A stretch of DNA of 59,084 nt from Gemmatimonadota bacterium (GCA_022560615.1 JADFSR010000027.1:1-59084), one strand, 5' to 3'; positions 1-59,084 are shown, numbered from the stretch's first letter. The notes: a model not told the origin generated them from the letters alone. Translations and numbers: made by a program.

Positions 1-139
1 GATTGCGGAGGTCGAGCAATCGCTCCTCGAGAAGTCGCATCCGTTGTGGCGCCTCCTGGAGCTGAAGCCGCAGGACCGCGATGTCCTCTTCGAGCATGCG
101 AACTGTTTGACCGTCCCCGGATGTGTCCGTGTTCGACAT
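1..139 (-). CDS. Proteasome-associated ATPase (ARC/Mpa), N-terminal fragment
   Basis: This is a minus-strand reading frame that starts at 139 and runs off the left edge, so only 46 residues are visible. A near-perfect Shine-Dalgarno (AAGGAGGT, reverse of 144-151) sits 4 nt before the ATG. The visible part is acidic and then a leucine-rich heptad stretch (LEEDIAVLRLQLQEAPQRM, then LLEERLLDLR). This is the typical N-terminal coiled coil of the ring-forming AAA ATPases that feed pupylated proteins into the bacterial 20S proteasome. In that family the coiled coil is the receptor for the Pup-like tag. The AAA domains lie outside the window, so the call rests on the coiled-coil style and on the divergent ferredoxin gene. 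An unrelated coiled-coil protein remains possible. Confidence 0.6.
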   Translation of the reverse strand, partial: MSNTDTSGDGQTVRMLEEDIAVLRLQLQEAPQRMRLLEERLLDLRN

Positions 140-285
140 GTCGACCTCCTTACGCCAATCGCCATCCGTCGTCCTGTGACGAGTGTAGAGCGGCGATCTG
201 TCAATATTCCACGTTCTGCGGCTAGATTCCTTCGGGTGCCCAACACGGAAGCGCCAGAGAGGCCTATCGACACAAGGGAATCAAC

Positions 286-531
286 GTGAAGGTCTGGATC
301 GATCAGGATCTTTGTACAGGAGACGGTTTGTGCGAGGAGATCGCTCCTGACGTGTTCGTACTGCTTGACGACGGACTCGCGTACGTGAAGGAGGGCGACA
401 AGGTTTTCGCCGCTTCCGAGGGGAACATCGAAGGTGCGAAGGGACTGGCCGCTTTCCCCGACGAGCAGACGGATCTCGTCGTTGAGGCCGCTGAGGAGTG
501 TCCCGGTGAGTGCATCTTCATTGAGCCGTAG
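286..531 (+). CDS. Small ferredoxin, probably [3Fe-4S] type
   Basis: An 81-residue acidic protein starting at GTG 286, preceded by AAGGGAA at 273-279. Cys10, Cys16, Cys72 and Cys76 are the only cysteines. The first motif is C-TGDGL-C, with Asp13 where a [4Fe-4S] ferredoxin would have its second cysteine. The second motif is ECPGECI near the C terminus. This matches single-cluster ferredoxins of the actinobacterial type that often carry a [3Fe-4S] centre and donate electrons to oxygenases. Cys76 leaves a four-iron cluster possible. It is transcribed divergently from the proteasome ATPase start, with 146 bp between them that must hold both promoters. Its redox partner is not visible here. Confidence 0.85.
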   Translation: MKVWIDQDLCTGDGLCEEIAPDVFVLLDDGLAYVKEGDKVFAASEGNIEGAKGLAAFPDEQTDLVVEAAEECPGECIFIEP

Positions 532-622
532 CGGGAACGAAGGTCGCGATCGGCGATCAACAGGGTGCAGTCCGCAGTGATCTCGTGGAGCGGCGTCGTT
601 CAGCGGAGGTCGTCAGGAGCCT

Positions 623-721
623 TCATCCTGCTGGGATGAGCGTGGCCACGACGGTCAGCACCATCATCGCCACGATGAACCAGATCACGATCTTGACCCA
701 CTTCTTGGTTCCACGCGACAT
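623..721 (-). CDS. Tiny single-pass membrane protein (32 aa)
   Basis: The ORF (ATG at 721, TGA at 623-625) encodes 32 residues: a basic head MSRGTKKWVK followed by one hydrophobic helix (about residues 11-29) and the tail PAG. It begins 3 nt after the stop of the upstream minus-strand gene, so the two are translationally linked. The basic-head plus single-helix layout resembles very small bacterial membrane proteins such as Prli42/DUF4044, but the similarity is only of layout and no function is claimed. No strong ribosome site is seen, as expected for a coupled gene. It is too short for ordinary ORF thresholds; the support is operon spacing and a clean hydrophobic helix. Confidence 0.5.
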   Translation of the reverse strand: MSRGTKKWVKIVIWFIVAMMVLTVVATLIPAG

Positions 722-724
722 CTG

Positions 725-997
725 CTACGCCTCGAGCGATGACTCGTTAATCACATTCGTTCCCTGAAGAACCCTGATGCGCGTGTGTTTTCCTGGCTCG
801 ATTCGACCGCGGTAGAGAACCGTGCGGCCCTCCTGACGCTTGAGCATGGCACCGGCGACCATGAGGCCGATACCGATGATGGTCTGGCTCGCTGGCCGAG
901 TTGTTCCTGCCGTAGCCGTGTGCCATCCCACACGGGTCAACGGGTGAATACGGTGCAGCCACCATCGTTCGAAGATCGAGCGCGGAGCGGACTTCAT
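725..997 (-). CDS. Small hypothetical membrane-associated protein (90 aa)
   Basis: The start codon overlaps the stop of the truncated upstream gene (ATGA at 994-997), and the stop lies 3 nt before the next tiny gene, so it is the middle member of a compact minus-strand operon. The N-terminal 35 residues are basic with several tryptophans. A hydrophobic stretch (QTIIGIGLMVAGAML, about 38-52) follows, then a charged soluble tail containing YRGRIEPGKHTRIRVLQG. The family is not recognised. The ATGA overlap and the hydrophobic segment argue that it is real; the unusual N-terminal half could mean the true start is internal or that a frameshift is present. Confidence 0.4.
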   Translation of the reverse strand: MKSAPRSIFERWWLHRIHPLTRVGWHTATAGTTRPASQTIIGIGLMVAGAMLKRQEGRTVLYRGRIEPGKHTRIRVLQGTNVINESSLEA

Positions 998-1113
998 TTC
1001 GCGTAGACCTCAACCATGATTCTTGGCTGTCTGGATCGCCATACGGCAAGGGCGACCAGTCCGAGTACGACGGCCCCGGCGGCGAGTGCGAACAGGATCG
1101 TGTTTGACCTGAC
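994..1113 (-). pseudogene. 5'-truncated small membrane protein at a sequence junction
   Basis: Reading the minus strand from 1113, 39 codons encode VRSNTILFALAAGAVV, a hydrophobic helix, WRSRQPRIM and VEVYAK, then a TGA that overlaps the next gene's ATG. No ATG, GTG or TTG is available in frame at or just above the first codon (GTC at 1113-1111). Upstream of it the strand becomes the antisense of a VCBS gene. The protein therefore looks cut at or very near its own start by whatever joined these two sequences at about 1108-1113. The helix plus a short cytoplasmic tail is typical of a one-pass membrane protein; no family is recognised. Confidence 0.45.
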
Positions 1114-4100
1114 CTCGTCCTCGACATCGATGACGACGGCGACCTGGACCTGCTGCTGACGGCGCTCGGCGGACCGAACGCCTTGTTCCTGAACGACGGC
1201 TCGGGCTCGTTCGTCGAGGTCGGCGCGGAGGCGGGGCTCGAGTCGGAGTCGGGAAGTACCACCATGACGTTAGCCGACGTCGAGGGGGACGGGGACCTCG
1301 ACCTCTATATCACGAACTACAAGGCCTTCTCCGTGTTGGACGTTTTGCCACCGGAGCAGCGAACCTTCGACAGCGTCGTCGAGGAGGTCGACGGCGGGTA
1401 TCGCGTACGGCGGGGCTACGAGCGTGACTTCCGCGTGTTCGAGCGCCGTGACCTGGGCAGCGTGGTCTACGTGCAGCGCGGGGAAGCGGACGCCTTTTAC
1501 CTCAACGATGGACACGGACGCTTCGAGCACGTGCCGTTTACGGGCGGTCGCTTCCTCGACGAGGAGGGAGTGCCGCTGACCGAGACTCCGGACTTCTTCG
1601 GCCTGTCGGCGCGCTTCTACGACGTCACGGGGAACGGTGCGCCGGACCTGTATGTCGCGAACGACTTCGAGGACCCGGACCAGTTTTGGCTGAACGACGG
1701 GAACGGGACTTTCCGCGCCGCGCCGCGGCTGGCGTTGCGGACCACGAGCAACGCGGCGATGGCCGTTGATTTTGCGGACATCGACCGGGACGGCGACGTC
1801 GACTTCTTCGAGGTCGACATGCTGAGCCGCGACCGACGCCTCCGTATGACGCAGACGCCCACTCACACGGCCTTGCCGAAGCAGATAGGGGTCATCGACG
1901 ACCGTCCGCAGGTGATGCGCAACACCATGTTTCTCAATCGTGGCGACGGGACCTTCGCGCAGATGGCCGAGCTGGCGGGCGTGGACGCGTCCGAGTGGTC
2001 GTGGGGCACGATGTTCATGGACGTCGATCTGGATGGGTACGAGGACATCCTGGTCGCGACCGGGCACATCTGGGACATCATGGACGCCGATACGCAGCGG
2101 CGGTTGCTCACGTGGGGTGGGGACTGGAGGGAGGAGTTCTTGCTCTATCCCGATCTGGAAGCGGACAACGTCGCGTTCCGCAATCGGGGAGATCTCACCT
2201 TCGAAGAAGTCGGCGCCGAGTGGGGCTTCGCCTTGGGCGACGATATCTCGCACGGCATCGCGTCGGGCGATCTCGACGGGGACGGCGATTTGGACGTCGT
2301 CGTGACACGACTCAACGACCCGGTATTGGTGCTGCGGAACGATGCCGCAGCGTCGCGGCTCACAGTGCGGCTGCTTGGCCGGACACCGAATACGCAGGGC
2401 ATCGGTGCGAAGGTTCTGGTTCGGAGTGGGTCATTGCCAGAGCAGAGCAAAGAAGTGACCTCCGGCGGAATGTACCTCTCGGGCTCCGAAGCTCTGCAGG
2501 TCTTTGCGGCGGACAGTGGCGAGATCACGATCGAGGTCCGGTGGCGGAGCGGTGGCACTTCGGTCATCGACGGCGTGCGCGCGAACCGGCTGTACGAGAT
2601 CCGTGAGCCGGCGGTCGCGGCGGAGAGGGCGGAGGGATCCTCGGCCACTGCCGAAACCGCGCCGACTCCGTTCTTCGAGGACGTGTCGTTCCTATTGGGG
2701 CATCGGCACGTCGAAACCCCGTTCGACGAGACCCGGCAGCAGCTACTTCCGAACGGCCTCGATCGCTTGGGACCGGGAGTCACTTGGTACGACGTGGACG
2801 ACGACGGCGACGTGGACCTCCTCATCCCTTCCGGCAGGGGCGGGCGGCTCGGTTTTTTCCGGAACGACGCAGGGCGATTCACGGATCTCTCGGGGCGCTT
2901 CGCGGTCGCGTCACTCGATCAGAGTGTGGCGCTTCCGATGCCCACCGGCTCGGGCACCAGGATCCTCATCGGCCGATCGAGCTACGAGGCCGAGAGCCCT
3001 GCCGCAGCCCTCGCGGCATCGGCGGTGCTGTCTCTCCCGGTCTTTGGCGGGGTGGCGTACGAGGCGATCAGTGGCGACACGAGCAGCGTGGGCGCGCTCG
3101 CGACCGCCGACATCGATTCTGATGGCGATCTCGATCTCTTCGTCGGGGGACGGTTGGTGCCGGCGGCGTATCCCTTGCCCGCGACGTCGCGACTCTTCCT
3201 CAACGAGGGCGGGGTATTCGTTCTGGACGTGGCGAACCGCTCGGTGCTAGAATCGATCGGCCTGGTTTCCGCGGCGACGTTCGCGGACATCGACGGAGAC
3301 GGTGACCCGGACCTCCTTTTGGCCCGGGAATGGGCCCCTCTCGAACTACTCAGGAACGACGGCGGGGTCTTCCTCAGCGTGGGCTCCGCCTGGGGACTCG
3401 CGGAGCTGCACAGCCGGTGGAACGGTGTTGCAACAGGAGACCTGGACGGCGACGGACGGCTCGACGTCGTGGCCACGAGCTGGGGGCGCAACACGCGGCC
3501 CGCTCCCAGGCCCGAGCGACCGTTGGTCCTCTACTTCGGTGACCTCGACCGGAGCGGCTCGCTGGATCTGCTGCTTGTGCAGCGCGACGCGCGGCTCGAC
3601 GGGCTCTACCCCTTGCAGCGTCTGCCGAGACTGCTCGCGGCGATGCCGTTTCTGGGGCAGAGGGTTGGTTCGTTCTCGGACTTCGCCTCGGCCACGGTAC
3701 AGGAGTTGTTCGGTGAGGCTCTGACGTCCGCGGGACGTTTGGAGGTCAACACGTACGAGCACACCCTTTTCCTCAACCGCGGTGACCACTTCGAGGCGGT
3801 ACCTCTGCCGGTTGAGGCGCAGCTTGCTCCGGCCTTCTACGTCGGAATCGCGGACTTCGACGGGGACGGCAATGAGGATGTCTTTCTGAGTCAGAACTTC
3901 TTCCCCACGGAAATCGGTGCGCCACGCTATGACGGCGGGCGGGGCCTTTGGCTCCGCGGGGATGGCACGGGGGGGTTGGTGGCGGTACCGGGCCAGGAGT
4001 CTGGCATTCGCGTCTACGGGGACGGTCGTGGTGCGGCGCTCGGCGACTTCGACGGGGACGCTCGAGTCGATCTGGCGGTCGCTCAGAACGGAGCGGCGAC

Positions 4101-4404
4101 CCGCCTCTTCCGGAACGTCGGTGCCACACCGGGTCTGCGGGTCCGGCTCGTTGGGCCGGCCGGAAATCCCCGTGGCATCGGGGCCTGGGTCCGTCTCGTG
4201 TTTCCGGACGGGGCGGGACCAGTGCGGGAGATCACGGCGGGCTCGGGTTACTGGTCCGTCGATAGCGCCGTCCCGGTGCTCGGTGGGACGGCGGGTGCGA
4301 CTGCGGTCCGTGTGCGCTGGCCGGGCGGGCCAGAGGTCGAAGTGCCCATCCCGGAAGGCGCGATCGAGGTTACGGTCCGCTACGGATCGGAGCGGTCTCG
4401 CTGA
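1108..4404 (+). pseudogene. Giant FG-GAP/VCBS + ASPIC/UnbV protein, N-terminally truncated
   Basis: An open frame of about 1,098 residues follows an in-frame TGA at 1105-1107. The first in-frame ATG is at 1183, but homology to the two intact relatives in this window (23478-27176 and 39816-43532) already begins at the DIDDDGDLDL repeat near 1123. The missing part is the lipoprotein signal and first VCBS repeats, roughly 130-150 residues. The rest keeps the family layout: calcium-binding D-x-D-x-DGxxD FG-GAP repeats, an ASPIC/UnbV domain at about 2340-2610, a second set of repeats and a second ASPIC-like domain at 4120-4390. Without a signal peptide it probably cannot be exported. It overlaps the next gene tail to tail by 35 bp. 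Confidence 0.85.
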
Positions 4405-4939
4405 TACCCGGGAGGCCGACGCCAAGCGCGCGGTATTCGCGCGACAAGTCCACGTAGTGCGATCCGCCTCCCTCGATCCACTTCGCCGCGGAGCCATCGA
4501 GCCGCTTCTTGATGACCCCCGGCACGCCCGCCACGACGCACCGGTCGGGAATCACGGCGCCTTCCAGCACCACCGTATTGGCTGCGAGCACGCACTCTGC
4601 CCCGATCACGGCGTGCTGCAGGATTACCGCGTTCATCCCGACGACCGTCCGGTCGCCGATCGTGCAGCACTCGAACTTGGCTCCGTGGCCCACGGTCACG
4701 TCTGCACCGATTACGGTTGGCTGCCAGGCCCCCACGTGCACGACGCAGTTGTCTTGCACGCTCGAACGCGGGCCGACCACGATACCGTTGTCGGGGTCGT
4801 CACCCCGCAGGACGGCGCCGAACCAGATGCTGGCTTCCGCGCCGATCGTCACGTCGCCGATGAGCACCGCAGTCGGGGCGAGAAAGGCCGATGGATGAAC
4901 GGTCGGGGTCTTCCCGTTGAACGGGATGATGAGGGCCAT
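4370..4939 (-). CDS. Gamma-carbonic-anhydrase-like left-handed beta-helix protein
   Basis: A 189-residue protein of the YrdA/PaaY/gamma-CA family. The N-terminal IIPFNGKTPTVHPSAF and the hexapeptide turns (for example VIGADVTVGHGA, TIGDRTVVGMNA) build a left-handed beta helix that trimerises. Family zinc ligands are three histidines. His68 (VVHVG) and His85 (VGHGA) are present, but the third position, normally His in a GHGAxxHGC context, is Glu90 here (GHGAKFECC). Hydratase activity is therefore uncertain; many family members have other or unknown roles. The ATG lies 1 bp from a palindromic inserted element, which leaves no native ribosome site. Before insertion the gene would have overlapped the stop of the upstream CBS gene as TAATG. 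Confidence 0.85.
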   Translation of the reverse strand: MALIIPFNGKTPTVHPSAFLAPTAVLIGDVTIGAEASIWFGAVLRGDDPDNGIVVGPRSSVQDNCVVHVGAWQPTVIGADVTVGHGAKFECCTIGDRTVVGMNAVILQHAVIGAECVLAANTVVLEGAVIPDRCVVAGVPGVIKKRLDGSAAKWIEGGGSHYVDLSREYRALGVGLPGISETAPIRSGP

Positions 4940-5371
4940 TAGAAGGCTGTTGAAGAAGTACAGCGGGCCGCCACCCGTGCTCGCGCACGGGTACCCGGGA
5001 TGATGCCACGGCCCCAGGGGGCACCCGCGCGTAGCGTGGGTCGCGGAGCGACGACGCCATAGCCGTCGCGGGCACCGCCGCCGAAGGCGGTGGTCCTAGG
5101 AGCCCCAACGACGGAGATGGGGCCGTGCCACCCCAACCCACACACTCGTAAGATCATATCAGCCATGGTGTTGGGCACATGGCGACCAACGCTTGCGCGT
5201 CGGTGCCCGCGCGGTTGATCCATCGTCTCTCCTCGTCGGACCACCGCCTTCGGCGGCGGTGCCCGCTCGGCTACGACTCCTCGTCGTTCCTTGCCTGAAC
5301 CGCGCAAGCGCGGGGCACCCACGCCATGGCGTGGGTCGCGCGGCCCACTGTACTTCTTCAACAGCCTTCTA
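4940..5371. mobile_element. TA-flanked palindromic MITE-like element, copy 1 (432 bp)
   Basis: The left arm at 4940-4963 and the right arm at 5348-5371 are perfect reverse complements over 24 nt. The pairing continues into GGGCCGC beyond one mismatch. The outermost bases are TA on both sides, as expected for a TA target duplication. The right TA belongs to the TAG stop of the CBS-domain gene and the left TA touches the ATG of the carbonic-anhydrase-like gene. A 27-nt block at 5070-5096 is the exact reverse complement of 5238-5264, giving a nested long stem. Internal blocks at 5048-5069 (22 nt) and 5105-5132 (28 nt) are identical to copy 2 at 18945-18966 and 18981-19008. No transposase gene lies inside, so it is non-autonomous or a structured RNA/DNA element. 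Confidence 0.85.
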
Positions 5372-6622
5372 GTGATCGGTCGGAACGCGCGGCGCCAGGA
5401 GACGGGTAACCCTGGCTCGCAGCACCTGGGTCTCGCTCGCTTCCACGATGTCGATGCGCACTCCGGCGGCCTCGAAGCTGTCTCCCTGCGCCGGCACGTG
5501 CCCGAGTTCCTCCAGGATCATGCCGTTCAGGGACCGATGTTCGTCCTTCGGTAGCGAGACGTTCAATGCTGTGTTGATCTCGCGCACGTCGACGCCCGCA
5601 TCGCATTCGAGCTGGGTCTCGGAAAGCCGAAGGATCTCGTCCTCCGTGACGTCCGTCTCGTCGTGGATCTCGCCTACGAGCTCTTCGAGCACGTCTTCGA
5701 GCGTCACGAGTCCATCGGTGCCACCAAACTCGTCGGCGACGAGGCCCATGTGGATACGCCGGGCCTGAAAGTCGCGCAGCAGCTCGGCGCATGAGAGTGA
5801 TCCCGGGACAAAAAACGGCTCGTGCGAGAGCTCGGCGAGCTTCACGTCCTGCTGTCCTGCTGCGACGCGCTCGTACAGTTCTCGCACGAATACGATGCCG
5901 GTCACGTCGTCGACGGACTTCCGGTACACCGGTACACGGCTGTAGGGCAGGTCCTCGAGTCCGTCGAGCACGTCGCCGACGGTCAGTTCTCGCTTCCAAG
6001 CGAAAATGTCGACACGGGGGACCATGATGTCCCAGGCGGTGAGTTCGTCGAGTCTGAACGCCCGCTCGACCAGCTGGTTCTCGGACTCCTCGAGGATGCC
6101 CTCCTCCTGCCCAATCTCCTGGAGCTCACGCAGTTCTCGCTCTTCGGTGCTGAGCTCGTCGTCTCGGCCACGGACGAGAGCGACTTGGAGTCTGGAGACG
6201 GCTCCCCAAATGAATCGCGTCCACTTACTCAACGTGAGTAACGTCGAGGCCGACGCGAGGGCGAGCCGCACCGGGTGCCGTGCCACGACGCTGCGTGGTA
6301 CGATGTCCGTGAAGCCGACGATCACCACGATCCCGATGAGCACGTCGGCGATTGGCCCGCCGCGGCCCCACGTCATCGCTCCCGTGCTGACCCCGACGCC
6401 GAGTGCGCCGAGGTTGAGTGCGCCTGTAGTGAGCCGCACGCTCGATTCGACGGCGCTCGGATTCGCTCGGACCTCGCCCAGAGCATCGGCTCCGGTGAAC
6501 CCCTCCTGCTGGAGCGTCCGCACGCGCGAGGAGCCGATATGGAACACGGCGGTGTGCGCGGCGGTGAGCACCGCCGACAGAATGAGGAACAGCACGATCA
6601 TTCCGGCCGCGGCGCCTATCAT
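5369..6622 (-). CDS. CNNM/CorC-type transporter (DUF21-CBS pair-CorC_HlyC)
   Basis: A 417-residue inner-membrane protein. Residues 1-140 form the DUF21 transmembrane domain, starting directly with a hydrophobic helix. Two CBS motifs follow at about 195-320 (WDIMVPRVDIFAW; SRVPVYRKSVDDVTGIV; HMGLVADEFGGTDGLVTLED). A CorC_HlyC domain at about 335-410 ends the protein. The family has been linked to magnesium/cobalt efflux and Na+/Mg2+ exchange, with CBS domains sensing Mg-ATP; this is family knowledge. It lies 19 bp after the MoxR gene in the same direction. Its stop codon TAG coincides with the right end of the palindromic element; without the element it would read TAA overlapping the next ATG. 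Confidence 0.9.
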   Translation of the reverse strand: MIGAAAGMIVLFLILSAVLTAAHTAVFHIGSSRVRTLQQEGFTGADALGEVRANPSAVESSVRLTTGALNLGALGVGVSTGAMTWGRGGPIADVLIGIVVIVGFTDIVPRSVVARHPVRLALASASTLLTLSKWTRFIWGAVSRLQVALVRGRDDELSTEERELRELQEIGQEEGILEESENQLVERAFRLDELTAWDIMVPRVDIFAWKRELTVGDVLDGLEDLPYSRVPVYRKSVDDVTGIVFVRELYERVAAGQQDVKLAELSHEPFFVPGSLSCAELLRDFQARRIHMGLVADEFGGTDGLVTLEDVLEELVGEIHDETDVTEDEILRLSETQLECDAGVDVREINTALNVSLPKDEHRSLNGMILEELGHVPAQGDSFEAAGVRIDIVEASETQVLRARVTRLLAPRVPTDH

Positions 6623-6641
6623 GCGGTGTCGCTACTTCGGT

Positions 6642-7658
<1,017 letters not shown>

Positions 7659-7992
7659 GCCTGTCCTGGGCCGGCGACGCTGGTCGCTCGCTGGGGGCCG
7701 CCGGGCCGGTAAACTCGTAGTGTGTGGACTCTACTTGCTGAGGCAGTCCCTCAAAATACCCGGATGCCCTCTCACAGATCCGGGTGTTCATGGCGGGATT
7801 CGTGGGTTGCCAAAGAGGTTGTCATGGCTGCGAAGATAGGAGGATGTTTTTTCACACGTCAAGCGCTCTTCGCAGTGTCGAACGCGCCTGAATTCCGCTT
7901 GCGCTTTTTTTCACAAGCGGTATTTTATGCTGGCTATGGCGGGTGGCGAGTCCGTTTTGGGCTCGGCGTGCCCGTCGCCAGGGAGCAGGGCT
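7659..7992. promoter_or_regulatory. Divergent regulatory gap upstream of the atp operon
   Basis: No gene is seen in this gap. A sigma70-like candidate for the atp operon is TTGCGC at 7899-7904, 16 nt, then TATTTT at 7921-7926, about 65 bp before the chosen GTG of the first gene. It overlaps a hairpin CCGCTTG (7895-7901)/CAAGCGG (7914-7920). A second inverted repeat, ACCCGGAT (7758-7765)/ATCCGGGT (7778-7785), lies nearer the MoxR side. A TTTTTTCACA motif occurs twice, at about 7850 and in the loop of the hairpin. These could be operator sites, but nothing proves it. Confidence 0.4.
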
Positions 7993-8244
7993 GTGGCCGG
8001 AGACGAGCAGCGCAGTGACCCCCGGGAAATCGTGCGGGCGTCCGGTCGGCATATGGGCCTTGGTTTGGCTTTTGCGCTTTCGATCCTGCTCTTCCTGGGT
8101 GGGGGAGCGTGGTTGGACTCCAAGCTCGGCACGACGCCGTTCCTCATGCTCGTGGGAGCGGCCGTGGGCGCGGGCGCAGGTTTCTACAGTCTGTACTACC
8201 ACATCGTGATCGAACCCAGGCAGCGAGAGAACGGCCCGCGATGA
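7993..8244 (+). CDS. AtpI/AtpZ-like ATP synthase accessory membrane protein
   Basis: An 83-residue protein with two membrane helices (GLGLAFALSILLFLGGGAWL and a second one rich in Gly/Ala ending in YSLYYHIV). This is the pattern of the small AtpI/AtpZ proteins at the head of F-ATPase operons, thought to help assemble the c ring or carry Mg2+. GTG 7993 is chosen because GGGAGCAGGG lies just before it. The farther upstream ATG at 7927 sits inside the putative promoter and would add 22 residues without family likeness. The stop overlaps the next start (ATGA at 8241-8244). Confidence 0.75.
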   Translation: MAGDEQRSDPREIVRASGRHMGLGLAFALSILLFLGGGAWLDSKLGTTPFLMLVGAAVGAGAGFYSLYYHIVIEPRQRENGPR

Positions 8245-8609
8245 GCGGAGAGGCCAGGTACGCCGGTGCGAGCGCCGCGGGCGTCGCCGTAGTGATCCTC
8301 GTGCTGTGGCCATTCCTCGATTCGGCGAGTCGGCTCGGGATGCTGATCGCGGCCGCGGTGGCATTGCCGGTCCAGTGGGTCTCGTTCGCCGCGCTCATGC
8401 GATTCCGGGGCAAGCCGAACGGTTTTCTCGGGGTCTGGATGGGCGGTGCCGCGCTGCGCATGGCGGTCGTGGGGCTCGTCGCGTTCCTGACGATCAGTCG
8501 GGGCGTCGAGGGGTCGATCGCGCTACTGCTGGCCCTCGCTGGCTTCCTCTTCGGGCTTCTGCTACTCGAGCCGCTGTACTTCAAAGCTGCCGCGAGAGAG
8601 ACGAGCTGA
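8241..8609 (+). CDS. ATP synthase subunit I-like membrane protein
   Basis: A 122-residue protein with about four hydrophobic helices (AAGVAVVILVLWPFL; LIAAAVALPVQWVSF; ALRMAVVGLVAFLTI; ALLLALAGFLFGLLL). Position between the AtpI/AtpZ-like gene and atpB, and the four-helix layout, suit the ATP-synt_I family, the second small accessory protein often seen at the head of atp operons. It is coupled to the upstream gene by an ATGA overlap, and its stop is 1 nt from the GTG of atpB. The primary sequence alone gives only weak family evidence. Confidence 0.65.
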   Translation: MSGEARYAGASAAGVAVVILVLWPFLDSASRLGMLIAAAVALPVQWVSFAALMRFRGKPNGFLGVWMGGAALRMAVVGLVAFLTISRGVEGSIALLLALAGFLFGLLLLEPLYFKAAARETS

Positions 8610-8610
8610 C

Positions 8611-9483
8611 GTGAGACTCCAGGAGAATGCCACGCCCGACCTCGGGGAGTGGCTCATGCACCACCTCCGCGACGGCAAGGAGATCGAGCTCGAGATCCTC
8701 GGACGCGGGTGGGTGTGGCACTTGCCGCAGTGGGAGCCGTTCCACATCGGTGCGCTGGAGCTCGACCTCTCCCCGACGAAGCACGGGGTCTTTCTTCTGG
8801 TAGCCGCGATCCTGCTGCTGTTGGTCTTCATCCCGATCGGTTACGCCATGCGGAACCGGTATACGGACAGCGCTCCGAGAGGCCTCCCGAACGCGATGGA
8901 GGCGCTGGTCATCTACTTCCGGGATGAGGTCGTCCGCCGCAACATCGGGCACGGGGCGGACTCGTACACGCCGTACATCCTGACGCTCTTCTTCTTCATC
9001 TTGACCATGAACCTGGTCGGAGTGATCCCGTTCGGCGCGACGCCGACCGGAAACATCAACGTCACGGCTGCGCTCGCCCTCGTGACCTTCGTTGTCGTCG
9101 AGATTTCAGGGATGCGGGCGTTGGGATTCAGGGGCTATATGGGGACGATCTTCTACGCCCCGCCCGGGCTTCCGAAGGCGGGCCAAGCCGTCCTGATGCT
9201 GATTATGACGCCAGTGGAAGTCATGGGGAAGCTGACCAAGCCGTTCGCGCTGATGATCCGACTTTTTGCGAATATGACGGCCGGGCACTCGCTCGTCCTG
9301 TCGCTCATCGGGATGATCTTCCTGTTCGCGCACCTCCCGATCGGGAAGTTCATGATCGCGGGTGGGTCGTTGAGCATGTTGCTCGGCGTGATGCTTCTCG
9401 AGGTCTTCGTGGCCTTCCTCCAGGCATACATCTTCGCGATGCTGACCACAGTCTTCATCGGTCTGATCCGCCACGCGCATTGA
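8611..9483 (+). CDS. atpB: F1Fo ATP synthase subunit a
   Basis: A 290-residue polytopic subunit that forms the ion half-channels against the c ring. The conserved helix carries the essential arginine (Arg217 in KPFALMIRLFANMTAGH), and the end VAFLQAYIFAMLTTVFIG is typical of the last helix. Residues 20-60 form an unusually long hydrophilic N-terminal segment before the first helix. The start is GTG, 1 nt after the preceding TGA, so translation is coupled. All features point to a functional subunit. Confidence 0.95.
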   Translation: MRLQENATPDLGEWLMHHLRDGKEIELEILGRGWVWHLPQWEPFHIGALELDLSPTKHGVFLLVAAILLLLVFIPIGYAMRNRYTDSAPRGLPNAMEALVIYFRDEVVRRNIGHGADSYTPYILTLFFFILTMNLVGVIPFGATPTGNINVTAALALVTFVVVEISGMRALGFRGYMGTIFYAPPGLPKAGQAVLMLIMTPVEVMGKLTKPFALMIRLFANMTAGHSLVLSLIGMIFLFAHLPIGKFMIAGGSLSMLLGVMLLEVFVAFLQAYIFAMLTTVFIGLIRHAH

Positions 9484-9521
9484 TGGGAATGCGTTAGACA
9501 ACCTTTCAAGGAAAAACCGAC

Positions 9522-9800
9522 ATGTTGCACGGAATGCTGGCCATCTTTCAGAACGTCGCCATGGACGCAGAGGCCGCGCAGGCTTGGGGAGGTCTCTTCG
9601 GTGCCGGTATCGGCATCGGACTCGTGATCATCGGCGCGGGTATCGGCATCGGTCTGATCGGTTACGGCGCGACCCAGGGTATCGCGCGTCAGCCCGAGGC
9701 CGCCGCTGCGATCCAGACGGCTGCGATCATCCTTGCGGCGCTGGTCGAAGGAGCGGCGCTGTTCGCTCTCGTTATCACGATCCTGTACAAGTTCAATTAG
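9522..9800 (+). CDS. atpE: F1Fo ATP synthase subunit c
   Basis: A 92-residue hairpin subunit. The first helix is glycine-rich (GAGIGIGLVIIGAGIGIG), the loop is the invariant ARQPEA, and the second helix carries the ion-binding Glu76 (ALVEGAALFAL). The Gln and Ser/Thr residues that mark sodium-binding c subunits are absent (GIGIG in place of a Gln motif; EG in place of ES/ET), so a proton-coupled ring is inferred. About 20 N-terminal residues before the first helix form a short extension. AAGGAAA lies upstream of the ATG. Confidence 0.95.
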   Translation: MLHGMLAIFQNVAMDAEAAQAWGGLFGAGIGIGLVIIGAGIGIGLIGYGATQGIARQPEAAAAIQTAAIILAALVEGAALFALVITILYKFN

Positions 9801-9887
9801 GTCGGGTCCCGCAGCCCCCTCTCGGGCACGGCGGCGACCGGCTCGTTGGCGCGAGCCTATGACTTCAGGGAATCGATGGAGATCACG

Positions 9888-10487
9888 ATGAGAGCCACTC
9901 GAATTTTGCCGGTCGCACTATCGCTTCTAGCCGCGCTGCCGGGCCCGCTGTGGGCCCAGGGAGCTGGCGAGGAAAGCGGTGGAGGCCTCTTCGATATCAA
10001 CACAGGCCTGAGCGTATGGACGCTGATCATCTTCGCCGGCTTGCTGCTGATTCTGTCCAAGACCGCCTGGGGCCCCATCCTGGCCGCGGTCGACGCGCGG
10101 GAGAAAGGTATCCAGGCCGCGCTCGACGAGGCTGCCCAACGCAATGCAGAGGCCGCGGGTCTGCTCGAGCAGCACCGTGAGCAGCTCATGGACGCGCGGC
10201 GGCAGGCCAACGAGTTGATCGCCGAAGGCAAGGCCGCTGGCGAGAACGTCCGCAAGGACATCGAAGAGAAGGCTCGATCCGAGGGTAAAACGATCGTCGA
10301 GCGGGCCCGCGCCGAAATCGGGCGTGAGCGCGACGCGGCGCTCGACATGCTCAGAAAGGAGTCGGTGGAGCTCGCGTTGGCTGCGGCGTCGCAACTGATG
10401 CGGGAGAGGCTCGACCAGGCCAAGGATCGTGAGTTCGTCGAGCGCTACCTGGACGAGCTCGGGGATTCCCGTGGAGCGCAGGCGTGA
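9888..10487 (+). CDS. atpF: F1Fo ATP synthase subunit b
   Basis: A 199-residue stator subunit using the ATG at 9888, which has GGAG 8 nt before it; in-frame ATGs at 9876 and 9846 add only a few residues. The N terminus RILPVALSLLAALPGPLWAQG looks like a cleavable signal or an extra helix. The usual membrane anchor follows (SVWTLIIFAGLLLILSKTAW, about 46-66), then a long alanine/glutamate/arginine-rich coiled coil. Its TGA overlaps the GTG of the delta gene. Confidence 0.92.
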   Translation: MRATRILPVALSLLAALPGPLWAQGAGEESGGGLFDINTGLSVWTLIIFAGLLLILSKTAWGPILAAVDAREKGIQAALDEAAQRNAEAAGLLEQHREQLMDARRQANELIAEGKAAGENVRKDIEEKARSEGKTIVERARAEIGRERDAALDMLRKESVELALAAASQLMRERLDQAKDREFVERYLDELGDSRGAQA

Positions 10488-11059
10488 GAGACGAAACCGT
10501 CGCCAAGAACTACGCGGAGACGCTCTTCGAGCTGGCGCGTCGCCACGACGGTGTGGAGTCGTACGGGGTCGCGATCGCCACCGTCGCCCGCATCATCGAG
10601 GAGAATCCGAAGTTCCGCCTCTTCCTCGAGACTCCGCGCATCGATGACGAAGACAAGAAGGTCGTCGTCCGACGCGCGTTCGGAGAAGCGTTGCCGAAGC
10701 ACGTCGTGAACTTCGTGATGGTGACGATCGACAAGCGGCGCCAACGCCTCCTACGTGACATCTCGCGGGGGTACCACCTTCTGCTCGACGACCACTTGGG
10801 TCGGGAAAACGTGGAGGTGACCGTGGCACGTCAGGTCGATGATGCCACAACGCAAATGATTGCTGAACGCCTCTCGGGCGCGCTCGGAACAAGAGTGATC
10901 CCTCACATCCGGGTGAAGCCAGAGATCATCGGGGGACTCGTCGTACGCACGGGTGACACGATCTACGACGGATCGATTCGTAGGCGCCTGGACGGAATGC
11001 GTCGTCGCCTCCTGCGGGCGCAGTTGCCCGCGGCGGCTGGTGGCCCCGCCGACGCCTGA
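10484..11059 (+). CDS. atpH: F1Fo ATP synthase subunit delta
   Basis: A 191-residue OSCP/delta subunit that ties the b stalk to the alpha-beta head. The N-terminal six-helix domain starts with KNYAETLFELARRHDGVESY. The C-terminal part has the family signature PEIIGGLVVRTGDTIYDGSI followed by a short basic helix. The GTG start overlaps the preceding stop. Its order between atpF and atpA is the standard operon order. Confidence 0.93.
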   Translation: MRDETVAKNYAETLFELARRHDGVESYGVAIATVARIIEENPKFRLFLETPRIDDEDKKVVVRRAFGEALPKHVVNFVMVTIDKRRQRLLRDISRGYHLLLDDHLGRENVEVTVARQVDDATTQMIAERLSGALGTRVIPHIRVKPEIIGGLVVRTGDTIYDGSIRRRLDGMRRRLLRAQLPAAAGGPADA

Positions 11060-11090
11060 TCCGATCCCAATACCTAGGACCAAATAGAAG

Positions 11091-12656
<1,566 letters not shown>

Positions 12657-12683
12657 CCCCGCCAACCGAGAGAACGAGACGAC

Positions 12684-14991
<2,308 letters not shown>

Positions 14992-14994
<3 letters not shown>

Positions 14995-15178
14995 TGTCCT
15001 GTCCCAGAAGTTCGCCGGCATTCGGGCACCGATGCATCCACCCTAGCCGCGTTGCATGTCCTCGCAATAGCCCTGCTATTACTCGTCGTCGCGCCTTGGG
15101 GCACCGCTCGCCGAAAGGCGAGTGGTCGCGGCGCCTCGGCACCCTCGGTGCACGCCCAACTTCTGGGAAAGGACACTA
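14992..15178. mobile_element. TA-flanked palindromic element inside the atp operon, copy 3 (187 bp)
   Basis: The arms just inside TA at 14992-14993 and 15177-15178 pair over 19 nt with one mismatch. The left arm begins GTGTCCTGTCCCAGAAGT. The left TA is part of the atpD TAG stop; the right TA is 4 nt before the atpC GTG. It shares with the other two elements the position of AGAAGT 12 nt inside the TA and a core ACTCGTCGTCG close to 15081-15096 (compare 19129-19144). Internal hairpins include CTCGCC/GGCGAG near 15108. Removing one TA and the element places AAGGAGG 8 nt before the atpC GTG. It carries no gene. Confidence 0.82.
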
Positions 15179-15182
15179 GCTC

Positions 15183-15503
15183 GTGGCCGACGGTATGCTA
15201 GAAGTTCGTGTAGTCTCTCCGGATCGCATCGTCTTCGAAGGCGAGGCGTCCGCGGTAGTGGCGCCGGCGTGGGACGGACAGGTCGGGATTTTGCGGGGTC
15301 ACGCGCCGATGTTGACGCTGATCGGAGCCGGCGAGCTGAAGATCGACCGGCCGGGTGGCGGCAGTAACTCGTTCTACGTGGCCGCTGGCGTGCTCAAGGT
15401 CGAGCGCGACCGGGTGACGCTATTGACCGAGTACGCCGGCGATGAGCCGCCCGAGCAGATTCCGGCCGAAGCGATCGTATTCGCGGACGATGGCGACGGC
15501 TGA
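15183..15503 (+). CDS. atpC: F1Fo ATP synthase subunit epsilon, short form
   Basis: A 106-residue protein that keeps the N-terminal beta-sandwich (EVRVVSPDRIVFEGEAS; GHAPMLTLIGAGELKI; FYVAAGVLKVERDRVTLL). It ends soon after in an acidic tail (IVFADDGDG). The C-terminal helical hairpin that lets many bacterial epsilon subunits inhibit ATP hydrolysis is absent. The GTG start now lies 188 nt downstream of the AAGGAGG in atpD because of the inserted palindromic element; no good replacement ribosome site is visible just before it (AAAGGA at 15168 is about 10 nt away and is the best candidate). Confidence 0.93.
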   Translation: MADGMLEVRVVSPDRIVFEGEASAVVAPAWDGQVGILRGHAPMLTLIGAGELKIDRPGGGSNSFYVAAGVLKVERDRVTLLTEYAGDEPPEQIPAEAIVFADDGDG

Positions 15504-15531
15504 ATTCTTTCGTGAGTGACGGACCCTCCGC

Positions 15532-16350
15532 ATGAAGCTCGACCTTCACATCCACACCACTGCTTCCGACGGCGCGTGGTCGCCCGAGGCCGTGGTGCGG
15601 GGAGCGGCGAAGGGCGGGCTCGATGTAATCGCGGTCTCGGACCACGACACGACGGCGGCCTTCGCGACCGCGTCCGCCGTTGGAGCAAAAGTGCGAGTGC
15701 AAGTCATTCCCGCTCTCGAGGTCAGCTCGACGCACCAGGATCGTGACGTGCACGTGCTCGGCTACTTCGTCGATCTCGAAGCAAGCGCGATGATCGCGCA
15801 CGGCGCGCGAGCGACCAGCCGGCGCGTCGAGCGCATGCACGAGATGGTGGAGCGACTCACCGCGAGCGGGATCGAGATCACCTTCGAGCAAGTCGAGGCC
15901 GAGGCCGGCCCCGACCGCGTTGCGATCGGTCGACCTCACCTGGCGAGAGCCTTGGTGGCGGCCGGGCACGTCGCGTCGGTCCATGGGGCGTTCGACACCC
16001 TCATCGGCGACGGCAGCGACGCGTTCGTTCCGACGCGCCTGCTCACGCCGGTGGACGCCGTCGAGCTGATTCTCGAAGCGGATGGACTTCCCGTCTGGGC
16101 CCATCCGCCGGGAGATTTAGTCGATGCGCTGCTGCCGGAGCTCGTGCGTGCCGGCCTGCGTGGCCTCGAGGTGTACCGACCGTCACACAAGCGCCATGAC
16201 ATGCTTCGCTATGAGCGTATCTGCCGAACCTCCGGGTTGCTCATGAGCGGCGGTTCGGACTGGCATACGCCCGACGCCGGAACCGCGCTGGGCGATTTCT
16301 TCGTAGAGGCGACAGAAGTCGAGAAGCTGCTCGAAGAGGGTGGGTTGTAG
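15532..16350 (+). CDS. PHP-domain phosphoesterase (RNase AM / YciV-like)
   Basis: A 272-residue PHP-family metal-dependent phosphoesterase. The N terminus has the DLHIHTTASDG metal motif (His6, His8), the SDHDT motif at 36-40 and ALEVSS with a metal-binding glutamate. The C-terminal part has GGSDWHTPDAG, the last metal motif. The closest described family is the 5'-3' nuclease / 3',5'-nucleoside bisphosphate phosphatase group. It starts 28 bp after atpC and may be co-transcribed; its stop is 1 bp before the ATG of the next gene. Confidence 0.88.
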   Translation: MKLDLHIHTTASDGAWSPEAVVRGAAKGGLDVIAVSDHDTTAAFATASAVGAKVRVQVIPALEVSSTHQDRDVHVLGYFVDLEASAMIAHGARATSRRVERMHEMVERLTASGIEITFEQVEAEAGPDRVAIGRPHLARALVAAGHVASVHGAFDTLIGDGSDAFVPTRLLTPVDAVELILEADGLPVWAHPPGDLVDALLPELVRAGLRGLEVYRPSHKRHDMLRYERICRTSGLLMSGGSDWHTPDAGTALGDFFVEATEVEKLLEEGGL

Positions 16351-16351
16351 G

Positions 16352-18268
16352 ATGGCTGGGACTCGCAGGATGCGACCAGGAGCTCGCCGGTGGTTGGCCC
16401 CGATTCTGTGCATGCTCCTCGGCGCGGCGGCGTGTCACGCCGGACCCTCGCTCCCTTCATCGACGAGGTCGAGCGACGGCCTGCTCGCGGACGCTGAGCT
16501 GCAGGCGGTCGTGGAGCTCGGCATTCAGCGCGACATGTACGGCGTCATGGAGCGTTTGCAGGCCGGGCGTCCCGAGGTCCGCGCCCGCGCCGCGATGGCA
16601 CTCGCGTCCCTTCAGGCCGTCGAATCCGTCGTTGCGCTTCTGCCCGTACTCGACGACCCGGAGGCCCAGGTACGACGGGATGTGGCGTTCGCGCTCGGAC
16701 GCGTCGGCGATCCGGCGACTGCCGGAGCGCTCTCCGGCGCACTGTCCGCGGAACGGGATGCCACCGTTCGCTCGAGGCTCATCGAAGCGCTGGGTCACAT
16801 GGGAACCGCGGAGGCGGCGGACGCGCTACTCGCGGCTGATGTGCCGCCCCGGGAAGAAGCGGACCGCACTCGAGCGCTGGCGGTTCTCGGTGGCGTGTAT
16901 GGAGTCCGCCACGAAGGACTGAGGGGCCACCTCATCGAGAATCTGACTCACGAAGACTCTTCGGTGCGGTTGGCCGCGTCGAGTTACTTCAGTCTCGCAT
17001 CGGGAATCGATTTCTGGGCCACCCGCGCGCTCTTTCTCCGCCAAGCTCTCGATACGTATACGCTGGAGGATCCGGCTGCGATGCATCTGGTCCTGGGTCT
17101 GGGCAGGCTCCACGACTTTCTCGACGGCGAGCGGCTGAGGCATTGGGCGACCGAGGCAGGGGACTGGCGGACCCGCAGCAACGCGATCGCGGGACTCGAC
17201 CCACTCACCACGAGCGCGCAGGTGCTCGTGGACGCCCTAGACGACCCGTCACCGCAGGTGTCGTTCTCGGCTGTACGGGTGCTGACCAAAGACGCCCTGG
17301 ACCAGGCTCTGGTGCCCCACATCGAACAGTGGATCGAGACGAACCCCGACCGTCTCCAGCGCGTCCGTGAGCTGATGATCCAACTCGCCCAGATGGACCG
17401 GATCGACGCCATCGTAACATGGGTGGATGCCACCGAGCCGGGTGATGACAGGCGGTGGGCGGTCGGCCTCGAGGTGCTGTCGTACATGCCTGGAGAGGAG
17501 GCAGTCACGCGCATCGCTCGGGCCGCTCGCGATCCGTCGGAGCGCACCGCCACGGCCGCGGCCGCGGCGCTTCTCCGACGTTGGATGAGTGACCGACGGT
17601 CCCCGGAGACTCATGACCTGTACTTCGACCTCTTCAGGGCCGTAATCGAAGACCCTCGGCCCGAGGTCGCGGCGGCCGCACGACGTGGGCTGGAGTCTAC
17701 CGAGTTCGCCTCCAGGGGATTCCATGTCCCGTTGCCCGCGGAAGCTTCAGACGGGCCGGCTCAACGCGAGGGCTCGTCCGTGCTGCTTCCGGACGCCCGG
17801 AGGATCGACTGGGAGTTCCTGCAAGGACTGGGCAGGAGCCCGAGCCTGGTGCTGGAAACGACCAGAGGCACGATCACCGTCCGGCTTCTGACCGAAGAAG
17901 CGCCGCTCACGGTGCAGACCGTCGCCAGACTAGCGCAGGGGGGGCACTACGACGGTGTGCCGTTCCACCGCGTCCTCCCGAACTTCATGGCGCAGGGCGG
18001 CGACGTCGTGGGTCACGACGGCACAGGCGACCCCGGCTTCACCATCCGCACCGAGGTCACGCAGCTCCCGTTCTGGTCCGGCGTCATCGGCATGGCCAAT
18101 CTCGGGTTCCGTGATTCTGAGAACAGCCAGTTCTTCATCACGCACTCGCGGCAGCTGCACCTCGATCGTGGCTATACGGCCTTCGGCTGGGTCACCGACG
18201 GCATGGACGTCGTCGACGTCATTGAGCAGGGGGACGCCATCGTCTCGGCGAGGGTAGTTCCGAGCTAG
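16352..18268 (+). CDS. Exported HEAT-repeat and cyclophilin (PPIase) fusion
   Basis: About 638 residues from ATG 16352 (GTG 16340 adds four codons). The N terminus has a basic stretch and a hydrophobic helix ending LLGAAACHAG, suggesting a signal or lipoprotein peptide, so it acts outside the cytoplasm. Residues about 60-420 are alpha-helical HEAT-like repeats (for example EVRARAAMALASLQAV; AQVRRDVAFALGRVGD). Residues about 475-635 are a cyclophilin-type prolyl isomerase with FHRVLPNFMAQGGD, MAN and NSQFFIT motifs and GYTAFGWVTDGMDVV. The repeats probably hold clients for proline isomerisation during envelope protein folding. The combination is uncommon but clear. Confidence 0.88.
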   Translation: MAGTRRMRPGARRWLAPILCMLLGAAACHAGPSLPSSTRSSDGLLADAELQAVVELGIQRDMYGVMERLQAGRPEVRARAAMALASLQAVESVVALLPVLDDPEAQVRRDVAFALGRVGDPATAGALSGALSAERDATVRSRLIEALGHMGTAEAADALLAADVPPREEADRTRALAVLGGVYGVRHEGLRGHLIENLTHEDSSVRLAASSYFSLASGIDFWATRALFLRQALDTYTLEDPAAMHLVLGLGRLHDFLDGERLRHWATEAGDWRTRSNAIAGLDPLTTSAQVLVDALDDPSPQVSFSAVRVLTKDALDQALVPHIEQWIETNPDRLQRVRELMIQLAQMDRIDAIVTWVDATEPGDDRRWAVGLEVLSYMPGEEAVTRIARAARDPSERTATAAAAALLRRWMSDRRSPETHDLYFDLFRAVIEDPRPEVAAAARRGLESTEFASRGFHVPLPAEASDGPAQREGSSVLLPDARRIDWEFLQGLGRSPSLVLETTRGTITVRLLTEEAPLTVQTVARLAQGGHYDGVPFHRVLPNFMAQGGDVVGHDGTGDPGFTIRTEVTQLPFWSGVIGMANLGFRDSENSQFFITHSRQLHLDRGYTAFGWVTDGMDVVDVIEQGDAIVSARVVPS

Positions 18269-18331
18269 CGCGGCAACTTCGAGCGCAACTCGGCGTATTG
18301 TTTGTGTGACCGGGCGTCGACAGGAGGATCG

Positions 18332-18850
18332 ATGAAGCGGCTGACCACACTCTGCTTGATCGCTTTGGGTGCGTGTGCCACCAGTCAGGACGTATGGGGG
18401 GGGCGCATTGCGGCCCGGGAGACCCAGGCAGTGCAGATCGCTGCGGTGCGGTACATCGCCGAGCACTACGAGCCCTCGGAGTATCTCGGCCAGCCGGAGG
18501 CGATCTGTCTCGTCGTGGGCCAGCAGGCCGGACGCAGGGACCGGATCGCGACCGCGTTGGCGGCCAGGAGCGAGGACATGGATCCACCCGCTTCTTTGCT
18601 GTCCCGGCTCCGTCAGGTGCGGCCCCGGGTGCTTCCGATCTCGGCCTGCCGGTGGGGCGAGGATCTATCCGAGGTACTCGTGGATTCCGGTGCTCGTGCC
18701 ATCGCGCTCGGGATCAGTCACCCACAGTGGGTGACGCCGAATCTCGCTCGGGTGACAGCGACCCTCCGGGAGAACCAGCGGATCTGGTATCGCTATCGGT
18801 GCTCGGCCGAACGCGGACCCGACGGCTGGACGATTCGGCGGTGCCTTTGA
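18332..18850 (+). CDS. Small lipoprotein of unknown function
   Basis: 172 residues from ATG 18332, chosen because AGGAGG lies 5 nt before it. The signal is MKRLTTLCLIALGAC with the lipobox LGAC. The mature part is a mixed alpha/beta protein with three further cysteines (ICLVVG, ISACRWG, YRCSAE) and an amphipathic C-terminal strand DGWTIRRCL. No family is recognised. It follows the HEAT-cyclophilin gene by 63 bp and is followed after 29 bp by palindromic element copy 2. Confidence 0.7.
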   Translation: MKRLTTLCLIALGACATSQDVWGGRIAARETQAVQIAAVRYIAEHYEPSEYLGQPEAICLVVGQQAGRRDRIATALAARSEDMDPPASLLSRLRQVRPRVLPISACRWGEDLSEVLVDSGARAIALGISHPQWVTPNLARVTATLRENQRIWYRYRCSAERGPDGWTIRRCL

Positions 18851-18879
18851 CTCGGCGGCTCCATGCGGAGCACCCCGCC

Positions 18880-19203
18880 TAGCAGCCCGTGGTAGAAGTA
18901 CAGCGGGCCGCGTTACGGTGGCACGGCCGCAGGTCCTAGGCGGTGCGACGACGCCATAGCCGTCGCTACGGCTAGGCGCGCCAACGACGGAGATGGGGCC
19001 GTGCCACCGTAACCCACGCACTGTTCAGTGATGCCACACATGGTGTCGGGCGCAGGGGGGTCGCGGCCCTGGAGGTCGTTTCTCCTCCTCGGACCACCGC
19101 CTTCGGCGGCGGTGCCCGAACAACTACGACTCGTCGTCGTGCCTATTCCAGGTCTCGCGAGACCCCTGCGCGCGGCCCACTGTACTTCTACCACGGGCTG
19201 CTA
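18880..19203. mobile_element. TA-flanked palindromic MITE-like element, copy 2 (324 bp)
   Basis: Arms at 18879-18903 and 19180-19204 are perfect reverse complements over 25 nt and both end in CTAG. The right TA is part of the TAG stop of the minus-strand TonB-plug gene. Between TA and the shared AGAAGTACAG, five of the first twelve positions differ from copy 1, and every change is matched on the other arm. Inner blocks of 22 and 28 nt are identical to copy 1. A second inverted pair, ACGGTGGCACGGCC near 18915 and GGCCGTGCCACCGT near 18997, makes an inner stem. No coding capacity. Confidence 0.85.
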
Positions 19204-20043
19204 GTTCCTACGCCCACTTCGCGCGGGACCGCGGCGCGTCCAGATGAGGATCGCGCCGCACGCGGCGTCCCCTCCGCCAAAGATGGCCGGCACCGACGTG
19301 CCCGAGTACACCTCTACCACGTCCATGTCCGACGCCAGAAACTCGGTCAAATCCGTGGGCTGATCGCCCAACGAAGCCCTGCGGCTGAAGCGGCGGCCAT
19401 CTACGAAGATCGCCGGGTAGCAGCTCTCGATGGCGAGGACCCCCGGAGCCGGGGAAGTGATGTGGAGCGCACGCCGTAGGATCACCGTCCGGTTCGACAT
19501 CGTGCCACCGCTGCCTTGGACGCGAACCCCGGGCATCCCCTGAATGAGGGTGATGAGGTTGCCGCCCCGCTCCTCCAGCTCTTTGCGAAGTATGAATCGA
19601 CCGAAGCCACGCTCCAGACGGATATCGAGATCACGGAGCTCGTTGAAGGTACGCCGCGGGATCACATGCACCGTCAAGCCCTCGAGCTCGACGGGCTCCG
19701 CGCCGAGAAGAACCTCCGTCTCATAACTCCGGTCTTCGGTAAGCCAAACCTGGACGCGTCGCTCTTCGTACCCGAGGGCCTCGATCACGAGGAAGTGTAC
19801 GCCGAGCGGCACGTCGGTGAACGTGAAGAAGCCCAACTCGTTCGTGCTCCTCACCGTGCTCATCGACTCCAGCGTGACGGATGCACCGCTGACTGGCCGG
19901 CTGGTCTGGAGGTCTCGTACGTAACCGAGAAGGTTGGCCGCGCGCTCCTCCGCGTGCGCCGATTCGGCGGCGAGCAGCACAAGAAACGCCGTCACGATCC
20001 CGTTTAGAAGAGCTCGGTCTGCGGGTGTGTGTCGGCTTCTCAT
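19201..20043 (-). CDS. Barrel-less TonB plug protein with CarboxypepD_reg domain
   Basis: 280 residues from the ATG at 20043, which has AAGGAGG 4 nt upstream; the open frame beyond that is a shadow of the receptor gene. A signal peptide (about 1-30, ending ESAHA) is followed by a carboxypeptidase-regulatory-like beta-sandwich (YVRDLQTSRPVSGASVTLES; FTFTDVPLGVHFLVIEALGY). A TonB plug-type domain then comes with GVRVQGSGG, AIFVDGRRF, MDVVEVYSG and a short basic end. A full receptor would continue for some 600 more residues as a beta barrel, which is absent. It lies 41 bp after the complete receptor gene in the same direction and may partner it. Its TAG stop is the edge of element copy 2. Confidence 0.82.
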   Translation of the reverse strand: MRSRHTPADRALLNGIVTAFLVLLAAESAHAEERAANLLGYVRDLQTSRPVSGASVTLESMSTVRSTNELGFFTFTDVPLGVHFLVIEALGYEERRVQVWLTEDRSYETEVLLGAEPVELEGLTVHVIPRRTFNELRDLDIRLERGFGRFILRKELEERGGNLITLIQGMPGVRVQGSGGTMSNRTVILRRALHITSPAPGVLAIESCYPAIFVDGRRFSRRASLGDQPTDLTEFLASDMDVVEVYSGTSVPAIFGGGDAACGAILIWTRRGPARSGRRN

Positions 20044-20084
20044 GCGTCCTCCTTGCCCAGGACTTCGACCTCGTCCCGCGAATC

Positions 20085-23000
20085 CTACCGCCGGCTGCCT
20101 CCCAGGGTAACGCGGATGCCGAGCTGCGCCTGCCACTGTGAATCGGGAGTGAGCACCGACCAGGGATCCGGAGGTACTAGTCTCCCATCCTCGTCGCGCG
20201 CGGGCAAGGCCCCGCCCGCCCACCGTGACGACAGCTCTCCCACGCCGCCGAAGCTCTGCTCCCGGCCTTCGGGCTCGAGCAAAGGGACGTTGCTGCGAAT
20301 GGACTGGATGCTGCCCCAGTCGGAGTTGATGAAGTTCAGCAGATTGATCATGTCGGCCTCGAAGCGGACCGTCGCGCTCCCCGCCTGGATCGAGTGCGTC
20401 ACTCGCAGGTCGAGGCGGTGTTCCCACGGTGCCCGGCAGTCGTTTCGCCGAAGGATCTCTCCTTTGTGGGCGCTCAGGCACGGGTCACGCACCAACGCGG
20501 TGGAGAGTAGCGCGAGGGTAGCGAATCCGGAGGGCAGCTCGGAAGCGACGTTGGGCACGTAGATCAGGTCGTTGAAGCGGTCGAACGCGGGGCCGAGCGC
20601 CGGATACCCGTCGCCGTTGAGGTCCCCGCGATACACGTAGGAGAACGGTAGGCCAGATTGTCCCGTGTAGAGCAGGGAGAATTCGGTGTCCGTCAGGCTG
20701 GGGAACGGCCGCCCGTAGACCGATACTACGAACTTGTGTGGACGGTCGAAGTTCGACGCGGTCAGCAGCGGGGAGTTCGGGTTTCCCTCGGTCGCGTTGA
20801 ACCCGAAGTTGGAGATCATGTCGACCGACGTCAGGCTCTGCTTGTCGAAAGAGCGCGCGTACGCGTATCCGCCCTGGAACGCCAGCTCTTCCGTGATGAA
20901 GCCGCGGGCCTCCGCGCTCAACGAGTACGTCCAGTCGTTGCCTTTGTTCGTGACCAGAAGGACCTGGTCGTACTCCGGATGTTTGCGGTTCGGTGTGAAC
21001 CCGTCGGGAGAGGGATCGCCGAAGTGGGCGCGCTCGGTGCCCCCGTATCCCTCCAACGGCCCAAGAGGACCGCTGGGACCGTCGAGGTTCATCTCCTCGA
21101 TAGACACCTGTTTTCGCGCCATGCTGAACAGGAACCCGAGGGATCCGCTCAGGCGATCGGTCAATTCGTGATCGACGATCGACGAGAACTTGATGTAGCG
21201 CGGATATTTGAAGTCGGGGTCGAAGACGGTAACCGGGCGAACCGTGATCGGGGGCCCGTTGACGCACCCGTCCGGGGTGTTGGCCGCGTCGAATCCCGGA
21301 GCGGTATTTCCGGTCAATGGGTCGTCCGTCCAGCGGCCCGTGCAGACCTCGGTGATGGAGCGGAGGCCGTTGTTGTGGAAGGCGTTGGAGAGCCACACGT
21401 ACGGCAGTTGCCCGGTAAAGAATCCGGCGCCGCCGCGAACCTGAGTGGTGCGCCGGCCCTCGCTTTGCCAATTGAAGCCCCAGCGCGGCGAGATCAGGAT
21501 CTGCCCCGACGGCGGCGTCGACGTGTCGAAGCCGAACAGCTCGTCGAACTCGCTGTTGTACGCGGGCTTGTCGAGCAAGTAGGGAATGTCGACGCGCATG
21601 CCGAAACGCATCGTCAGCCCTTTGCCGGCGTCGATCTCGTTCTGCACGTATCCGCCGACTTCCAGCACCGAGAAATTGATTGCCGGATCCTGACCCGGCT
21701 GCAGTACGGTCCGTTGGTACCGCTGCGGCGCGTTGTTCGCCACGTCGCGTATGCTCGCGAAGAAGTAGTCTCCGAGCGCGCCCGGCAGGTACTCGTGTCG
21801 GATGCTGTTCAGCGCGCCGGTGATGCCGAAGGTGTACGTACTCCCCCGTTCGGTCGGAAGCGTGAACGTGTCGGTGAGGCGGAAGCTGGTTTGCTCGAGA
21901 TCGTTCGCCTGCGCGAAGAAGTGCGCGCCGGCCCGCACGGCACGGGTGAACGCGAGGCCGTCACCGACCGGACTGTTGAGATCCACTTCGACCTGGGGGA
22001 AGGAGCTCATCGGCGTTGTTTGATCAGTGGTCCGCTGGACCGACAGCTCGAGCTCGTTCCCCCCTCCATTTCCCATCTCTGAGAAGAGCTGGAACGAGGC
22101 GGTGTTCGTCGCCGATTCCCGGAGGATCGCGTTCGATGACAGTTCGTACGGCTCGAACGCCGTGCGGTTCGGCGTCTCGTCGTTCTGCGCCCAGGCGAAT
22201 ACGTTGCGCGCGGTCAACCGGTGGCCGCCGCCCAGAGAGGCGTCGACACGTGCGAAGATATTCGCGAGCTCCTGGTTGAGCGTGTACGGGCCGCCGAGTC
22301 CCGTGTCTACGCCGAACGAACCCTCGAACAAGTCTTGGAAAGCGCCCATCGATTCCGGCGAGATCTGGATGACCGCCGGATCGTCGCGCACGAGGTTGAA
22401 GCCCGTGGGGGGTTTGCCCCGCTCCTCGAACTCGGTCGAGATGTAGAAGTGTACCCGGTCCCGAACGATCGGTCCGCCCGCGCTGAACCCGAACAGTGAC
22501 CGGTCCACGCCCGACGCCTCCACGAGGCCGGTCGGGAGGCTGAGGTCACCCATGAGCGCCTCGTTACGGCCGACCGCGAAGCCTCGGAAGTGCCAATCGT
22601 TGGTGCCTACCTTGGTGATGGCGTTCATCACCCCGCCGGCGAAGCCCGAGAGGCGGACGTCGAAGGGCGCGACCATGATCTGGAACTGGGCCACGGCATC
22701 GATGGGCAGCATCTTGGCGCCGGCTTGGCCACCAGGGACGCCACTCGCGGTAAGCCCGAACGGGTCCTTGTGGGTCACCCCGTCGATGAGCACCTGGTTG
22801 TAGCGGTCGTTCTGGCCCGCGATCGAGAAGCCACCGTTCGCCGTGGTCGTCACGAGCGGTGACAGGTTGGCTAGCTCCATGACGTCGCGCGAGAGGATCG
22901 GCACCGACTCGACGACGCGCTCGTTCAGCAGGGTGGCGGGCCCGACCTGGCCGGGGTTGAAGATCTCGGCTCGCTCGACGTTCACCGCGATGCCCGCGAC

Positions 23001-23363
23001 CTCGATCGCCTGTTCGCTCAGGTACAACACCAGCGTCTGTGTCTCGCCGACCTGCAGCTGGATGCCCTCGAGCTTCAGGTCGGCGTATCCGAGGTGTGAG
23101 GCGGAGAGCTCGTACGGTCCGCCGGGCTGCAGGAGCAGGACCAAGAATCGACCGGCCGTGTTCGTGATCGCCAACTTCTCGACGCCCGTTCGAACATGCC
23201 GAACGGTTATGGTCACTTCGGTGAGTGGCGTGTCGTCCACCTGGAGGACGATGCCTCGAATCGCGGATGTCGTCTGGGACTGCGCGGCGAGCCCCTCGCC
23301 CACTGCCGACGCGAGGACGAGGCACACCGTCAGACCAGCCAAAGGGTAGGAGACGCGTTTCAT
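20085..23363 (-). CDS. TonB-dependent outer-membrane receptor
   Basis: 1,092 residues from the ATG at 23363 (signal MKRVSYPLAGLTVCLVLASA ... AAQ). A CarboxypepD_reg domain at about 35-115 begins IRGIVLQVDDTPL, a plug domain at about 125-260 contains QNDRYNQVLIDGVTH, and the remainder is a long beta barrel ending in alternating residues with LGIRVTLGG. Such receptors import large or scarce ligands using TonB energy; the ligand cannot be read from sequence. It is divergent from the giant VCBS lipoprotein gene, with only 114 bp between starts, so the two are probably co-regulated. Confidence 0.9.
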   Translation of the reverse strand: MKRVSYPLAGLTVCLVLASAVGEGLAAQSQTTSAIRGIVLQVDDTPLTEVTITVRHVRTGVEKLAITNTAGRFLVLLLQPGGPYELSASHLGYADLKLEGIQLQVGETQTLVLYLSEQAIEVAGIAVNVERAEIFNPGQVGPATLLNERVVESVPILSRDVMELANLSPLVTTTANGGFSIAGQNDRYNQVLIDGVTHKDPFGLTASGVPGGQAGAKMLPIDAVAQFQIMVAPFDVRLSGFAGGVMNAITKVGTNDWHFRGFAVGRNEALMGDLSLPTGLVEASGVDRSLFGFSAGGPIVRDRVHFYISTEFEERGKPPTGFNLVRDDPAVIQISPESMGAFQDLFEGSFGVDTGLGGPYTLNQELANIFARVDASLGGGHRLTARNVFAWAQNDETPNRTAFEPYELSSNAILRESATNTASFQLFSEMGNGGGNELELSVQRTTDQTTPMSSFPQVEVDLNSPVGDGLAFTRAVRAGAHFFAQANDLEQTSFRLTDTFTLPTERGSTYTFGITGALNSIRHEYLPGALGDYFFASIRDVANNAPQRYQRTVLQPGQDPAINFSVLEVGGYVQNEIDAGKGLTMRFGMRVDIPYLLDKPAYNSEFDELFGFDTSTPPSGQILISPRWGFNWQSEGRRTTQVRGGAGFFTGQLPYVWLSNAFHNNGLRSITEVCTGRWTDDPLTGNTAPGFDAANTPDGCVNGPPITVRPVTVFDPDFKYPRYIKFSSIVDHELTDRLSGSLGFLFSMARKQVSIEEMNLDGPSGPLGPLEGYGGTERAHFGDPSPDGFTPNRKHPEYDQVLLVTNKGNDWTYSLSAEARGFITEELAFQGGYAYARSFDKQSLTSVDMISNFGFNATEGNPNSPLLTASNFDRPHKFVVSVYGRPFPSLTDTEFSLLYTGQSGLPFSYVYRGDLNGDGYPALGPAFDRFNDLIYVPNVASELPSGFATLALLSTALVRDPCLSAHKGEILRRNDCRAPWEHRLDLRVTHSIQAGSATVRFEADMINLLNFINSDWGSIQSIRSNVPLLEPEGREQSFGGVGELSSRWAGGALPARDEDGRLVPPDPWSVLTPDSQWQAQLGIRVTLGGSRR

Positions 23364-23477
23364 GGGAACGCTTTCGGTTCGGGCGGGTGGATTAGGACGA
23401 CACGAGCACGCGCCGTACGACCCGTCGCCCGCGAATACCCTCAAGTTCCTTTACGCCGAAAGACAATCGAGGATGAC

Positions 23478-26400
23478 ATGACGTTGAGGGCGCTGCGTGC
23501 GACCTTGCTGCTGATCCTCGCTGTCGGAGGTTGCGCACCCGAGGTCCCACGCGAATGGAGGGAGGCGGACGGGTATCGATGGCGGGAGCTCACGGTGCCG
23601 AGACGGGGAGGGCCCGGCTTCACCGCGATGCCAGGTCGACGGACCGGTGTGGCCTTCGAGAATCGGCTGTCGGCGGCCGCCGCGATGGAGCACGATCACC
23701 TGCTCGTGGGGTCGGGTGTCGCGATCGGCGACTACGACGGTGATGGACGGCCCGACCTCTATTTTGCACGCCTCGAGGGCGTCAACGCGCTGTACCGAAA
23801 CCTGGGTGGTTGGCGCTTCGAGGACGTGACCGAGGCGGCCGGTGTGGGAGCGCCGGGCCGCTACTCGACGGGGGCCTCGTTCGCGGACGTCGACGGTGAC
23901 GGTCATCTGGACCTGTTCGTCACTGCGCTCGGAGGTCCTAACGCTCTCTTCCGGAACCGTGGGGACGGCTCGTTCGAGGACGTCACCGATGCCGCTGGGC
24001 TCACTTCGGCCTTCGGCAGCACGACTGCGACCTTCGCGGACGTCGACGGGGACGGTGACCTCGACCTCTATGTGGCGAACTACAAGGTCGAGAGTGCCGC
24101 CGACGTCCTGCGGCCGTACGAGCGGGCGTCGGTCGATCTGGTCGTCGAGCAGGATGGTGAGCGCCGGATCACCGAGGAATTCCAGCAACACTTCCGACTC
24201 GAGACACGCGACGGTGTCGAGATCGCGGTGGAGCAGGCGGACCCGGATCGCCTCTACTTGAACGACGGTACTGGTCGCTTCGAGCCCGTGTCATGGACCG
24301 GGGGACGCTTCCTCGATGCCGATGGTGCTCGGCTGACGCGCGACGTCGACGACTTCGGCCTCGCGGCGCGCTTCTACGACGTGGATGGCGACGGCGACGT
24401 GGATCTGTACGTGTGCAACGACTTCGACGATCCGGACTACCTCTGGCTCAACGACGGTTCGGGCACGTTTCGGCTCGTCGATCCGTTCGCGTTGCGCACT
24501 CAGAGCCACGCGTCGATGTCCGTCGACTTCTCGGACGTGAACCGGGACGGGCACGTCGACTTCTTCGTTGCTGATATGCTGAGCTCAGACCCGGCGCGGA
24601 GATTGGCGCAGGTCCCTCTGCACGCCGCGCTCCAAAAGCCTCCAGGAAGAATCGCCGATCGCCCCCAAGCGGGCCGTAACACGCTCTTTCTCGGACGCGG
24701 CGACGGCACGTGGGCCCAGATTGCCGAGATGGCCGGCGTTGATGGCTCGGAGTGGACGTGGGGGAGCCTCTTTCTCGACGTGGACCTGGACGGATTCGAG
24801 GACCTGTTGGTGGCGAACGGGCACGGCCGGGACATGAGGGACGGAGACGCGCTCCAGCGCGTCACCCGACTACGTGGCTCGGTTACGTGGAACGAGGCGA
24901 AGTCGCTCTATCCGAACCTGCCGACGCGGAACCGAGCGTTCCGCAATCAGGGCGACCTGACGTTCGAGGAGGTCGGCGAAGCGTGGGGCTTCTCGCAGGG
25001 AAGCGATGTTTCGCACGGGATCGCGACCGGGGACCTCGACGGAGACGGAGACCTCGACGTCGTGCTCAATCGCCTCAACATGCCCCCGTTGCTCCTGAGG
25101 AACGACGCTGTGGGGGCCCGCGTGGCGGTGCGCCTCGTCGGGGACGCCCCCAATACGCAGGCGGTCGGCGCCCTGGTGCGGCTCCTCGGTGGGGGCGGCG
25201 CTGGTTCCCCGGTACCGTCCCAGGACAAGCAGATCACGGCGGGCGGACTCTACCTCTCGGGTTCGGAGACCCTCGTGACCCTCGCCGCGGGCGCTGCAGC
25301 GGCCGCGGGTGGCGCAGGCGAAAGTATGATGCTCGAGGTCATGTGGCCCGCGGGCGGCATGACCAGGATCTCGGTGAGCGCGAACCGGATGTACGAGATC
25401 CGCGAAGCCGGCGCAGGGCCCGCGCCGGAGGTAGCGGTGCAACGTCCTGAGAGCCGGATCTTCGAGGACGTTTCGGCCCTGATCGCGCACCGGCACGTAG
25501 AAGGGCCGTTCGTGGACTTCGAGCGGCAGCCGCTGCTGCCGTACGAATTGTCCCGGCTGGGGCCTGGCGTGACCTGGGCCGACGTGGACCGGGACGGAGA
25601 CCCCGACTTGATCATCGCGGCCGGGCAGGGGAGCCGGATTACGGTCCTGCGCAACGACGATGGGAAATTCACGACGGTGTTGGGGGGGACGACCGCCCAC
25701 GACCAGACGACGCTCCTACCCTCTTGGCAGGGCGGTACGGTGTCACTGCTGGTGGGCCGGACGAGCTTCGACGCCGCCTCGCCGGAAGAGGCGCGGAGCC
25801 TCAGCGGGGTAGCGCGGATCGGCTGGCGCGGCGGGTCGCCGCCGGAGGCGGTCGCCGAGCCGCACCTCAGCTCGGTGGGTCCACTCGCCCAGGCCGATGT
25901 GGACGGGGACGGGGACCTCGACCTCTTCGTCGGAGGGCGTACGGTCCCGGCGTTCTACCCGCTGCCTGCCACGTCCCGCCTGCTGATCAACGAAGGTGGT
26001 ACGTATCGCGATGCCGCGCAGGCGGTCTTCAAGGATCTCGGACTCGTTTCCGGCGCCGTGTTCACGGACATCGACGACGACGGTGACCCCGACCTCGCGC
26101 TTGCGGTCGAATGGGGCCCCATTCGTCTCTTCGAGAATCAGGGCGGCACCTTCACGGAGGTTACGGAGCGATGGGGCTTGGCCTCGCTGACCGGCCTCTG
26201 GCGGGGTATCACCGCCGGAGACCTCGACGGCGACGGCCGCATGGATCTGGTGGCGACCAACGAGGGACTCAACTCGCGACTCGTGACGTCACCGGGACGG
26301 CCCCTCACCGTGGTGCACGGAGACGTCGACCGGAGCGGTACGTGGGAGGTCTTCTTGGCGCGCGCCCGCGATGACGGAGGCCCGCTGTTTCCACTGGCGA

Positions 26401-27176
26401 GGTATGAACAGACGCGCGCCGCGGTCCCGTCGCTGCGCTCGCGGGTCAGCAGCTTCGGGAGCTACGCAGAGTCGACGCTGTCCGAGGTGATCGGGGCCGA
26501 TCCCGGGAGCTTCTTCGTACTGCGAGCGGAGACGCTCGAGCACACCGTTCTCCTGAATCGGGGCGGGAGCTTCGAGATATCCCCACTGCCGGTCGAAGCG
26601 CAGCTGGCGCCCGCCCACCACGTTGGGATTGCCGATGTCGATGGCGATGGCAACGAGGATGTCGTCATCACGCAGAACTTCTTCCCGACGGAGGGTTTCA
26701 CGCCCCGGTACGACGCGGGTCGCGCTTTGCTGCTTCTCGGTGACGGTACCGGCAGCCTGCGCGCGCTCGGAGCGGACCGCTCGGGCCTGATCGTTTACGG
26801 CGACCAACGCGGTGCGGCGTTCGCCGACTTCGACGGAGACGCGCGGATCGATCTGGCCGTGGCGCAGAACGGCACGGAGACCAAGCTCTTCCACAACGTC
26901 GGAGCACGACCTGGCCTGCGCGTAGTGCTCGAAGGGCCGTTCGAGAACCCGACCGCGATCGGTGCGCGTCTCCGGATCGTGTACGACGGTTCTTATGGTC
27001 CGGCGCGGGAGATCCGCTCCGGTTCCGGCTACTGGTCGAGTGACGACGCCGTGCAAGTTCTCGGTATTTCGGGAGCGGCGACCGCGGTGCAGGTCCGATG
27101 GCCCGACGGAAGGGTGACGGAGACGGCGTTGGCGGTCGGTTCTACGGAGCTCGTGATCCGCGAACCGCCGTCTTGA
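23478..27176 (+). CDS. Giant FG-GAP/VCBS + double ASPIC/UnbV lipoprotein
   Basis: 1,232 residues from ATG 23478 (GAGGATGAC just before it). The signal MTLRALRATLLLILAVGGC gives a lipid-anchored Cys19. About ten D-x-D-x-DG-x-x-D calcium-loop repeats of the integrin-like beta-propeller type are spread in two halves. Each half ends in an ASPIC/UnbV domain (about 545-650 and 1145-1230; the second has GSGYWSSDDAVQVLG). It is the intact form of the truncated gene at 1108-4404. First gene of a six-gene plus-strand operon and divergent from the TonB receptor. Family function is unproven; binding of proteins or polysaccharides at the cell surface is the usual inference. Confidence 0.9.
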   Translation: MTLRALRATLLLILAVGGCAPEVPREWREADGYRWRELTVPRRGGPGFTAMPGRRTGVAFENRLSAAAAMEHDHLLVGSGVAIGDYDGDGRPDLYFARLEGVNALYRNLGGWRFEDVTEAAGVGAPGRYSTGASFADVDGDGHLDLFVTALGGPNALFRNRGDGSFEDVTDAAGLTSAFGSTTATFADVDGDGDLDLYVANYKVESAADVLRPYERASVDLVVEQDGERRITEEFQQHFRLETRDGVEIAVEQADPDRLYLNDGTGRFEPVSWTGGRFLDADGARLTRDVDDFGLAARFYDVDGDGDVDLYVCNDFDDPDYLWLNDGSGTFRLVDPFALRTQSHASMSVDFSDVNRDGHVDFFVADMLSSDPARRLAQVPLHAALQKPPGRIADRPQAGRNTLFLGRGDGTWAQIAEMAGVDGSEWTWGSLFLDVDLDGFEDLLVANGHGRDMRDGDALQRVTRLRGSVTWNEAKSLYPNLPTRNRAFRNQGDLTFEEVGEAWGFSQGSDVSHGIATGDLDGDGDLDVVLNRLNMPPLLLRNDAVGARVAVRLVGDAPNTQAVGALVRLLGGGGAGSPVPSQDKQITAGGLYLSGSETLVTLAAGAAAAAGGAGESMMLEVMWPAGGMTRISVSANRMYEIREAGAGPAPEVAVQRPESRIFEDVSALIAHRHVEGPFVDFERQPLLPYELSRLGPGVTWADVDRDGDPDLIIAAGQGSRITVLRNDDGKFTTVLGGTTAHDQTTLLPSWQGGTVSLLVGRTSFDAASPEEARSLSGVARIGWRGGSPPEAVAEPHLSSVGPLAQADVDGDGDLDLFVGGRTVPAFYPLPATSRLLINEGGTYRDAAQAVFKDLGLVSGAVFTDIDDDGDPDLALAVEWGPIRLFENQGGTFTEVTERWGLASLTGLWRGITAGDLDGDGRMDLVATNEGLNSRLVTSPGRPLTVVHGDVDRSGTWEVFLARARDDGGPLFPLARYEQTRAAVPSLRSRVSSFGSYAESTLSEVIGADPGSFFVLRAETLEHTVLLNRGGSFEISPLPVEAQLAPAHHVGIADVDGDGNEDVVITQNFFPTEGFTPRYDAGRALLLLGDGTGSLRALGADRSGLIVYGDQRGAAFADFDGDARIDLAVAQNGTETKLFHNVGARPGLRVVLEGPFENPTAIGARLRIVYDGSYGPAREIRSGSGYWSSDDAVQVLGISGAATAVQVRWPDGRVTETALAVGSTELVIREPPS

Positions 27177-27274
27177 TCGCGTAGAACCGCCCGGACATGT
27201 TGATCACCCTTTTAAGGCGCGTCGCGGGACCCCCCGGTGGCGTGCCGAGCACCACGATTCAGGAGCAGCGCGGG

Positions 27275-29491
27275 GTGACGATCGCTTTTCCCCGCCGAGT
27301 GGCGCTCCTCAGCTGTGTTCTCGGGCTGCCACTCGGGACCGCGTGCACGCCGGGTGAGAACGAGCCGCCATTCGACATGGCCACGTATCTGGAGGACGCG
27401 GCCGCCAACGTCGATCCGGCGGAGAATCGCTTCGCGAACTCCGCTCTTCTCCGGGCGATGGAGGTGCTACCGCCTCGCACGAACGACCGCGAGCGGCTGC
27501 TCCTGCGGCTCGCGATCGCTGAGCAGACGCTGTACGCCGGGCACCTCGAGGCCGCGATCGGCCTCTTGGAATCCCTGCGCGCCGACGTGGCCGATCACCA
27601 GGCGAGCGCGCCCGAATCCGAGCGGGCGCCCCCGAGCTTCCTGGAGTCCCTTCTCGATTTCCTGGCCACCGCCTACCTGCGTCTCGGAGAGCGGGAGAAC
27701 TGCATCGATGGCGTGGGGGCGGTCGCGTGCCTCGTGCCGGTACCCGCGGAGGGCGTGCACACGGCTCCGAGGGGCGCCCGCGCATCGATCCCGATTTTCG
27801 AGGAGCTGCTCGAGCGGAATCCGGACAACCTCGGCGCACGGTGGATGCTGAACGTCGCCCACATGATGTTGGGCACGTACCCGACGGATGTCCCGTCCGA
27901 GCTCTTGATCCCCGAGCTCGCATTCCGGTCCGAGCACGACATCGGGCGCTTCCGCGACGTCGCTCCGGCCTTGGGCGTGGACGATGTCGGACACGTCGGG
28001 GGTGGGATCATGGACGACTTCAACGGAGATGGGTTGCTCGACCTCATGGCGTCGTCGTGGCAGCTCCGGGACCCACTCAGGTATCATCTGAATCGAGGCG
28101 ACGGCACCTTCGAGCGGCTCACGGGAGCAGCGGGCCTCGAGGGTCTCTGGGGTGGCGGCAACATCGTGCAGGCCGACTACGACAACGACGGCGATCTCGA
28201 TGTCTTCGTCCTGCGGGGCGGTTGGCTGGTCGAGGGACAGGTGAACTCCCTGTTACGGAACCGAGGTGACGGCACTTTTGAGGACGTGACGGAGCAGGCA
28301 GGTCTTCTCCGGCCAGCGCATCCGAGCCAGACGGCGAGTTGGGCGGACTTCGACGGCGACGGGCTGCTCGATCTCTTCGTCGGCAACGAGACATTTGGCG
28401 GCCGGTCCCATCCCTGCCAGCTCTTCCGCAACCTCGGGGACGGCACCTTCGTGGATGTCGCCCCTGAGGCGGGTGTGGCGATTACGGGCATCGTGAAAGG
28501 CGTGACGTGGGGCGACTATGACAATGACGGCCGCCCCGATCTGTACGTGTCGCGCACCAACGCGCCCAATCTCCTGCTGCGCAACGAGGGCCGCGGTGCG
28601 GACGGCGCGTGGAGCTTCAGCGATCGTACGGCCGAGGCCGGCGTGGCCGAGCCGTGGGACGCGTTTCCCACCTGGTTTTGGGACTACGACAACGACGGCT
28701 GGCTCGACATCTTCGTGGCGGGGTATCGTACGAACTTCGGGGATATCGCTGCGGAATACCTCAACCTGCCTCACGACTCGGAGTTGCCGCGTCTCTATCG
28801 GAACCGGGGCGACGGCACGTTCGACGAGGTCTCCGAGGCGGTCGGGCTCGACCGCATCCAGTTCTCGATGGGCTCGAATTACGGGGATCTGGACAACGAC
28901 GGTTGGCTCGACTTCTACGTGGGAACCGGAGACGCATATTTCCAGGCGCTCATGCCGAACCGGATGTTTCGAAGCGACAGAGGCGAGCACTTTCAAGACG
29001 TGACTACCTCAGGGGGGTTCGGGCTGATCGAGAAGGGCCATGGCATCGCTTTCGGGGACATCGATCACGACGGCGATCAGGACGTGTTCGTCGCGATGGG
29101 TGGCGCCTACGAGGGTGATCTCGCTCGCAACGTGCTCTTCGAGAACCCGGGGCACGGCAATCGCTGGCTTTCCCTCTGGCTCGAGGGCGTCGAGAGCAAT
29201 CGGTCCGCGATCGGCGCGCGCGTGCGCGTCACGATCGAAGTGAATGGCCGGGAGCGGAACATCCACCGGGTGGTGTCGAGCGGCAGCACGTTCGGCGGAA
29301 ATCCCCTTCGCCTCGACATCGGACTGGGACGCGCGGAGCGCGTTCGTTCGGTCACGGTGCACTGGCCGACGACGGGTCGAACGCAGGAGCTCGGCCCGCT
29401 GGAAATGGACTCCGCGTACCGCGTACGCGAAGGGGTCGACGGACCGGAGTTGCTCGAGCGCAACGCGTTCGTCCTGGGGGAGGGCGGATGA
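27275..29491 (+). CDS. Lipoprotein with TPR-like N-terminus, VCBS repeats and ASPIC/UnbV
   Basis: 738 residues using GTG 27275, which has AGGAGCAG 7 nt upstream; ATG 27197 would add 26 residues before the signal. The signal ends GTAC, with Cys24 the lipid site. Residues about 35-200 are helical, TPR-like (NSALLRAMEVLPPR; HLEAAIGLLESLRAD). Residues 220-620 hold about seven FG-GAP repeats, and the last 110 are an ASPIC/UnbV domain (ESNRSAIGARVRVTIEVNGR ...). The stop overlaps the start of the cytochrome gene (ATGA at 29488-29491), implying coupled translation. Confidence 0.88.
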   Translation: MTIAFPRRVALLSCVLGLPLGTACTPGENEPPFDMATYLEDAAANVDPAENRFANSALLRAMEVLPPRTNDRERLLLRLAIAEQTLYAGHLEAAIGLLESLRADVADHQASAPESERAPPSFLESLLDFLATAYLRLGERENCIDGVGAVACLVPVPAEGVHTAPRGARASIPIFEELLERNPDNLGARWMLNVAHMMLGTYPTDVPSELLIPELAFRSEHDIGRFRDVAPALGVDDVGHVGGGIMDDFNGDGLLDLMASSWQLRDPLRYHLNRGDGTFERLTGAAGLEGLWGGGNIVQADYDNDGDLDVFVLRGGWLVEGQVNSLLRNRGDGTFEDVTEQAGLLRPAHPSQTASWADFDGDGLLDLFVGNETFGGRSHPCQLFRNLGDGTFVDVAPEAGVAITGIVKGVTWGDYDNDGRPDLYVSRTNAPNLLLRNEGRGADGAWSFSDRTAEAGVAEPWDAFPTWFWDYDNDGWLDIFVAGYRTNFGDIAAEYLNLPHDSELPRLYRNRGDGTFDEVSEAVGLDRIQFSMGSNYGDLDNDGWLDFYVGTGDAYFQALMPNRMFRSDRGEHFQDVTTSGGFGLIEKGHGIAFGDIDHDGDQDVFVAMGGAYEGDLARNVLFENPGHGNRWLSLWLEGVESNRSAIGARVRVTIEVNGRERNIHRVVSSGSTFGGNPLRLDIGLGRAERVRSVTVHWPTTGRTQELGPLEMDSAYRVREGVDGPELLERNAFVLGEGG

Positions 29492-32397
29492 CTCGACCGG
29501 AGGCGAGCCAGCCCCGTCCCCGACTTCCTTCCCTACTGCCGGTCTGGCTCTTGCGACTCCTCGTCGGCGCCATCGGGATTGCAGGATTCTTGTTGGCCGA
29601 TACGGTCTATTTGCTGCTGGTGCGGCTCGCGGACGGAGTCGGGCTTGCGCCCTTCGCGCTCGGGGCCGACACACTACCGCGCTTCTATCAGTTCCTGGTG
29701 CTCGCTCACACCGGCTTGGGGATTCTGCTCGTCGCGGTCATGGTCGTGTTCCTCGTCGCGCACCTGCCGAGGGTGTGGAGTCGGTACCATCCTGCGTCCG
29801 CCTGGTCCGGTATCGCGTACGCGGTGCTCGGCGTCACCCTACTCGTAACCGGGCTCTTCATCCTCTCGGCGGCGGCGACCCGCGAGAACCAGTGGGCCTG
29901 GTGGACGCACGTGGTCGCCGCGTCCGTGGTCGTCGGCGCGTACATCGTGCATCGGATGGTGAGCTTTGCCCGCCCGAACGCGCTCCAATTCGCCCGCTAC
30001 CTCTTCGCGGTCTCGGCAGCCGCGCTCGCCCTCTTCCTGACGCACGGCGCGCTCGTGGTCGGCGGTGGCGGTGGCGCGCTCGCCGAACGGTCTATGGGTC
30101 CGGGCGGCGCGGATCGCGACGTGCAGGAGCTGCTGGCGGGCACGTTCGGCCCCGCGGGCTGGGTCCCGGTCGGCGCGGTGCCGTCCGCGAGCCCGTTCTT
30201 CCCGTCGGCGGCGACGACGACGACCGGCGCGTATCTGGCCGCGAGGATCTTGACCACTCCGGGCTTCGGGACGCCCCGGGAGCTAGTGCGGGCAGAAGTG
30301 GCTGAACGGGGCTTCGTCCAGGAGGCCCGCATCGGTGCGGAGAGCTGCGAGTCTTGCCATCCGGATGTGGTCGATCAGTGGGCGGCGTCGGCGCACCGCT
30401 TCGCTTCGTTCAACAACCCGTTCTACGAAGCGACGATCATGGCGATGCGAACCGGCGCACTGGAGACCAATCCGTGGATCGACGAGCACCTCGCTTCGTT
30501 CCCCGACGACGTGGACGGTGTCGGGCGTGCCAAAAGCAAGTGGTGCAGCGGCTGTCACGACCCGGCGCTCATGCTCGCCGGTACCATGGGGAGGGAGATC
30601 GACCGCGCCAGCCTGGAGGCCCAGGCGGGGCTTACGTGTCTGGCGTGCCACGCGATCGACCGCATCCACGACCAGACCGGAAACGGGAACTACAACATCG
30701 CGGACGAACAGGAGGACCCGTATGTGTTCGCCTCGTCTGCGCCGGGTTCCGTGGGGCGGTACCTGCACGACCTGGCGCTCAAGGCGCGGCCCGCCGTTCA
30801 CCAGATGCAGCTCCTCAAGCCGTTCTACAAGGAGAGCGCGTATTGTGCGACGTGCCACAAGGTCAGCCTCACGGAGCCGGTCAACAACTACCGGTGGCTT
30901 CGGGGGCAGAACGAATTCGACAACTGGGACGACAGCGGGATTTCTCTGAACGCGTCGCGCACGTTCTACTTGCCGCCGAGCAAACGCGTCTGCCAGGACT
31001 GCCACATGCCTTTCGAGCCGGCGCCTCGCGGGGACGTGGCGGCCGACGACGGCATGGTACGCTCTCACCGCTTCCTCGCGGTCAACACGGCGCTGCCCTA
31101 TGTGCGTGGAGATACCGCGACGGTCCGGCGCATCGAGCAGTTCCTGAGAGATCAGAAGCTCACCGTGGACGTCTTGGCTGTGAAGGCGGCGGGCCGAGCG
31201 GCGACGATGCCTCTCGAATGGGATGCCTCCGAGGTGGAGGCCGGCGTTCCGTTGACGTTCGACGTCGTGGTCCGGAACGTGGGCGTCGGGCACACGTTCC
31301 CGGGAGGTACGAACGACTCGAACGAGGGGTGGCTCGAGTTCACGATCGACGACGGGGCGGGGAACGTGCTCTTCGCGAGCGGCGAGATCGGCAAAGACGG
31401 GCACCTGGACCCGATGGCCCACACGTTCAAGGCGGTCATGGTCGACAAGGACGGAAACGCCATCCATCAGCGAAACGCGCAGGACATCCACGTCGCCGTC
31501 TACCAGAACGTGATCGGTCCGGGCACGGCCGACATCGCGCACTATGAGCTCGTGCTTCCCGAGACATGGGTGGGATCGCGGCTCACCGTTCGCGCTCGAC
31601 TGCTGTGGAGGAAGTTCGACCGCGCGTACACAGAGTTCGCGTTCGCGGAGAACCCGGCCGGCTTCGCCCGCTTCGACGATGTGCCCGATCTGCCCGTCAC
31701 GGAGATCGCGTCGGACTCGGCGCGGGTCCTCGTGGTTCGCGGGATCGCCTCCGAAGGAGCTCCGTCGCTTCCGCGTCTCGCCGAAGAGTGGGTCCGTTAC
31801 AACGACTACGGCATCGGACTGCTGCTCGAAGGGGATACCCGGGGCGCTGCCACCGCATTCTCGATCGTGGCGGCGCTGCGCCCGGACATCTCGGACGGCC
31901 CGCTGAACTTGGCAAAGACGGCTTTGGCCGAAGGCAATCTCGAAGCCGCGTACGACGCTCTGGCGCGCGCCGAAGATGTCGTCACGGGCGACGCTCGTGC
32001 GGCGTGGGTTTGGGGACGGGTGTTGCAGGAGGACGGCCGCTACGAGGAAGCGGTGCTCGCGTACGAGCGCGTGCTCGAGGTCTTTGGGGAGGACAGGGCG
32101 ACGTGGCGAGCCATGGGGCGGACGCTCTTCCTCGATCAGCAGTTCGAGCGCGCGCTCGAGGCACTGACCCGCGTGCTCCAGATCGATCCGGAAGACCGCG
32201 TCGCGCACTACCACCGCATGCTCTCGCTGAGAGCGCTCGGACGCGACGACGAGGCGGATCGAGCCGAAGCGGCGTACCTCTACTACGCGGTCGACGAGTC
32301 CGCCCAGGAGGTCACTCGGGCGTACCGTGCACGTGATGCCGGAGCGAACATCATGGCCCAGCCGATCCCGACCCATCGCTTGGAGATCCGGCGATGA
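29488..32397 (+). CDS. Membrane-anchored pentaheme cytochrome c with TPR tail
   Basis: 969 residues. Five hydrophobic helices lie within residues 20-190. They contain His74 and His92 on one helix and His141 and His155 on another, plus His186, an arrangement that could bind b-type haem. The exported middle carries five CxxCH haem c motifs at Cys287 (CESCH), 353 (CSGCH), 384 (CLACH), 453 (CATCH) and 502 (CQDCH). The first motif's context (CHPDVVDQWAASAH) is like cytochrome c554-type multihaem proteins. A beta-rich stretch (about 570-700) follows, then TPR-like helices to the end (RYEEAVLAYERVLEVFG; FERALEALTRVLQIDPED). ATGA overlaps on both sides tie it into the operon. Quinol oxidation is an inference. 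Confidence 0.88.
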   Translation: MTRPEASQPRPRLPSLLPVWLLRLLVGAIGIAGFLLADTVYLLLVRLADGVGLAPFALGADTLPRFYQFLVLAHTGLGILLVAVMVVFLVAHLPRVWSRYHPASAWSGIAYAVLGVTLLVTGLFILSAAATRENQWAWWTHVVAASVVVGAYIVHRMVSFARPNALQFARYLFAVSAAALALFLTHGALVVGGGGGALAERSMGPGGADRDVQELLAGTFGPAGWVPVGAVPSASPFFPSAATTTTGAYLAARILTTPGFGTPRELVRAEVAERGFVQEARIGAESCESCHPDVVDQWAASAHRFASFNNPFYEATIMAMRTGALETNPWIDEHLASFPDDVDGVGRAKSKWCSGCHDPALMLAGTMGREIDRASLEAQAGLTCLACHAIDRIHDQTGNGNYNIADEQEDPYVFASSAPGSVGRYLHDLALKARPAVHQMQLLKPFYKESAYCATCHKVSLTEPVNNYRWLRGQNEFDNWDDSGISLNASRTFYLPPSKRVCQDCHMPFEPAPRGDVAADDGMVRSHRFLAVNTALPYVRGDTATVRRIEQFLRDQKLTVDVLAVKAAGRAATMPLEWDASEVEAGVPLTFDVVVRNVGVGHTFPGGTNDSNEGWLEFTIDDGAGNVLFASGEIGKDGHLDPMAHTFKAVMVDKDGNAIHQRNAQDIHVAVYQNVIGPGTADIAHYELVLPETWVGSRLTVRARLLWRKFDRAYTEFAFAENPAGFARFDDVPDLPVTEIASDSARVLVVRGIASEGAPSLPRLAEEWVRYNDYGIGLLLEGDTRGAATAFSIVAALRPDISDGPLNLAKTALAEGNLEAAYDALARAEDVVTGDARAAWVWGRVLQEDGRYEEAVLAYERVLEVFGEDRATWRAMGRTLFLDQQFERALEALTRVLQIDPEDRVAHYHRMLSLRALGRDDEADRAEAAYLYYAVDESAQEVTRAYRARDAGANIMAQPIPTHRLEIRR

Positions 32398-34154
32398 AGC
32401 GGTGCCGTTCAAGCTGGCACCTGGCGAGCTGGCGGTTGCTGTGCGCGCTCGCGATGGCGGCTTGCCGGGGAGAAGAAGCCGTAGAGGAAGCCGTGCCGGG
32501 GTACTCGGAAGGCGCGTACCCTACGGTACCGGGCGCGGGCGCGAGCACCGAGCTGCGCTTCACCGAGGTCGCCGCGGAGTCGGGCATCGACTTCGTCCAC
32601 CAGAACGGTGCCTTCGGCGAGAAGTGGATGCCAGAGACGGTGGGCAGCGGGGCGGCGTTCTTCGACTACGATGGCGACGGTTTTCCCGACCTCTTGCTCG
32701 TTAACGGGACCTGGTGGCCGGGACACGAAGGAACGGGCCGCCGCCCGACGCAACGGCTCTACCGCAACCTGGGGGACGGCCACTTCGTGGATGTGACGAC
32801 GAGTGTCGGTCTCGACCTGTCGATCTACGGCATGGGTGTGACCGTTGCGGACTATGACGCCGACGGGGACGCGGACATCTACCTGACCGCTGTCGGCACC
32901 AACGTGCTGCTGCGGAACGACGGCGGGCGCTTCACCGATGTCACTGTGTCTGCCGGGGTCACGGGAAACGCGCCGGGTGCGCCGGCGGCGTGGTCTTCGG
33001 CATCGGCGTGGCTCGACTACGATCGGGACGGCTGGCTCGACCTGTTCGTTTGCAACTACGTGCGCTGGACAGCTGAGACGGATCTCTTTGCGACGATCGA
33101 CGGCACGACCAAGTCGTACGCGACCCCCCAGCAGTACCAGGGCGAGTCGTGCAGGCTGTACCGGAACGGCGGTGAGGGCACTTTCACGGACGTCACCGAG
33201 GCTGCCGGCGTATGGAACCCCGAAGGCAAGTCTCTCGGGGTGGCGGTAGTGGACTTCGATTCGGACGGGTGGCCCGACCTGGTCGTGGCGAACGACACGC
33301 AGCGCAACTTTCTCTACCACAACGAGGGAGACGGCTCCTTCACCGACATCGCCGTGCGTGCGGGCGTCGCGTTCGACGAGGCTGGTCGTGCACGCGCGGG
33401 CATGGGCGTCGCCGTGGCGGATCTCACCGGCGAAGGCCGGTGGTCGATCGCGATCGGCAACTTCGCGCACGAGCCGCTCGCGCTCTTCACACAGATCGCA
33501 GACAACCTCTTTCAGGACCGGGCTGGAGCCGCGGGTCTCACGCGCTCGACGCTCGGGCCGCTCACCTTCGGCGTCCTCTTCGCGGATTTCGACCTTGACG
33601 GTCATCCGGACCTGATGAGCGCGAACGGCCACATCGAACCGGGCGTGAACGCGGTGCAGGCGGACCAGACGTTCGAACAGGCGCCGCAGCTCTTCCTGGG
33701 GGACGGCACGGGCCGCTTCTCCGACGTGAGTGAGCTCGTCGGCGACGCGTTCACGACGCCCGTCGTCGGTCGGGGCCTCGCGACCGCGGACGTCGACGGA
33801 GACGGCGACCTCGACGTGCTGATCACGGTCAACGGAGGGGCGCCACGGCTATACCGAAACGACCTGAACCCCGAGTCGGCGACGTGGATCGGACTTCGGC
33901 TCGAAGGTGCTCATCCGAACCGAGACGCCTTGGGCGCGATGGTTCTCGTCTACACCGAGACCGGAGTCCAGCGGGAGTATGTGGGCGCGGGCTCGTCGTA
34001 CCTCTCCCAGTCGCTGCTGAACCCGCTTCGCTTCGGCTTGGGAGAGGCGGCTGCGGTAGACAGCATCGTCGTGTGGTGGCCACGGGGTGGGCGTACCGTC
34101 GAGGTCGGTCCCGTTCAGTCCGGTCAGACGATCACGATGCGAGAGCACCGATGA
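32394..34154 (+). CDS. CRTAC1-like VCBS + ASPIC/UnbV lipoprotein
   Basis: 586 residues. The signal has lipobox LAMAAC (Cys24). The mature protein begins FTEVAAESGIDFVHQNGAFG, the usual opening of CRTAC1/ASPIC proteins. Seven or so calcium-loop repeats follow (FDYDGDGFPDLLLVNG; VADYDADGDADIYLTAVG). An ASPIC/UnbV domain (about 495-580) ends it with YVGAGSSYLSQSLLNPLRFGLG and VVWWPRGG. The start overlaps the cytochrome stop, and the stop overlaps the next start, both as ATGA. Confidence 0.9.
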   Translation: MKRCRSSWHLASWRLLCALAMAACRGEEAVEEAVPGYSEGAYPTVPGAGASTELRFTEVAAESGIDFVHQNGAFGEKWMPETVGSGAAFFDYDGDGFPDLLLVNGTWWPGHEGTGRRPTQRLYRNLGDGHFVDVTTSVGLDLSIYGMGVTVADYDADGDADIYLTAVGTNVLLRNDGGRFTDVTVSAGVTGNAPGAPAAWSSASAWLDYDRDGWLDLFVCNYVRWTAETDLFATIDGTTKSYATPQQYQGESCRLYRNGGEGTFTDVTEAAGVWNPEGKSLGVAVVDFDSDGWPDLVVANDTQRNFLYHNEGDGSFTDIAVRAGVAFDEAGRARAGMGVAVADLTGEGRWSIAIGNFAHEPLALFTQIADNLFQDRAGAAGLTRSTLGPLTFGVLFADFDLDGHPDLMSANGHIEPGVNAVQADQTFEQAPQLFLGDGTGRFSDVSELVGDAFTTPVVGRGLATADVDGDGDLDVLITVNGGAPRLYRNDLNPESATWIGLRLEGAHPNRDALGAMVLVYTETGVQREYVGAGSSYLSQSLLNPLRFGLGEAAAVDSIVVWWPRGGRTVEVGPVQSGQTITMREHR

Positions 34155-37100
34155 CCTCTCGACGTACTCCGCGGCGTAGCCCTCTCACGACGACGCTCTT
34201 GTCACTGCTTTTCTCGGCGTGCGCCGATGCACCGCCTCCCGCCGATCCCGCCGAACTGCTCACGGTGCGAACCGTTGGCTTGGCGTACCTGGAGGAACAC
34301 CGCCTGGAAGAGGCCGAGGCGGAGTTCCTGCGACTCGTGGAGATGGCGCCGGAGGAGCCGCTCGGGTACGCCAACCTCGGACTAACGTATTTGAGACAGG
34401 GGCGCCTCACGGAAGCGGAGGCCGAGGTCCGGCGGGCGATCGAACTGCTGCCATCGGATTCCGACGTGCGATTGATCCTTGTCGAGATTCTCCGGGCGCA
34501 AGAGCGCGACGTGGAAGCGCGGTCCGAGCTCGAGGCGTCTCTGGTCACGGACTCCAGCCACGTGAAGACACTCTACGTCCTGGCGACGCTCGACGCGGAC
34601 TCGACGGGCCCCGGCCCCGCCGGCCGCCGCGCCGCTCAGCTCGAACGCGTGGTAGCACTGCAACCCGGTAACGTGGCCGCGCGCGTGGAGCTGGTCGATG
34701 CACACCTCGTATCGGGCGGGGCAGAGAGTGCGGCCATCCACTTGGAGCAGCTCCGTCAGCTCGTGCCCGAGATCCCGGTCGAGGGGCGGGACCTCTTCGA
34801 CGAAGCGACGCTCGCGGCGCAGCGCGGCGACGCGGCGGGCGCGCGGAATGCGGCGCTCGCCTTCCACAACGTGATGCGTACGACGCCGATCTATCAGCAG
34901 GGTTTGCTCGCGCTACGCGGGCCGGGCGGCGTCCTGCTCGGGTTCCCCGTGGTCACGTTCAGTGAGACGCTCGGTGCTGGGGTACGGGACCCGGAGACCG
35001 TGCTTGCCGCGCTCCGCTTCACCGACGTGACGGAGACGGTGGGCTTGCCCAGAGGAGGGACGGGCGGCGGCGCGTTGGCGGTGGCGGACTACGACGGTGA
35101 CAACGACCGGGACATCTTCTCCGGCGGCGTCTTGTGGCGGAACGATCCCACGGGCTTCGTCGACGTCTCCGCGGAGGCGGGCGTGACCGGGCCCGCGCCG
35201 GACCATGCGCTCTTCGGCGACTACGACAACGACGGCGCGCTCGACCTGTTTCTGTCGCGAGGCGAGGTGGGCGTCCTGTATCGGAACATCGGCGACGGCA
35301 CGTTCGAAGATGTCTCGGCGGAGCTCGAGGTGTCGCTAGCGGGCGGGGCGCCGCTCTTCATCGACTTCGATCAGGACGGGGATCTCGACTTGCTCGTTGC
35401 CGGCAGCGAAGGGACCGGCATGTACCGCAACAACCTCGACGGCACCTTCACCGACGTAAGCGCCCGGGCCGGGACCGCGGCCGCGGTCGGGGGCGCCGAA
35501 GCTGCGGCTGCGTTCGGGGACTTCGACGACGACGACGACCTGGACCTGATCATCTCGGGTGCGTCCTCGACCCGCTTCTACGACAACCAGAGGTCGGGGG
35601 TCTTCGTGGACGTGACTGAGGAGCGCGGTATCACGCCGGGTGGTGCCGGCGTGGTGAGCGTCGGCGACTACAACAACGACGGTTTCCTCGATCTGCTCAC
35701 GGCGGTGCGCGGTGGTCGGGGGCTCACGCTGCAGCTCAACGACGGACACGGTGCGTTCCAGGTAGACGAGCGCCCGGCCGCGCTGCTCGAAGGTGCGGCT
35801 ACGCTCATCGTCCACGACGCGGCGTTCGTGGACTTCGACAACGACGGTTGGCTCGACGTCGTGCTGGTGGGTGAGTCCGGGGACGGAGGAGCAGGGATAG
35901 TACGGCTCTTCCGCAGCTCTGGGCCCGGTCGGTTCGACGACGTCTCCGACATCGTGCAGGCCGAGCTGCCTCCGCTCCGCCGGCTCGCGTTCGCCGACTT
36001 CGGAGACGACGGGGATCTCGACCTGTTCGTATCGGCTGTCGATGGATCCGCCCACCTCATTCGCAACGACGGCGGCGATGGGAACCGGTATCTGAAGATG
36101 CGGCTCGTCGGCCTGTCGACCGGGAGCGGCAAGAACAACTACTTCGGGATCGGCGCGAAGGTGGAGGTGCGCGCGGGCGGGCTGTACCAGACGCTGGTCG
36201 TGACCGGGCCCGAGATCCACATCGGTCTGGGCCAGCACGCCCGAGCCGACGTGGTGCGTGTCCGCTGGACCAACGGGGTCCCGCAGAACCTCTTCTATCC
36301 GAACGCGAACCAGTCGGTCGTGGAGGAGCAGATCCTCAAGGGCTCGTGTCCCTTCCTGTACACCTGGAACGGTGAGCGCTTCGAGTTCGTGACCGACCTC
36401 ATGTGGAAGAGCGCGCTCGGCATGCCCATGGGTCTCATGGCGCAGGGCGAAACGGCCTACGCGCCGCCGATGGCGTCTCAGGGCTTCGTAAGGATTCCCG
36501 GGCACGCTCTGCGGCCGCAGGACGGCGTGTACGAGCTCCGGATAACAGGTGAGCTGTGGGAGGTCTTCTACATTGACGAGGTCGAGCTCGTGGTCGTGGA
36601 CCACCCGGATTCGGTAGACGTCTTTGTGGACGAGCGCTTCGTCTTTCCAGAGCCGAATCTGCCGCTAGTGCTGCACCAGGTAGCGGAGCAACGAGCGCCC
36701 CTTTCGGCGGTCGACGGGCGTGGGATCGACGTGTTGCCCCGGCTGCTGCATGCGGACGACTGGTACGTGGACGAACTGATGCCGGATCGGTACCAGGGCC
36801 TGAGCGCGCTGCACGATCTCGTGCTCGACCTCGGAGCCTTCCCTCAGAACGCGTCGGTCGAACTGTACATGCGCGGTTGGATCTTCCCGACGGATGCGAG
36901 CATCAACGTCGCGCTGACGCAGTCCGAGACGCTTGAAACGATCATGCCGTACCTCGAGGTCGTCGGCGCTTCCGGTGCATGGGTGACCGCGGTCGAGGCG
37001 TTGAGCTTTCCGGCCGGCAAGAACAAGCTCGTCATCCAAGATTTGACTGGCGCCTTCCCGACGGAAGACCATCGCGTGCGCATCCGAACGAACATGAACA

Positions 37101-37648
37101 TCTACTGGGACCACGCGTTCTTCACCGTCGGTGAGACTGTGGCTCCCGTCAAGCGCACGACCCTGCAGCCCTTCGCCGCGGACTTCCACTTCCGCGGCTT
37201 TTCCAAGCTGTACCGGAAGGGTGGGCGCTTCGGCCCGCACTGGTTCGACTACGAGAGCCTTTCCACCGAGTCGCCGTGGCGGCCGATCATGGGCAGGTAC
37301 ACCCGGTACGGCGACGTGCTCGAGCTCGTCCGTGAGTCGGACGATATCTATCCGATCATGGGTCCGGGCGACGAGATCACGTTCCGGTTCGACGCCGCGG
37401 AAGCTCCTCCGCTCCCGGAGGGATGGACTCGGGATTTCATGATCTACACGGACGGATGGGTGAAGGACGCCGATCTGAATACTGCGGAGGGATGGAGGGT
37501 CGAGCCGCTCCCGTTCCACGCGATGTCCGAGTATCCGTACGGTCCGAACGAGGCATACCCGCGTCCCGACATCGTGCAGCGGTATCATACGCGAGCGCCG
37601 ACTCCCGCGGCGGTCTTGGGTGGTGGGGCGGCGCCGGACGTGAGATGA
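34151..37648 (+). CDS. TPR-VCBS lipoprotein with a large unrecognised C-terminal domain
   Basis: 1,165 residues from ATG 34151 (ATGA overlap with the previous stop). Lipobox LLFSAC (Cys24). Residues about 30-250 are TPR helices (LEEAEAEFLRLVEMAPEE; LTEAEAEVRRAIELLPSD). Residues 295-690 are FG-GAP repeats and an ASPIC-like segment with GIGAKVEVRAGG. From about residue 730 (KGSCPFLYTWNGERFEFV) to the end lies a 430-residue region rich in aromatic and Asp residues (YIDEVELVVVDHPDSVDVFV; LYMRGWIFPTDASINVA; MNIYWDHAFFTVG). I do not assign it to a family. It resembles a carbohydrate-binding or beta-sandwich module by composition only. Confidence 0.85.
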   Translation: MTSRRTPRRSPLTTTLLSLLFSACADAPPPADPAELLTVRTVGLAYLEEHRLEEAEAEFLRLVEMAPEEPLGYANLGLTYLRQGRLTEAEAEVRRAIELLPSDSDVRLILVEILRAQERDVEARSELEASLVTDSSHVKTLYVLATLDADSTGPGPAGRRAAQLERVVALQPGNVAARVELVDAHLVSGGAESAAIHLEQLRQLVPEIPVEGRDLFDEATLAAQRGDAAGARNAALAFHNVMRTTPIYQQGLLALRGPGGVLLGFPVVTFSETLGAGVRDPETVLAALRFTDVTETVGLPRGGTGGGALAVADYDGDNDRDIFSGGVLWRNDPTGFVDVSAEAGVTGPAPDHALFGDYDNDGALDLFLSRGEVGVLYRNIGDGTFEDVSAELEVSLAGGAPLFIDFDQDGDLDLLVAGSEGTGMYRNNLDGTFTDVSARAGTAAAVGGAEAAAAFGDFDDDDDLDLIISGASSTRFYDNQRSGVFVDVTEERGITPGGAGVVSVGDYNNDGFLDLLTAVRGGRGLTLQLNDGHGAFQVDERPAALLEGAATLIVHDAAFVDFDNDGWLDVVLVGESGDGGAGIVRLFRSSGPGRFDDVSDIVQAELPPLRRLAFADFGDDGDLDLFVSAVDGSAHLIRNDGGDGNRYLKMRLVGLSTGSGKNNYFGIGAKVEVRAGGLYQTLVVTGPEIHIGLGQHARADVVRVRWTNGVPQNLFYPNANQSVVEEQILKGSCPFLYTWNGERFEFVTDLMWKSALGMPMGLMAQGETAYAPPMASQGFVRIPGHALRPQDGVYELRITGELWEVFYIDEVELVVVDHPDSVDVFVDERFVFPEPNLPLVLHQVAEQRAPLSAVDGRGIDVLPRLLHADDWYVDELMPDRYQGLSALHDLVLDLGAFPQNASVELYMRGWIFPTDASINVALTQSETLETIMPYLEVVGASGAWVTAVEALSFPAGKNKLVIQDLTGAFPTEDHRVRIRTNMNIYWDHAFFTVGETVAPVKRTTLQPFAADFHFRGFSKLYRKGGRFGPHWFDYESLSTESPWRPIMGRYTRYGDVLELVRESDDIYPIMGPGDEITFRFDAAEAPPLPEGWTRDFMIYTDGWVKDADLNTAEGWRVEPLPFHAMSEYPYGPNEAYPRPDIVQRYHTRAPTPAAVLGGGAAPDVR

Positions 37649-39819
37649 CCGCCGCTTCGGCGGAGTCGCGCCCGCTCTTCCTTCTGGTGGCCTCACTCGG
37701 CGGTCTCGCCGGGTGCGGCTCGGACGAGGGCCCCACGTGGTCGGGCGGCGTAGGCGCGATCTTCCATGAGGAGTGTTCCTCGTGCCACCGGCCCGAAGGT
37801 CCAGCTCCGTTCTCACTTCTGGAGTATCAGGGCGCAGCCGAGCGTGTAGACCGTATCACGACGGCCGTTTCCGAGGGAAGGATGCCCCCGTGGCTACCGT
37901 CTCCGGACGGTCCGGGCATGGCCGGGGAACGTCTGCTCGATCCCGCGCAGATCGAGATGATTCTGGCGTGGGCGTATGCCGGAGCGCCGGAGGGCGACGC
38001 GTCCAGTGCTCCGACGCCCCCGGAATGGTCCGACGGGTGGTCGTTGGGTGAGCCGGACCTGGTGGTGCAGACGGAGGACGGCTTCCCGGTCCCGGCGGAG
38101 GGCGACGAGATGTTCCGGAACATGGTGCTCTCTCCGCCGCTCGATCGTCCTCGGTGGGTGCGCGCCGTCGAGCTGCGTCCTGGGCATCAGAAGGTTGTGC
38201 ACCACGCGACGGTGCGCGTCGACCCGACGTCGTCATCGCGCTTGGCGGATGCCGGGGATTCGCTGCCGGGCTTCGACGACATGTTCTCGCGGAGCGAGGC
38301 GAGCACGCCGGGTGGATTCTTCCTAGGGTGGACTCCGGGGCGCATCGCCGCCCCGTACCCGCAGGGTATGGCTTGGCGGCTCGCGCCCGGTGTCGACTTT
38401 GTGGTCCAGCTCCATCTGCGTCCGACCGGCGAGCCTGTGGAGGCGACAGTCGCGCTCGGGCTCTACTTCACGGACGAGCCGCCGGCACAGATTCCGCTCA
38501 TCATACGACTCGGTGGCCAGACCATGGAGATCCCGCCGGGGGTCTCCGACTACGAAGTCGTCGACGAATTCCGACTCCCGGTCGCGGTGACCGCGCTCGG
38601 CGTCTACCCGCACGCTCACTACCTGGGCAAGAGCATGAACGCCTGGGCGGAGACGCCCGCGGGCGACTCGATTCCTCTGCTCGACATCCCCCGCTGGGAC
38701 TTCAACTGGCAGGACGCGTACGAGTACGCTGATGGGATTCCCATTCCGGCCGGCAGCACGCTTCGTATCAGCTTCGTGTACGACAACTCGGCGGAGAACC
38801 CGCTGAACCCATTCGATCCGCCGCGCTGGACCAGCTATGGGCCCGCGTCCGCGGACGAAATGGCCGAGCTCTGGTTGCAGGTCCTGCCCGAGTCCACGAG
38901 GGATGGCGCCGCGCTCACGGAGGCGGTGGCAGTGAAAACCCTCGCGGATCGGCTCATGGGATGGCGGCACTTGCTCGTGATGGACCCGGACGACCCGGAG
39001 GTCAACTTTTCGCTCGGTAGCCACGCGCAGGCCAGGGGGCGACACGACGAGGCACTGGAGGCGTACCGACGGGCGCTTGCGGCGAGACCAGACTATGCTC
39101 AGGTGCATCACAATCTGGGTCTCATCCAGGAGGAACGAGGCGACACCGCAGCCGCCGGACGCTCCTACGAGCGTGCGGTCGAGGCACTGCCGGCGTACCC
39201 GGCAGCGTGGAACAGCCTCGGTCGGCTCCGCGCGCTGCGTGGGGACCTCGAGGAAGCACTCATCGCATTCGATCGAGCGGTGCGCATAGACTCGAGCTTC
39301 GTGGAAGCGCAGAACAATCTCGGCAGCGTGTTGCGCGATCTCGGGCGCCACGAGGAGGCGGAGGGGCGGTACCGTACGGCGGTCGCGCTCGATGCGGACT
39401 TCGCGCCGGCCCGCTTCAATCACGCGTTGGCCTTGGTGACATTGGGGCAAGGTGAGGAGGCGCTGCTCGAGCTGAACCGGGGTCTCGCGCTCGATCCGAG
39501 CAACGTACAAGGGTCCCTGGCGGTCGCGTGGGCGTTGGCGACCGAACCGGACGACTCGGCCCGAAGGCCCGATCTCGCAGCGGACCTCGCCGCGCAGATC
39601 CGTGACATCGTCGGACCGCACCCGTCGGTGCTCGACGTGCAGGCGGCGGTCTTCGCGCACGGTGGGCGCTTTCTCGACGCCGTTCGATTGATCGAACTGG
39701 CGGTCTCGGAGGCGGAGCGCCGAGGGGAGACGTCGCTGATCCCCGATCTGTCCGCGCGGCTTGAGCTGTACCGGTCGGGCCGGCCCTACGTTCGCGGCCG
39801 CGAGGACGGCAAGCCCTAG
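37645..39819 (+). CDS. Haem c + copper type II monooxygenase (PHM-like) + TPR lipoprotein
   Basis: 724 residues from ATG 37645 (ATGA overlap upstream). Lipobox GLAGC gives Cys24. A single haem motif CSSCH (44-48) is followed by a helical region with the methionine-rich RMPPW. Residues about 130-430 match the two-domain copper type II ascorbate-dependent monooxygenase fold. All six copper ligands of peptidylglycine monooxygenase have counterparts: CuA His186, His187 (VVHHA) and His257 (QLHLRP); CuB His323, His325 (YPHAHYLGK) and Met406 (ADEMAELW). The last 270 residues are at least six TPRs. It should be an exported mono-oxygenase receiving electrons through its own haem; the substrate is unknown. 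Its stop overlaps the convergent gene's stop within CTAG. Confidence 0.88.
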   Translation: MTAASAESRPLFLLVASLGGLAGCGSDEGPTWSGGVGAIFHEECSSCHRPEGPAPFSLLEYQGAAERVDRITTAVSEGRMPPWLPSPDGPGMAGERLLDPAQIEMILAWAYAGAPEGDASSAPTPPEWSDGWSLGEPDLVVQTEDGFPVPAEGDEMFRNMVLSPPLDRPRWVRAVELRPGHQKVVHHATVRVDPTSSSRLADAGDSLPGFDDMFSRSEASTPGGFFLGWTPGRIAAPYPQGMAWRLAPGVDFVVQLHLRPTGEPVEATVALGLYFTDEPPAQIPLIIRLGGQTMEIPPGVSDYEVVDEFRLPVAVTALGVYPHAHYLGKSMNAWAETPAGDSIPLLDIPRWDFNWQDAYEYADGIPIPAGSTLRISFVYDNSAENPLNPFDPPRWTSYGPASADEMAELWLQVLPESTRDGAALTEAVAVKTLADRLMGWRHLLVMDPDDPEVNFSLGSHAQARGRHDEALEAYRRALAARPDYAQVHHNLGLIQEERGDTAAAGRSYERAVEALPAYPAAWNSLGRLRALRGDLEEALIAFDRAVRIDSSFVEAQNNLGSVLRDLGRHEEAEGRYRTAVALDADFAPARFNHALALVTLGQGEEALLELNRGLALDPSNVQGSLAVAWALATEPDDSARRPDLAADLAAQIRDIVGPHPSVLDVQAAVFAHGGRFLDAVRLIELAVSEAERRGETSLIPDLSARLELYRSGRPYVRGREDGKP

Positions 39820-42800
39820 CGGCTCCCACGGGTGACCGTGACGTCAAGTTGGTCGGGGCCGAGGTCGACCCGCTGCACCACCCCGTCAGGCCACCTCACT
39901 TCGATACCTTGTGGCTCCGCTCGCAGCCCGAGCACCGCCACCGGATCGTCGACGGACCAATAGCCCGAGCCGAGCCTCAACTCCCGGGCGGGGCCCATTC
40001 CGTCCTCGTACACCACGCGCACGGTCGCCCCGATGCCGTGCGGATTGGCCGCCGTACCCAGCAGCCTGACCCGGACTCCGCGTTTGGCTAGCCGGTTATG
40101 AAGCAGCACGGTCGGCCCGTTGTTTTGCCCGATCACGAGATCGATGCGCCCGTCGCGGTCGTAGTCCGCGACCGCGGCTCCCCTTTGATCCCCCCGGATG
40201 CTCAGACCCGACCGCGAGGCGGCCTGGGGCGCGAGATCGCCCGACCCGTCACCGAGCAGCAGAAGACCCCGCCCGGCGTCGAAGCGTTCGGCCCCGAGCG
40301 GGTTGGGAAAGAAGTTCTGCGTGAGCAGGAGATCCTCGTGCCCATCCCCGTCGAAGTCGGCGACTGAGGCGTGGAACGCGGGCGCGCGTTGGGCGGCGGC
40401 GGGCAGGACGCGCGGCTCGAAGTGGTCACCACGGTTCAGGAAGACCATGTGGTCGAGCGTGGTGATCTGCGACACTTGTGCGCCAGCCACCGTGGGCCCG
40501 AGCACCTCGGCGATGGAGGCGTCGGCGTACGCGCCGTAGGTGGTGGTCGTCTGGAGACGGACGTACGGCAGTCCACGTGACAGGCGCCGGAGGCCGGTGA
40601 GCGGCGCCACGTTCCCGATCCGGTCGTCACGCGCGGCCAGAAGGAAGTCGAGCGTGCCGTTCCGGTCGAAGTCACCCCAGTAGCCGAGCAACGGGCGGTC
40701 CGCACTGGCGTAGAGACCGATGTTGCGGCCCCACGATGTTAGCACCAGGTCCATGCGGCCGTCGCCGTCGAGGTCTCCGGCGGTGACGCCGTTCCACCAG
40801 CTCAGATACGGGGAGAGGCCCCACGACCGCGTACTCTCCAGGAAGCGGCCACCTTCGTTGATGAAGAGGCGAGGAGGACCCCAGTCCGTGGCGATCACCA
40901 GATCCGGGTCCGCGTCACCGTCCACGTCCGTGAACGTCGCCCCGGAAACGAGGCCGATGCTCTCGAAGGGAGCCGACGCCACGGAGTCGTAGACCAGGCT
41001 GCCATCCTGGGCGCGCAGGAAGAGCCGAGACGTCGGTGGCAGCGGGTACGCAGCGGCATACACGCGGCCGCCCATAAAGACGTCGAGGTCGCCGTCTCCG
41101 TCCACGTCTGCCGATGCGAGCGCGCCGGTAGACGAGCCGTCCGAAGAGAGCGCGGGCACGGGAGTGCCCGCGCCGCTGGGCCCGAGCCAGATCGAAACCG
41201 CCGCCGGGACTTCGACCGCGGCGTTCGGTGACGGGGCCTCGTAGTTGGCAATACCGGCCAACAGGGAACGGCCATCCGGCTCGGGAAGCAGGGTCGTGAC
41301 GTCGTAATCGTACGCGGCTCCCGTACCCGCGCGTACAAGAGTCCCGTCCCGGTTCTCGAAGTAGGCGACCGCGCCGCCCGCACCCGCGCCGACCACCAGA
41401 TCCGCGTCGCCGTCGCCGTCGCTGTCCATCCAGGTGATCCCAGGGCCGAGCCGGCTCAGGTCACGGGGGAGCAGGGGCTGAGCGGCGGACGCGTCGAAGG
41501 GCCGATCGACGTGCGTGTGCGCGAGGACCTCACGAAGGTCTTCGAAGAGCGGGCCCTCGCCGGTGCCGATCGACCGCGTGACCGCGGCACCTGAAGCGTC
41601 GTTCGGTACCTCGGTGATCTCGTACAGCCGGTTCGGTTCGGCCGCCACCACGGTCCGACGACCCGACGGCCAGGTGACCTCGATCGTGAGCGAAGAGGCA
41701 GAGCCCGTGGCGAAGCTCTGCAGTCCGTCCGAGTGCGATAGGTACAGCCCGCCGGCGCCTACCTCCCGTAGTTGATCAACGGGGCCGCCGGAAACCATGA
41801 TCTTCGCGCCGACCGCCCCCGTGTTGGGTGCCGCGCCCACGAGCCTCACGGCGAGTCTGGCTGCCTCGGAGTCATTGCGCAGCACGAGCGCAGGATCACC
41901 CAGACGGTTGATCACGACGTCGAGGTCCCCGTCCCCGTCGAGGTCCGCTGTCGCGAGGCCGTGCGAGATGTCTGCGCCTACGTCCAAGCCCCAAGCGCCT
42001 TCCACGGGCTCGAACGTTCCGTCCCCGAGGTTTCGGAACGCCCGGTTGGGTAGTCTGAGCGGAGGGAAGAGGTTGATCACCTCGGGCCACTCGGCGCCGG
42101 CGACCGCCTGGCCCCGCCGCAGACGGTCTCCCGTGTCGCCGTCGAGTGCATCCCATAGATGGCCCGTCGTGATCAGCAAGTCCTGATGACCATCGAGGTC
42201 CACATCCACGAACTCGGTGCCCCAGGACCACCCGGAGGCGTGCAGACCGGCCTGCTGCGCCGTCTCCACCCAGACGCCGTCGTCGCTCCCGAGCAGGAGC
42301 GTGTTCCGGTTCACTTGCATGGTGGAATCGACCGTGCCTGGCGGGGGCCGGCGTTCCGTCAGCGTAGAGACCTGGGTCTTTCGGAGCCGGGTGGAGTACG
42401 GGAGCATGTCCGCTACGAAGATGTCGGTGATGCCGTCGGCGTCGACGTCCGCGAACGCCACCGACATCGAGGCGTGGCTCGTCTTACGCAGCTCCCTCGC
42501 ACCGGTCAGCCGGAAGGTTCCGTCCCCCTCATTGATCCACAGCTGGTCCGGGCTCTCGAAGTCGTTCGCGACGTAGAGGTCGGGTGCACCGTCGCCATTG
42601 AGGTCGTGGAAGCGTGCGGCGAGGCCCCACTCCTGAGGCTCGATCTCGAGAGGCTTGCCGCGATGGTCGAGGAAGCGGGGCCCGGAGACCGACTCTCGCG
42701 TGAAGACCCCGATGCCGTTGTTCAGGTAGAGGTCGTCGGCCTGGCCGAACTCCCAAGTCATCACGGCCTCGCGCCCCTCGACGACACGGTAGTACTCCCT

Positions 42801-43532
42801 GTACATCTCGTTCACGACCCACTCACCTTCGCGTTGCTCGAGTACAGGGGTCTCCCGCCGGTCTGCGGGTGAGAAGACGTCCGCCGCCCGATCGAGGCGG
42901 TAGTTGGCGGCGTACAGGTCGAGATCTCCGTCCCCGTCGATGTCTGCCAAGGTCATCGTGCTGCCGGCGCGCGGAGTCACGAAGCCCGACTCCAGCGAGC
43001 GATCGGTGAAGACCCCTTGGCCATCGTTCTCGAGCAGCGTGATGGGAGCACCCATCGAGGAGAAGAGCAGGTCCAGGTCGCCGTCCCCGTCCGTGTCGAC
43101 CAGGGCGGCGCCCGTTGGTCGGCGGTCCCCGAAGCTCACCCCCGCCGCATCGCTCACGTCCTCGAAGCGCATGCCGCCCCGATTCAAGAAGAGGCCGTTC
43201 TCGCCACGCGTGTTGACGAGGAAAATGTCGACTCGGCCGTCGCCGTCGACATCGCCCAGCGCGACCCCTCCGCCGTTCGCGAGATGCTGGTTGAGCGTGG
43301 TCATCTCGGTGCTCGGATCGTTGGTGAAATCGACTCCGGTACGTTGCGCATCGAGTGCCGTGAATCCGGCAGCGCCCCCTCCACGCACGTTCAGCTCATG
43401 CCAGCGAACGGGCGACTCCCCGATCCACTCTGGCGCGGAGTCGCGACAGCTCGTTAGGAGCAGGGCAGCCGCACACGGGGCGAGCGACTTCCATGGGGAA
43501 ATGAAGCGCGTCAGTGCTCTCTGGGTCGTCAC
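39816..43532 (-). CDS. Giant FG-GAP/VCBS + double ASPIC/UnbV lipoprotein, second intact paralogue
   Basis: 1,238 residues from a GTG at 43532; the open frame extends 50 codons further but only this start places a signal (AAALLLTSC, Cys29) at the N terminus. It matches the 1,232-residue product of 23478-27176 from end to end: RWHELNVRGGGAAGFTALDA, two blocks of calcium loops, and two ASPIC/UnbV domains, the last with GSGYWSVDDPVAVLG. It runs opposite to the operon and overlaps its last stop codon by 3 nt, so neither transcript has room for a terminator between them. Ribosome site weak (CCAGAAA). Confidence 0.88.
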   Translation of the reverse strand: MTTQRALTRFISPWKSLAPCAAALLLTSCRDSAPEWIGESPVRWHELNVRGGGAAGFTALDAQRTGVDFTNDPSTEMTTLNQHLANGGGVALGDVDGDGRVDIFLVNTRGENGLFLNRGGMRFEDVSDAAGVSFGDRRPTGAALVDTDGDGDLDLLFSSMGAPITLLENDGQGVFTDRSLESGFVTPRAGSTMTLADIDGDGDLDLYAANYRLDRAADVFSPADRRETPVLEQREGEWVVNEMYREYYRVVEGREAVMTWEFGQADDLYLNNGIGVFTRESVSGPRFLDHRGKPLEIEPQEWGLAARFHDLNGDGAPDLYVANDFESPDQLWINEGDGTFRLTGARELRKTSHASMSVAFADVDADGITDIFVADMLPYSTRLRKTQVSTLTERRPPPGTVDSTMQVNRNTLLLGSDDGVWVETAQQAGLHASGWSWGTEFVDVDLDGHQDLLITTGHLWDALDGDTGDRLRRGQAVAGAEWPEVINLFPPLRLPNRAFRNLGDGTFEPVEGAWGLDVGADISHGLATADLDGDGDLDVVINRLGDPALVLRNDSEAARLAVRLVGAAPNTGAVGAKIMVSGGPVDQLREVGAGGLYLSHSDGLQSFATGSASSLTIEVTWPSGRRTVVAAEPNRLYEITEVPNDASGAAVTRSIGTGEGPLFEDLREVLAHTHVDRPFDASAAQPLLPRDLSRLGPGITWMDSDGDGDADLVVGAGAGGAVAYFENRDGTLVRAGTGAAYDYDVTTLLPEPDGRSLLAGIANYEAPSPNAAVEVPAAVSIWLGPSGAGTPVPALSSDGSSTGALASADVDGDGDLDVFMGGRVYAAAYPLPPTSRLFLRAQDGSLVYDSVASAPFESIGLVSGATFTDVDGDADPDLVIATDWGPPRLFINEGGRFLESTRSWGLSPYLSWWNGVTAGDLDGDGRMDLVLTSWGRNIGLYASADRPLLGYWGDFDRNGTLDFLLAARDDRIGNVAPLTGLRRLSRGLPYVRLQTTTTYGAYADASIAEVLGPTVAGAQVSQITTLDHMVFLNRGDHFEPRVLPAAAQRAPAFHASVADFDGDGHEDLLLTQNFFPNPLGAERFDAGRGLLLLGDGSGDLAPQAASRSGLSIRGDQRGAAVADYDRDGRIDLVIGQNNGPTVLLHNRLAKRGVRVRLLGTAANPHGIGATVRVVYEDGMGPARELRLGSGYWSVDDPVAVLGLRAEPQGIEVRWPDGVVQRVDLGPDQLDVTVTRGSR

Positions 43533-43811
43533 TTTCTGGCGGTAGCGGCTTCTAGGGACTAGGGACCCGGGAAAGGAGGAAGTCGAAGGCCCGAATCGCA
43601 ACCCTGGTGCCGACTCGCTCGTCGCGAATCGGATGCGGGGGTGGCGCCGGCGCGAGAAGGACGTTGACTTTAACGCTGTCACACTGCCGGTTGGAAACGG
43701 TCACGTTCCGTCCGATACCGCGTAAGAAGAGTGGCGCCAAGCGTTCAACCGGATTTCCAAAGCCGCAGGCCAGTGTTCTCGAACCGTCCAACCGCACCTA
43801 CTGAGATCGGC
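43533..43811. other. Divergent intergenic gap, nothing recognised
   Basis: This gap separates the starts of the minus-strand giant lipoprotein and the plus-strand SGNH gene. Minus-strand frames stay open across it, but none begins with a ribosome site or shows family likeness. Both promoters should lie here; no confident -10/-35 pair is seen. Confidence 0.4.
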
Positions 43812-44750
43812 ATGCTCTCCCGCTCGACGCGCTGGGGAGTGGCGCTCCTCTCGGCGTGCGCGCTGGCGGCGTGTGACTCGGGTCTCGACCCCAACCCCTC
43901 GGACGGGTCTCCTCCCGGTCTTGACGTGACGACGCCCTTCCCGATCGACCGCGGCGACGACGGGGTGCATACGCCTGGCAAGTACAAGGGGCTGTGGCTA
44001 CGGCTCACCGACAACGGTGCGCCGGACGTGACTCCGGTCGACGGCGTCATCGGTGTGGTCTGTCTCGGCATGAGCAACGCCCGGCAGGAGTGCGGGGACT
44101 TCATCGCGCGCATCACTTCGTACTGGATCTTTGACGTCTCGTTCGAGGTGCGCGTGATGAACTGCGGGCGAGAAGGACACGCCATCGAGCACTGGAACGA
44201 TCCCGAGTACGACGAGACGCTCTGGGAGCTGTGCAAGCTGGGGCTGAGGCTCATCGGCCTGCGGCCGGAGCAGATTCGTGTCATCTACCACAAGGCCGCC
44301 AACCAGTACACCACTCTCGAGGACGGCACCCCGTTGCCGGAATATCCGCATGTGGGATCCGACTACGATGCGTTCTATGAGAACCTCACGCGTTTCTCCG
44401 CGCGCGTGCCGCGGTTCTTCCCGAGCGTTCAGGCGGTGTACACGTCGTCTCGGAGCTATGGCGGTTTCGCGTCGACTCCGGGGCGCGGCGAGCCACTGAG
44501 CTACGAAGAAGGGCACGCGCTGAATAGCTGGCTGGCCGACAATCCGCTCGCGGACGGCGTGTGGCACGGATGGGGCGCGTATCTGTGGGCTCCGCCGTGC
44601 CCGACTGCTAGGACCAACGGCGGCGGCGTGTGTTATCAGCGGCAGGACTACCAGGCCGACGGTGTGCACCCGACGGGTACGGGAGCTGGCAAGATCAGCT
44701 TCCTGATGCATTTTCGGCTGATGCGCGAGGACTGGTACCGGCGGAGGTAG
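43812..44750 (+). CDS. Exported SGNH/GDSL-hydrolase-like lipoprotein
   Basis: 312 residues from ATG 43812. The signal ends ACALAAC (Cys21 lipidated). The protein has the SGNH landmarks: GVVCLGMSNARQ with Ser88 as likely nucleophile (block I), NCGREGHAIEHW as a block II-like loop, HKAANQY, and DGVHPTGTGAGK with Asp283 and His286 as the rest of the triad (block V). Several cysteines (84, 94, 118, 141, 263, 274) suggest disulfides outside the cell. It could be a carbohydrate esterase or lipase. The gene is alone on the plus strand between two minus-strand units and converges on thiE with 1 bp between the stops. Confidence 0.75.
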   Translation: MLSRSTRWGVALLSACALAACDSGLDPNPSDGSPPGLDVTTPFPIDRGDDGVHTPGKYKGLWLRLTDNGAPDVTPVDGVIGVVCLGMSNARQECGDFIARITSYWIFDVSFEVRVMNCGREGHAIEHWNDPEYDETLWELCKLGLRLIGLRPEQIRVIYHKAANQYTTLEDGTPLPEYPHVGSDYDAFYENLTRFSARVPRFFPSVQAVYTSSRSYGGFASTPGRGEPLSYEEGHALNSWLADNPLADGVWHGWGAYLWAPPCPTARTNGGGVCYQRQDYQADGVHPTGTGAGKISFLMHFRLMREDWYRRR

Positions 44751-44751
44751 C

Positions 44752-45411
44752 TCACGGCTGCGCTTCGCCGAAGCGCTGCAGCATCGAACGCACGACCGAC
44801 GCCGGGTCGGAGGCGCGCATCACCGCGCTGACCACCGCCACTCCGGCTGCCCCGGTCCGTGCGACGTCGCGGATCCTCTCGACCGTGACTCCGCCGATTC
44901 CCACTACGGGCACAGGTACTGCTCCGACCACCCGGCGTAGCCCTTCCACGCCGATGACGTCCCCGGTGTCCGGCTTGGTCGAGGTGGGAAAGACGGTCCC
45001 GCATCCGATGTAGTCCGCCCCGTCCGCGACCGAGCGCCGCGCGACCCGCGGGTCGTCGGCGGACCGCCCGATCAAGAATCCCTTCGGAGCAGTGGCACGG
45101 ACGGCAGCCACGGGTAGGTCGTCGGGGCCCACGTGCACTCCGTCCGCCTCCAAAGTGAGCGCGACGTCGAGCCGGTCGTTGATGAAGAACAACGCGCCGG
45201 CTTGGCGCACGAGTGGAGCCAGTCGTTCGCCGGCGGCCACGAGTTCACGTGCGGTGGTACCCTTGTTGCGCAACTGTATCGCACGAGCGCCGCCGGCGAG
45301 CGCAGCCTGGACGACCTCTACTATCGATCGGGGCGCGGCGAGTCCGGCCTCCACGACCACGAGCACGCGAAGCGCCTGCCGGAGTGTGCGTGACTCGGGC
45401 GTGCTCGTCAC
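44752..45411 (-). CDS. thiE: Thiamine-phosphate synthase
   Basis: 219 residues from GTG 45411. The (beta/alpha)8 barrel shows the ThiE signatures: IQLRNKGTTARELVA, FFINDRLDVALTLEADGVHVG, and ADYIGCGTVFPTSTKPD before VVGIGGV. The enzyme joins hydroxymethylpyrimidine diphosphate to the thiazole phosphate in thiamine synthesis. No other thi gene is nearby. It is the last gene of a minus-strand run (V4R protein, ruvX, mltG, thiE), 15 bp after mltG. Normal length. Confidence 0.93.
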   Translation of the reverse strand: MTSTPESRTLRQALRVLVVVEAGLAAPRSIVEVVQAALAGGARAIQLRNKGTTARELVAAGERLAPLVRQAGALFFINDRLDVALTLEADGVHVGPDDLPVAAVRATAPKGFLIGRSADDPRVARRSVADGADYIGCGTVFPTSTKPDTGDVIGVEGLRRVVGAVPVPVVGIGGVTVERIRDVARTGAAGVAVVSAVMRASDPASVVRSMLQRFGEAQP

Positions 45412-45426
45412 GGGCCTAACAGGCTG

Positions 45427-46422
45427 TTACCAGCCCGGCCCGATGCGGTCCCACTCGCGGCGGGCGTCGGCCGTCGCCCGGTTGTGCTCCCCGAGCGTCC
45501 GAGTGAAGTGGTGTGAACCGTCGGGTCGGGCGACGAAGTACATGAAGTCCTCGTCGGTGGGGTGAAGTGCAGCGTCGATCGCGTCCTCGCCTGGTGCCCC
45601 GATCGGCCCGGGCGGAAGACCCGGCTGTGTGTAGGTGTTGTACGGGCTGTCGGCGACGGAATCGATCGCGGCGTACAGCAGTCGTGAGCGTGGGCCTCCC
45701 AGGGCGTAGAGCACCGTGGGGTCAGCCTGCAGCAGCCACCCGTCACGCAGCCGGTTGTGATAGACCGAAGAGATGCTGGGCATCTCTCCCACGTCGCGAG
45801 CCTCTGCCTGAACGATCGACGCCAGCGTGACGAGCTCCGCTTCGGACATCTCGAGCTCCGCGAGGCGGGCGCGCCGGTCCTCGGTCCAGACCGCTTCGTA
45901 CCGCTCCACCATCGCTCTGAGTACCGATTCCACCGAAACACCGGGAGCAAAGCGGTACGTATCCGGGAAGAGGTACCCTTCGGCGCCGGGCCCCGGGACT
46001 CCCAGCCGCTGCGCGATGCCGGCAGTCTCCATGAGCGCGACGACGGAATCAACTGCTATGCCTGTGATCTCCGCGATCCGCGGCGCCATCTGGCGCAGGC
46101 GGAAGCCCTCCGGAATCGTGACGGGCCGTGTCAGGACCGTGCCCAGCGTGAGGTGCTCGAGCACGTCACTCCACGAACTGGACGTCGGCAGCTCGTACAT
46201 GCCCGATTTGATGCGCCGGTCGTCCTCGCGGAAGCGGGCGTACAGCTCGAACATGCGCTGGGCTCGAATCACGCCGCGCGCGACGAGGGTATCCGCAACC
46301 TCGGAGAGCGTAGCCCCCTGCGGGACCGTGATCCGAACCGGCTCGCCTGGCTCGCCGCCGCACGCGCCCAGCGCGAACGCGCACGCGACCGCGGCGGAAG
46401 TGGCGACTCTCTTCAGGCTCAT
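45427..46422 (-). CDS. mltG: Endolytic murein transglycosylase
   Basis: 331 residues with a signal/lipoprotein-like N terminus (AVACAFALGACGG). A LysM-like subdomain follows (ITVPQGATLSEVADTLVARG), then the YceG/MltG catalytic domain with LASIVQAEARDVGEMPSISS; the Glu in this motif is the catalytic residue of the family. It cuts nascent peptidoglycan and sets glycan strand length. The ATG overlaps the stop of ruvX (ATGA), the usual mltG-ruvX neighbourhood of many bacteria. Confidence 0.93.
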   Translation of the reverse strand: MSLKRVATSAAVACAFALGACGGEPGEPVRITVPQGATLSEVADTLVARGVIRAQRMFELYARFREDDRRIKSGMYELPTSSSWSDVLEHLTLGTVLTRPVTIPEGFRLRQMAPRIAEITGIAVDSVVALMETAGIAQRLGVPGPGAEGYLFPDTYRFAPGVSVESVLRAMVERYEAVWTEDRRARLAELEMSEAELVTLASIVQAEARDVGEMPSISSVYHNRLRDGWLLQADPTVLYALGGPRSRLLYAAIDSVADSPYNTYTQPGLPPGPIGAPGEDAIDAALHPTDEDFMYFVARPDGSHHFTRTLGEHNRATADARREWDRIGPGW

Positions 46423-46847
46423 TGTGACACGGTCCGCTGGTCGAGCCAGGCCTGCAAGATCAACTGGGCGGCTGCCGCATCGATGCGGCGCTTGTCCTCA
46501 CGCTTACGCTTCGGCAGGCCCGAAGCCCGGACCGCGCGTTCAGCTCGCACCGACGTCATGCGCTCGTCCACGAACGACACCTCCAGGGAAAGGCGTTCGG
46601 CGAGTCGCTCCCCTACGGAGCGCACCTCCCCGCACCACTCGGTCTCATTACCGTCGAGGCTGAGGGGCAGCCCGACGACGAGGTGCTCAACGTCCCGCTC
46701 CCGCGCGATCGTCTCGAGTTTCGTGATCGGCGGACGCTTGCCTGCTCGGCGCACGAGCGTCTCGAGCGGGGACGCGATCGTACCGGTCGGGTCACTCAAA
46801 GCCAGTCCGATCCTTCTTAGACCGTAGTCGATACCGAGCGCACGCAC
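46419..46847 (-). CDS. ruvX: Putative pre-16S rRNA nuclease / Holliday junction resolvase
   Basis: 142 residues from GTG 46847. RNase H-like fold with the family start ALGIDYGLRRIGLALSDPTG (first catalytic Asp), a middle VVGLPLSLDGNE with GE, and VSFVDERMTSVRAERA near the end, followed by DAAAAQLILQAWLDQ. YqgF/RuvX trims the 5' end of pre-16S rRNA in E. coli and has been proposed as a resolvase. Coupled to mltG by ATGA and 3 bp after the V4R gene. Confidence 0.93.
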   Translation of the reverse strand: MRALGIDYGLRRIGLALSDPTGTIASPLETLVRRAGKRPPITKLETIARERDVEHLVVGLPLSLDGNETEWCGEVRSVGERLAERLSLEVSFVDERMTSVRAERAVRASGLPKRKREDKRRIDAAAAQLILQAWLDQRTVSQ

Positions 46848-46850
46848 CGG

Positions 46851-47387
46851 CTACAACGCGGCGAGCGCGCCTTCCAGATCGGTCCCATCGAGCAAATGGC
46901 CATAGAGGTCGTGGATCGCGACTTCGGATCCGAACGCGAAGCAGCACTGCTCGTCGCCCCGCGCGCGGCAGTCGACTTCCAGAACCGCCACCGGGCCTCC
47001 CGCCAGCTCGGAGAGCAGGCCGGACAGGAACCCCGTAGTGAAGCAACAACTCGCTTCCGGTTCGCGTGCATCGGGTGAAGCCTCGGCCCAGTCTGGGCTG
47101 GAGAGAAGGGCAATGCCGGCGTGCTCACCGCTCTGCTCGAGCCTTCCCCAGCCCCTACGGGAGAAGAACTCCGAGAGCCGGGCCCAGAACGCCGACTGCC
47201 CCATGTTCCTGACGTCGCCACCCACTGCGAAGGAGGCCGCCGCAGCCGAACCAGCTTCGTAACCGGCGTGGTGAAGCGCGTGGATCGTCGGTAGCGCCCC
47301 CGCCTCCTTCTCGAGCTCGCTACGGAGCGAACCGAAGATCGAGACCGGAACCGCGATTTCCCGCGGCGTCGTGGCCGGTGCGTCCAT
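46851..47387 (-). CDS. V4R-domain protein
   Basis: 178 residues. The C-terminal half matches the 4-vinyl-reductase-like (V4R) small-molecule-binding domain. Cysteines 114 and 115 precede GFLSGLLSELAGGPVAVLEV, then Cys140 in DCRARGDEQCCF with Cys148/149, the usual metal-binding cysteine group near the end. The N-terminal half (about 20-100) is helical. V4R domains sense hydrophobic or tetrapyrrole-type ligands or help in protein complexes; the ligand is unknown here. It heads the unit with ruvX, mltG and thiE, behind a good promoter. Confidence 0.75.
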   Translation of the reverse strand: MDAPATTPREIAVPVSIFGSLRSELEKEAGALPTIHALHHAGYEAGSAAAASFAVGGDVRNMGQSAFWARLSEFFSRRGWGRLEQSGEHAGIALLSSPDWAEASPDAREPEASCCFTTGFLSGLLSELAGGPVAVLEVDCRARGDEQCCFAFGSEVAIHDLYGHLLDGTDLEGALAAL

Positions 47388-47423
47388 CGTCCTCCCGTCT
47401 CGTTACTGGTGCTTGGCGGGGCT

Positions 47424-47452
47424 AATATACAACAAGCATGCGGCAATTGCAA
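47424..47452 (-). promoter_or_regulatory. Sigma70-like promoter for the V4R-ruvX-mltG-thiE unit
   Basis: On the minus strand, TTGCAA (47452-47447) and TATATT (47429-47424) are separated by exactly 17 nt. The -10 matches consensus at five of six positions. The predicted transcript start is about 30 nt before the V4R ATG. The remaining 220 bp to 47680 hold no recognised gene. Confidence 0.6.
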
Positions 47453-47680
47453 AGTCTTGGAGAACAACGACTTAGGCCGATCTTGGATTGGTGTGCGGAC
47501 CAAAGTGTGGACCGCGCCAACGCCGGGAATCCCGTGACACCTGAACCATGAGCCCCACACGTACGAGCGCGTGGTGGATGAGGTTCGTGTGCCCACGGGA
47601 TTGATCAGCTTTGCGCAAGCGACGTAACGTAGCGAAGTTATCCACGGGTCGAGCCGCCACCAGCTACCGGCAGTTGAGAA

Positions 47681-49051
47681 ATGAAGAGCCGCAGCCGTAC
47701 ACGTCAGCCGCGCCCAACCAGGAGGGACGAGATCGCTCTCGGACGGTGGTCCGCGATCGTCATCGTCCTCATGGCCGCGCTCGCGGGTTGCGAGCCAGCC
47801 GTGACCGTGCCGGAGCCCTCCGCACTGTACGACGGGCTTGGCGATCCGGCCGCGGGGCACATCGCGTTCCTCCAGGAATGCGCGCAGTGTCACGCCAGTC
47901 GCGACGGTTACGATCTCGCGGCCTTCGGTTTCTCGCGCTTCGACGTGATCCGGCGAAGCCTGGGCCACGTAGACAGTACGACGAGTCGAGACATCGCGGC
48001 ATACATCGAGACCTTGGAGCCTAATGGTTTGTTTGGGGGCCCACCCTTCCAGCCTGGGGGGAGGGTCGGTGACGGCGATCGAGAGTATTGGATCGACGCG
48101 CTCGGAACGTCCGGGTGGCCCACCGGCCTCACGGCGGAGGCCTTGCGGGCCATCGACCCGAGAGCGCTCCAGGTCCCGCTTGCGATGCCCGAATGGTCAC
48201 TGGAGGGGTCCGACGAGGACTGGATGCCGGACGTCGCGCTTCCTGTCCAAGTGTTGGATTACTCGGGAGGTGCGATACGGACCGGGCTGGCTGCTTACTA
48301 CGCTGACCGGACCGAATCCAATCTCCTTCGCGTCCTCGCGCCGTTCAAGGCCGCGACCGAAGGGCTCGGACTGGTGTGCTGGCAATCGGACCCGGACCCG
48401 TGTTTCAACGCCCGCCGCTGGATGGCAAGCCTCGGTGCGCAGCACTACCTGCGCCTCGGCCCGCCTGCGGCGGTGCCTGTGGAAGTAGCCCAGGCCTGGT
48501 GGGACGTGGGCGAGTCGGCGATCGCGCTCCAAGGTGATGCAATGTCGCGGGGAGAGTACCCAGGTTTGGACCGTGCGATTGGGTCGACTTTCATCATCGG
48601 CGCCCGCTGGATGTACCTGGCTTATTCCTATCATCCGGAGGCGTTCAACGAGCCCAGCGGGTACATGGGCACGTTTCTTCAGGCGCAGGAACTACACCGC
48701 GTGGCCGTGTTCGTGGCGCTGAGGCGTATGGTCGGCGATGGACCCGCGCATCAGAAGCACGCGGACCAGTTCCTTCAGGACGGCTACCTCGCCGTCAAAT
48801 TCGCGGCAACCGCCGACAGCGTCCGGGCAGCGAGTGCGGACGACGAGGTGGGACCGGGCGTCACGGAGTTCGTGTTCGAGTACTACATCGAACGTCTGGA
48901 GGCCGGTCGCCCCGCCGGTCTCGACCTGGGGGGTGCCCGCGAGTTGGTCACGTTGGCCTGGAGTGAGGGCCAGCGGTGGTTGCCCCAGAACTCCGCCGGC
49001 CTAGCCCGCGTCATAGCCCTTCGTGAGCGGGTGATGGAGCTCCTGCAGTAG
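47681..49051 (+). CDS. Monohaem cytochrome c lipoprotein of unknown role
   Basis: 456 residues with a basic lead, a hydrophobic helix and lipobox ALAGC (Cys37). A single haem motif CAQCH (67-71) is followed by FSRFDVIRRSLGHVDSTTSRDIAAYI, a typical small cytochrome c domain (about 50-115). The remaining 340 residues are helical and not assigned to a family; FEYYIERLEAGRPAGLDLGG and a YHPEAFNEPSGYM stretch are distinctive. An exported electron carrier with a partner domain is inferred. It stands alone between a minus-strand unit and the IS630 relic. Confidence 0.75.
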   Translation: MKSRSRTRQPRPTRRDEIALGRWSAIVIVLMAALAGCEPAVTVPEPSALYDGLGDPAAGHIAFLQECAQCHASRDGYDLAAFGFSRFDVIRRSLGHVDSTTSRDIAAYIETLEPNGLFGGPPFQPGGRVGDGDREYWIDALGTSGWPTGLTAEALRAIDPRALQVPLAMPEWSLEGSDEDWMPDVALPVQVLDYSGGAIRTGLAAYYADRTESNLLRVLAPFKAATEGLGLVCWQSDPDPCFNARRWMASLGAQHYLRLGPPAAVPVEVAQAWWDVGESAIALQGDAMSRGEYPGLDRAIGSTFIIGARWMYLAYSYHPEAFNEPSGYMGTFLQAQELHRVAVFVALRRMVGDGPAHQKHADQFLQDGYLAVKFAATADSVRAASADDEVGPGVTEFVFEYYIERLEAGRPAGLDLGGARELVTLAWSEGQRWLPQNSAGLARVIALRERVMELLQ

Positions 49052-49405
49052 GCTCAGCAGTTCGGGCGTTCTCTGCGACGATCGGGGCTCAGTCGGACGT
49101 GTCCCCTCCGGTAGCGTCTTCGAGATCAGCGTCGCCACGCTCTGTGAGCAAGCCTCTCGGTGAAGTCCGCCCTGCACCCTCACGCGCCGCAGCTCATCCT
49201 CCAGCATCGCGATCGACATGTCCGCAACCTAGTTTGGGGATCCGACGACAGGAACTCTGCAGTGCTGCGGACTTCGGACGCCCTCGAGGCTGGTCCCCGA
49301 TGCCGGAGAAGGCCGTCTGGCTCGCTTCGCATACGCTTCGAGCCGCCCGTACCTTCGCTAACTGTCTTTGCTTACTGTCTTTCGCGGGCCTCCCCGTGAT
49401 CGTTC
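49052..49405. other. Gene-poor stretch before the IS630 relic
   Basis: Short minus-strand frames (for example one opening at 49219 with MSIAMLEDELRRVR) are open, but no complete family is recognised. The base composition is slightly lower in GC than the neighbours and it directly abuts the transposase relic, so it is probably degraded mobile DNA. Confidence 0.35.
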
Positions 49406-49745
49406 ATGGCCTCTGGGCGTCGGTCACATGACTACAAACGTCACGGTACCACGACCCTCTTCGCGGCTCTGGACGTGGTCACGGGCGAGGCCCTCCACGA
49501 ATGCATGCCCCGACATCGGCATCAGGAATTCCTGGCTGAATCTCGTTGAGCGCTTCTTCAGCGAACTCACGACTCGCCAGCTGAAGCGCCTCGCCGTGAC
49601 AAGCGTCGCTCAACTGATCGAGACCATCACCCGCTACATCGATCGCAGAAACGAACACCCCAGGTCATTCGTCTGGACCGCTTCACCCTCATCCGTCATT
49701 GCCAAGGTCCGGAAAGCGAAAAGACTTTGGCTACACAGTGCTTAG
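49406..49745 (+). pseudogene. IS630-family transposase relic with internal deletion
   Basis: Two reading frames carry matching transposase pieces. From 49406, frame one gives [20 protein letters not shown] and [11 protein letters not shown], the central part of IS630 transposases, then stops at 49547. From about 49524, the next frame gives [19 protein letters not shown] and ends FVWTASPSSVIAKVRKAKR, the usual IS630 C terminus. The roughly 45-50 residues normally between HQEFL and [10 protein letters not shown], including the second catalytic Asp, are missing. The N-terminal third with the first Asp is also absent. The junction falls in TTCCTGG, shared by both sides. The protein cannot be active. 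IS630 elements insert at TA. Confidence 0.88.
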
Positions 49746-49852
49746 GTTGTCTTCGCCGCCTAATCTTGCCCGACAGGGTTGACTCCGTACGGTACGGACC
49801 CCCACCGCGCTATTATACAACAACAACGCGCGTGTGCTGACCGGAGGGGAAC

Positions 49853-50098
49853 ATGGAATACGATCACGAGACGCAGGTCATCAACTTCATTTCGGGACTG
49901 CTGCTCGGAGCAGTCATTGGCGCCGGCGTTGCTCTGCTCGCAGCTCCGCAGTCGGGCCGCCGCACGCGCCGGCGCATCCAGAAGACTGCCGTCACCCTCC
50001 GCGATTCCGCGACCGACCACTGGGACGACCTCGCCGACGACGTGAAAGGCAAGGTCGACGACGCGATCGAAGGGGCCAGGAAGCGCTTCGCCGGCTAG
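49853..50098 (+). CDS. YtxH-domain small membrane protein
   Basis: 81 residues. One hydrophobic helix (FISGLLLGAVIGAGVALLAAP) with the YtxH signature APQSGRRTRRRI right after it, then an amphipathic helix rich in Asp and Lys. YtxH proteins are general-stress-associated and otherwise uncharacterised. A strong GGAGGGG precedes the ATG, and TATTAT at 49811-49816 may be part of its promoter. It ends 4 bp before the phosphorylase gene, suggesting a two-gene unit. Confidence 0.85.
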   Translation: MEYDHETQVINFISGLLLGAVIGAGVALLAAPQSGRRTRRRIQKTAVTLRDSATDHWDDLADDVKGKVDDAIEGARKRFAG

Positions 50099-50102
50099 GA
50101 GA

Positions 50103-51434
50103 ATGATCCCGAGCAGGGTCATCGAACAGAAGCGCGATGGCGGTGCGATAGACGGGAGAACCCTCGAGGCCTTCCTGCGTGCCTTCCTCGAAGGCTCGGT
50201 CCAGGACTACCAGATGTCCGCCTTCTTGATGGCTGCATTCCATCAGGGCTTCGACGCGGAAGAAACCGAGGTCTTCGTGCGCGCCATGCTCGAGTCGGGG
50301 ACCGTGCTGGACCTGAGCCACCTGGCGGGTCCTCGCATCGACAAGCACTCCACGGGTGGCGTTGGCGACAAGGTTTCCATCGCACTCGCTCCTCTGGTCG
50401 CCGCGCTGGGCATCTTCGTGCCGATGATGTCGGGCCGCGGTTTGGGCCACACCGCGGGCACGCTCGACAAGCTCGAGGCGATCCCGGGATTTCGGACCGA
50501 CCTGTCGCTGGACGAATTCCAGCGCGTCCTGCGAGAAGTCGGTTGTGCGATGATCGGGCAGACCGCCGAGATGGCTCCGCTCGACCGGCGTCTTTACGCA
50601 CTGCGGGACGTGACAGGGACGGTCCCGATCCGTCCGCTGATCGCCGCGAGCATCATGAGTAAAAAACTCGCGGAAGGACTGACCGGGCTGGTGCTCGACG
50701 TCAAGGTCGGCGCGGGAGCGTTCATTCCGGAAGAGGATCGGGCGCTCGAGCTCGCGCAGACGATGGTCTGTATCGGTGTGGGGCGCGGTCTACCCACCGT
50801 GGCGCTACTCACCGCGATGGACCGCCCGCTCGGGTGCGCGATCGGCAATGCCCTCGAGACGGCCGAGGCGATCCTGTGCCTCAGGGGCGAGGGGCCGGCC
50901 GACCTCCGTGCGATCGTGCGACTCCTGGCCGTCGAGATGCTGCGGCTCGCGGAGCCGACGCTCGCTGAGCAAGCAGCCCTGTCGCGTGTCGAGTCGGCTC
51001 TCGACTCAGGGGCCGCGCTCGAGCGGCTGGTCCGCCTCGTGGAAGCCCAGGGCGGAGATACCCGCGTGATCGATGCTCCGGAGCGACTCGAGACCGCTTC
51101 CGAGAGAATCGACGTGGTGGCGGCGACCGGGGGCACCGTTCTCCAGGTCGCGCCGAGGATGCTCGGGGACGGGGTTGTCGCGCTCGGCGGCGGGCGCACA
51201 CACATGGATCGGAAGCCGGATCTGAGCGTCGGCTTCCACATGCGCGTGCAGCCGGGTGACGAGGTGTCCACCGGCGACCTGCTCGCGACCGTGCACGCCA
51301 GGGACGCCGAGGGCGCACGCACGGGCGAGGAAGTGGTACGCCGTGCCGTGACGGTGGGTGAAGTCGGCGAAGGCCCCGAGTTACGCCGGCTCGTATCTCA
51401 CCGGGTCGACGAACACGGCGTGGTCTCGCTTTGA
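50103..51434 (+). CDS. Pyrimidine-nucleoside / thymidine phosphorylase
   Basis: 443 residues, normal for the family. The phosphate- and sugar-binding signature KHSTGGVGDKVS (81-92) and SGRGLGHTAGTLDKLE (about 110-125) are intact. VLDVKVGAGAFIPEEDRALELAQ marks the domain interface, and the C-terminal domain has QVAPRMLGDGVVALGGGR. The enzyme splits thymidine or uridine with phosphate to base and deoxyribose/ribose-1-phosphate in salvage. DeoA and Pdp cannot be told apart safely from sequence by eye. It converges on the PBP gene with 12 bp between stops. Confidence 0.93.
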   Translation: MIPSRVIEQKRDGGAIDGRTLEAFLRAFLEGSVQDYQMSAFLMAAFHQGFDAEETEVFVRAMLESGTVLDLSHLAGPRIDKHSTGGVGDKVSIALAPLVAALGIFVPMMSGRGLGHTAGTLDKLEAIPGFRTDLSLDEFQRVLREVGCAMIGQTAEMAPLDRRLYALRDVTGTVPIRPLIAASIMSKKLAEGLTGLVLDVKVGAGAFIPEEDRALELAQTMVCIGVGRGLPTVALLTAMDRPLGCAIGNALETAEAILCLRGEGPADLRAIVRLLAVEMLRLAEPTLAEQAALSRVESALDSGAALERLVRLVEAQGGDTRVIDAPERLETASERIDVVAATGGTVLQVAPRMLGDGVVALGGGRTHMDRKPDLSVGFHMRVQPGDEVSTGDLLATVHARDAEGARTGEEVVRRAVTVGEVGEGPELRRLVSHRVDEHGVVSL

Positions 51435-51446
51435 GTTACCGGTGAG

Positions 51447-53642
51447 CTACCGGCGGATTCGAGGAACCCTGAAGCGCCTGTCCGACCGGTCGCAGAACTC
51501 GGTGGGCTCCGTACCCGGGATGTAGTACTCGAGGTACTGATTCGCTTCGTCGCACCAGCGCGAAGCGAGCTTTCCGGTCTTTCGATCTACGAGAACGGTG
51601 TTCAGCCCCGAGACGACCGGCCAACCCTCCGGAACCGGCAGCAGAGGAGGCTGAGCCTCCACTCCCTTCTCCTCGTCGCCCTCGACGCCGATGTACACGC
51701 GCCGCATGAATGCACCCCAGACTGGCCCGGCGAGCCCGCCCCCTGTGGCCTGGCGCTTGCCCGGGCCCAACTCGAAGATCGGGACCGGGCGGTCCATGCC
51801 GAACCACACAGTCGCGACCAAAGTCGGTGTGAAGCCATTGAACCAGACGTCGGTGCCGTCGTTGGTCGTGCCGGTCTTCCCCGCCGCTCGAACGTTGGAA
51901 GGAAGACCGCCTACGACCCGAACAGCCCGGGCTCCTGTCCCACGCACCACCACGTCTTCGAGCATCGAGATCATGATCCGCGCGACGAGGCTGTCGAGAA
52001 CCTGCGTCCGCTCGGGTTGTGGCTCCCAGAGCACGTTCCCTTGCGAGTCCTCGACGCGAATGATGGGGAAGGGCCGAACCTTGGTCCCGAGGTTCGGATA
52101 GGTGGAATACGCCTCCACGACCTGGAGCTGGATGACCTCCGCGGCTCCGATCGTCGTCGACGGGAAGCGCTCGATCTCGGTCCGGATCCCCATACGGCGC
52201 GCGGTCTGCGCGACGGTCTCGATGCCCACTTCTTCCCAGCCGAGCTTGATGGCGATCATGTTCACCGAGTTGACCAGCCCTTCGCGGATCGTCATCGGCC
52301 CCTTGAACTCAGGGACGAAGTTCGAGGGCCGCCAGTCTTGGCCGCTCACCTGGGGGTATACCACCGGCGAGTCGACGATGACGTACGACGCCGGAATCCC
52401 GCTCGCGATCGCCGCCGTGTATACGAACGGCTTGAAGGAGGAGCCCGCCTGCCGCTGGGCGAGCCGGGCCCGGTCGAACTGGGACTGCTGGTAGTCGCGA
52501 CCGCCGATCAGCGCTTTCACGTGCCCCGTGACCGGATCGAGAGCGACGAAAGCGCCCTGCAGGTATGGCGTCGAGCCCGGGAAGGCCCGCACGGTATCGA
52601 ACGCCGAGAAATGGGGGTGCTTGAAGTCGCTGTCCCCCTCGATGGCCGCCCACCCTTCCTCCATCGAGGCTCGCGCGGCCCGCTGCATGTCGATGTCGAG
52701 CGTGGTGAAGACGCGCAGGCCCCTCCGGTAGATCTCGGCACCGAAGCGATCGTGCAGGATCTGACGCACCCACTCCTCGAAGTAGGGTGCGACGGACGTC
52801 ACGGTCCCTGACGGCGCCGTATCGGGCAGTGGGAAGCGCTTCCAGCGCTCGGCCTCGTCCACCGTGAGGTAGCCCTCGTCGGCCATTCGTGTCAGCACGA
52901 GGTCGCGCCGACCCTTCGCGCGCTCGGGATGCCGGAACGGGTCGAAACGCGCAGGCACGTTCAGGATCGCCGCCAGTAGTGCAGCCTCGGCGACGTTCAG
53001 GTCGGTGACGTTCTTACCGAGATAGTTTTGCGCCGCGTTTTGGAAGCCGTACCCGCGTCCCATGTAGATCTCGTTCAGGTACGCCTCCAGGATCTGGTCC
53101 TTCGTATAGGAGCGCTCCAGGTCGCGCGCGACCTGCACTTCCTTGATCTTGCGAATGTACCGCCGTTCGAAGCCGATTTCGTCGAAGAGGTTGCGCGCGA
53201 GCTGCTGCGTGATGGTGGAGCCGCCACCGAGGTTGCGGAACGTGAGCACGCCGAACGCCGCGCGCGCGATGCCGATGGGATCGAAGCCTCCGTGCTCGTA
53301 AAAGCGCTTGTCCTCGATCGCGACCACCGCGTGTGGCACGTACTCGGGCATGGCGTGGATCGAGACCGGTGAGCGGCGCTCGTAACCGATCTCGGCGATC
53401 TGTCGGCCGTCGAACGAGAGCAGCTTGCTCGTCTGCTCGAGCTCGAACGTTCGGATCCGAGCGATGGAGGGGCATCCGTCGCCGGCGCATATGTTCTGCC
53501 AGGAGCCCCAGATTCCGCCTGTCGCGCCGGCGGTCAGGAAGACACCACCCATGAGGTAGGCTCGGGGGAACCACAGCTTGCCGAGCAGGGCCTTTGCGCC
53601 TCCGCCCGGGTTCGTCTCGGTCTTCGGCCTTGCTCTCGCCAT
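51447..53642 (-). CDS. Class A penicillin-binding protein (PBP1A-like)
   Basis: 731 residues. One membrane helix (about 24-45) is followed by the glycosyltransferase domain with catalytic Glu110 (VAIEDKRFYEHGGFDP) and GGGSTITQQLARNLF (139-153). The transpeptidase domain has the SxxK motif beginning at Ser401 (GSSFKP), SVN (459-461) and KTGTT near 590. The short C-terminal tail ends RFRVPRIRR. It polymerises and cross-links peptidoglycan at the inner membrane. Cys52 and Cys57 in the early periplasmic part are unusual additions. The unrelated SusC/SusD pair is divergent from it. Confidence 0.95.
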   Translation of the reverse strand: MARARPKTETNPGGGAKALLGKLWFPRAYLMGGVFLTAGATGGIWGSWQNICAGDGCPSIARIRTFELEQTSKLLSFDGRQIAEIGYERRSPVSIHAMPEYVPHAVVAIEDKRFYEHGGFDPIGIARAAFGVLTFRNLGGGSTITQQLARNLFDEIGFERRYIRKIKEVQVARDLERSYTKDQILEAYLNEIYMGRGYGFQNAAQNYLGKNVTDLNVAEAALLAAILNVPARFDPFRHPERAKGRRDLVLTRMADEGYLTVDEAERWKRFPLPDTAPSGTVTSVAPYFEEWVRQILHDRFGAEIYRRGLRVFTTLDIDMQRAARASMEEGWAAIEGDSDFKHPHFSAFDTVRAFPGSTPYLQGAFVALDPVTGHVKALIGGRDYQQSQFDRARLAQRQAGSSFKPFVYTAAIASGIPASYVIVDSPVVYPQVSGQDWRPSNFVPEFKGPMTIREGLVNSVNMIAIKLGWEEVGIETVAQTARRMGIRTEIERFPSTTIGAAEVIQLQVVEAYSTYPNLGTKVRPFPIIRVEDSQGNVLWEPQPERTQVLDSLVARIMISMLEDVVVRGTGARAVRVVGGLPSNVRAAGKTGTTNDGTDVWFNGFTPTLVATVWFGMDRPVPIFELGPGKRQATGGGLAGPVWGAFMRRVYIGVEGDEEKGVEAQPPLLPVPEGWPVVSGLNTVLVDRKTGKLASRWCDEANQYLEYYIPGTEPTEFCDRSDRRFRVPRIRR

Positions 53643-54129
53643 CAGTGCGGATTCCGTCGGAATGAGTATCTGTCCGGGACCGATGCAAGCGGAATGCCAA
53701 CCCCGTCCGCCCGATCAAACTAGCTCAAGCTCGGGTCACGCCTCAAGCACGATCGTGGCAAGATCGTACCGAACGACGAAAGCCACCGTGGCGACATGGC
53801 TAATCGACGCTTGACTTTCGTGCGGTGCGCCCCGAATTTTCGCCTACCAGGAGTGTTCTGGTCAAGAAGTAAGGCTCCTTTGGGTGGTGTGTTGGGTGGT
53901 GTGGGGGCGGGAGCCCCGGTAGTACCCGTTGCCCGGAGTTGAGCTATTGAAGCCTTTTCCGTTCGAAACCCTCCGACAGGCTCAGAACGTGATCGAACCG
54001 TCGGCCGCGAAAGGCCGAGGGATTGTCGTGGTATTTGGCGTCCGGCCCACGAGGGCCAGGGCGTTTTTCGTGCGCGGTGGGTCTTTAGATTACCCGACGC
54101 GCTCTTCCCAACCCCCGAGGAGGCACCCG
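53643..54129. promoter_or_regulatory. Long divergent gap upstream of the SusC gene
   Basis: This 487 bp stretch has no convincing gene. It contains a short tandem repeat (TGGGTGGTGTGT at 53881-53892 and TGGGTGGTGTGG at 53893-53904). The frame that runs into the SusC gene from 53929 lacks any signal-like start, while ATG 54130 has GAGGAGG and a signal peptide. The SusC and PBP promoters must be here; TAGATT near 54088 is a possible -10. Confidence 0.4.
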
Positions 54130-57100
54130 ATGAAACTTTGGGGTAAGTGCATTCCGATTTTGGCAGGGGCGGCGCTGGTCTGCGCTGTCTCGGCCGCGCC
54201 CGCGCAAGCGCAGGCGACCGGTACCATCGCCGGTACCGTCGTCGACGCCACGAGCGGTCGCACCCTGGAAACAGCCCAGGTCTACATTCCTGCCCTGAAC
54301 ATGGGCGGACTGTCGAACCGGCAGGGTCGGTTCCTCATCCTCAACGTGCCGACCGGCGCGCACGAGCTGCGCACCGAGATAATCGGCTACTCCTCGGGCA
54401 CCGAGACTATTACGGTGACCGCGGGTCAGACGACCACAGTGGAGATTCAGTTGAACGCCACAGCCCTGCGTCTGCAGGAGCTCGTGGTGACCGGCGTGGC
54501 AGGTGCGACGCCGCGCATCAAGCTGCCGTTCACGGTGGAGAAGCTGGACTTCACGGACATGCCCGTGCCGGCGCCGTCGGCCGATGCCCTTCTTCAAGGC
54601 AAGATCGCGGGCGTGAAGGTCCAGAGTAGCGGCGGCAAGCCGGGCGACGCGTCGCAGATCATGCTGCGTGGACCGACGTCGATCAACACTTCCGGTAGTA
54701 CCCGGAGTAACGGACCGTTGGTGATCATCGACGGTGTCATCACCGACAATACGATGGCGGACATCGACGCGCTCGACGTCGAGTCGATCGAGATCGTGAA
54801 GGGCGCCGCGGCGGCCTCGCTCTACGGCTCACGCGCATCGAACGGCGTGATCAACATCCGGACGCGTCGCGGTGCGGGCCTGCGCATCGACCAGTCGCGC
54901 ATCACCGTGCGCAACGAGTATGGCGAGGGGAGCCTCGTGGGCAGGATCGACCTGTCGCTGGAGCACCCCTTCAAGCAGGACGCGTCGGGGAACTACCTCG
55001 ATTCGGACGGCAACATCATCGACTTCAACGACCCGAGCACGGGTAATCCGACGCTCGACGACGGTGGTACGCCCGACACCGCGTTCCAGGACAACCCCTA
55101 CACGGGTACGCTCTACGACCAGCTCGATCGTTTCTTCGATCCCGGTCGGTCCTACACCAACTACATTGCTGTCGAAGGCCGCACGGGTGTGACGAACTAT
55201 CGCGCGTCGTTCTCCAACAGCGCAGAAGCTGGTGTCATCCAAGGGAACGACGGCTTCGACCGGCGCACGTTCCGCCTCAACCTGGATCACCAGGTTCGCG
55301 ACAACTTCGACATCGCGTTGAACACGTACTACGTGAAGTCGCACCAGGACGAGTCCTTGGGTAACGCGTTCTTCAACATCACGTTCATGGGCCCGCAGAT
55401 CGATCTCGCGAAGCGGAACCCGAACGACCAGCAGTGCCGGCTCGCCAAGAAGCTGGGCGGCTGCCTCTTCATCAACCCGGACCCGCGTTCCAACCAGGAC
55501 AACCCGCTCTACCCGATCGAGAACCTCGACCGGAACGACGACCGTCAGCGCTTCATGGCTGCGGTGGACGCGCGCTGGTCCCCGGCGTCGTGGTTCGACC
55601 TCGAAGCCAACTACAGCGTCGACCGGTTCGACTTCCACCGGCTCAACATCACGCCGCTGAACTACGCGAACTCGCAGGAGGGTCCCAACGACGACATCGT
55701 CCGTGACAAGGGTCAATTGTATCGTCGGAACGACCTGGACAACGACATCAACGCGTCGATCACGGCTTCGTTCAACCGCGCGTTCGGTGACCTCACCTCG
55801 CGCACCAAGATCCGCTATCTGCTCGAGGACCAGCACAGCGAGAGGTACGACGTCACCGGTGACGACTTCACGGTCGGCAACGTCTTTTCCTTGGACAACA
55901 TCGCCGGTGGCACGAGTGGTTTTTCGGAAATCAGCGACGTCGTGTCGCAGGGGTACTTCTTCATCAGCGCGCTCGACTACCAGGGCAAGTACATGGGTGA
56001 CTTCCTGGTCCGCCGTGACGGCAGCTCGCTGTTCGGCCCGAAGGAGCGCTGGCAGACGTACTTCCGTGCGTCCGCGGCGTGGCGCCTGGCGCAGGAAGAC
56101 TGGTGGCCGATCGACGCGATCGACGAGTTCAAGTTCCGGTACTCGATCGGGACGGCCGGCGGTCGTCCGCGTTTCGAGGCCCAGTACGAGACGTACAGGG
56201 TGTCGGCTGGCGTGATCACGCCGCGGACGCTCGGCAACACCCAGCTCAAGCCTGAGCTCTCGACCGAGCAGGAGTGGGGTTTCGAGACGGTGTTCTACGG
56301 CAAGTACGCGCTCACCGCCGTATACGTCCAGAACAAGATCGAGGATCAGCTTCTCAACGTGCCGCTTTCGGCTAGGAGCGGCGGCTTCTCATCCCAGTGG
56401 CAGAACGCCGGTACGCTCGAGAGCACTACGTTCGAGGGCACGCTCGAGGCGGCGGTCATCGACCGTCCGGACATGAGTTGGACCACGCGGGTGAACTGGG
56501 ACCGCACCAGACAGGAAATCACGTTCCTCAACCGTCCCGCGTATCGCGGCACGGACGAGTTCAGCGCTACCTACATCCGCGAGGGTGAGTCCCTAGGCAC
56601 GTTCTACGGGGATCGCTGGGCGTCCAACTGCGCCGGCATGCCCGACGGCACCGACTGCTCACAGTTCCAGACCAACGACGACGGCTACTTCGTCTACGTC
56701 GGTGCCGGCAACAGCTACACCGACGGCATCGCCAAGGGTCTGTGGGGAACCACGGGTCCGAACGGCGAGAAGTGGGGCCGGCCGATCAAGGAGGCCGACG
56801 AGAACGGACTCGAGTTCCTGCGCCTCGGTAGCTCGGTGCCGGACTTCAACCTCAACTGGGGCAACACGATCCGCGTGGGCAACCTGCAGGTGAACGTGCT
56901 CTTCGACGGTGAGTTCGGGGCCGACAAGTACAACGGCACGCGCCAGTGGGCGATGCGCGAGTGGCGGCACGGCGAGGCCGATCAATCCGCTAAGACGGAC
57001 GGCAACAAGAAGCCCGTGGGCTACTACTCGGACCTTTACAACGTCAACGCCGACAACAACCACTACGTCGAAGACGGCACGTACATCAAGCTGCGCGAGG

Positions 57101-57318
57101 TCGCGCTGCGCTACACGCTCGACCGCTCGCTTCTCGAGCGGCTCGGCGGAGGCTTGGGCCTCGAGTCGGCCGCGATTTCGCTGACGGGGCGCAACGTCTT
57201 CACGTGGACCGACTACCAGGGCTACGATCCCGAGGTGGGTGGCATCATCAGTGGTGCAGACGCGTACCAATATCCGAACTTCCGTACGGTTACGGCGGTT
57301 CTCGAACTGTTCTTCTAG
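54130..57318 (+). CDS. SusC/RagA-family TonB-linked outer-membrane protein
   Basis: 1,062 residues from ATG 54130, with GAGGAGG upstream. A signal peptide (ending APAQAQA) is followed by a CarboxypepD_reg domain (about 30-110: IAGTVVDATSGRTLETAQVY). The plug (about 125-255) has LLQGKIAGVKVQSSGG, GPLVIIDGVI and EIVKGAAAASLYGSRASNGV, the SusC plug signature. A barrel runs to the terminal Phe (TAVLELFF). With SusD it should form a lidded importer for oligomeric nutrients. The SusD gene follows after 9 bp. Confidence 0.95.
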   Translation: MKLWGKCIPILAGAALVCAVSAAPAQAQATGTIAGTVVDATSGRTLETAQVYIPALNMGGLSNRQGRFLILNVPTGAHELRTEIIGYSSGTETITVTAGQTTTVEIQLNATALRLQELVVTGVAGATPRIKLPFTVEKLDFTDMPVPAPSADALLQGKIAGVKVQSSGGKPGDASQIMLRGPTSINTSGSTRSNGPLVIIDGVITDNTMADIDALDVESIEIVKGAAAASLYGSRASNGVINIRTRRGAGLRIDQSRITVRNEYGEGSLVGRIDLSLEHPFKQDASGNYLDSDGNIIDFNDPSTGNPTLDDGGTPDTAFQDNPYTGTLYDQLDRFFDPGRSYTNYIAVEGRTGVTNYRASFSNSAEAGVIQGNDGFDRRTFRLNLDHQVRDNFDIALNTYYVKSHQDESLGNAFFNITFMGPQIDLAKRNPNDQQCRLAKKLGGCLFINPDPRSNQDNPLYPIENLDRNDDRQRFMAAVDARWSPASWFDLEANYSVDRFDFHRLNITPLNYANSQEGPNDDIVRDKGQLYRRNDLDNDINASITASFNRAFGDLTSRTKIRYLLEDQHSERYDVTGDDFTVGNVFSLDNIAGGTSGFSEISDVVSQGYFFISALDYQGKYMGDFLVRRDGSSLFGPKERWQTYFRASAAWRLAQEDWWPIDAIDEFKFRYSIGTAGGRPRFEAQYETYRVSAGVITPRTLGNTQLKPELSTEQEWGFETVFYGKYALTAVYVQNKIEDQLLNVPLSARSGGFSSQWQNAGTLESTTFEGTLEAAVIDRPDMSWTTRVNWDRTRQEITFLNRPAYRGTDEFSATYIREGESLGTFYGDRWASNCAGMPDGTDCSQFQTNDDGYFVYVGAGNSYTDGIAKGLWGTTGPNGEKWGRPIKEADENGLEFLRLGSSVPDFNLNWGNTIRVGNLQVNVLFDGEFGADKYNGTRQWAMREWRHGEADQSAKTDGNKKPVGYYSDLYNVNADNNHYVEDGTYIKLREVALRYTLDRSLLERLGGGLGLESAAISLTGRNVFTWTDYQGYDPEVGGIISGADAYQYPNFRTVTAVLELFF

Positions 57319-57327
57319 GAGGCCGAC

Positions 57328-58974
57328 ATGAGGCCATATGGATTTTTTGCTGTGGTGGTGATCGCGGCAAGCGCGGCGGCATGCGGAAACCTTGACGTGG
57401 TGAACCTCAACGATCCGGACCGCGAGCGCGCGATCTCCACTCCCACGGACGTGGAGGCGCTCATCTCCGGCTCGTTCGCGAGCTGGTGGACGGCGGGGCA
57501 CTACAGCAACGTCGGCATCACGATGAGCACGATGGCCGACGCGCACTCCTCGTCCTGGGGTAACTTCGCGATGCGCGAGATGAGCTCCGAGCCCAGAATC
57601 GCGTATAACAACGATCCTTCGGCGAGCTACGCGTACGTCACGCGTAACACTTGGCGCGACAGCTTCAGGGCTATCTCCGGCGTCCGCGACGGCCTTCTGG
57701 CCATCGAAGGCGGAGTCGACCTGGGAGCGGGCGGTGCCGACAACCAGCGCGGCCAGGCGTTCGGCGCGTTGGTCCAGGCGCTCGCCTTGGCGCGCCTGGC
57801 AAAGACGTTCGACCAGGCGTTCATCATCGACGAGAACACGGTTCTCGATGACCCGAACGCCCTGCCGCAGTTGGCTCCGTACACGGAAGTCCAGGCCGCT
57901 GCCATGGCCAAGTTCGACAAAGCCATCCAACTGGCGGGTTCGGGCTCCTTCACGATCCCGTCGCGCTGGGTCGGTGACGATGGCTCCTGGAGCAACACAC
58001 GCTTGGCGCAGATCGCGCACGGCTACAAAGCGAAAGTGATGATCGAAGTCGCGCGTACCGAAGCCGAGCGTGCCGCGGTCGATTGGAACGCGGTGATGGC
58101 CGAGGTGAATGCGGCGCATACCGTGGACTTCAACGTGGTCCACGACGACGTGAACCCTTTTTGGGACCGGCTGAAGGTGCACGCGGGCGCCAACGCCACT
58201 TGGGCGCGTGTGGACCTGCAGATGCTCGGACCCGCCGACCAGAGCGGTGGCTTCCAGGCGTGGAGCAACCTCAGCGACGTCGAGTTGCGCACGCCGTTCC
58301 CGATCGATACCGACGATCTACGTCTCACCAGTGGAGACCCCACGACCGACGGTACTTACTTGCGCTACCTCCCGGGCAATCAGTTCCGGGTCGAGCGTGG
58401 CACGTATCACTTCTCCAACTACTCGGACAACCGGTGGTACCCGGTTCGCCTGCTCAACTACGTCGGCACGAACGGCGTATTCCCGGTCAAGGAGCTCGAC
58501 TTCATCATGGCCGAGGCTCTCTTCCGGACGGGCAACATGCAGGGTGCCGCGGACATCGTGAACAAGTACCGGGTGATGAACGGCGGGCTGCCGCCCGTGA
58601 CCACGGCTGGTGACCAGACGGCTCGCTGCGTGCCGCGGGATCCCTTCACGGGTGCCTGCACCGATCTTTGGGAAGCGCTCAAGTACGACAAGCGCATGGA
58701 GGTTTGGCACTACGAGTACGGCACCGAGTTCTTCGACGATCGTGGCTGGGGAGACCTGGTGGTCAACACGCCGATTCACTTCCCGGTGCCGGGCTCCGAG
58801 CTCGACCTGCTGCTCATGGAGATCTACAGCTTCGGTGGTCCTGGTGGTCAAGGATCCGCTCCCAAGATCTTGAGTGGGGCGATCGACCCCGAGACGATCC
58901 GGTGGAAGCGGGAAGCTCTCGACGCGTACGATGAAGCGCGTCAGGCTGACATCAGGGTGGGCGTGGTCAACTAG
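57328..58974 (+). CDS. RagB/SusD-family lipoprotein
   Basis: 548 residues. Lipobox ASAAAC with Cys19; the mature start GNLDVVNLNDPDRERAISTP is typical of SusD-like proteins in this branch. Helical TPR-like repeats span about 40-330 (RGQAFGALVQALALARLAKTF). The C-terminal half has the SusD features VKELDFIMAEALFRTGN and DKRMEVWHYEYGTEFFDDRGW. It caps the SusC barrel and binds the imported ligand. It is the last gene before a strong terminator, so susC-susD is a two-gene operon. No glycosidase or peptidase is next to it in view, so the substrate cannot be guessed. Confidence 0.93.
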   Translation: MRPYGFFAVVVIAASAAACGNLDVVNLNDPDRERAISTPTDVEALISGSFASWWTAGHYSNVGITMSTMADAHSSSWGNFAMREMSSEPRIAYNNDPSASYAYVTRNTWRDSFRAISGVRDGLLAIEGGVDLGAGGADNQRGQAFGALVQALALARLAKTFDQAFIIDENTVLDDPNALPQLAPYTEVQAAAMAKFDKAIQLAGSGSFTIPSRWVGDDGSWSNTRLAQIAHGYKAKVMIEVARTEAERAAVDWNAVMAEVNAAHTVDFNVVHDDVNPFWDRLKVHAGANATWARVDLQMLGPADQSGGFQAWSNLSDVELRTPFPIDTDDLRLTSGDPTTDGTYLRYLPGNQFRVERGTYHFSNYSDNRWYPVRLLNYVGTNGVFPVKELDFIMAEALFRTGNMQGAADIVNKYRVMNGGLPPVTTAGDQTARCVPRDPFTGACTDLWEALKYDKRMEVWHYEYGTEFFDDRGWGDLVVNTPIHFPVPGSELDLLLMEIYSFGGPGGQGSAPKILSGAIDPETIRWKREALDAYDEARQADIRVGVVN

Positions 58975-59013
58975 AATCACCCTGTCCGCGGTTCTGAACC
59001 GCGACCTGACCTC

Positions 59014-59054
59014 GGCGGGCCGCCGCGCATCGCGCGGTGGCCCGCCTCTCTTTT
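59014..59054 (+). terminator. Rho-independent terminator after susC-susD
   Basis: A 15-bp GC-rich stem (59014-59028 with 59032-59046, one G-U pair, loop ATC) is followed by TCTCTTTT. A second small palindrome, CGCGGTTC-T-GAACCGCG (58987-59003), lies just before it. Confidence 0.9.
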
Positions 59055-59084
59055 ACCAGCCTCCCAAGGAGCACGGTTGGGGCG

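Follow-up and report, generated by a model that had tools for sequence, protein, structure and literature searches.

A putative family of membrane heptahaem cytochromes paired with exported CRTAC1/ASPIC proteins in Gemmatimonadota and other bacteria

In 2018, three families of quinol oxidases/quinone reductases were known for extracellular electron transfer—CymA, CbcL, and ImcH (PMC6295460). Proteins of the CymA/NapC/NirT type are tetrahaem with a single short transmembrane (TM) segment; CbcL carries nine c haems in its N-terminal part and six TM helices in its C-terminal part, and the CbcL/MtrH/MtoC family is defined by N-terminal c haems and a C-terminal HydC/FdnI-like part, usually with six TM helices; ImcH combines three N-terminal TM helices with one CX3CH and six CX2CH motifs and NapC-like sequence (PMC6295460). 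Bacterial CRTAC1/ASPIC-UnbV proteins (PF07593 with PF13517), defined by a C-terminal ASPIC/UnbV domain behind FG-GAP repeats, have no assigned job that we could find, though they are numerous in Gemmatimonadota, Planctomycetota, and other groups. The sole earlier link between CRTAC1 and haem proteins that we found comes from other bacteria, where hydrazine-synthase-like genes flank FG-GAP genes of the CRTAC1 family (PMC12758564).

The stretch of DNA analyzed here (the window) is the entire contig C27, 59,084 bp, within a 4.5-Mb Gemmatimonadota MAG genome. Its gene cluster comprises the following features:

19201–20049, minus strand: plug-only protein (CarboxypepD_reg, no barrel); accessory; orthologues in genomes G001, G014, and G046
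20085–23363, minus strand: TonB-receptor-type outer-membrane protein (CarboxypepD_reg plus OMP_b-brl_4 barrel); accessory
23478–27176, plus strand: VCBS1, large FG-GAP/ASPIC lipoprotein; accessory
27197–29491, plus strand: VCBS2, FG-GAP/ASPIC lipoprotein; accessory; ATGA overlap with the cytochrome start
29488–32397, plus strand: MHC, membrane multihaem (predicted heptahaem) cytochrome; core
32394–34154, plus strand: VCBS3, CRTAC1 (FG-GAP/ASPIC) lipoprotein, the cytochrome partner; core; ATGA overlap with the cytochrome
34151–37648, plus strand: TPR-VCBS lipoprotein (TPR, FG-GAP propeller, ASPIC, C-terminal domain); frequent third member; ATGA overlap with VCBS3
37645–39819, plus strand: cyt c–PHM–TPR lipoprotein (the copper protein); accessory; ATGA overlap with TPR-VCBS
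39816–43532, minus strand: VCBS4, giant double FG-GAP/ASPIC lipoprotein; accessory; convergent

The six plus-strand genes span 23478–39819. Of their five junctions, only the first, VCBS1/VCBS2, is a gap (20 bp); the other four are ATGA overlaps. This layout agrees with an earlier note on the same DNA, as do the divergent TonB/plug pair, whose TonB-type gene starts 114 bp from VCBS1, and the giant VCBS lipoprotein converging from the other side. The note's statement that the cluster encodes only exported or membrane products likewise held: on direct reading, five of the six products (VCBS1, VCBS2, VCBS3, TPR-VCBS, and the copper protein) have lipobox-like starts, and the sixth, the cytochrome, has five predicted TM helices. 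The closest named record is SZUA-1190 (cytochrome 86% identical), and the nearest named records are all Gemmatimonadota MAGs. Our reading, to which we assign a probability of about 0.6, is that the core of this locus is a functional unit in which a cytoplasmic-membrane b2c5 cytochrome and a dedicated exported CRTAC1 protein, usually together with a TPR/FG-GAP/ASPIC lipoprotein, would carry out quinone-linked electron transfer and perhaps catalysis.

From its N terminus, the cytochrome comprises five predicted TM helices (residues 19–50, 65–99, 102–127, 132–159, and 165–191 in an AF2 model), a region with five CxxCH motifs (residues 287–506; motifs at 287, 353, 384, 453, and 502), a beta domain (~558–750), and a TPR part (~765–949). 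The five haem motifs are conserved in 69 sequences, as in multihaem c-type cytochromes, with the first taking the form CX4CH in the subtype called T2 below. Thirteen histidines are invariant across the 69 aligned cytochromes: the five of the haem motifs (291, 357, 388, 457, and 506), four in the TM part (H74, H92, H141, and H155), and 303, 438, 527, and 602, the last lying in the beta domain. The TM histidines are present in 69/69 sequences and sit in predicted helices 65–99 and 132–159, where they could bind two b haems on opposite membrane sides, as in di-haem b-type TM parts. If the N terminus is inside, an orientation that agrees with arginine-rich loops 2–3 and 4–5, H74 and H141 would face the periplasm and H92 and H155 the cytoplasm, an arrangement that fits two bis-His b haems. 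We predict a b2c5 heptahaem protein, with two b haems in the TM part and five c haems. The earlier description of a membrane pentahaem cytochrome was correct in its five CxxCH motifs and too low in its haem count, since the four invariant TM histidines raise the predicted number to seven. No Pfam cytochrome b family scored above its cut-off for the TM bundle, and an attempt to identify the cytochrome by PDB sequence search returned weak matches alone (c552 and a multihaem selenoprotein, E 0.04–0.23). Because the haem domain folded poorly (pLDDT mostly <50), the AF2 model was not used for haem geometry, and the pairing of haem ligands was deduced from conservation alone.

Relatives were sought with a cytochrome profile built without the TPR part (E ≤ 1e-20) and occur in 56/395 Gemmatimonadota genomes, in 99/343 genomes of Planctomycetota (to which a Phycisphaerales MAG belongs), and in 11/321 genomes of the class that contains a Lysobacterales MAG. 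Three subtypes, all of which keep the TM part, can be told apart: T1, of ~970 aa with TPR, to which the window cytochrome belongs; T2, of ~700 aa and without TPR; and T3, the remaining sequences of Planctomycetota and the Lysobacterales-MAG class, many of them ~950 aa. The genome of the window also contains a second pair, a T2 cytochrome followed by an ASPIC gene (locus L096, C1:193–197 kb, with the cytochrome at C1:195–196 kb), whose members are 27% and 43% identical to those of the window pair.

Judged on its predicted architecture, the window cytochrome fits none of CymA, CbcL, or ImcH. It resembles CbcL/MtrH/MtoC in joining a di-haem b-type TM part and a multihaem c part in one chain, predicted in the inner membrane. 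Unlike that family, it has the reverse order—five TM helices, five c haems, beta domain, and TPR—as well as a CRTAC1 partner. Like ImcH, it places N-terminal TM helices before a multihaem c part, and the first haem motif of T2 is also atypical; unlike ImcH, it has four invariant histidines within five TM helices, and five haem motifs. With CymA/NapC/NirT (PF03264) it would share the proposed role of a quinol dehydrogenase feeding periplasmic partners, whereas its five TM helices and a PF03264 score of 20.3 bits, against a cut-off of 24.1, set it apart.

The histidine count bears on what the c haems might do. With five c haems and four further invariant histidines, one c haem is left without a universally conserved histidine ligand; this haem may be open, or its ligand may vary from one subtype to another. 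In the pentahaem nitrite reductase of the NrfA type, four bis-His haems accompany one open catalytic haem, and the number of invariant histidines here is as expected for such an arrangement. The cytochrome could then be a terminal reductase in its own right: the haem without an invariant distal histidine would be catalytic, the whole would act as a self-contained quinol-dependent reductase, like NrfH and NrfA in one chain, and CRTAC1 would serve as a scaffold or substrate-binding subunit. The weak similarity to cytochrome c554 in Pfam and to c552 and the multihaem selenoprotein in the PDB points the same way, as does the occurrence of CRTAC1-family genes among hydrazine-synthase-like genes elsewhere (PMC12758564). 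The distal ligand, however, could equally be Met, Lys, or a subtype-specific histidine (H645, H427), a catalytic motif such as CxxCK is absent from the cytochrome, and the PDB matches all lie above E 0.01. We regard a terminal reductase as possible but rather unlikely.

The case for a joint unit comes from the constancy of the neighboring gene. The partner at 32394–34154 has both domains of the CRTAC1 family above their cut-offs (FG-GAP_3 at 146 bits; UnbV_ASPIC at 46.3 bits, cut-off 23.4) and differs from other bacterial CRTAC1/ASPIC-UnbV proteins in its link to one cytochrome family. A first set of loci comes from Gemmatimonadota, together with single records from Phycisphaerales and Lysobacterales and one labelled Latescibacterota. 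In this set, a same-strand CRTAC1 gene lies downstream of the cytochrome in 60/60 testable cases (a few of which are duplicates of one genome retrieved by two tools; a 61st, L063, was excluded with only 422 bp of contig left). In T1 loci, the CRTAC1 start mostly overlaps the cytochrome stop codon by 4 bp. A second set of 35 loci covers the other two groups; L188 and L190 reach contig ends, and L198 and L199 were already counted in the first set. Of its 33 testable loci, CRTAC1 is downstream in 28 and upstream in 2 (L196 and L197); it is missing from the neighborhood despite sufficient room in L182, L189, and L191, whose genomes carry CRTAC1 genes elsewhere. As read from gene order, the conserved core is the cytochrome gene and the ASPIC gene directly after it. 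The literature searched yielded no paper that joins CRTAC1 with such a cytochrome, so the earlier label of an undescribed system stands for this pair.

Sequence divergence of the two partners is also linked. Distances among cytochromes and among their partners, over 76 pairs, correlate at 0.85, a value reached by 0/999 permutations (highest 0.12); shared ancestry of the host genomes inflates this correlation in part and does not explain the adjacency. In a CRTAC1 tree, 74/75 partners fall in one clade (support 0.85) together with 13 other CRTAC1 proteins, at least 2 of which are the upstream partners at L196 and L197. A lipobox-like motif is found in just 32/76 partner proteins, so not every partner is a lipoprotein. 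An opposing view is that there is no joint function at all and that numerous exported CRTAC1 genes merely gather near other exported genes. The genome of the window does have eleven ASPIC matches, and a number of peripheral CRTAC1 genes change position from one cluster to another; against this stand near-total same-strand adjacency in three groups, the single clade, and the co-variation. In the Lysobacterales-MAG class, moreover, all 11 cytochrome-bearing genomes hold ASPIC, compared with 57/321 genomes overall (P = 2.3e-9). By our own estimate, chance adjacency would be of the order of a few per thousand, because the complete 7.4-Mb genome G469 has 11 ASPIC matches. A mere gathering of exported genes is scarcely credible on this evidence.

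The wider cluster is less constant than the core pair. We mapped the window proteins onto the loci of relatives; the earlier note had suggested that the same gene order be sought in other genomes. The entire order from plug protein to VCBS4, copper gene included, is kept in G014 and G046, and because the same order of all genes recurs there, the clustering is far beyond chance; the core pair is conserved much farther. The same-genus genome G001 (82–86% identical) has every cluster gene except the copper gene, with the ends of TPR-VCBS and VCBS4 lying ~5 bp apart. VCBS1 orthologues are in place in G001, G014, and G046 and relocated in some others. In most other Gemmatimonadota the set is reduced to three: the cytochrome, the ASPIC protein that follows, and TPR-VCBS. 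We rejected the whole six-gene cluster as the unit, only G014 and G046 keeping all genes among the clusters compared. The copper protein, the TonB pair, and the extra CRTAC1 proteins are additions in one Gemmatimonadota group.

The third frequent member, TPR-VCBS, lies near the cytochrome in many Gemmatimonadota and also at L187, L190, L199, and L200. It ends in a domain of ~430 aa (36332–37645) that Pfam leaves unmatched even at E 5 and that is more conserved than the preceding propeller (for example, 55–61% versus ~40% at many T2 loci). An AF2 model of this domain (pLDDT 87) gave no Foldseek match below E 0.001. VIA-align reached Z 9.8 at best (phage tail chain, 3.0 Å over 122 residues; CBM35 2w47, 2.9 Å over 112 residues); these matches cover only residues ~115–270, where the model hints at a galactose-binding-type jelly roll. 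In several clusters, a Sortilin/Vps10-BNR repeat protein follows TPR-VCBS (L058 18625–21885, L061 18252–21494, and L071 13753–15873), and at L045 two GH127 genes come next. Reading a substrate from such flanking enzymes—Vps10-like BNR protein, GH127 pair, amidase, amidohydrolases, and M28 peptidase—was abandoned, their recurrence being too low.

The copper protein was central to the pathway proposed earlier, in which the cytochrome would hand electrons from quinol to a copper monooxygenase sitting at the surface on CRTAC1 scaffolds, with uptake of the product by the TonB receptor. The protein itself is a PHM/DBM-like candidate copper monooxygenase by its ligand pattern. All six expected Cu ligands (H186 and H187, H257, H323 and H325, and M406) are invariant in 11 homologues, in an order (HH, H, HxH, M) that we take to be that of peptidylglycine monooxygenase, including the assignment to two copper sites. 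Its N-terminal c haem is marked by CSSCH (C44-x2-C47-H48) with an invariant M80. In contrast to the peptidylglycine/dopamine enzymes that it resembles in these ligands, it is fused to a c haem and TPRs, and it scores 13.3 bits against PF03712, below the cut-off of 23. The Pfam Cu2_monooxygen C-terminal domain is matched weakly by 10/11 homologues, and the N-domain is unmatched; a PDB search with a PHM-like profile gave no match, and a literature search on PHM in bacteria yielded nothing. The earlier call of a haem-fused copper monooxygenase thus holds for the ligand pattern and falls short on the Pfam score.

As an electron sink for the cytochrome, the copper protein fares worse. Its gene is joined to the operon by ATGA and keeps its place in G014 and G046, and its own c haem and invariant ligands would suit the proposed route. 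Within the cluster, however, it is present only in the window, G014, and G046, missing from G001 and nearly all other clusters, and on this presence pattern we rejected it as the center of the system. In G001 it was probably lost, because the more distant G014 and G046 have it. Where TPR-carrying homologues occur elsewhere, neither a cytochrome nor an ASPIC gene lies beside them. The cyt c–PHM-like family is strongly expanded in many Gemmatimonadota, with 15–21 matches per genome in six (21 in the window's own, 19 in G001, and 20 in G073; also G032, G055, and G069). Given this large family and the homologues without such neighbors, the copper gene's place here is real, yet outside the conserved core. 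We consider the copper-monooxygenase pathway very unlikely.

Product uptake by the TonB receptor proved to be conjecture, as orthologues lie beside the cytochrome only in G001, G014, G046, and G009. The TonB-type protein matches OMP_b-brl_4 (131.9 bits) and CarboxypepD_reg in Pfam, with the Plug family unmatched; the plug-only protein reaches 23.6 bits for plug against a cut-off of 23.9. The receptor orthologue is found in G001, G046, and G009, and in G014 as a gene without its middle (L057 1975–3660), in which query residues ~463–996 are missing while both ends are kept and the rest of the cluster is intact. In other cytochrome clusters its place is empty or taken by an unrelated gene of SusC type. 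Such SusC-type receptors are divergent from the cytochrome at L058 6293–9628, L047 1638–5105, and L071 1621–4956, the last locus also having a SusD-like gene at 99–1589; their unrelatedness implies that a TonB receptor beside the cytochrome unit arose more than once. Elsewhere in the window, another double FG-GAP/ASPIC protein, unlinked to the cluster, is encoded at 1183–4404 on the plus strand (ASPIC at 2398 and 4174), and two consecutive plus-strand genes at 53929–58974 read like a SusC/SusD pair, the second being the lipoprotein 'ACGNLDVVNLNDPDRER'.

What survives of the earlier pathway is a multihaem cytochrome in the membrane, linked to ASPIC/FG-GAP proteins and potentially able to exchange electrons with quinones; the copper sink lacks support, and TonB uptake stays conjectural. 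Haem-binding motifs, invariant histidines, gene adjacency across phyla, and co-variation of the pair are documented here in sequence, and the following steps are proposed for the quinone-linked unit. The TM part would exchange electrons with the quinone pool, quinol oxidation being judged the likelier direction, and the pentahaem chain in the periplasm would receive them across the membrane through the b haems. CRTAC1 would dock on the pentahaem/beta/TPR region, holding or presenting a redox partner, and a small substrate might be reduced at the c haem left without an invariant histidine ligand. In copper-bearing clusters, the c haem of the copper protein could take electrons from the cytochrome. 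Flow might also run in reverse, from an extracytoplasmic donor captured by CRTAC1 proteins to the quinone pool. The related quinone-linked CbcL/MtoC family is thought to run either way (PMC6295460), but in the flanks inspected no donor-oxidising enzyme is found repeatedly beside the pair, and we hold reverse flow to be unlikely.

We give about even odds that these cytochromes form an unnamed further family of quinone-linked membrane cytochromes—b2c5, with three subtypes in at least three phyla—whose near-obligate partner is a specific CRTAC1 clade, and that bacterial CRTAC1/ASPIC proteins thereby take part in electron transfer outside the cytoplasm or in catalysis at haem. If so, one more architecture would join CymA, CbcL, and ImcH among the membrane cytochromes connecting quinones with the periplasm. 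The near-fixed pairing with a membrane heptahaem cytochrome gives bacterial CRTAC1/ASPIC proteins a direct, testable role, and since the cytochrome-bearing groups include organisms with complete genomes, that role may be testable in culture.
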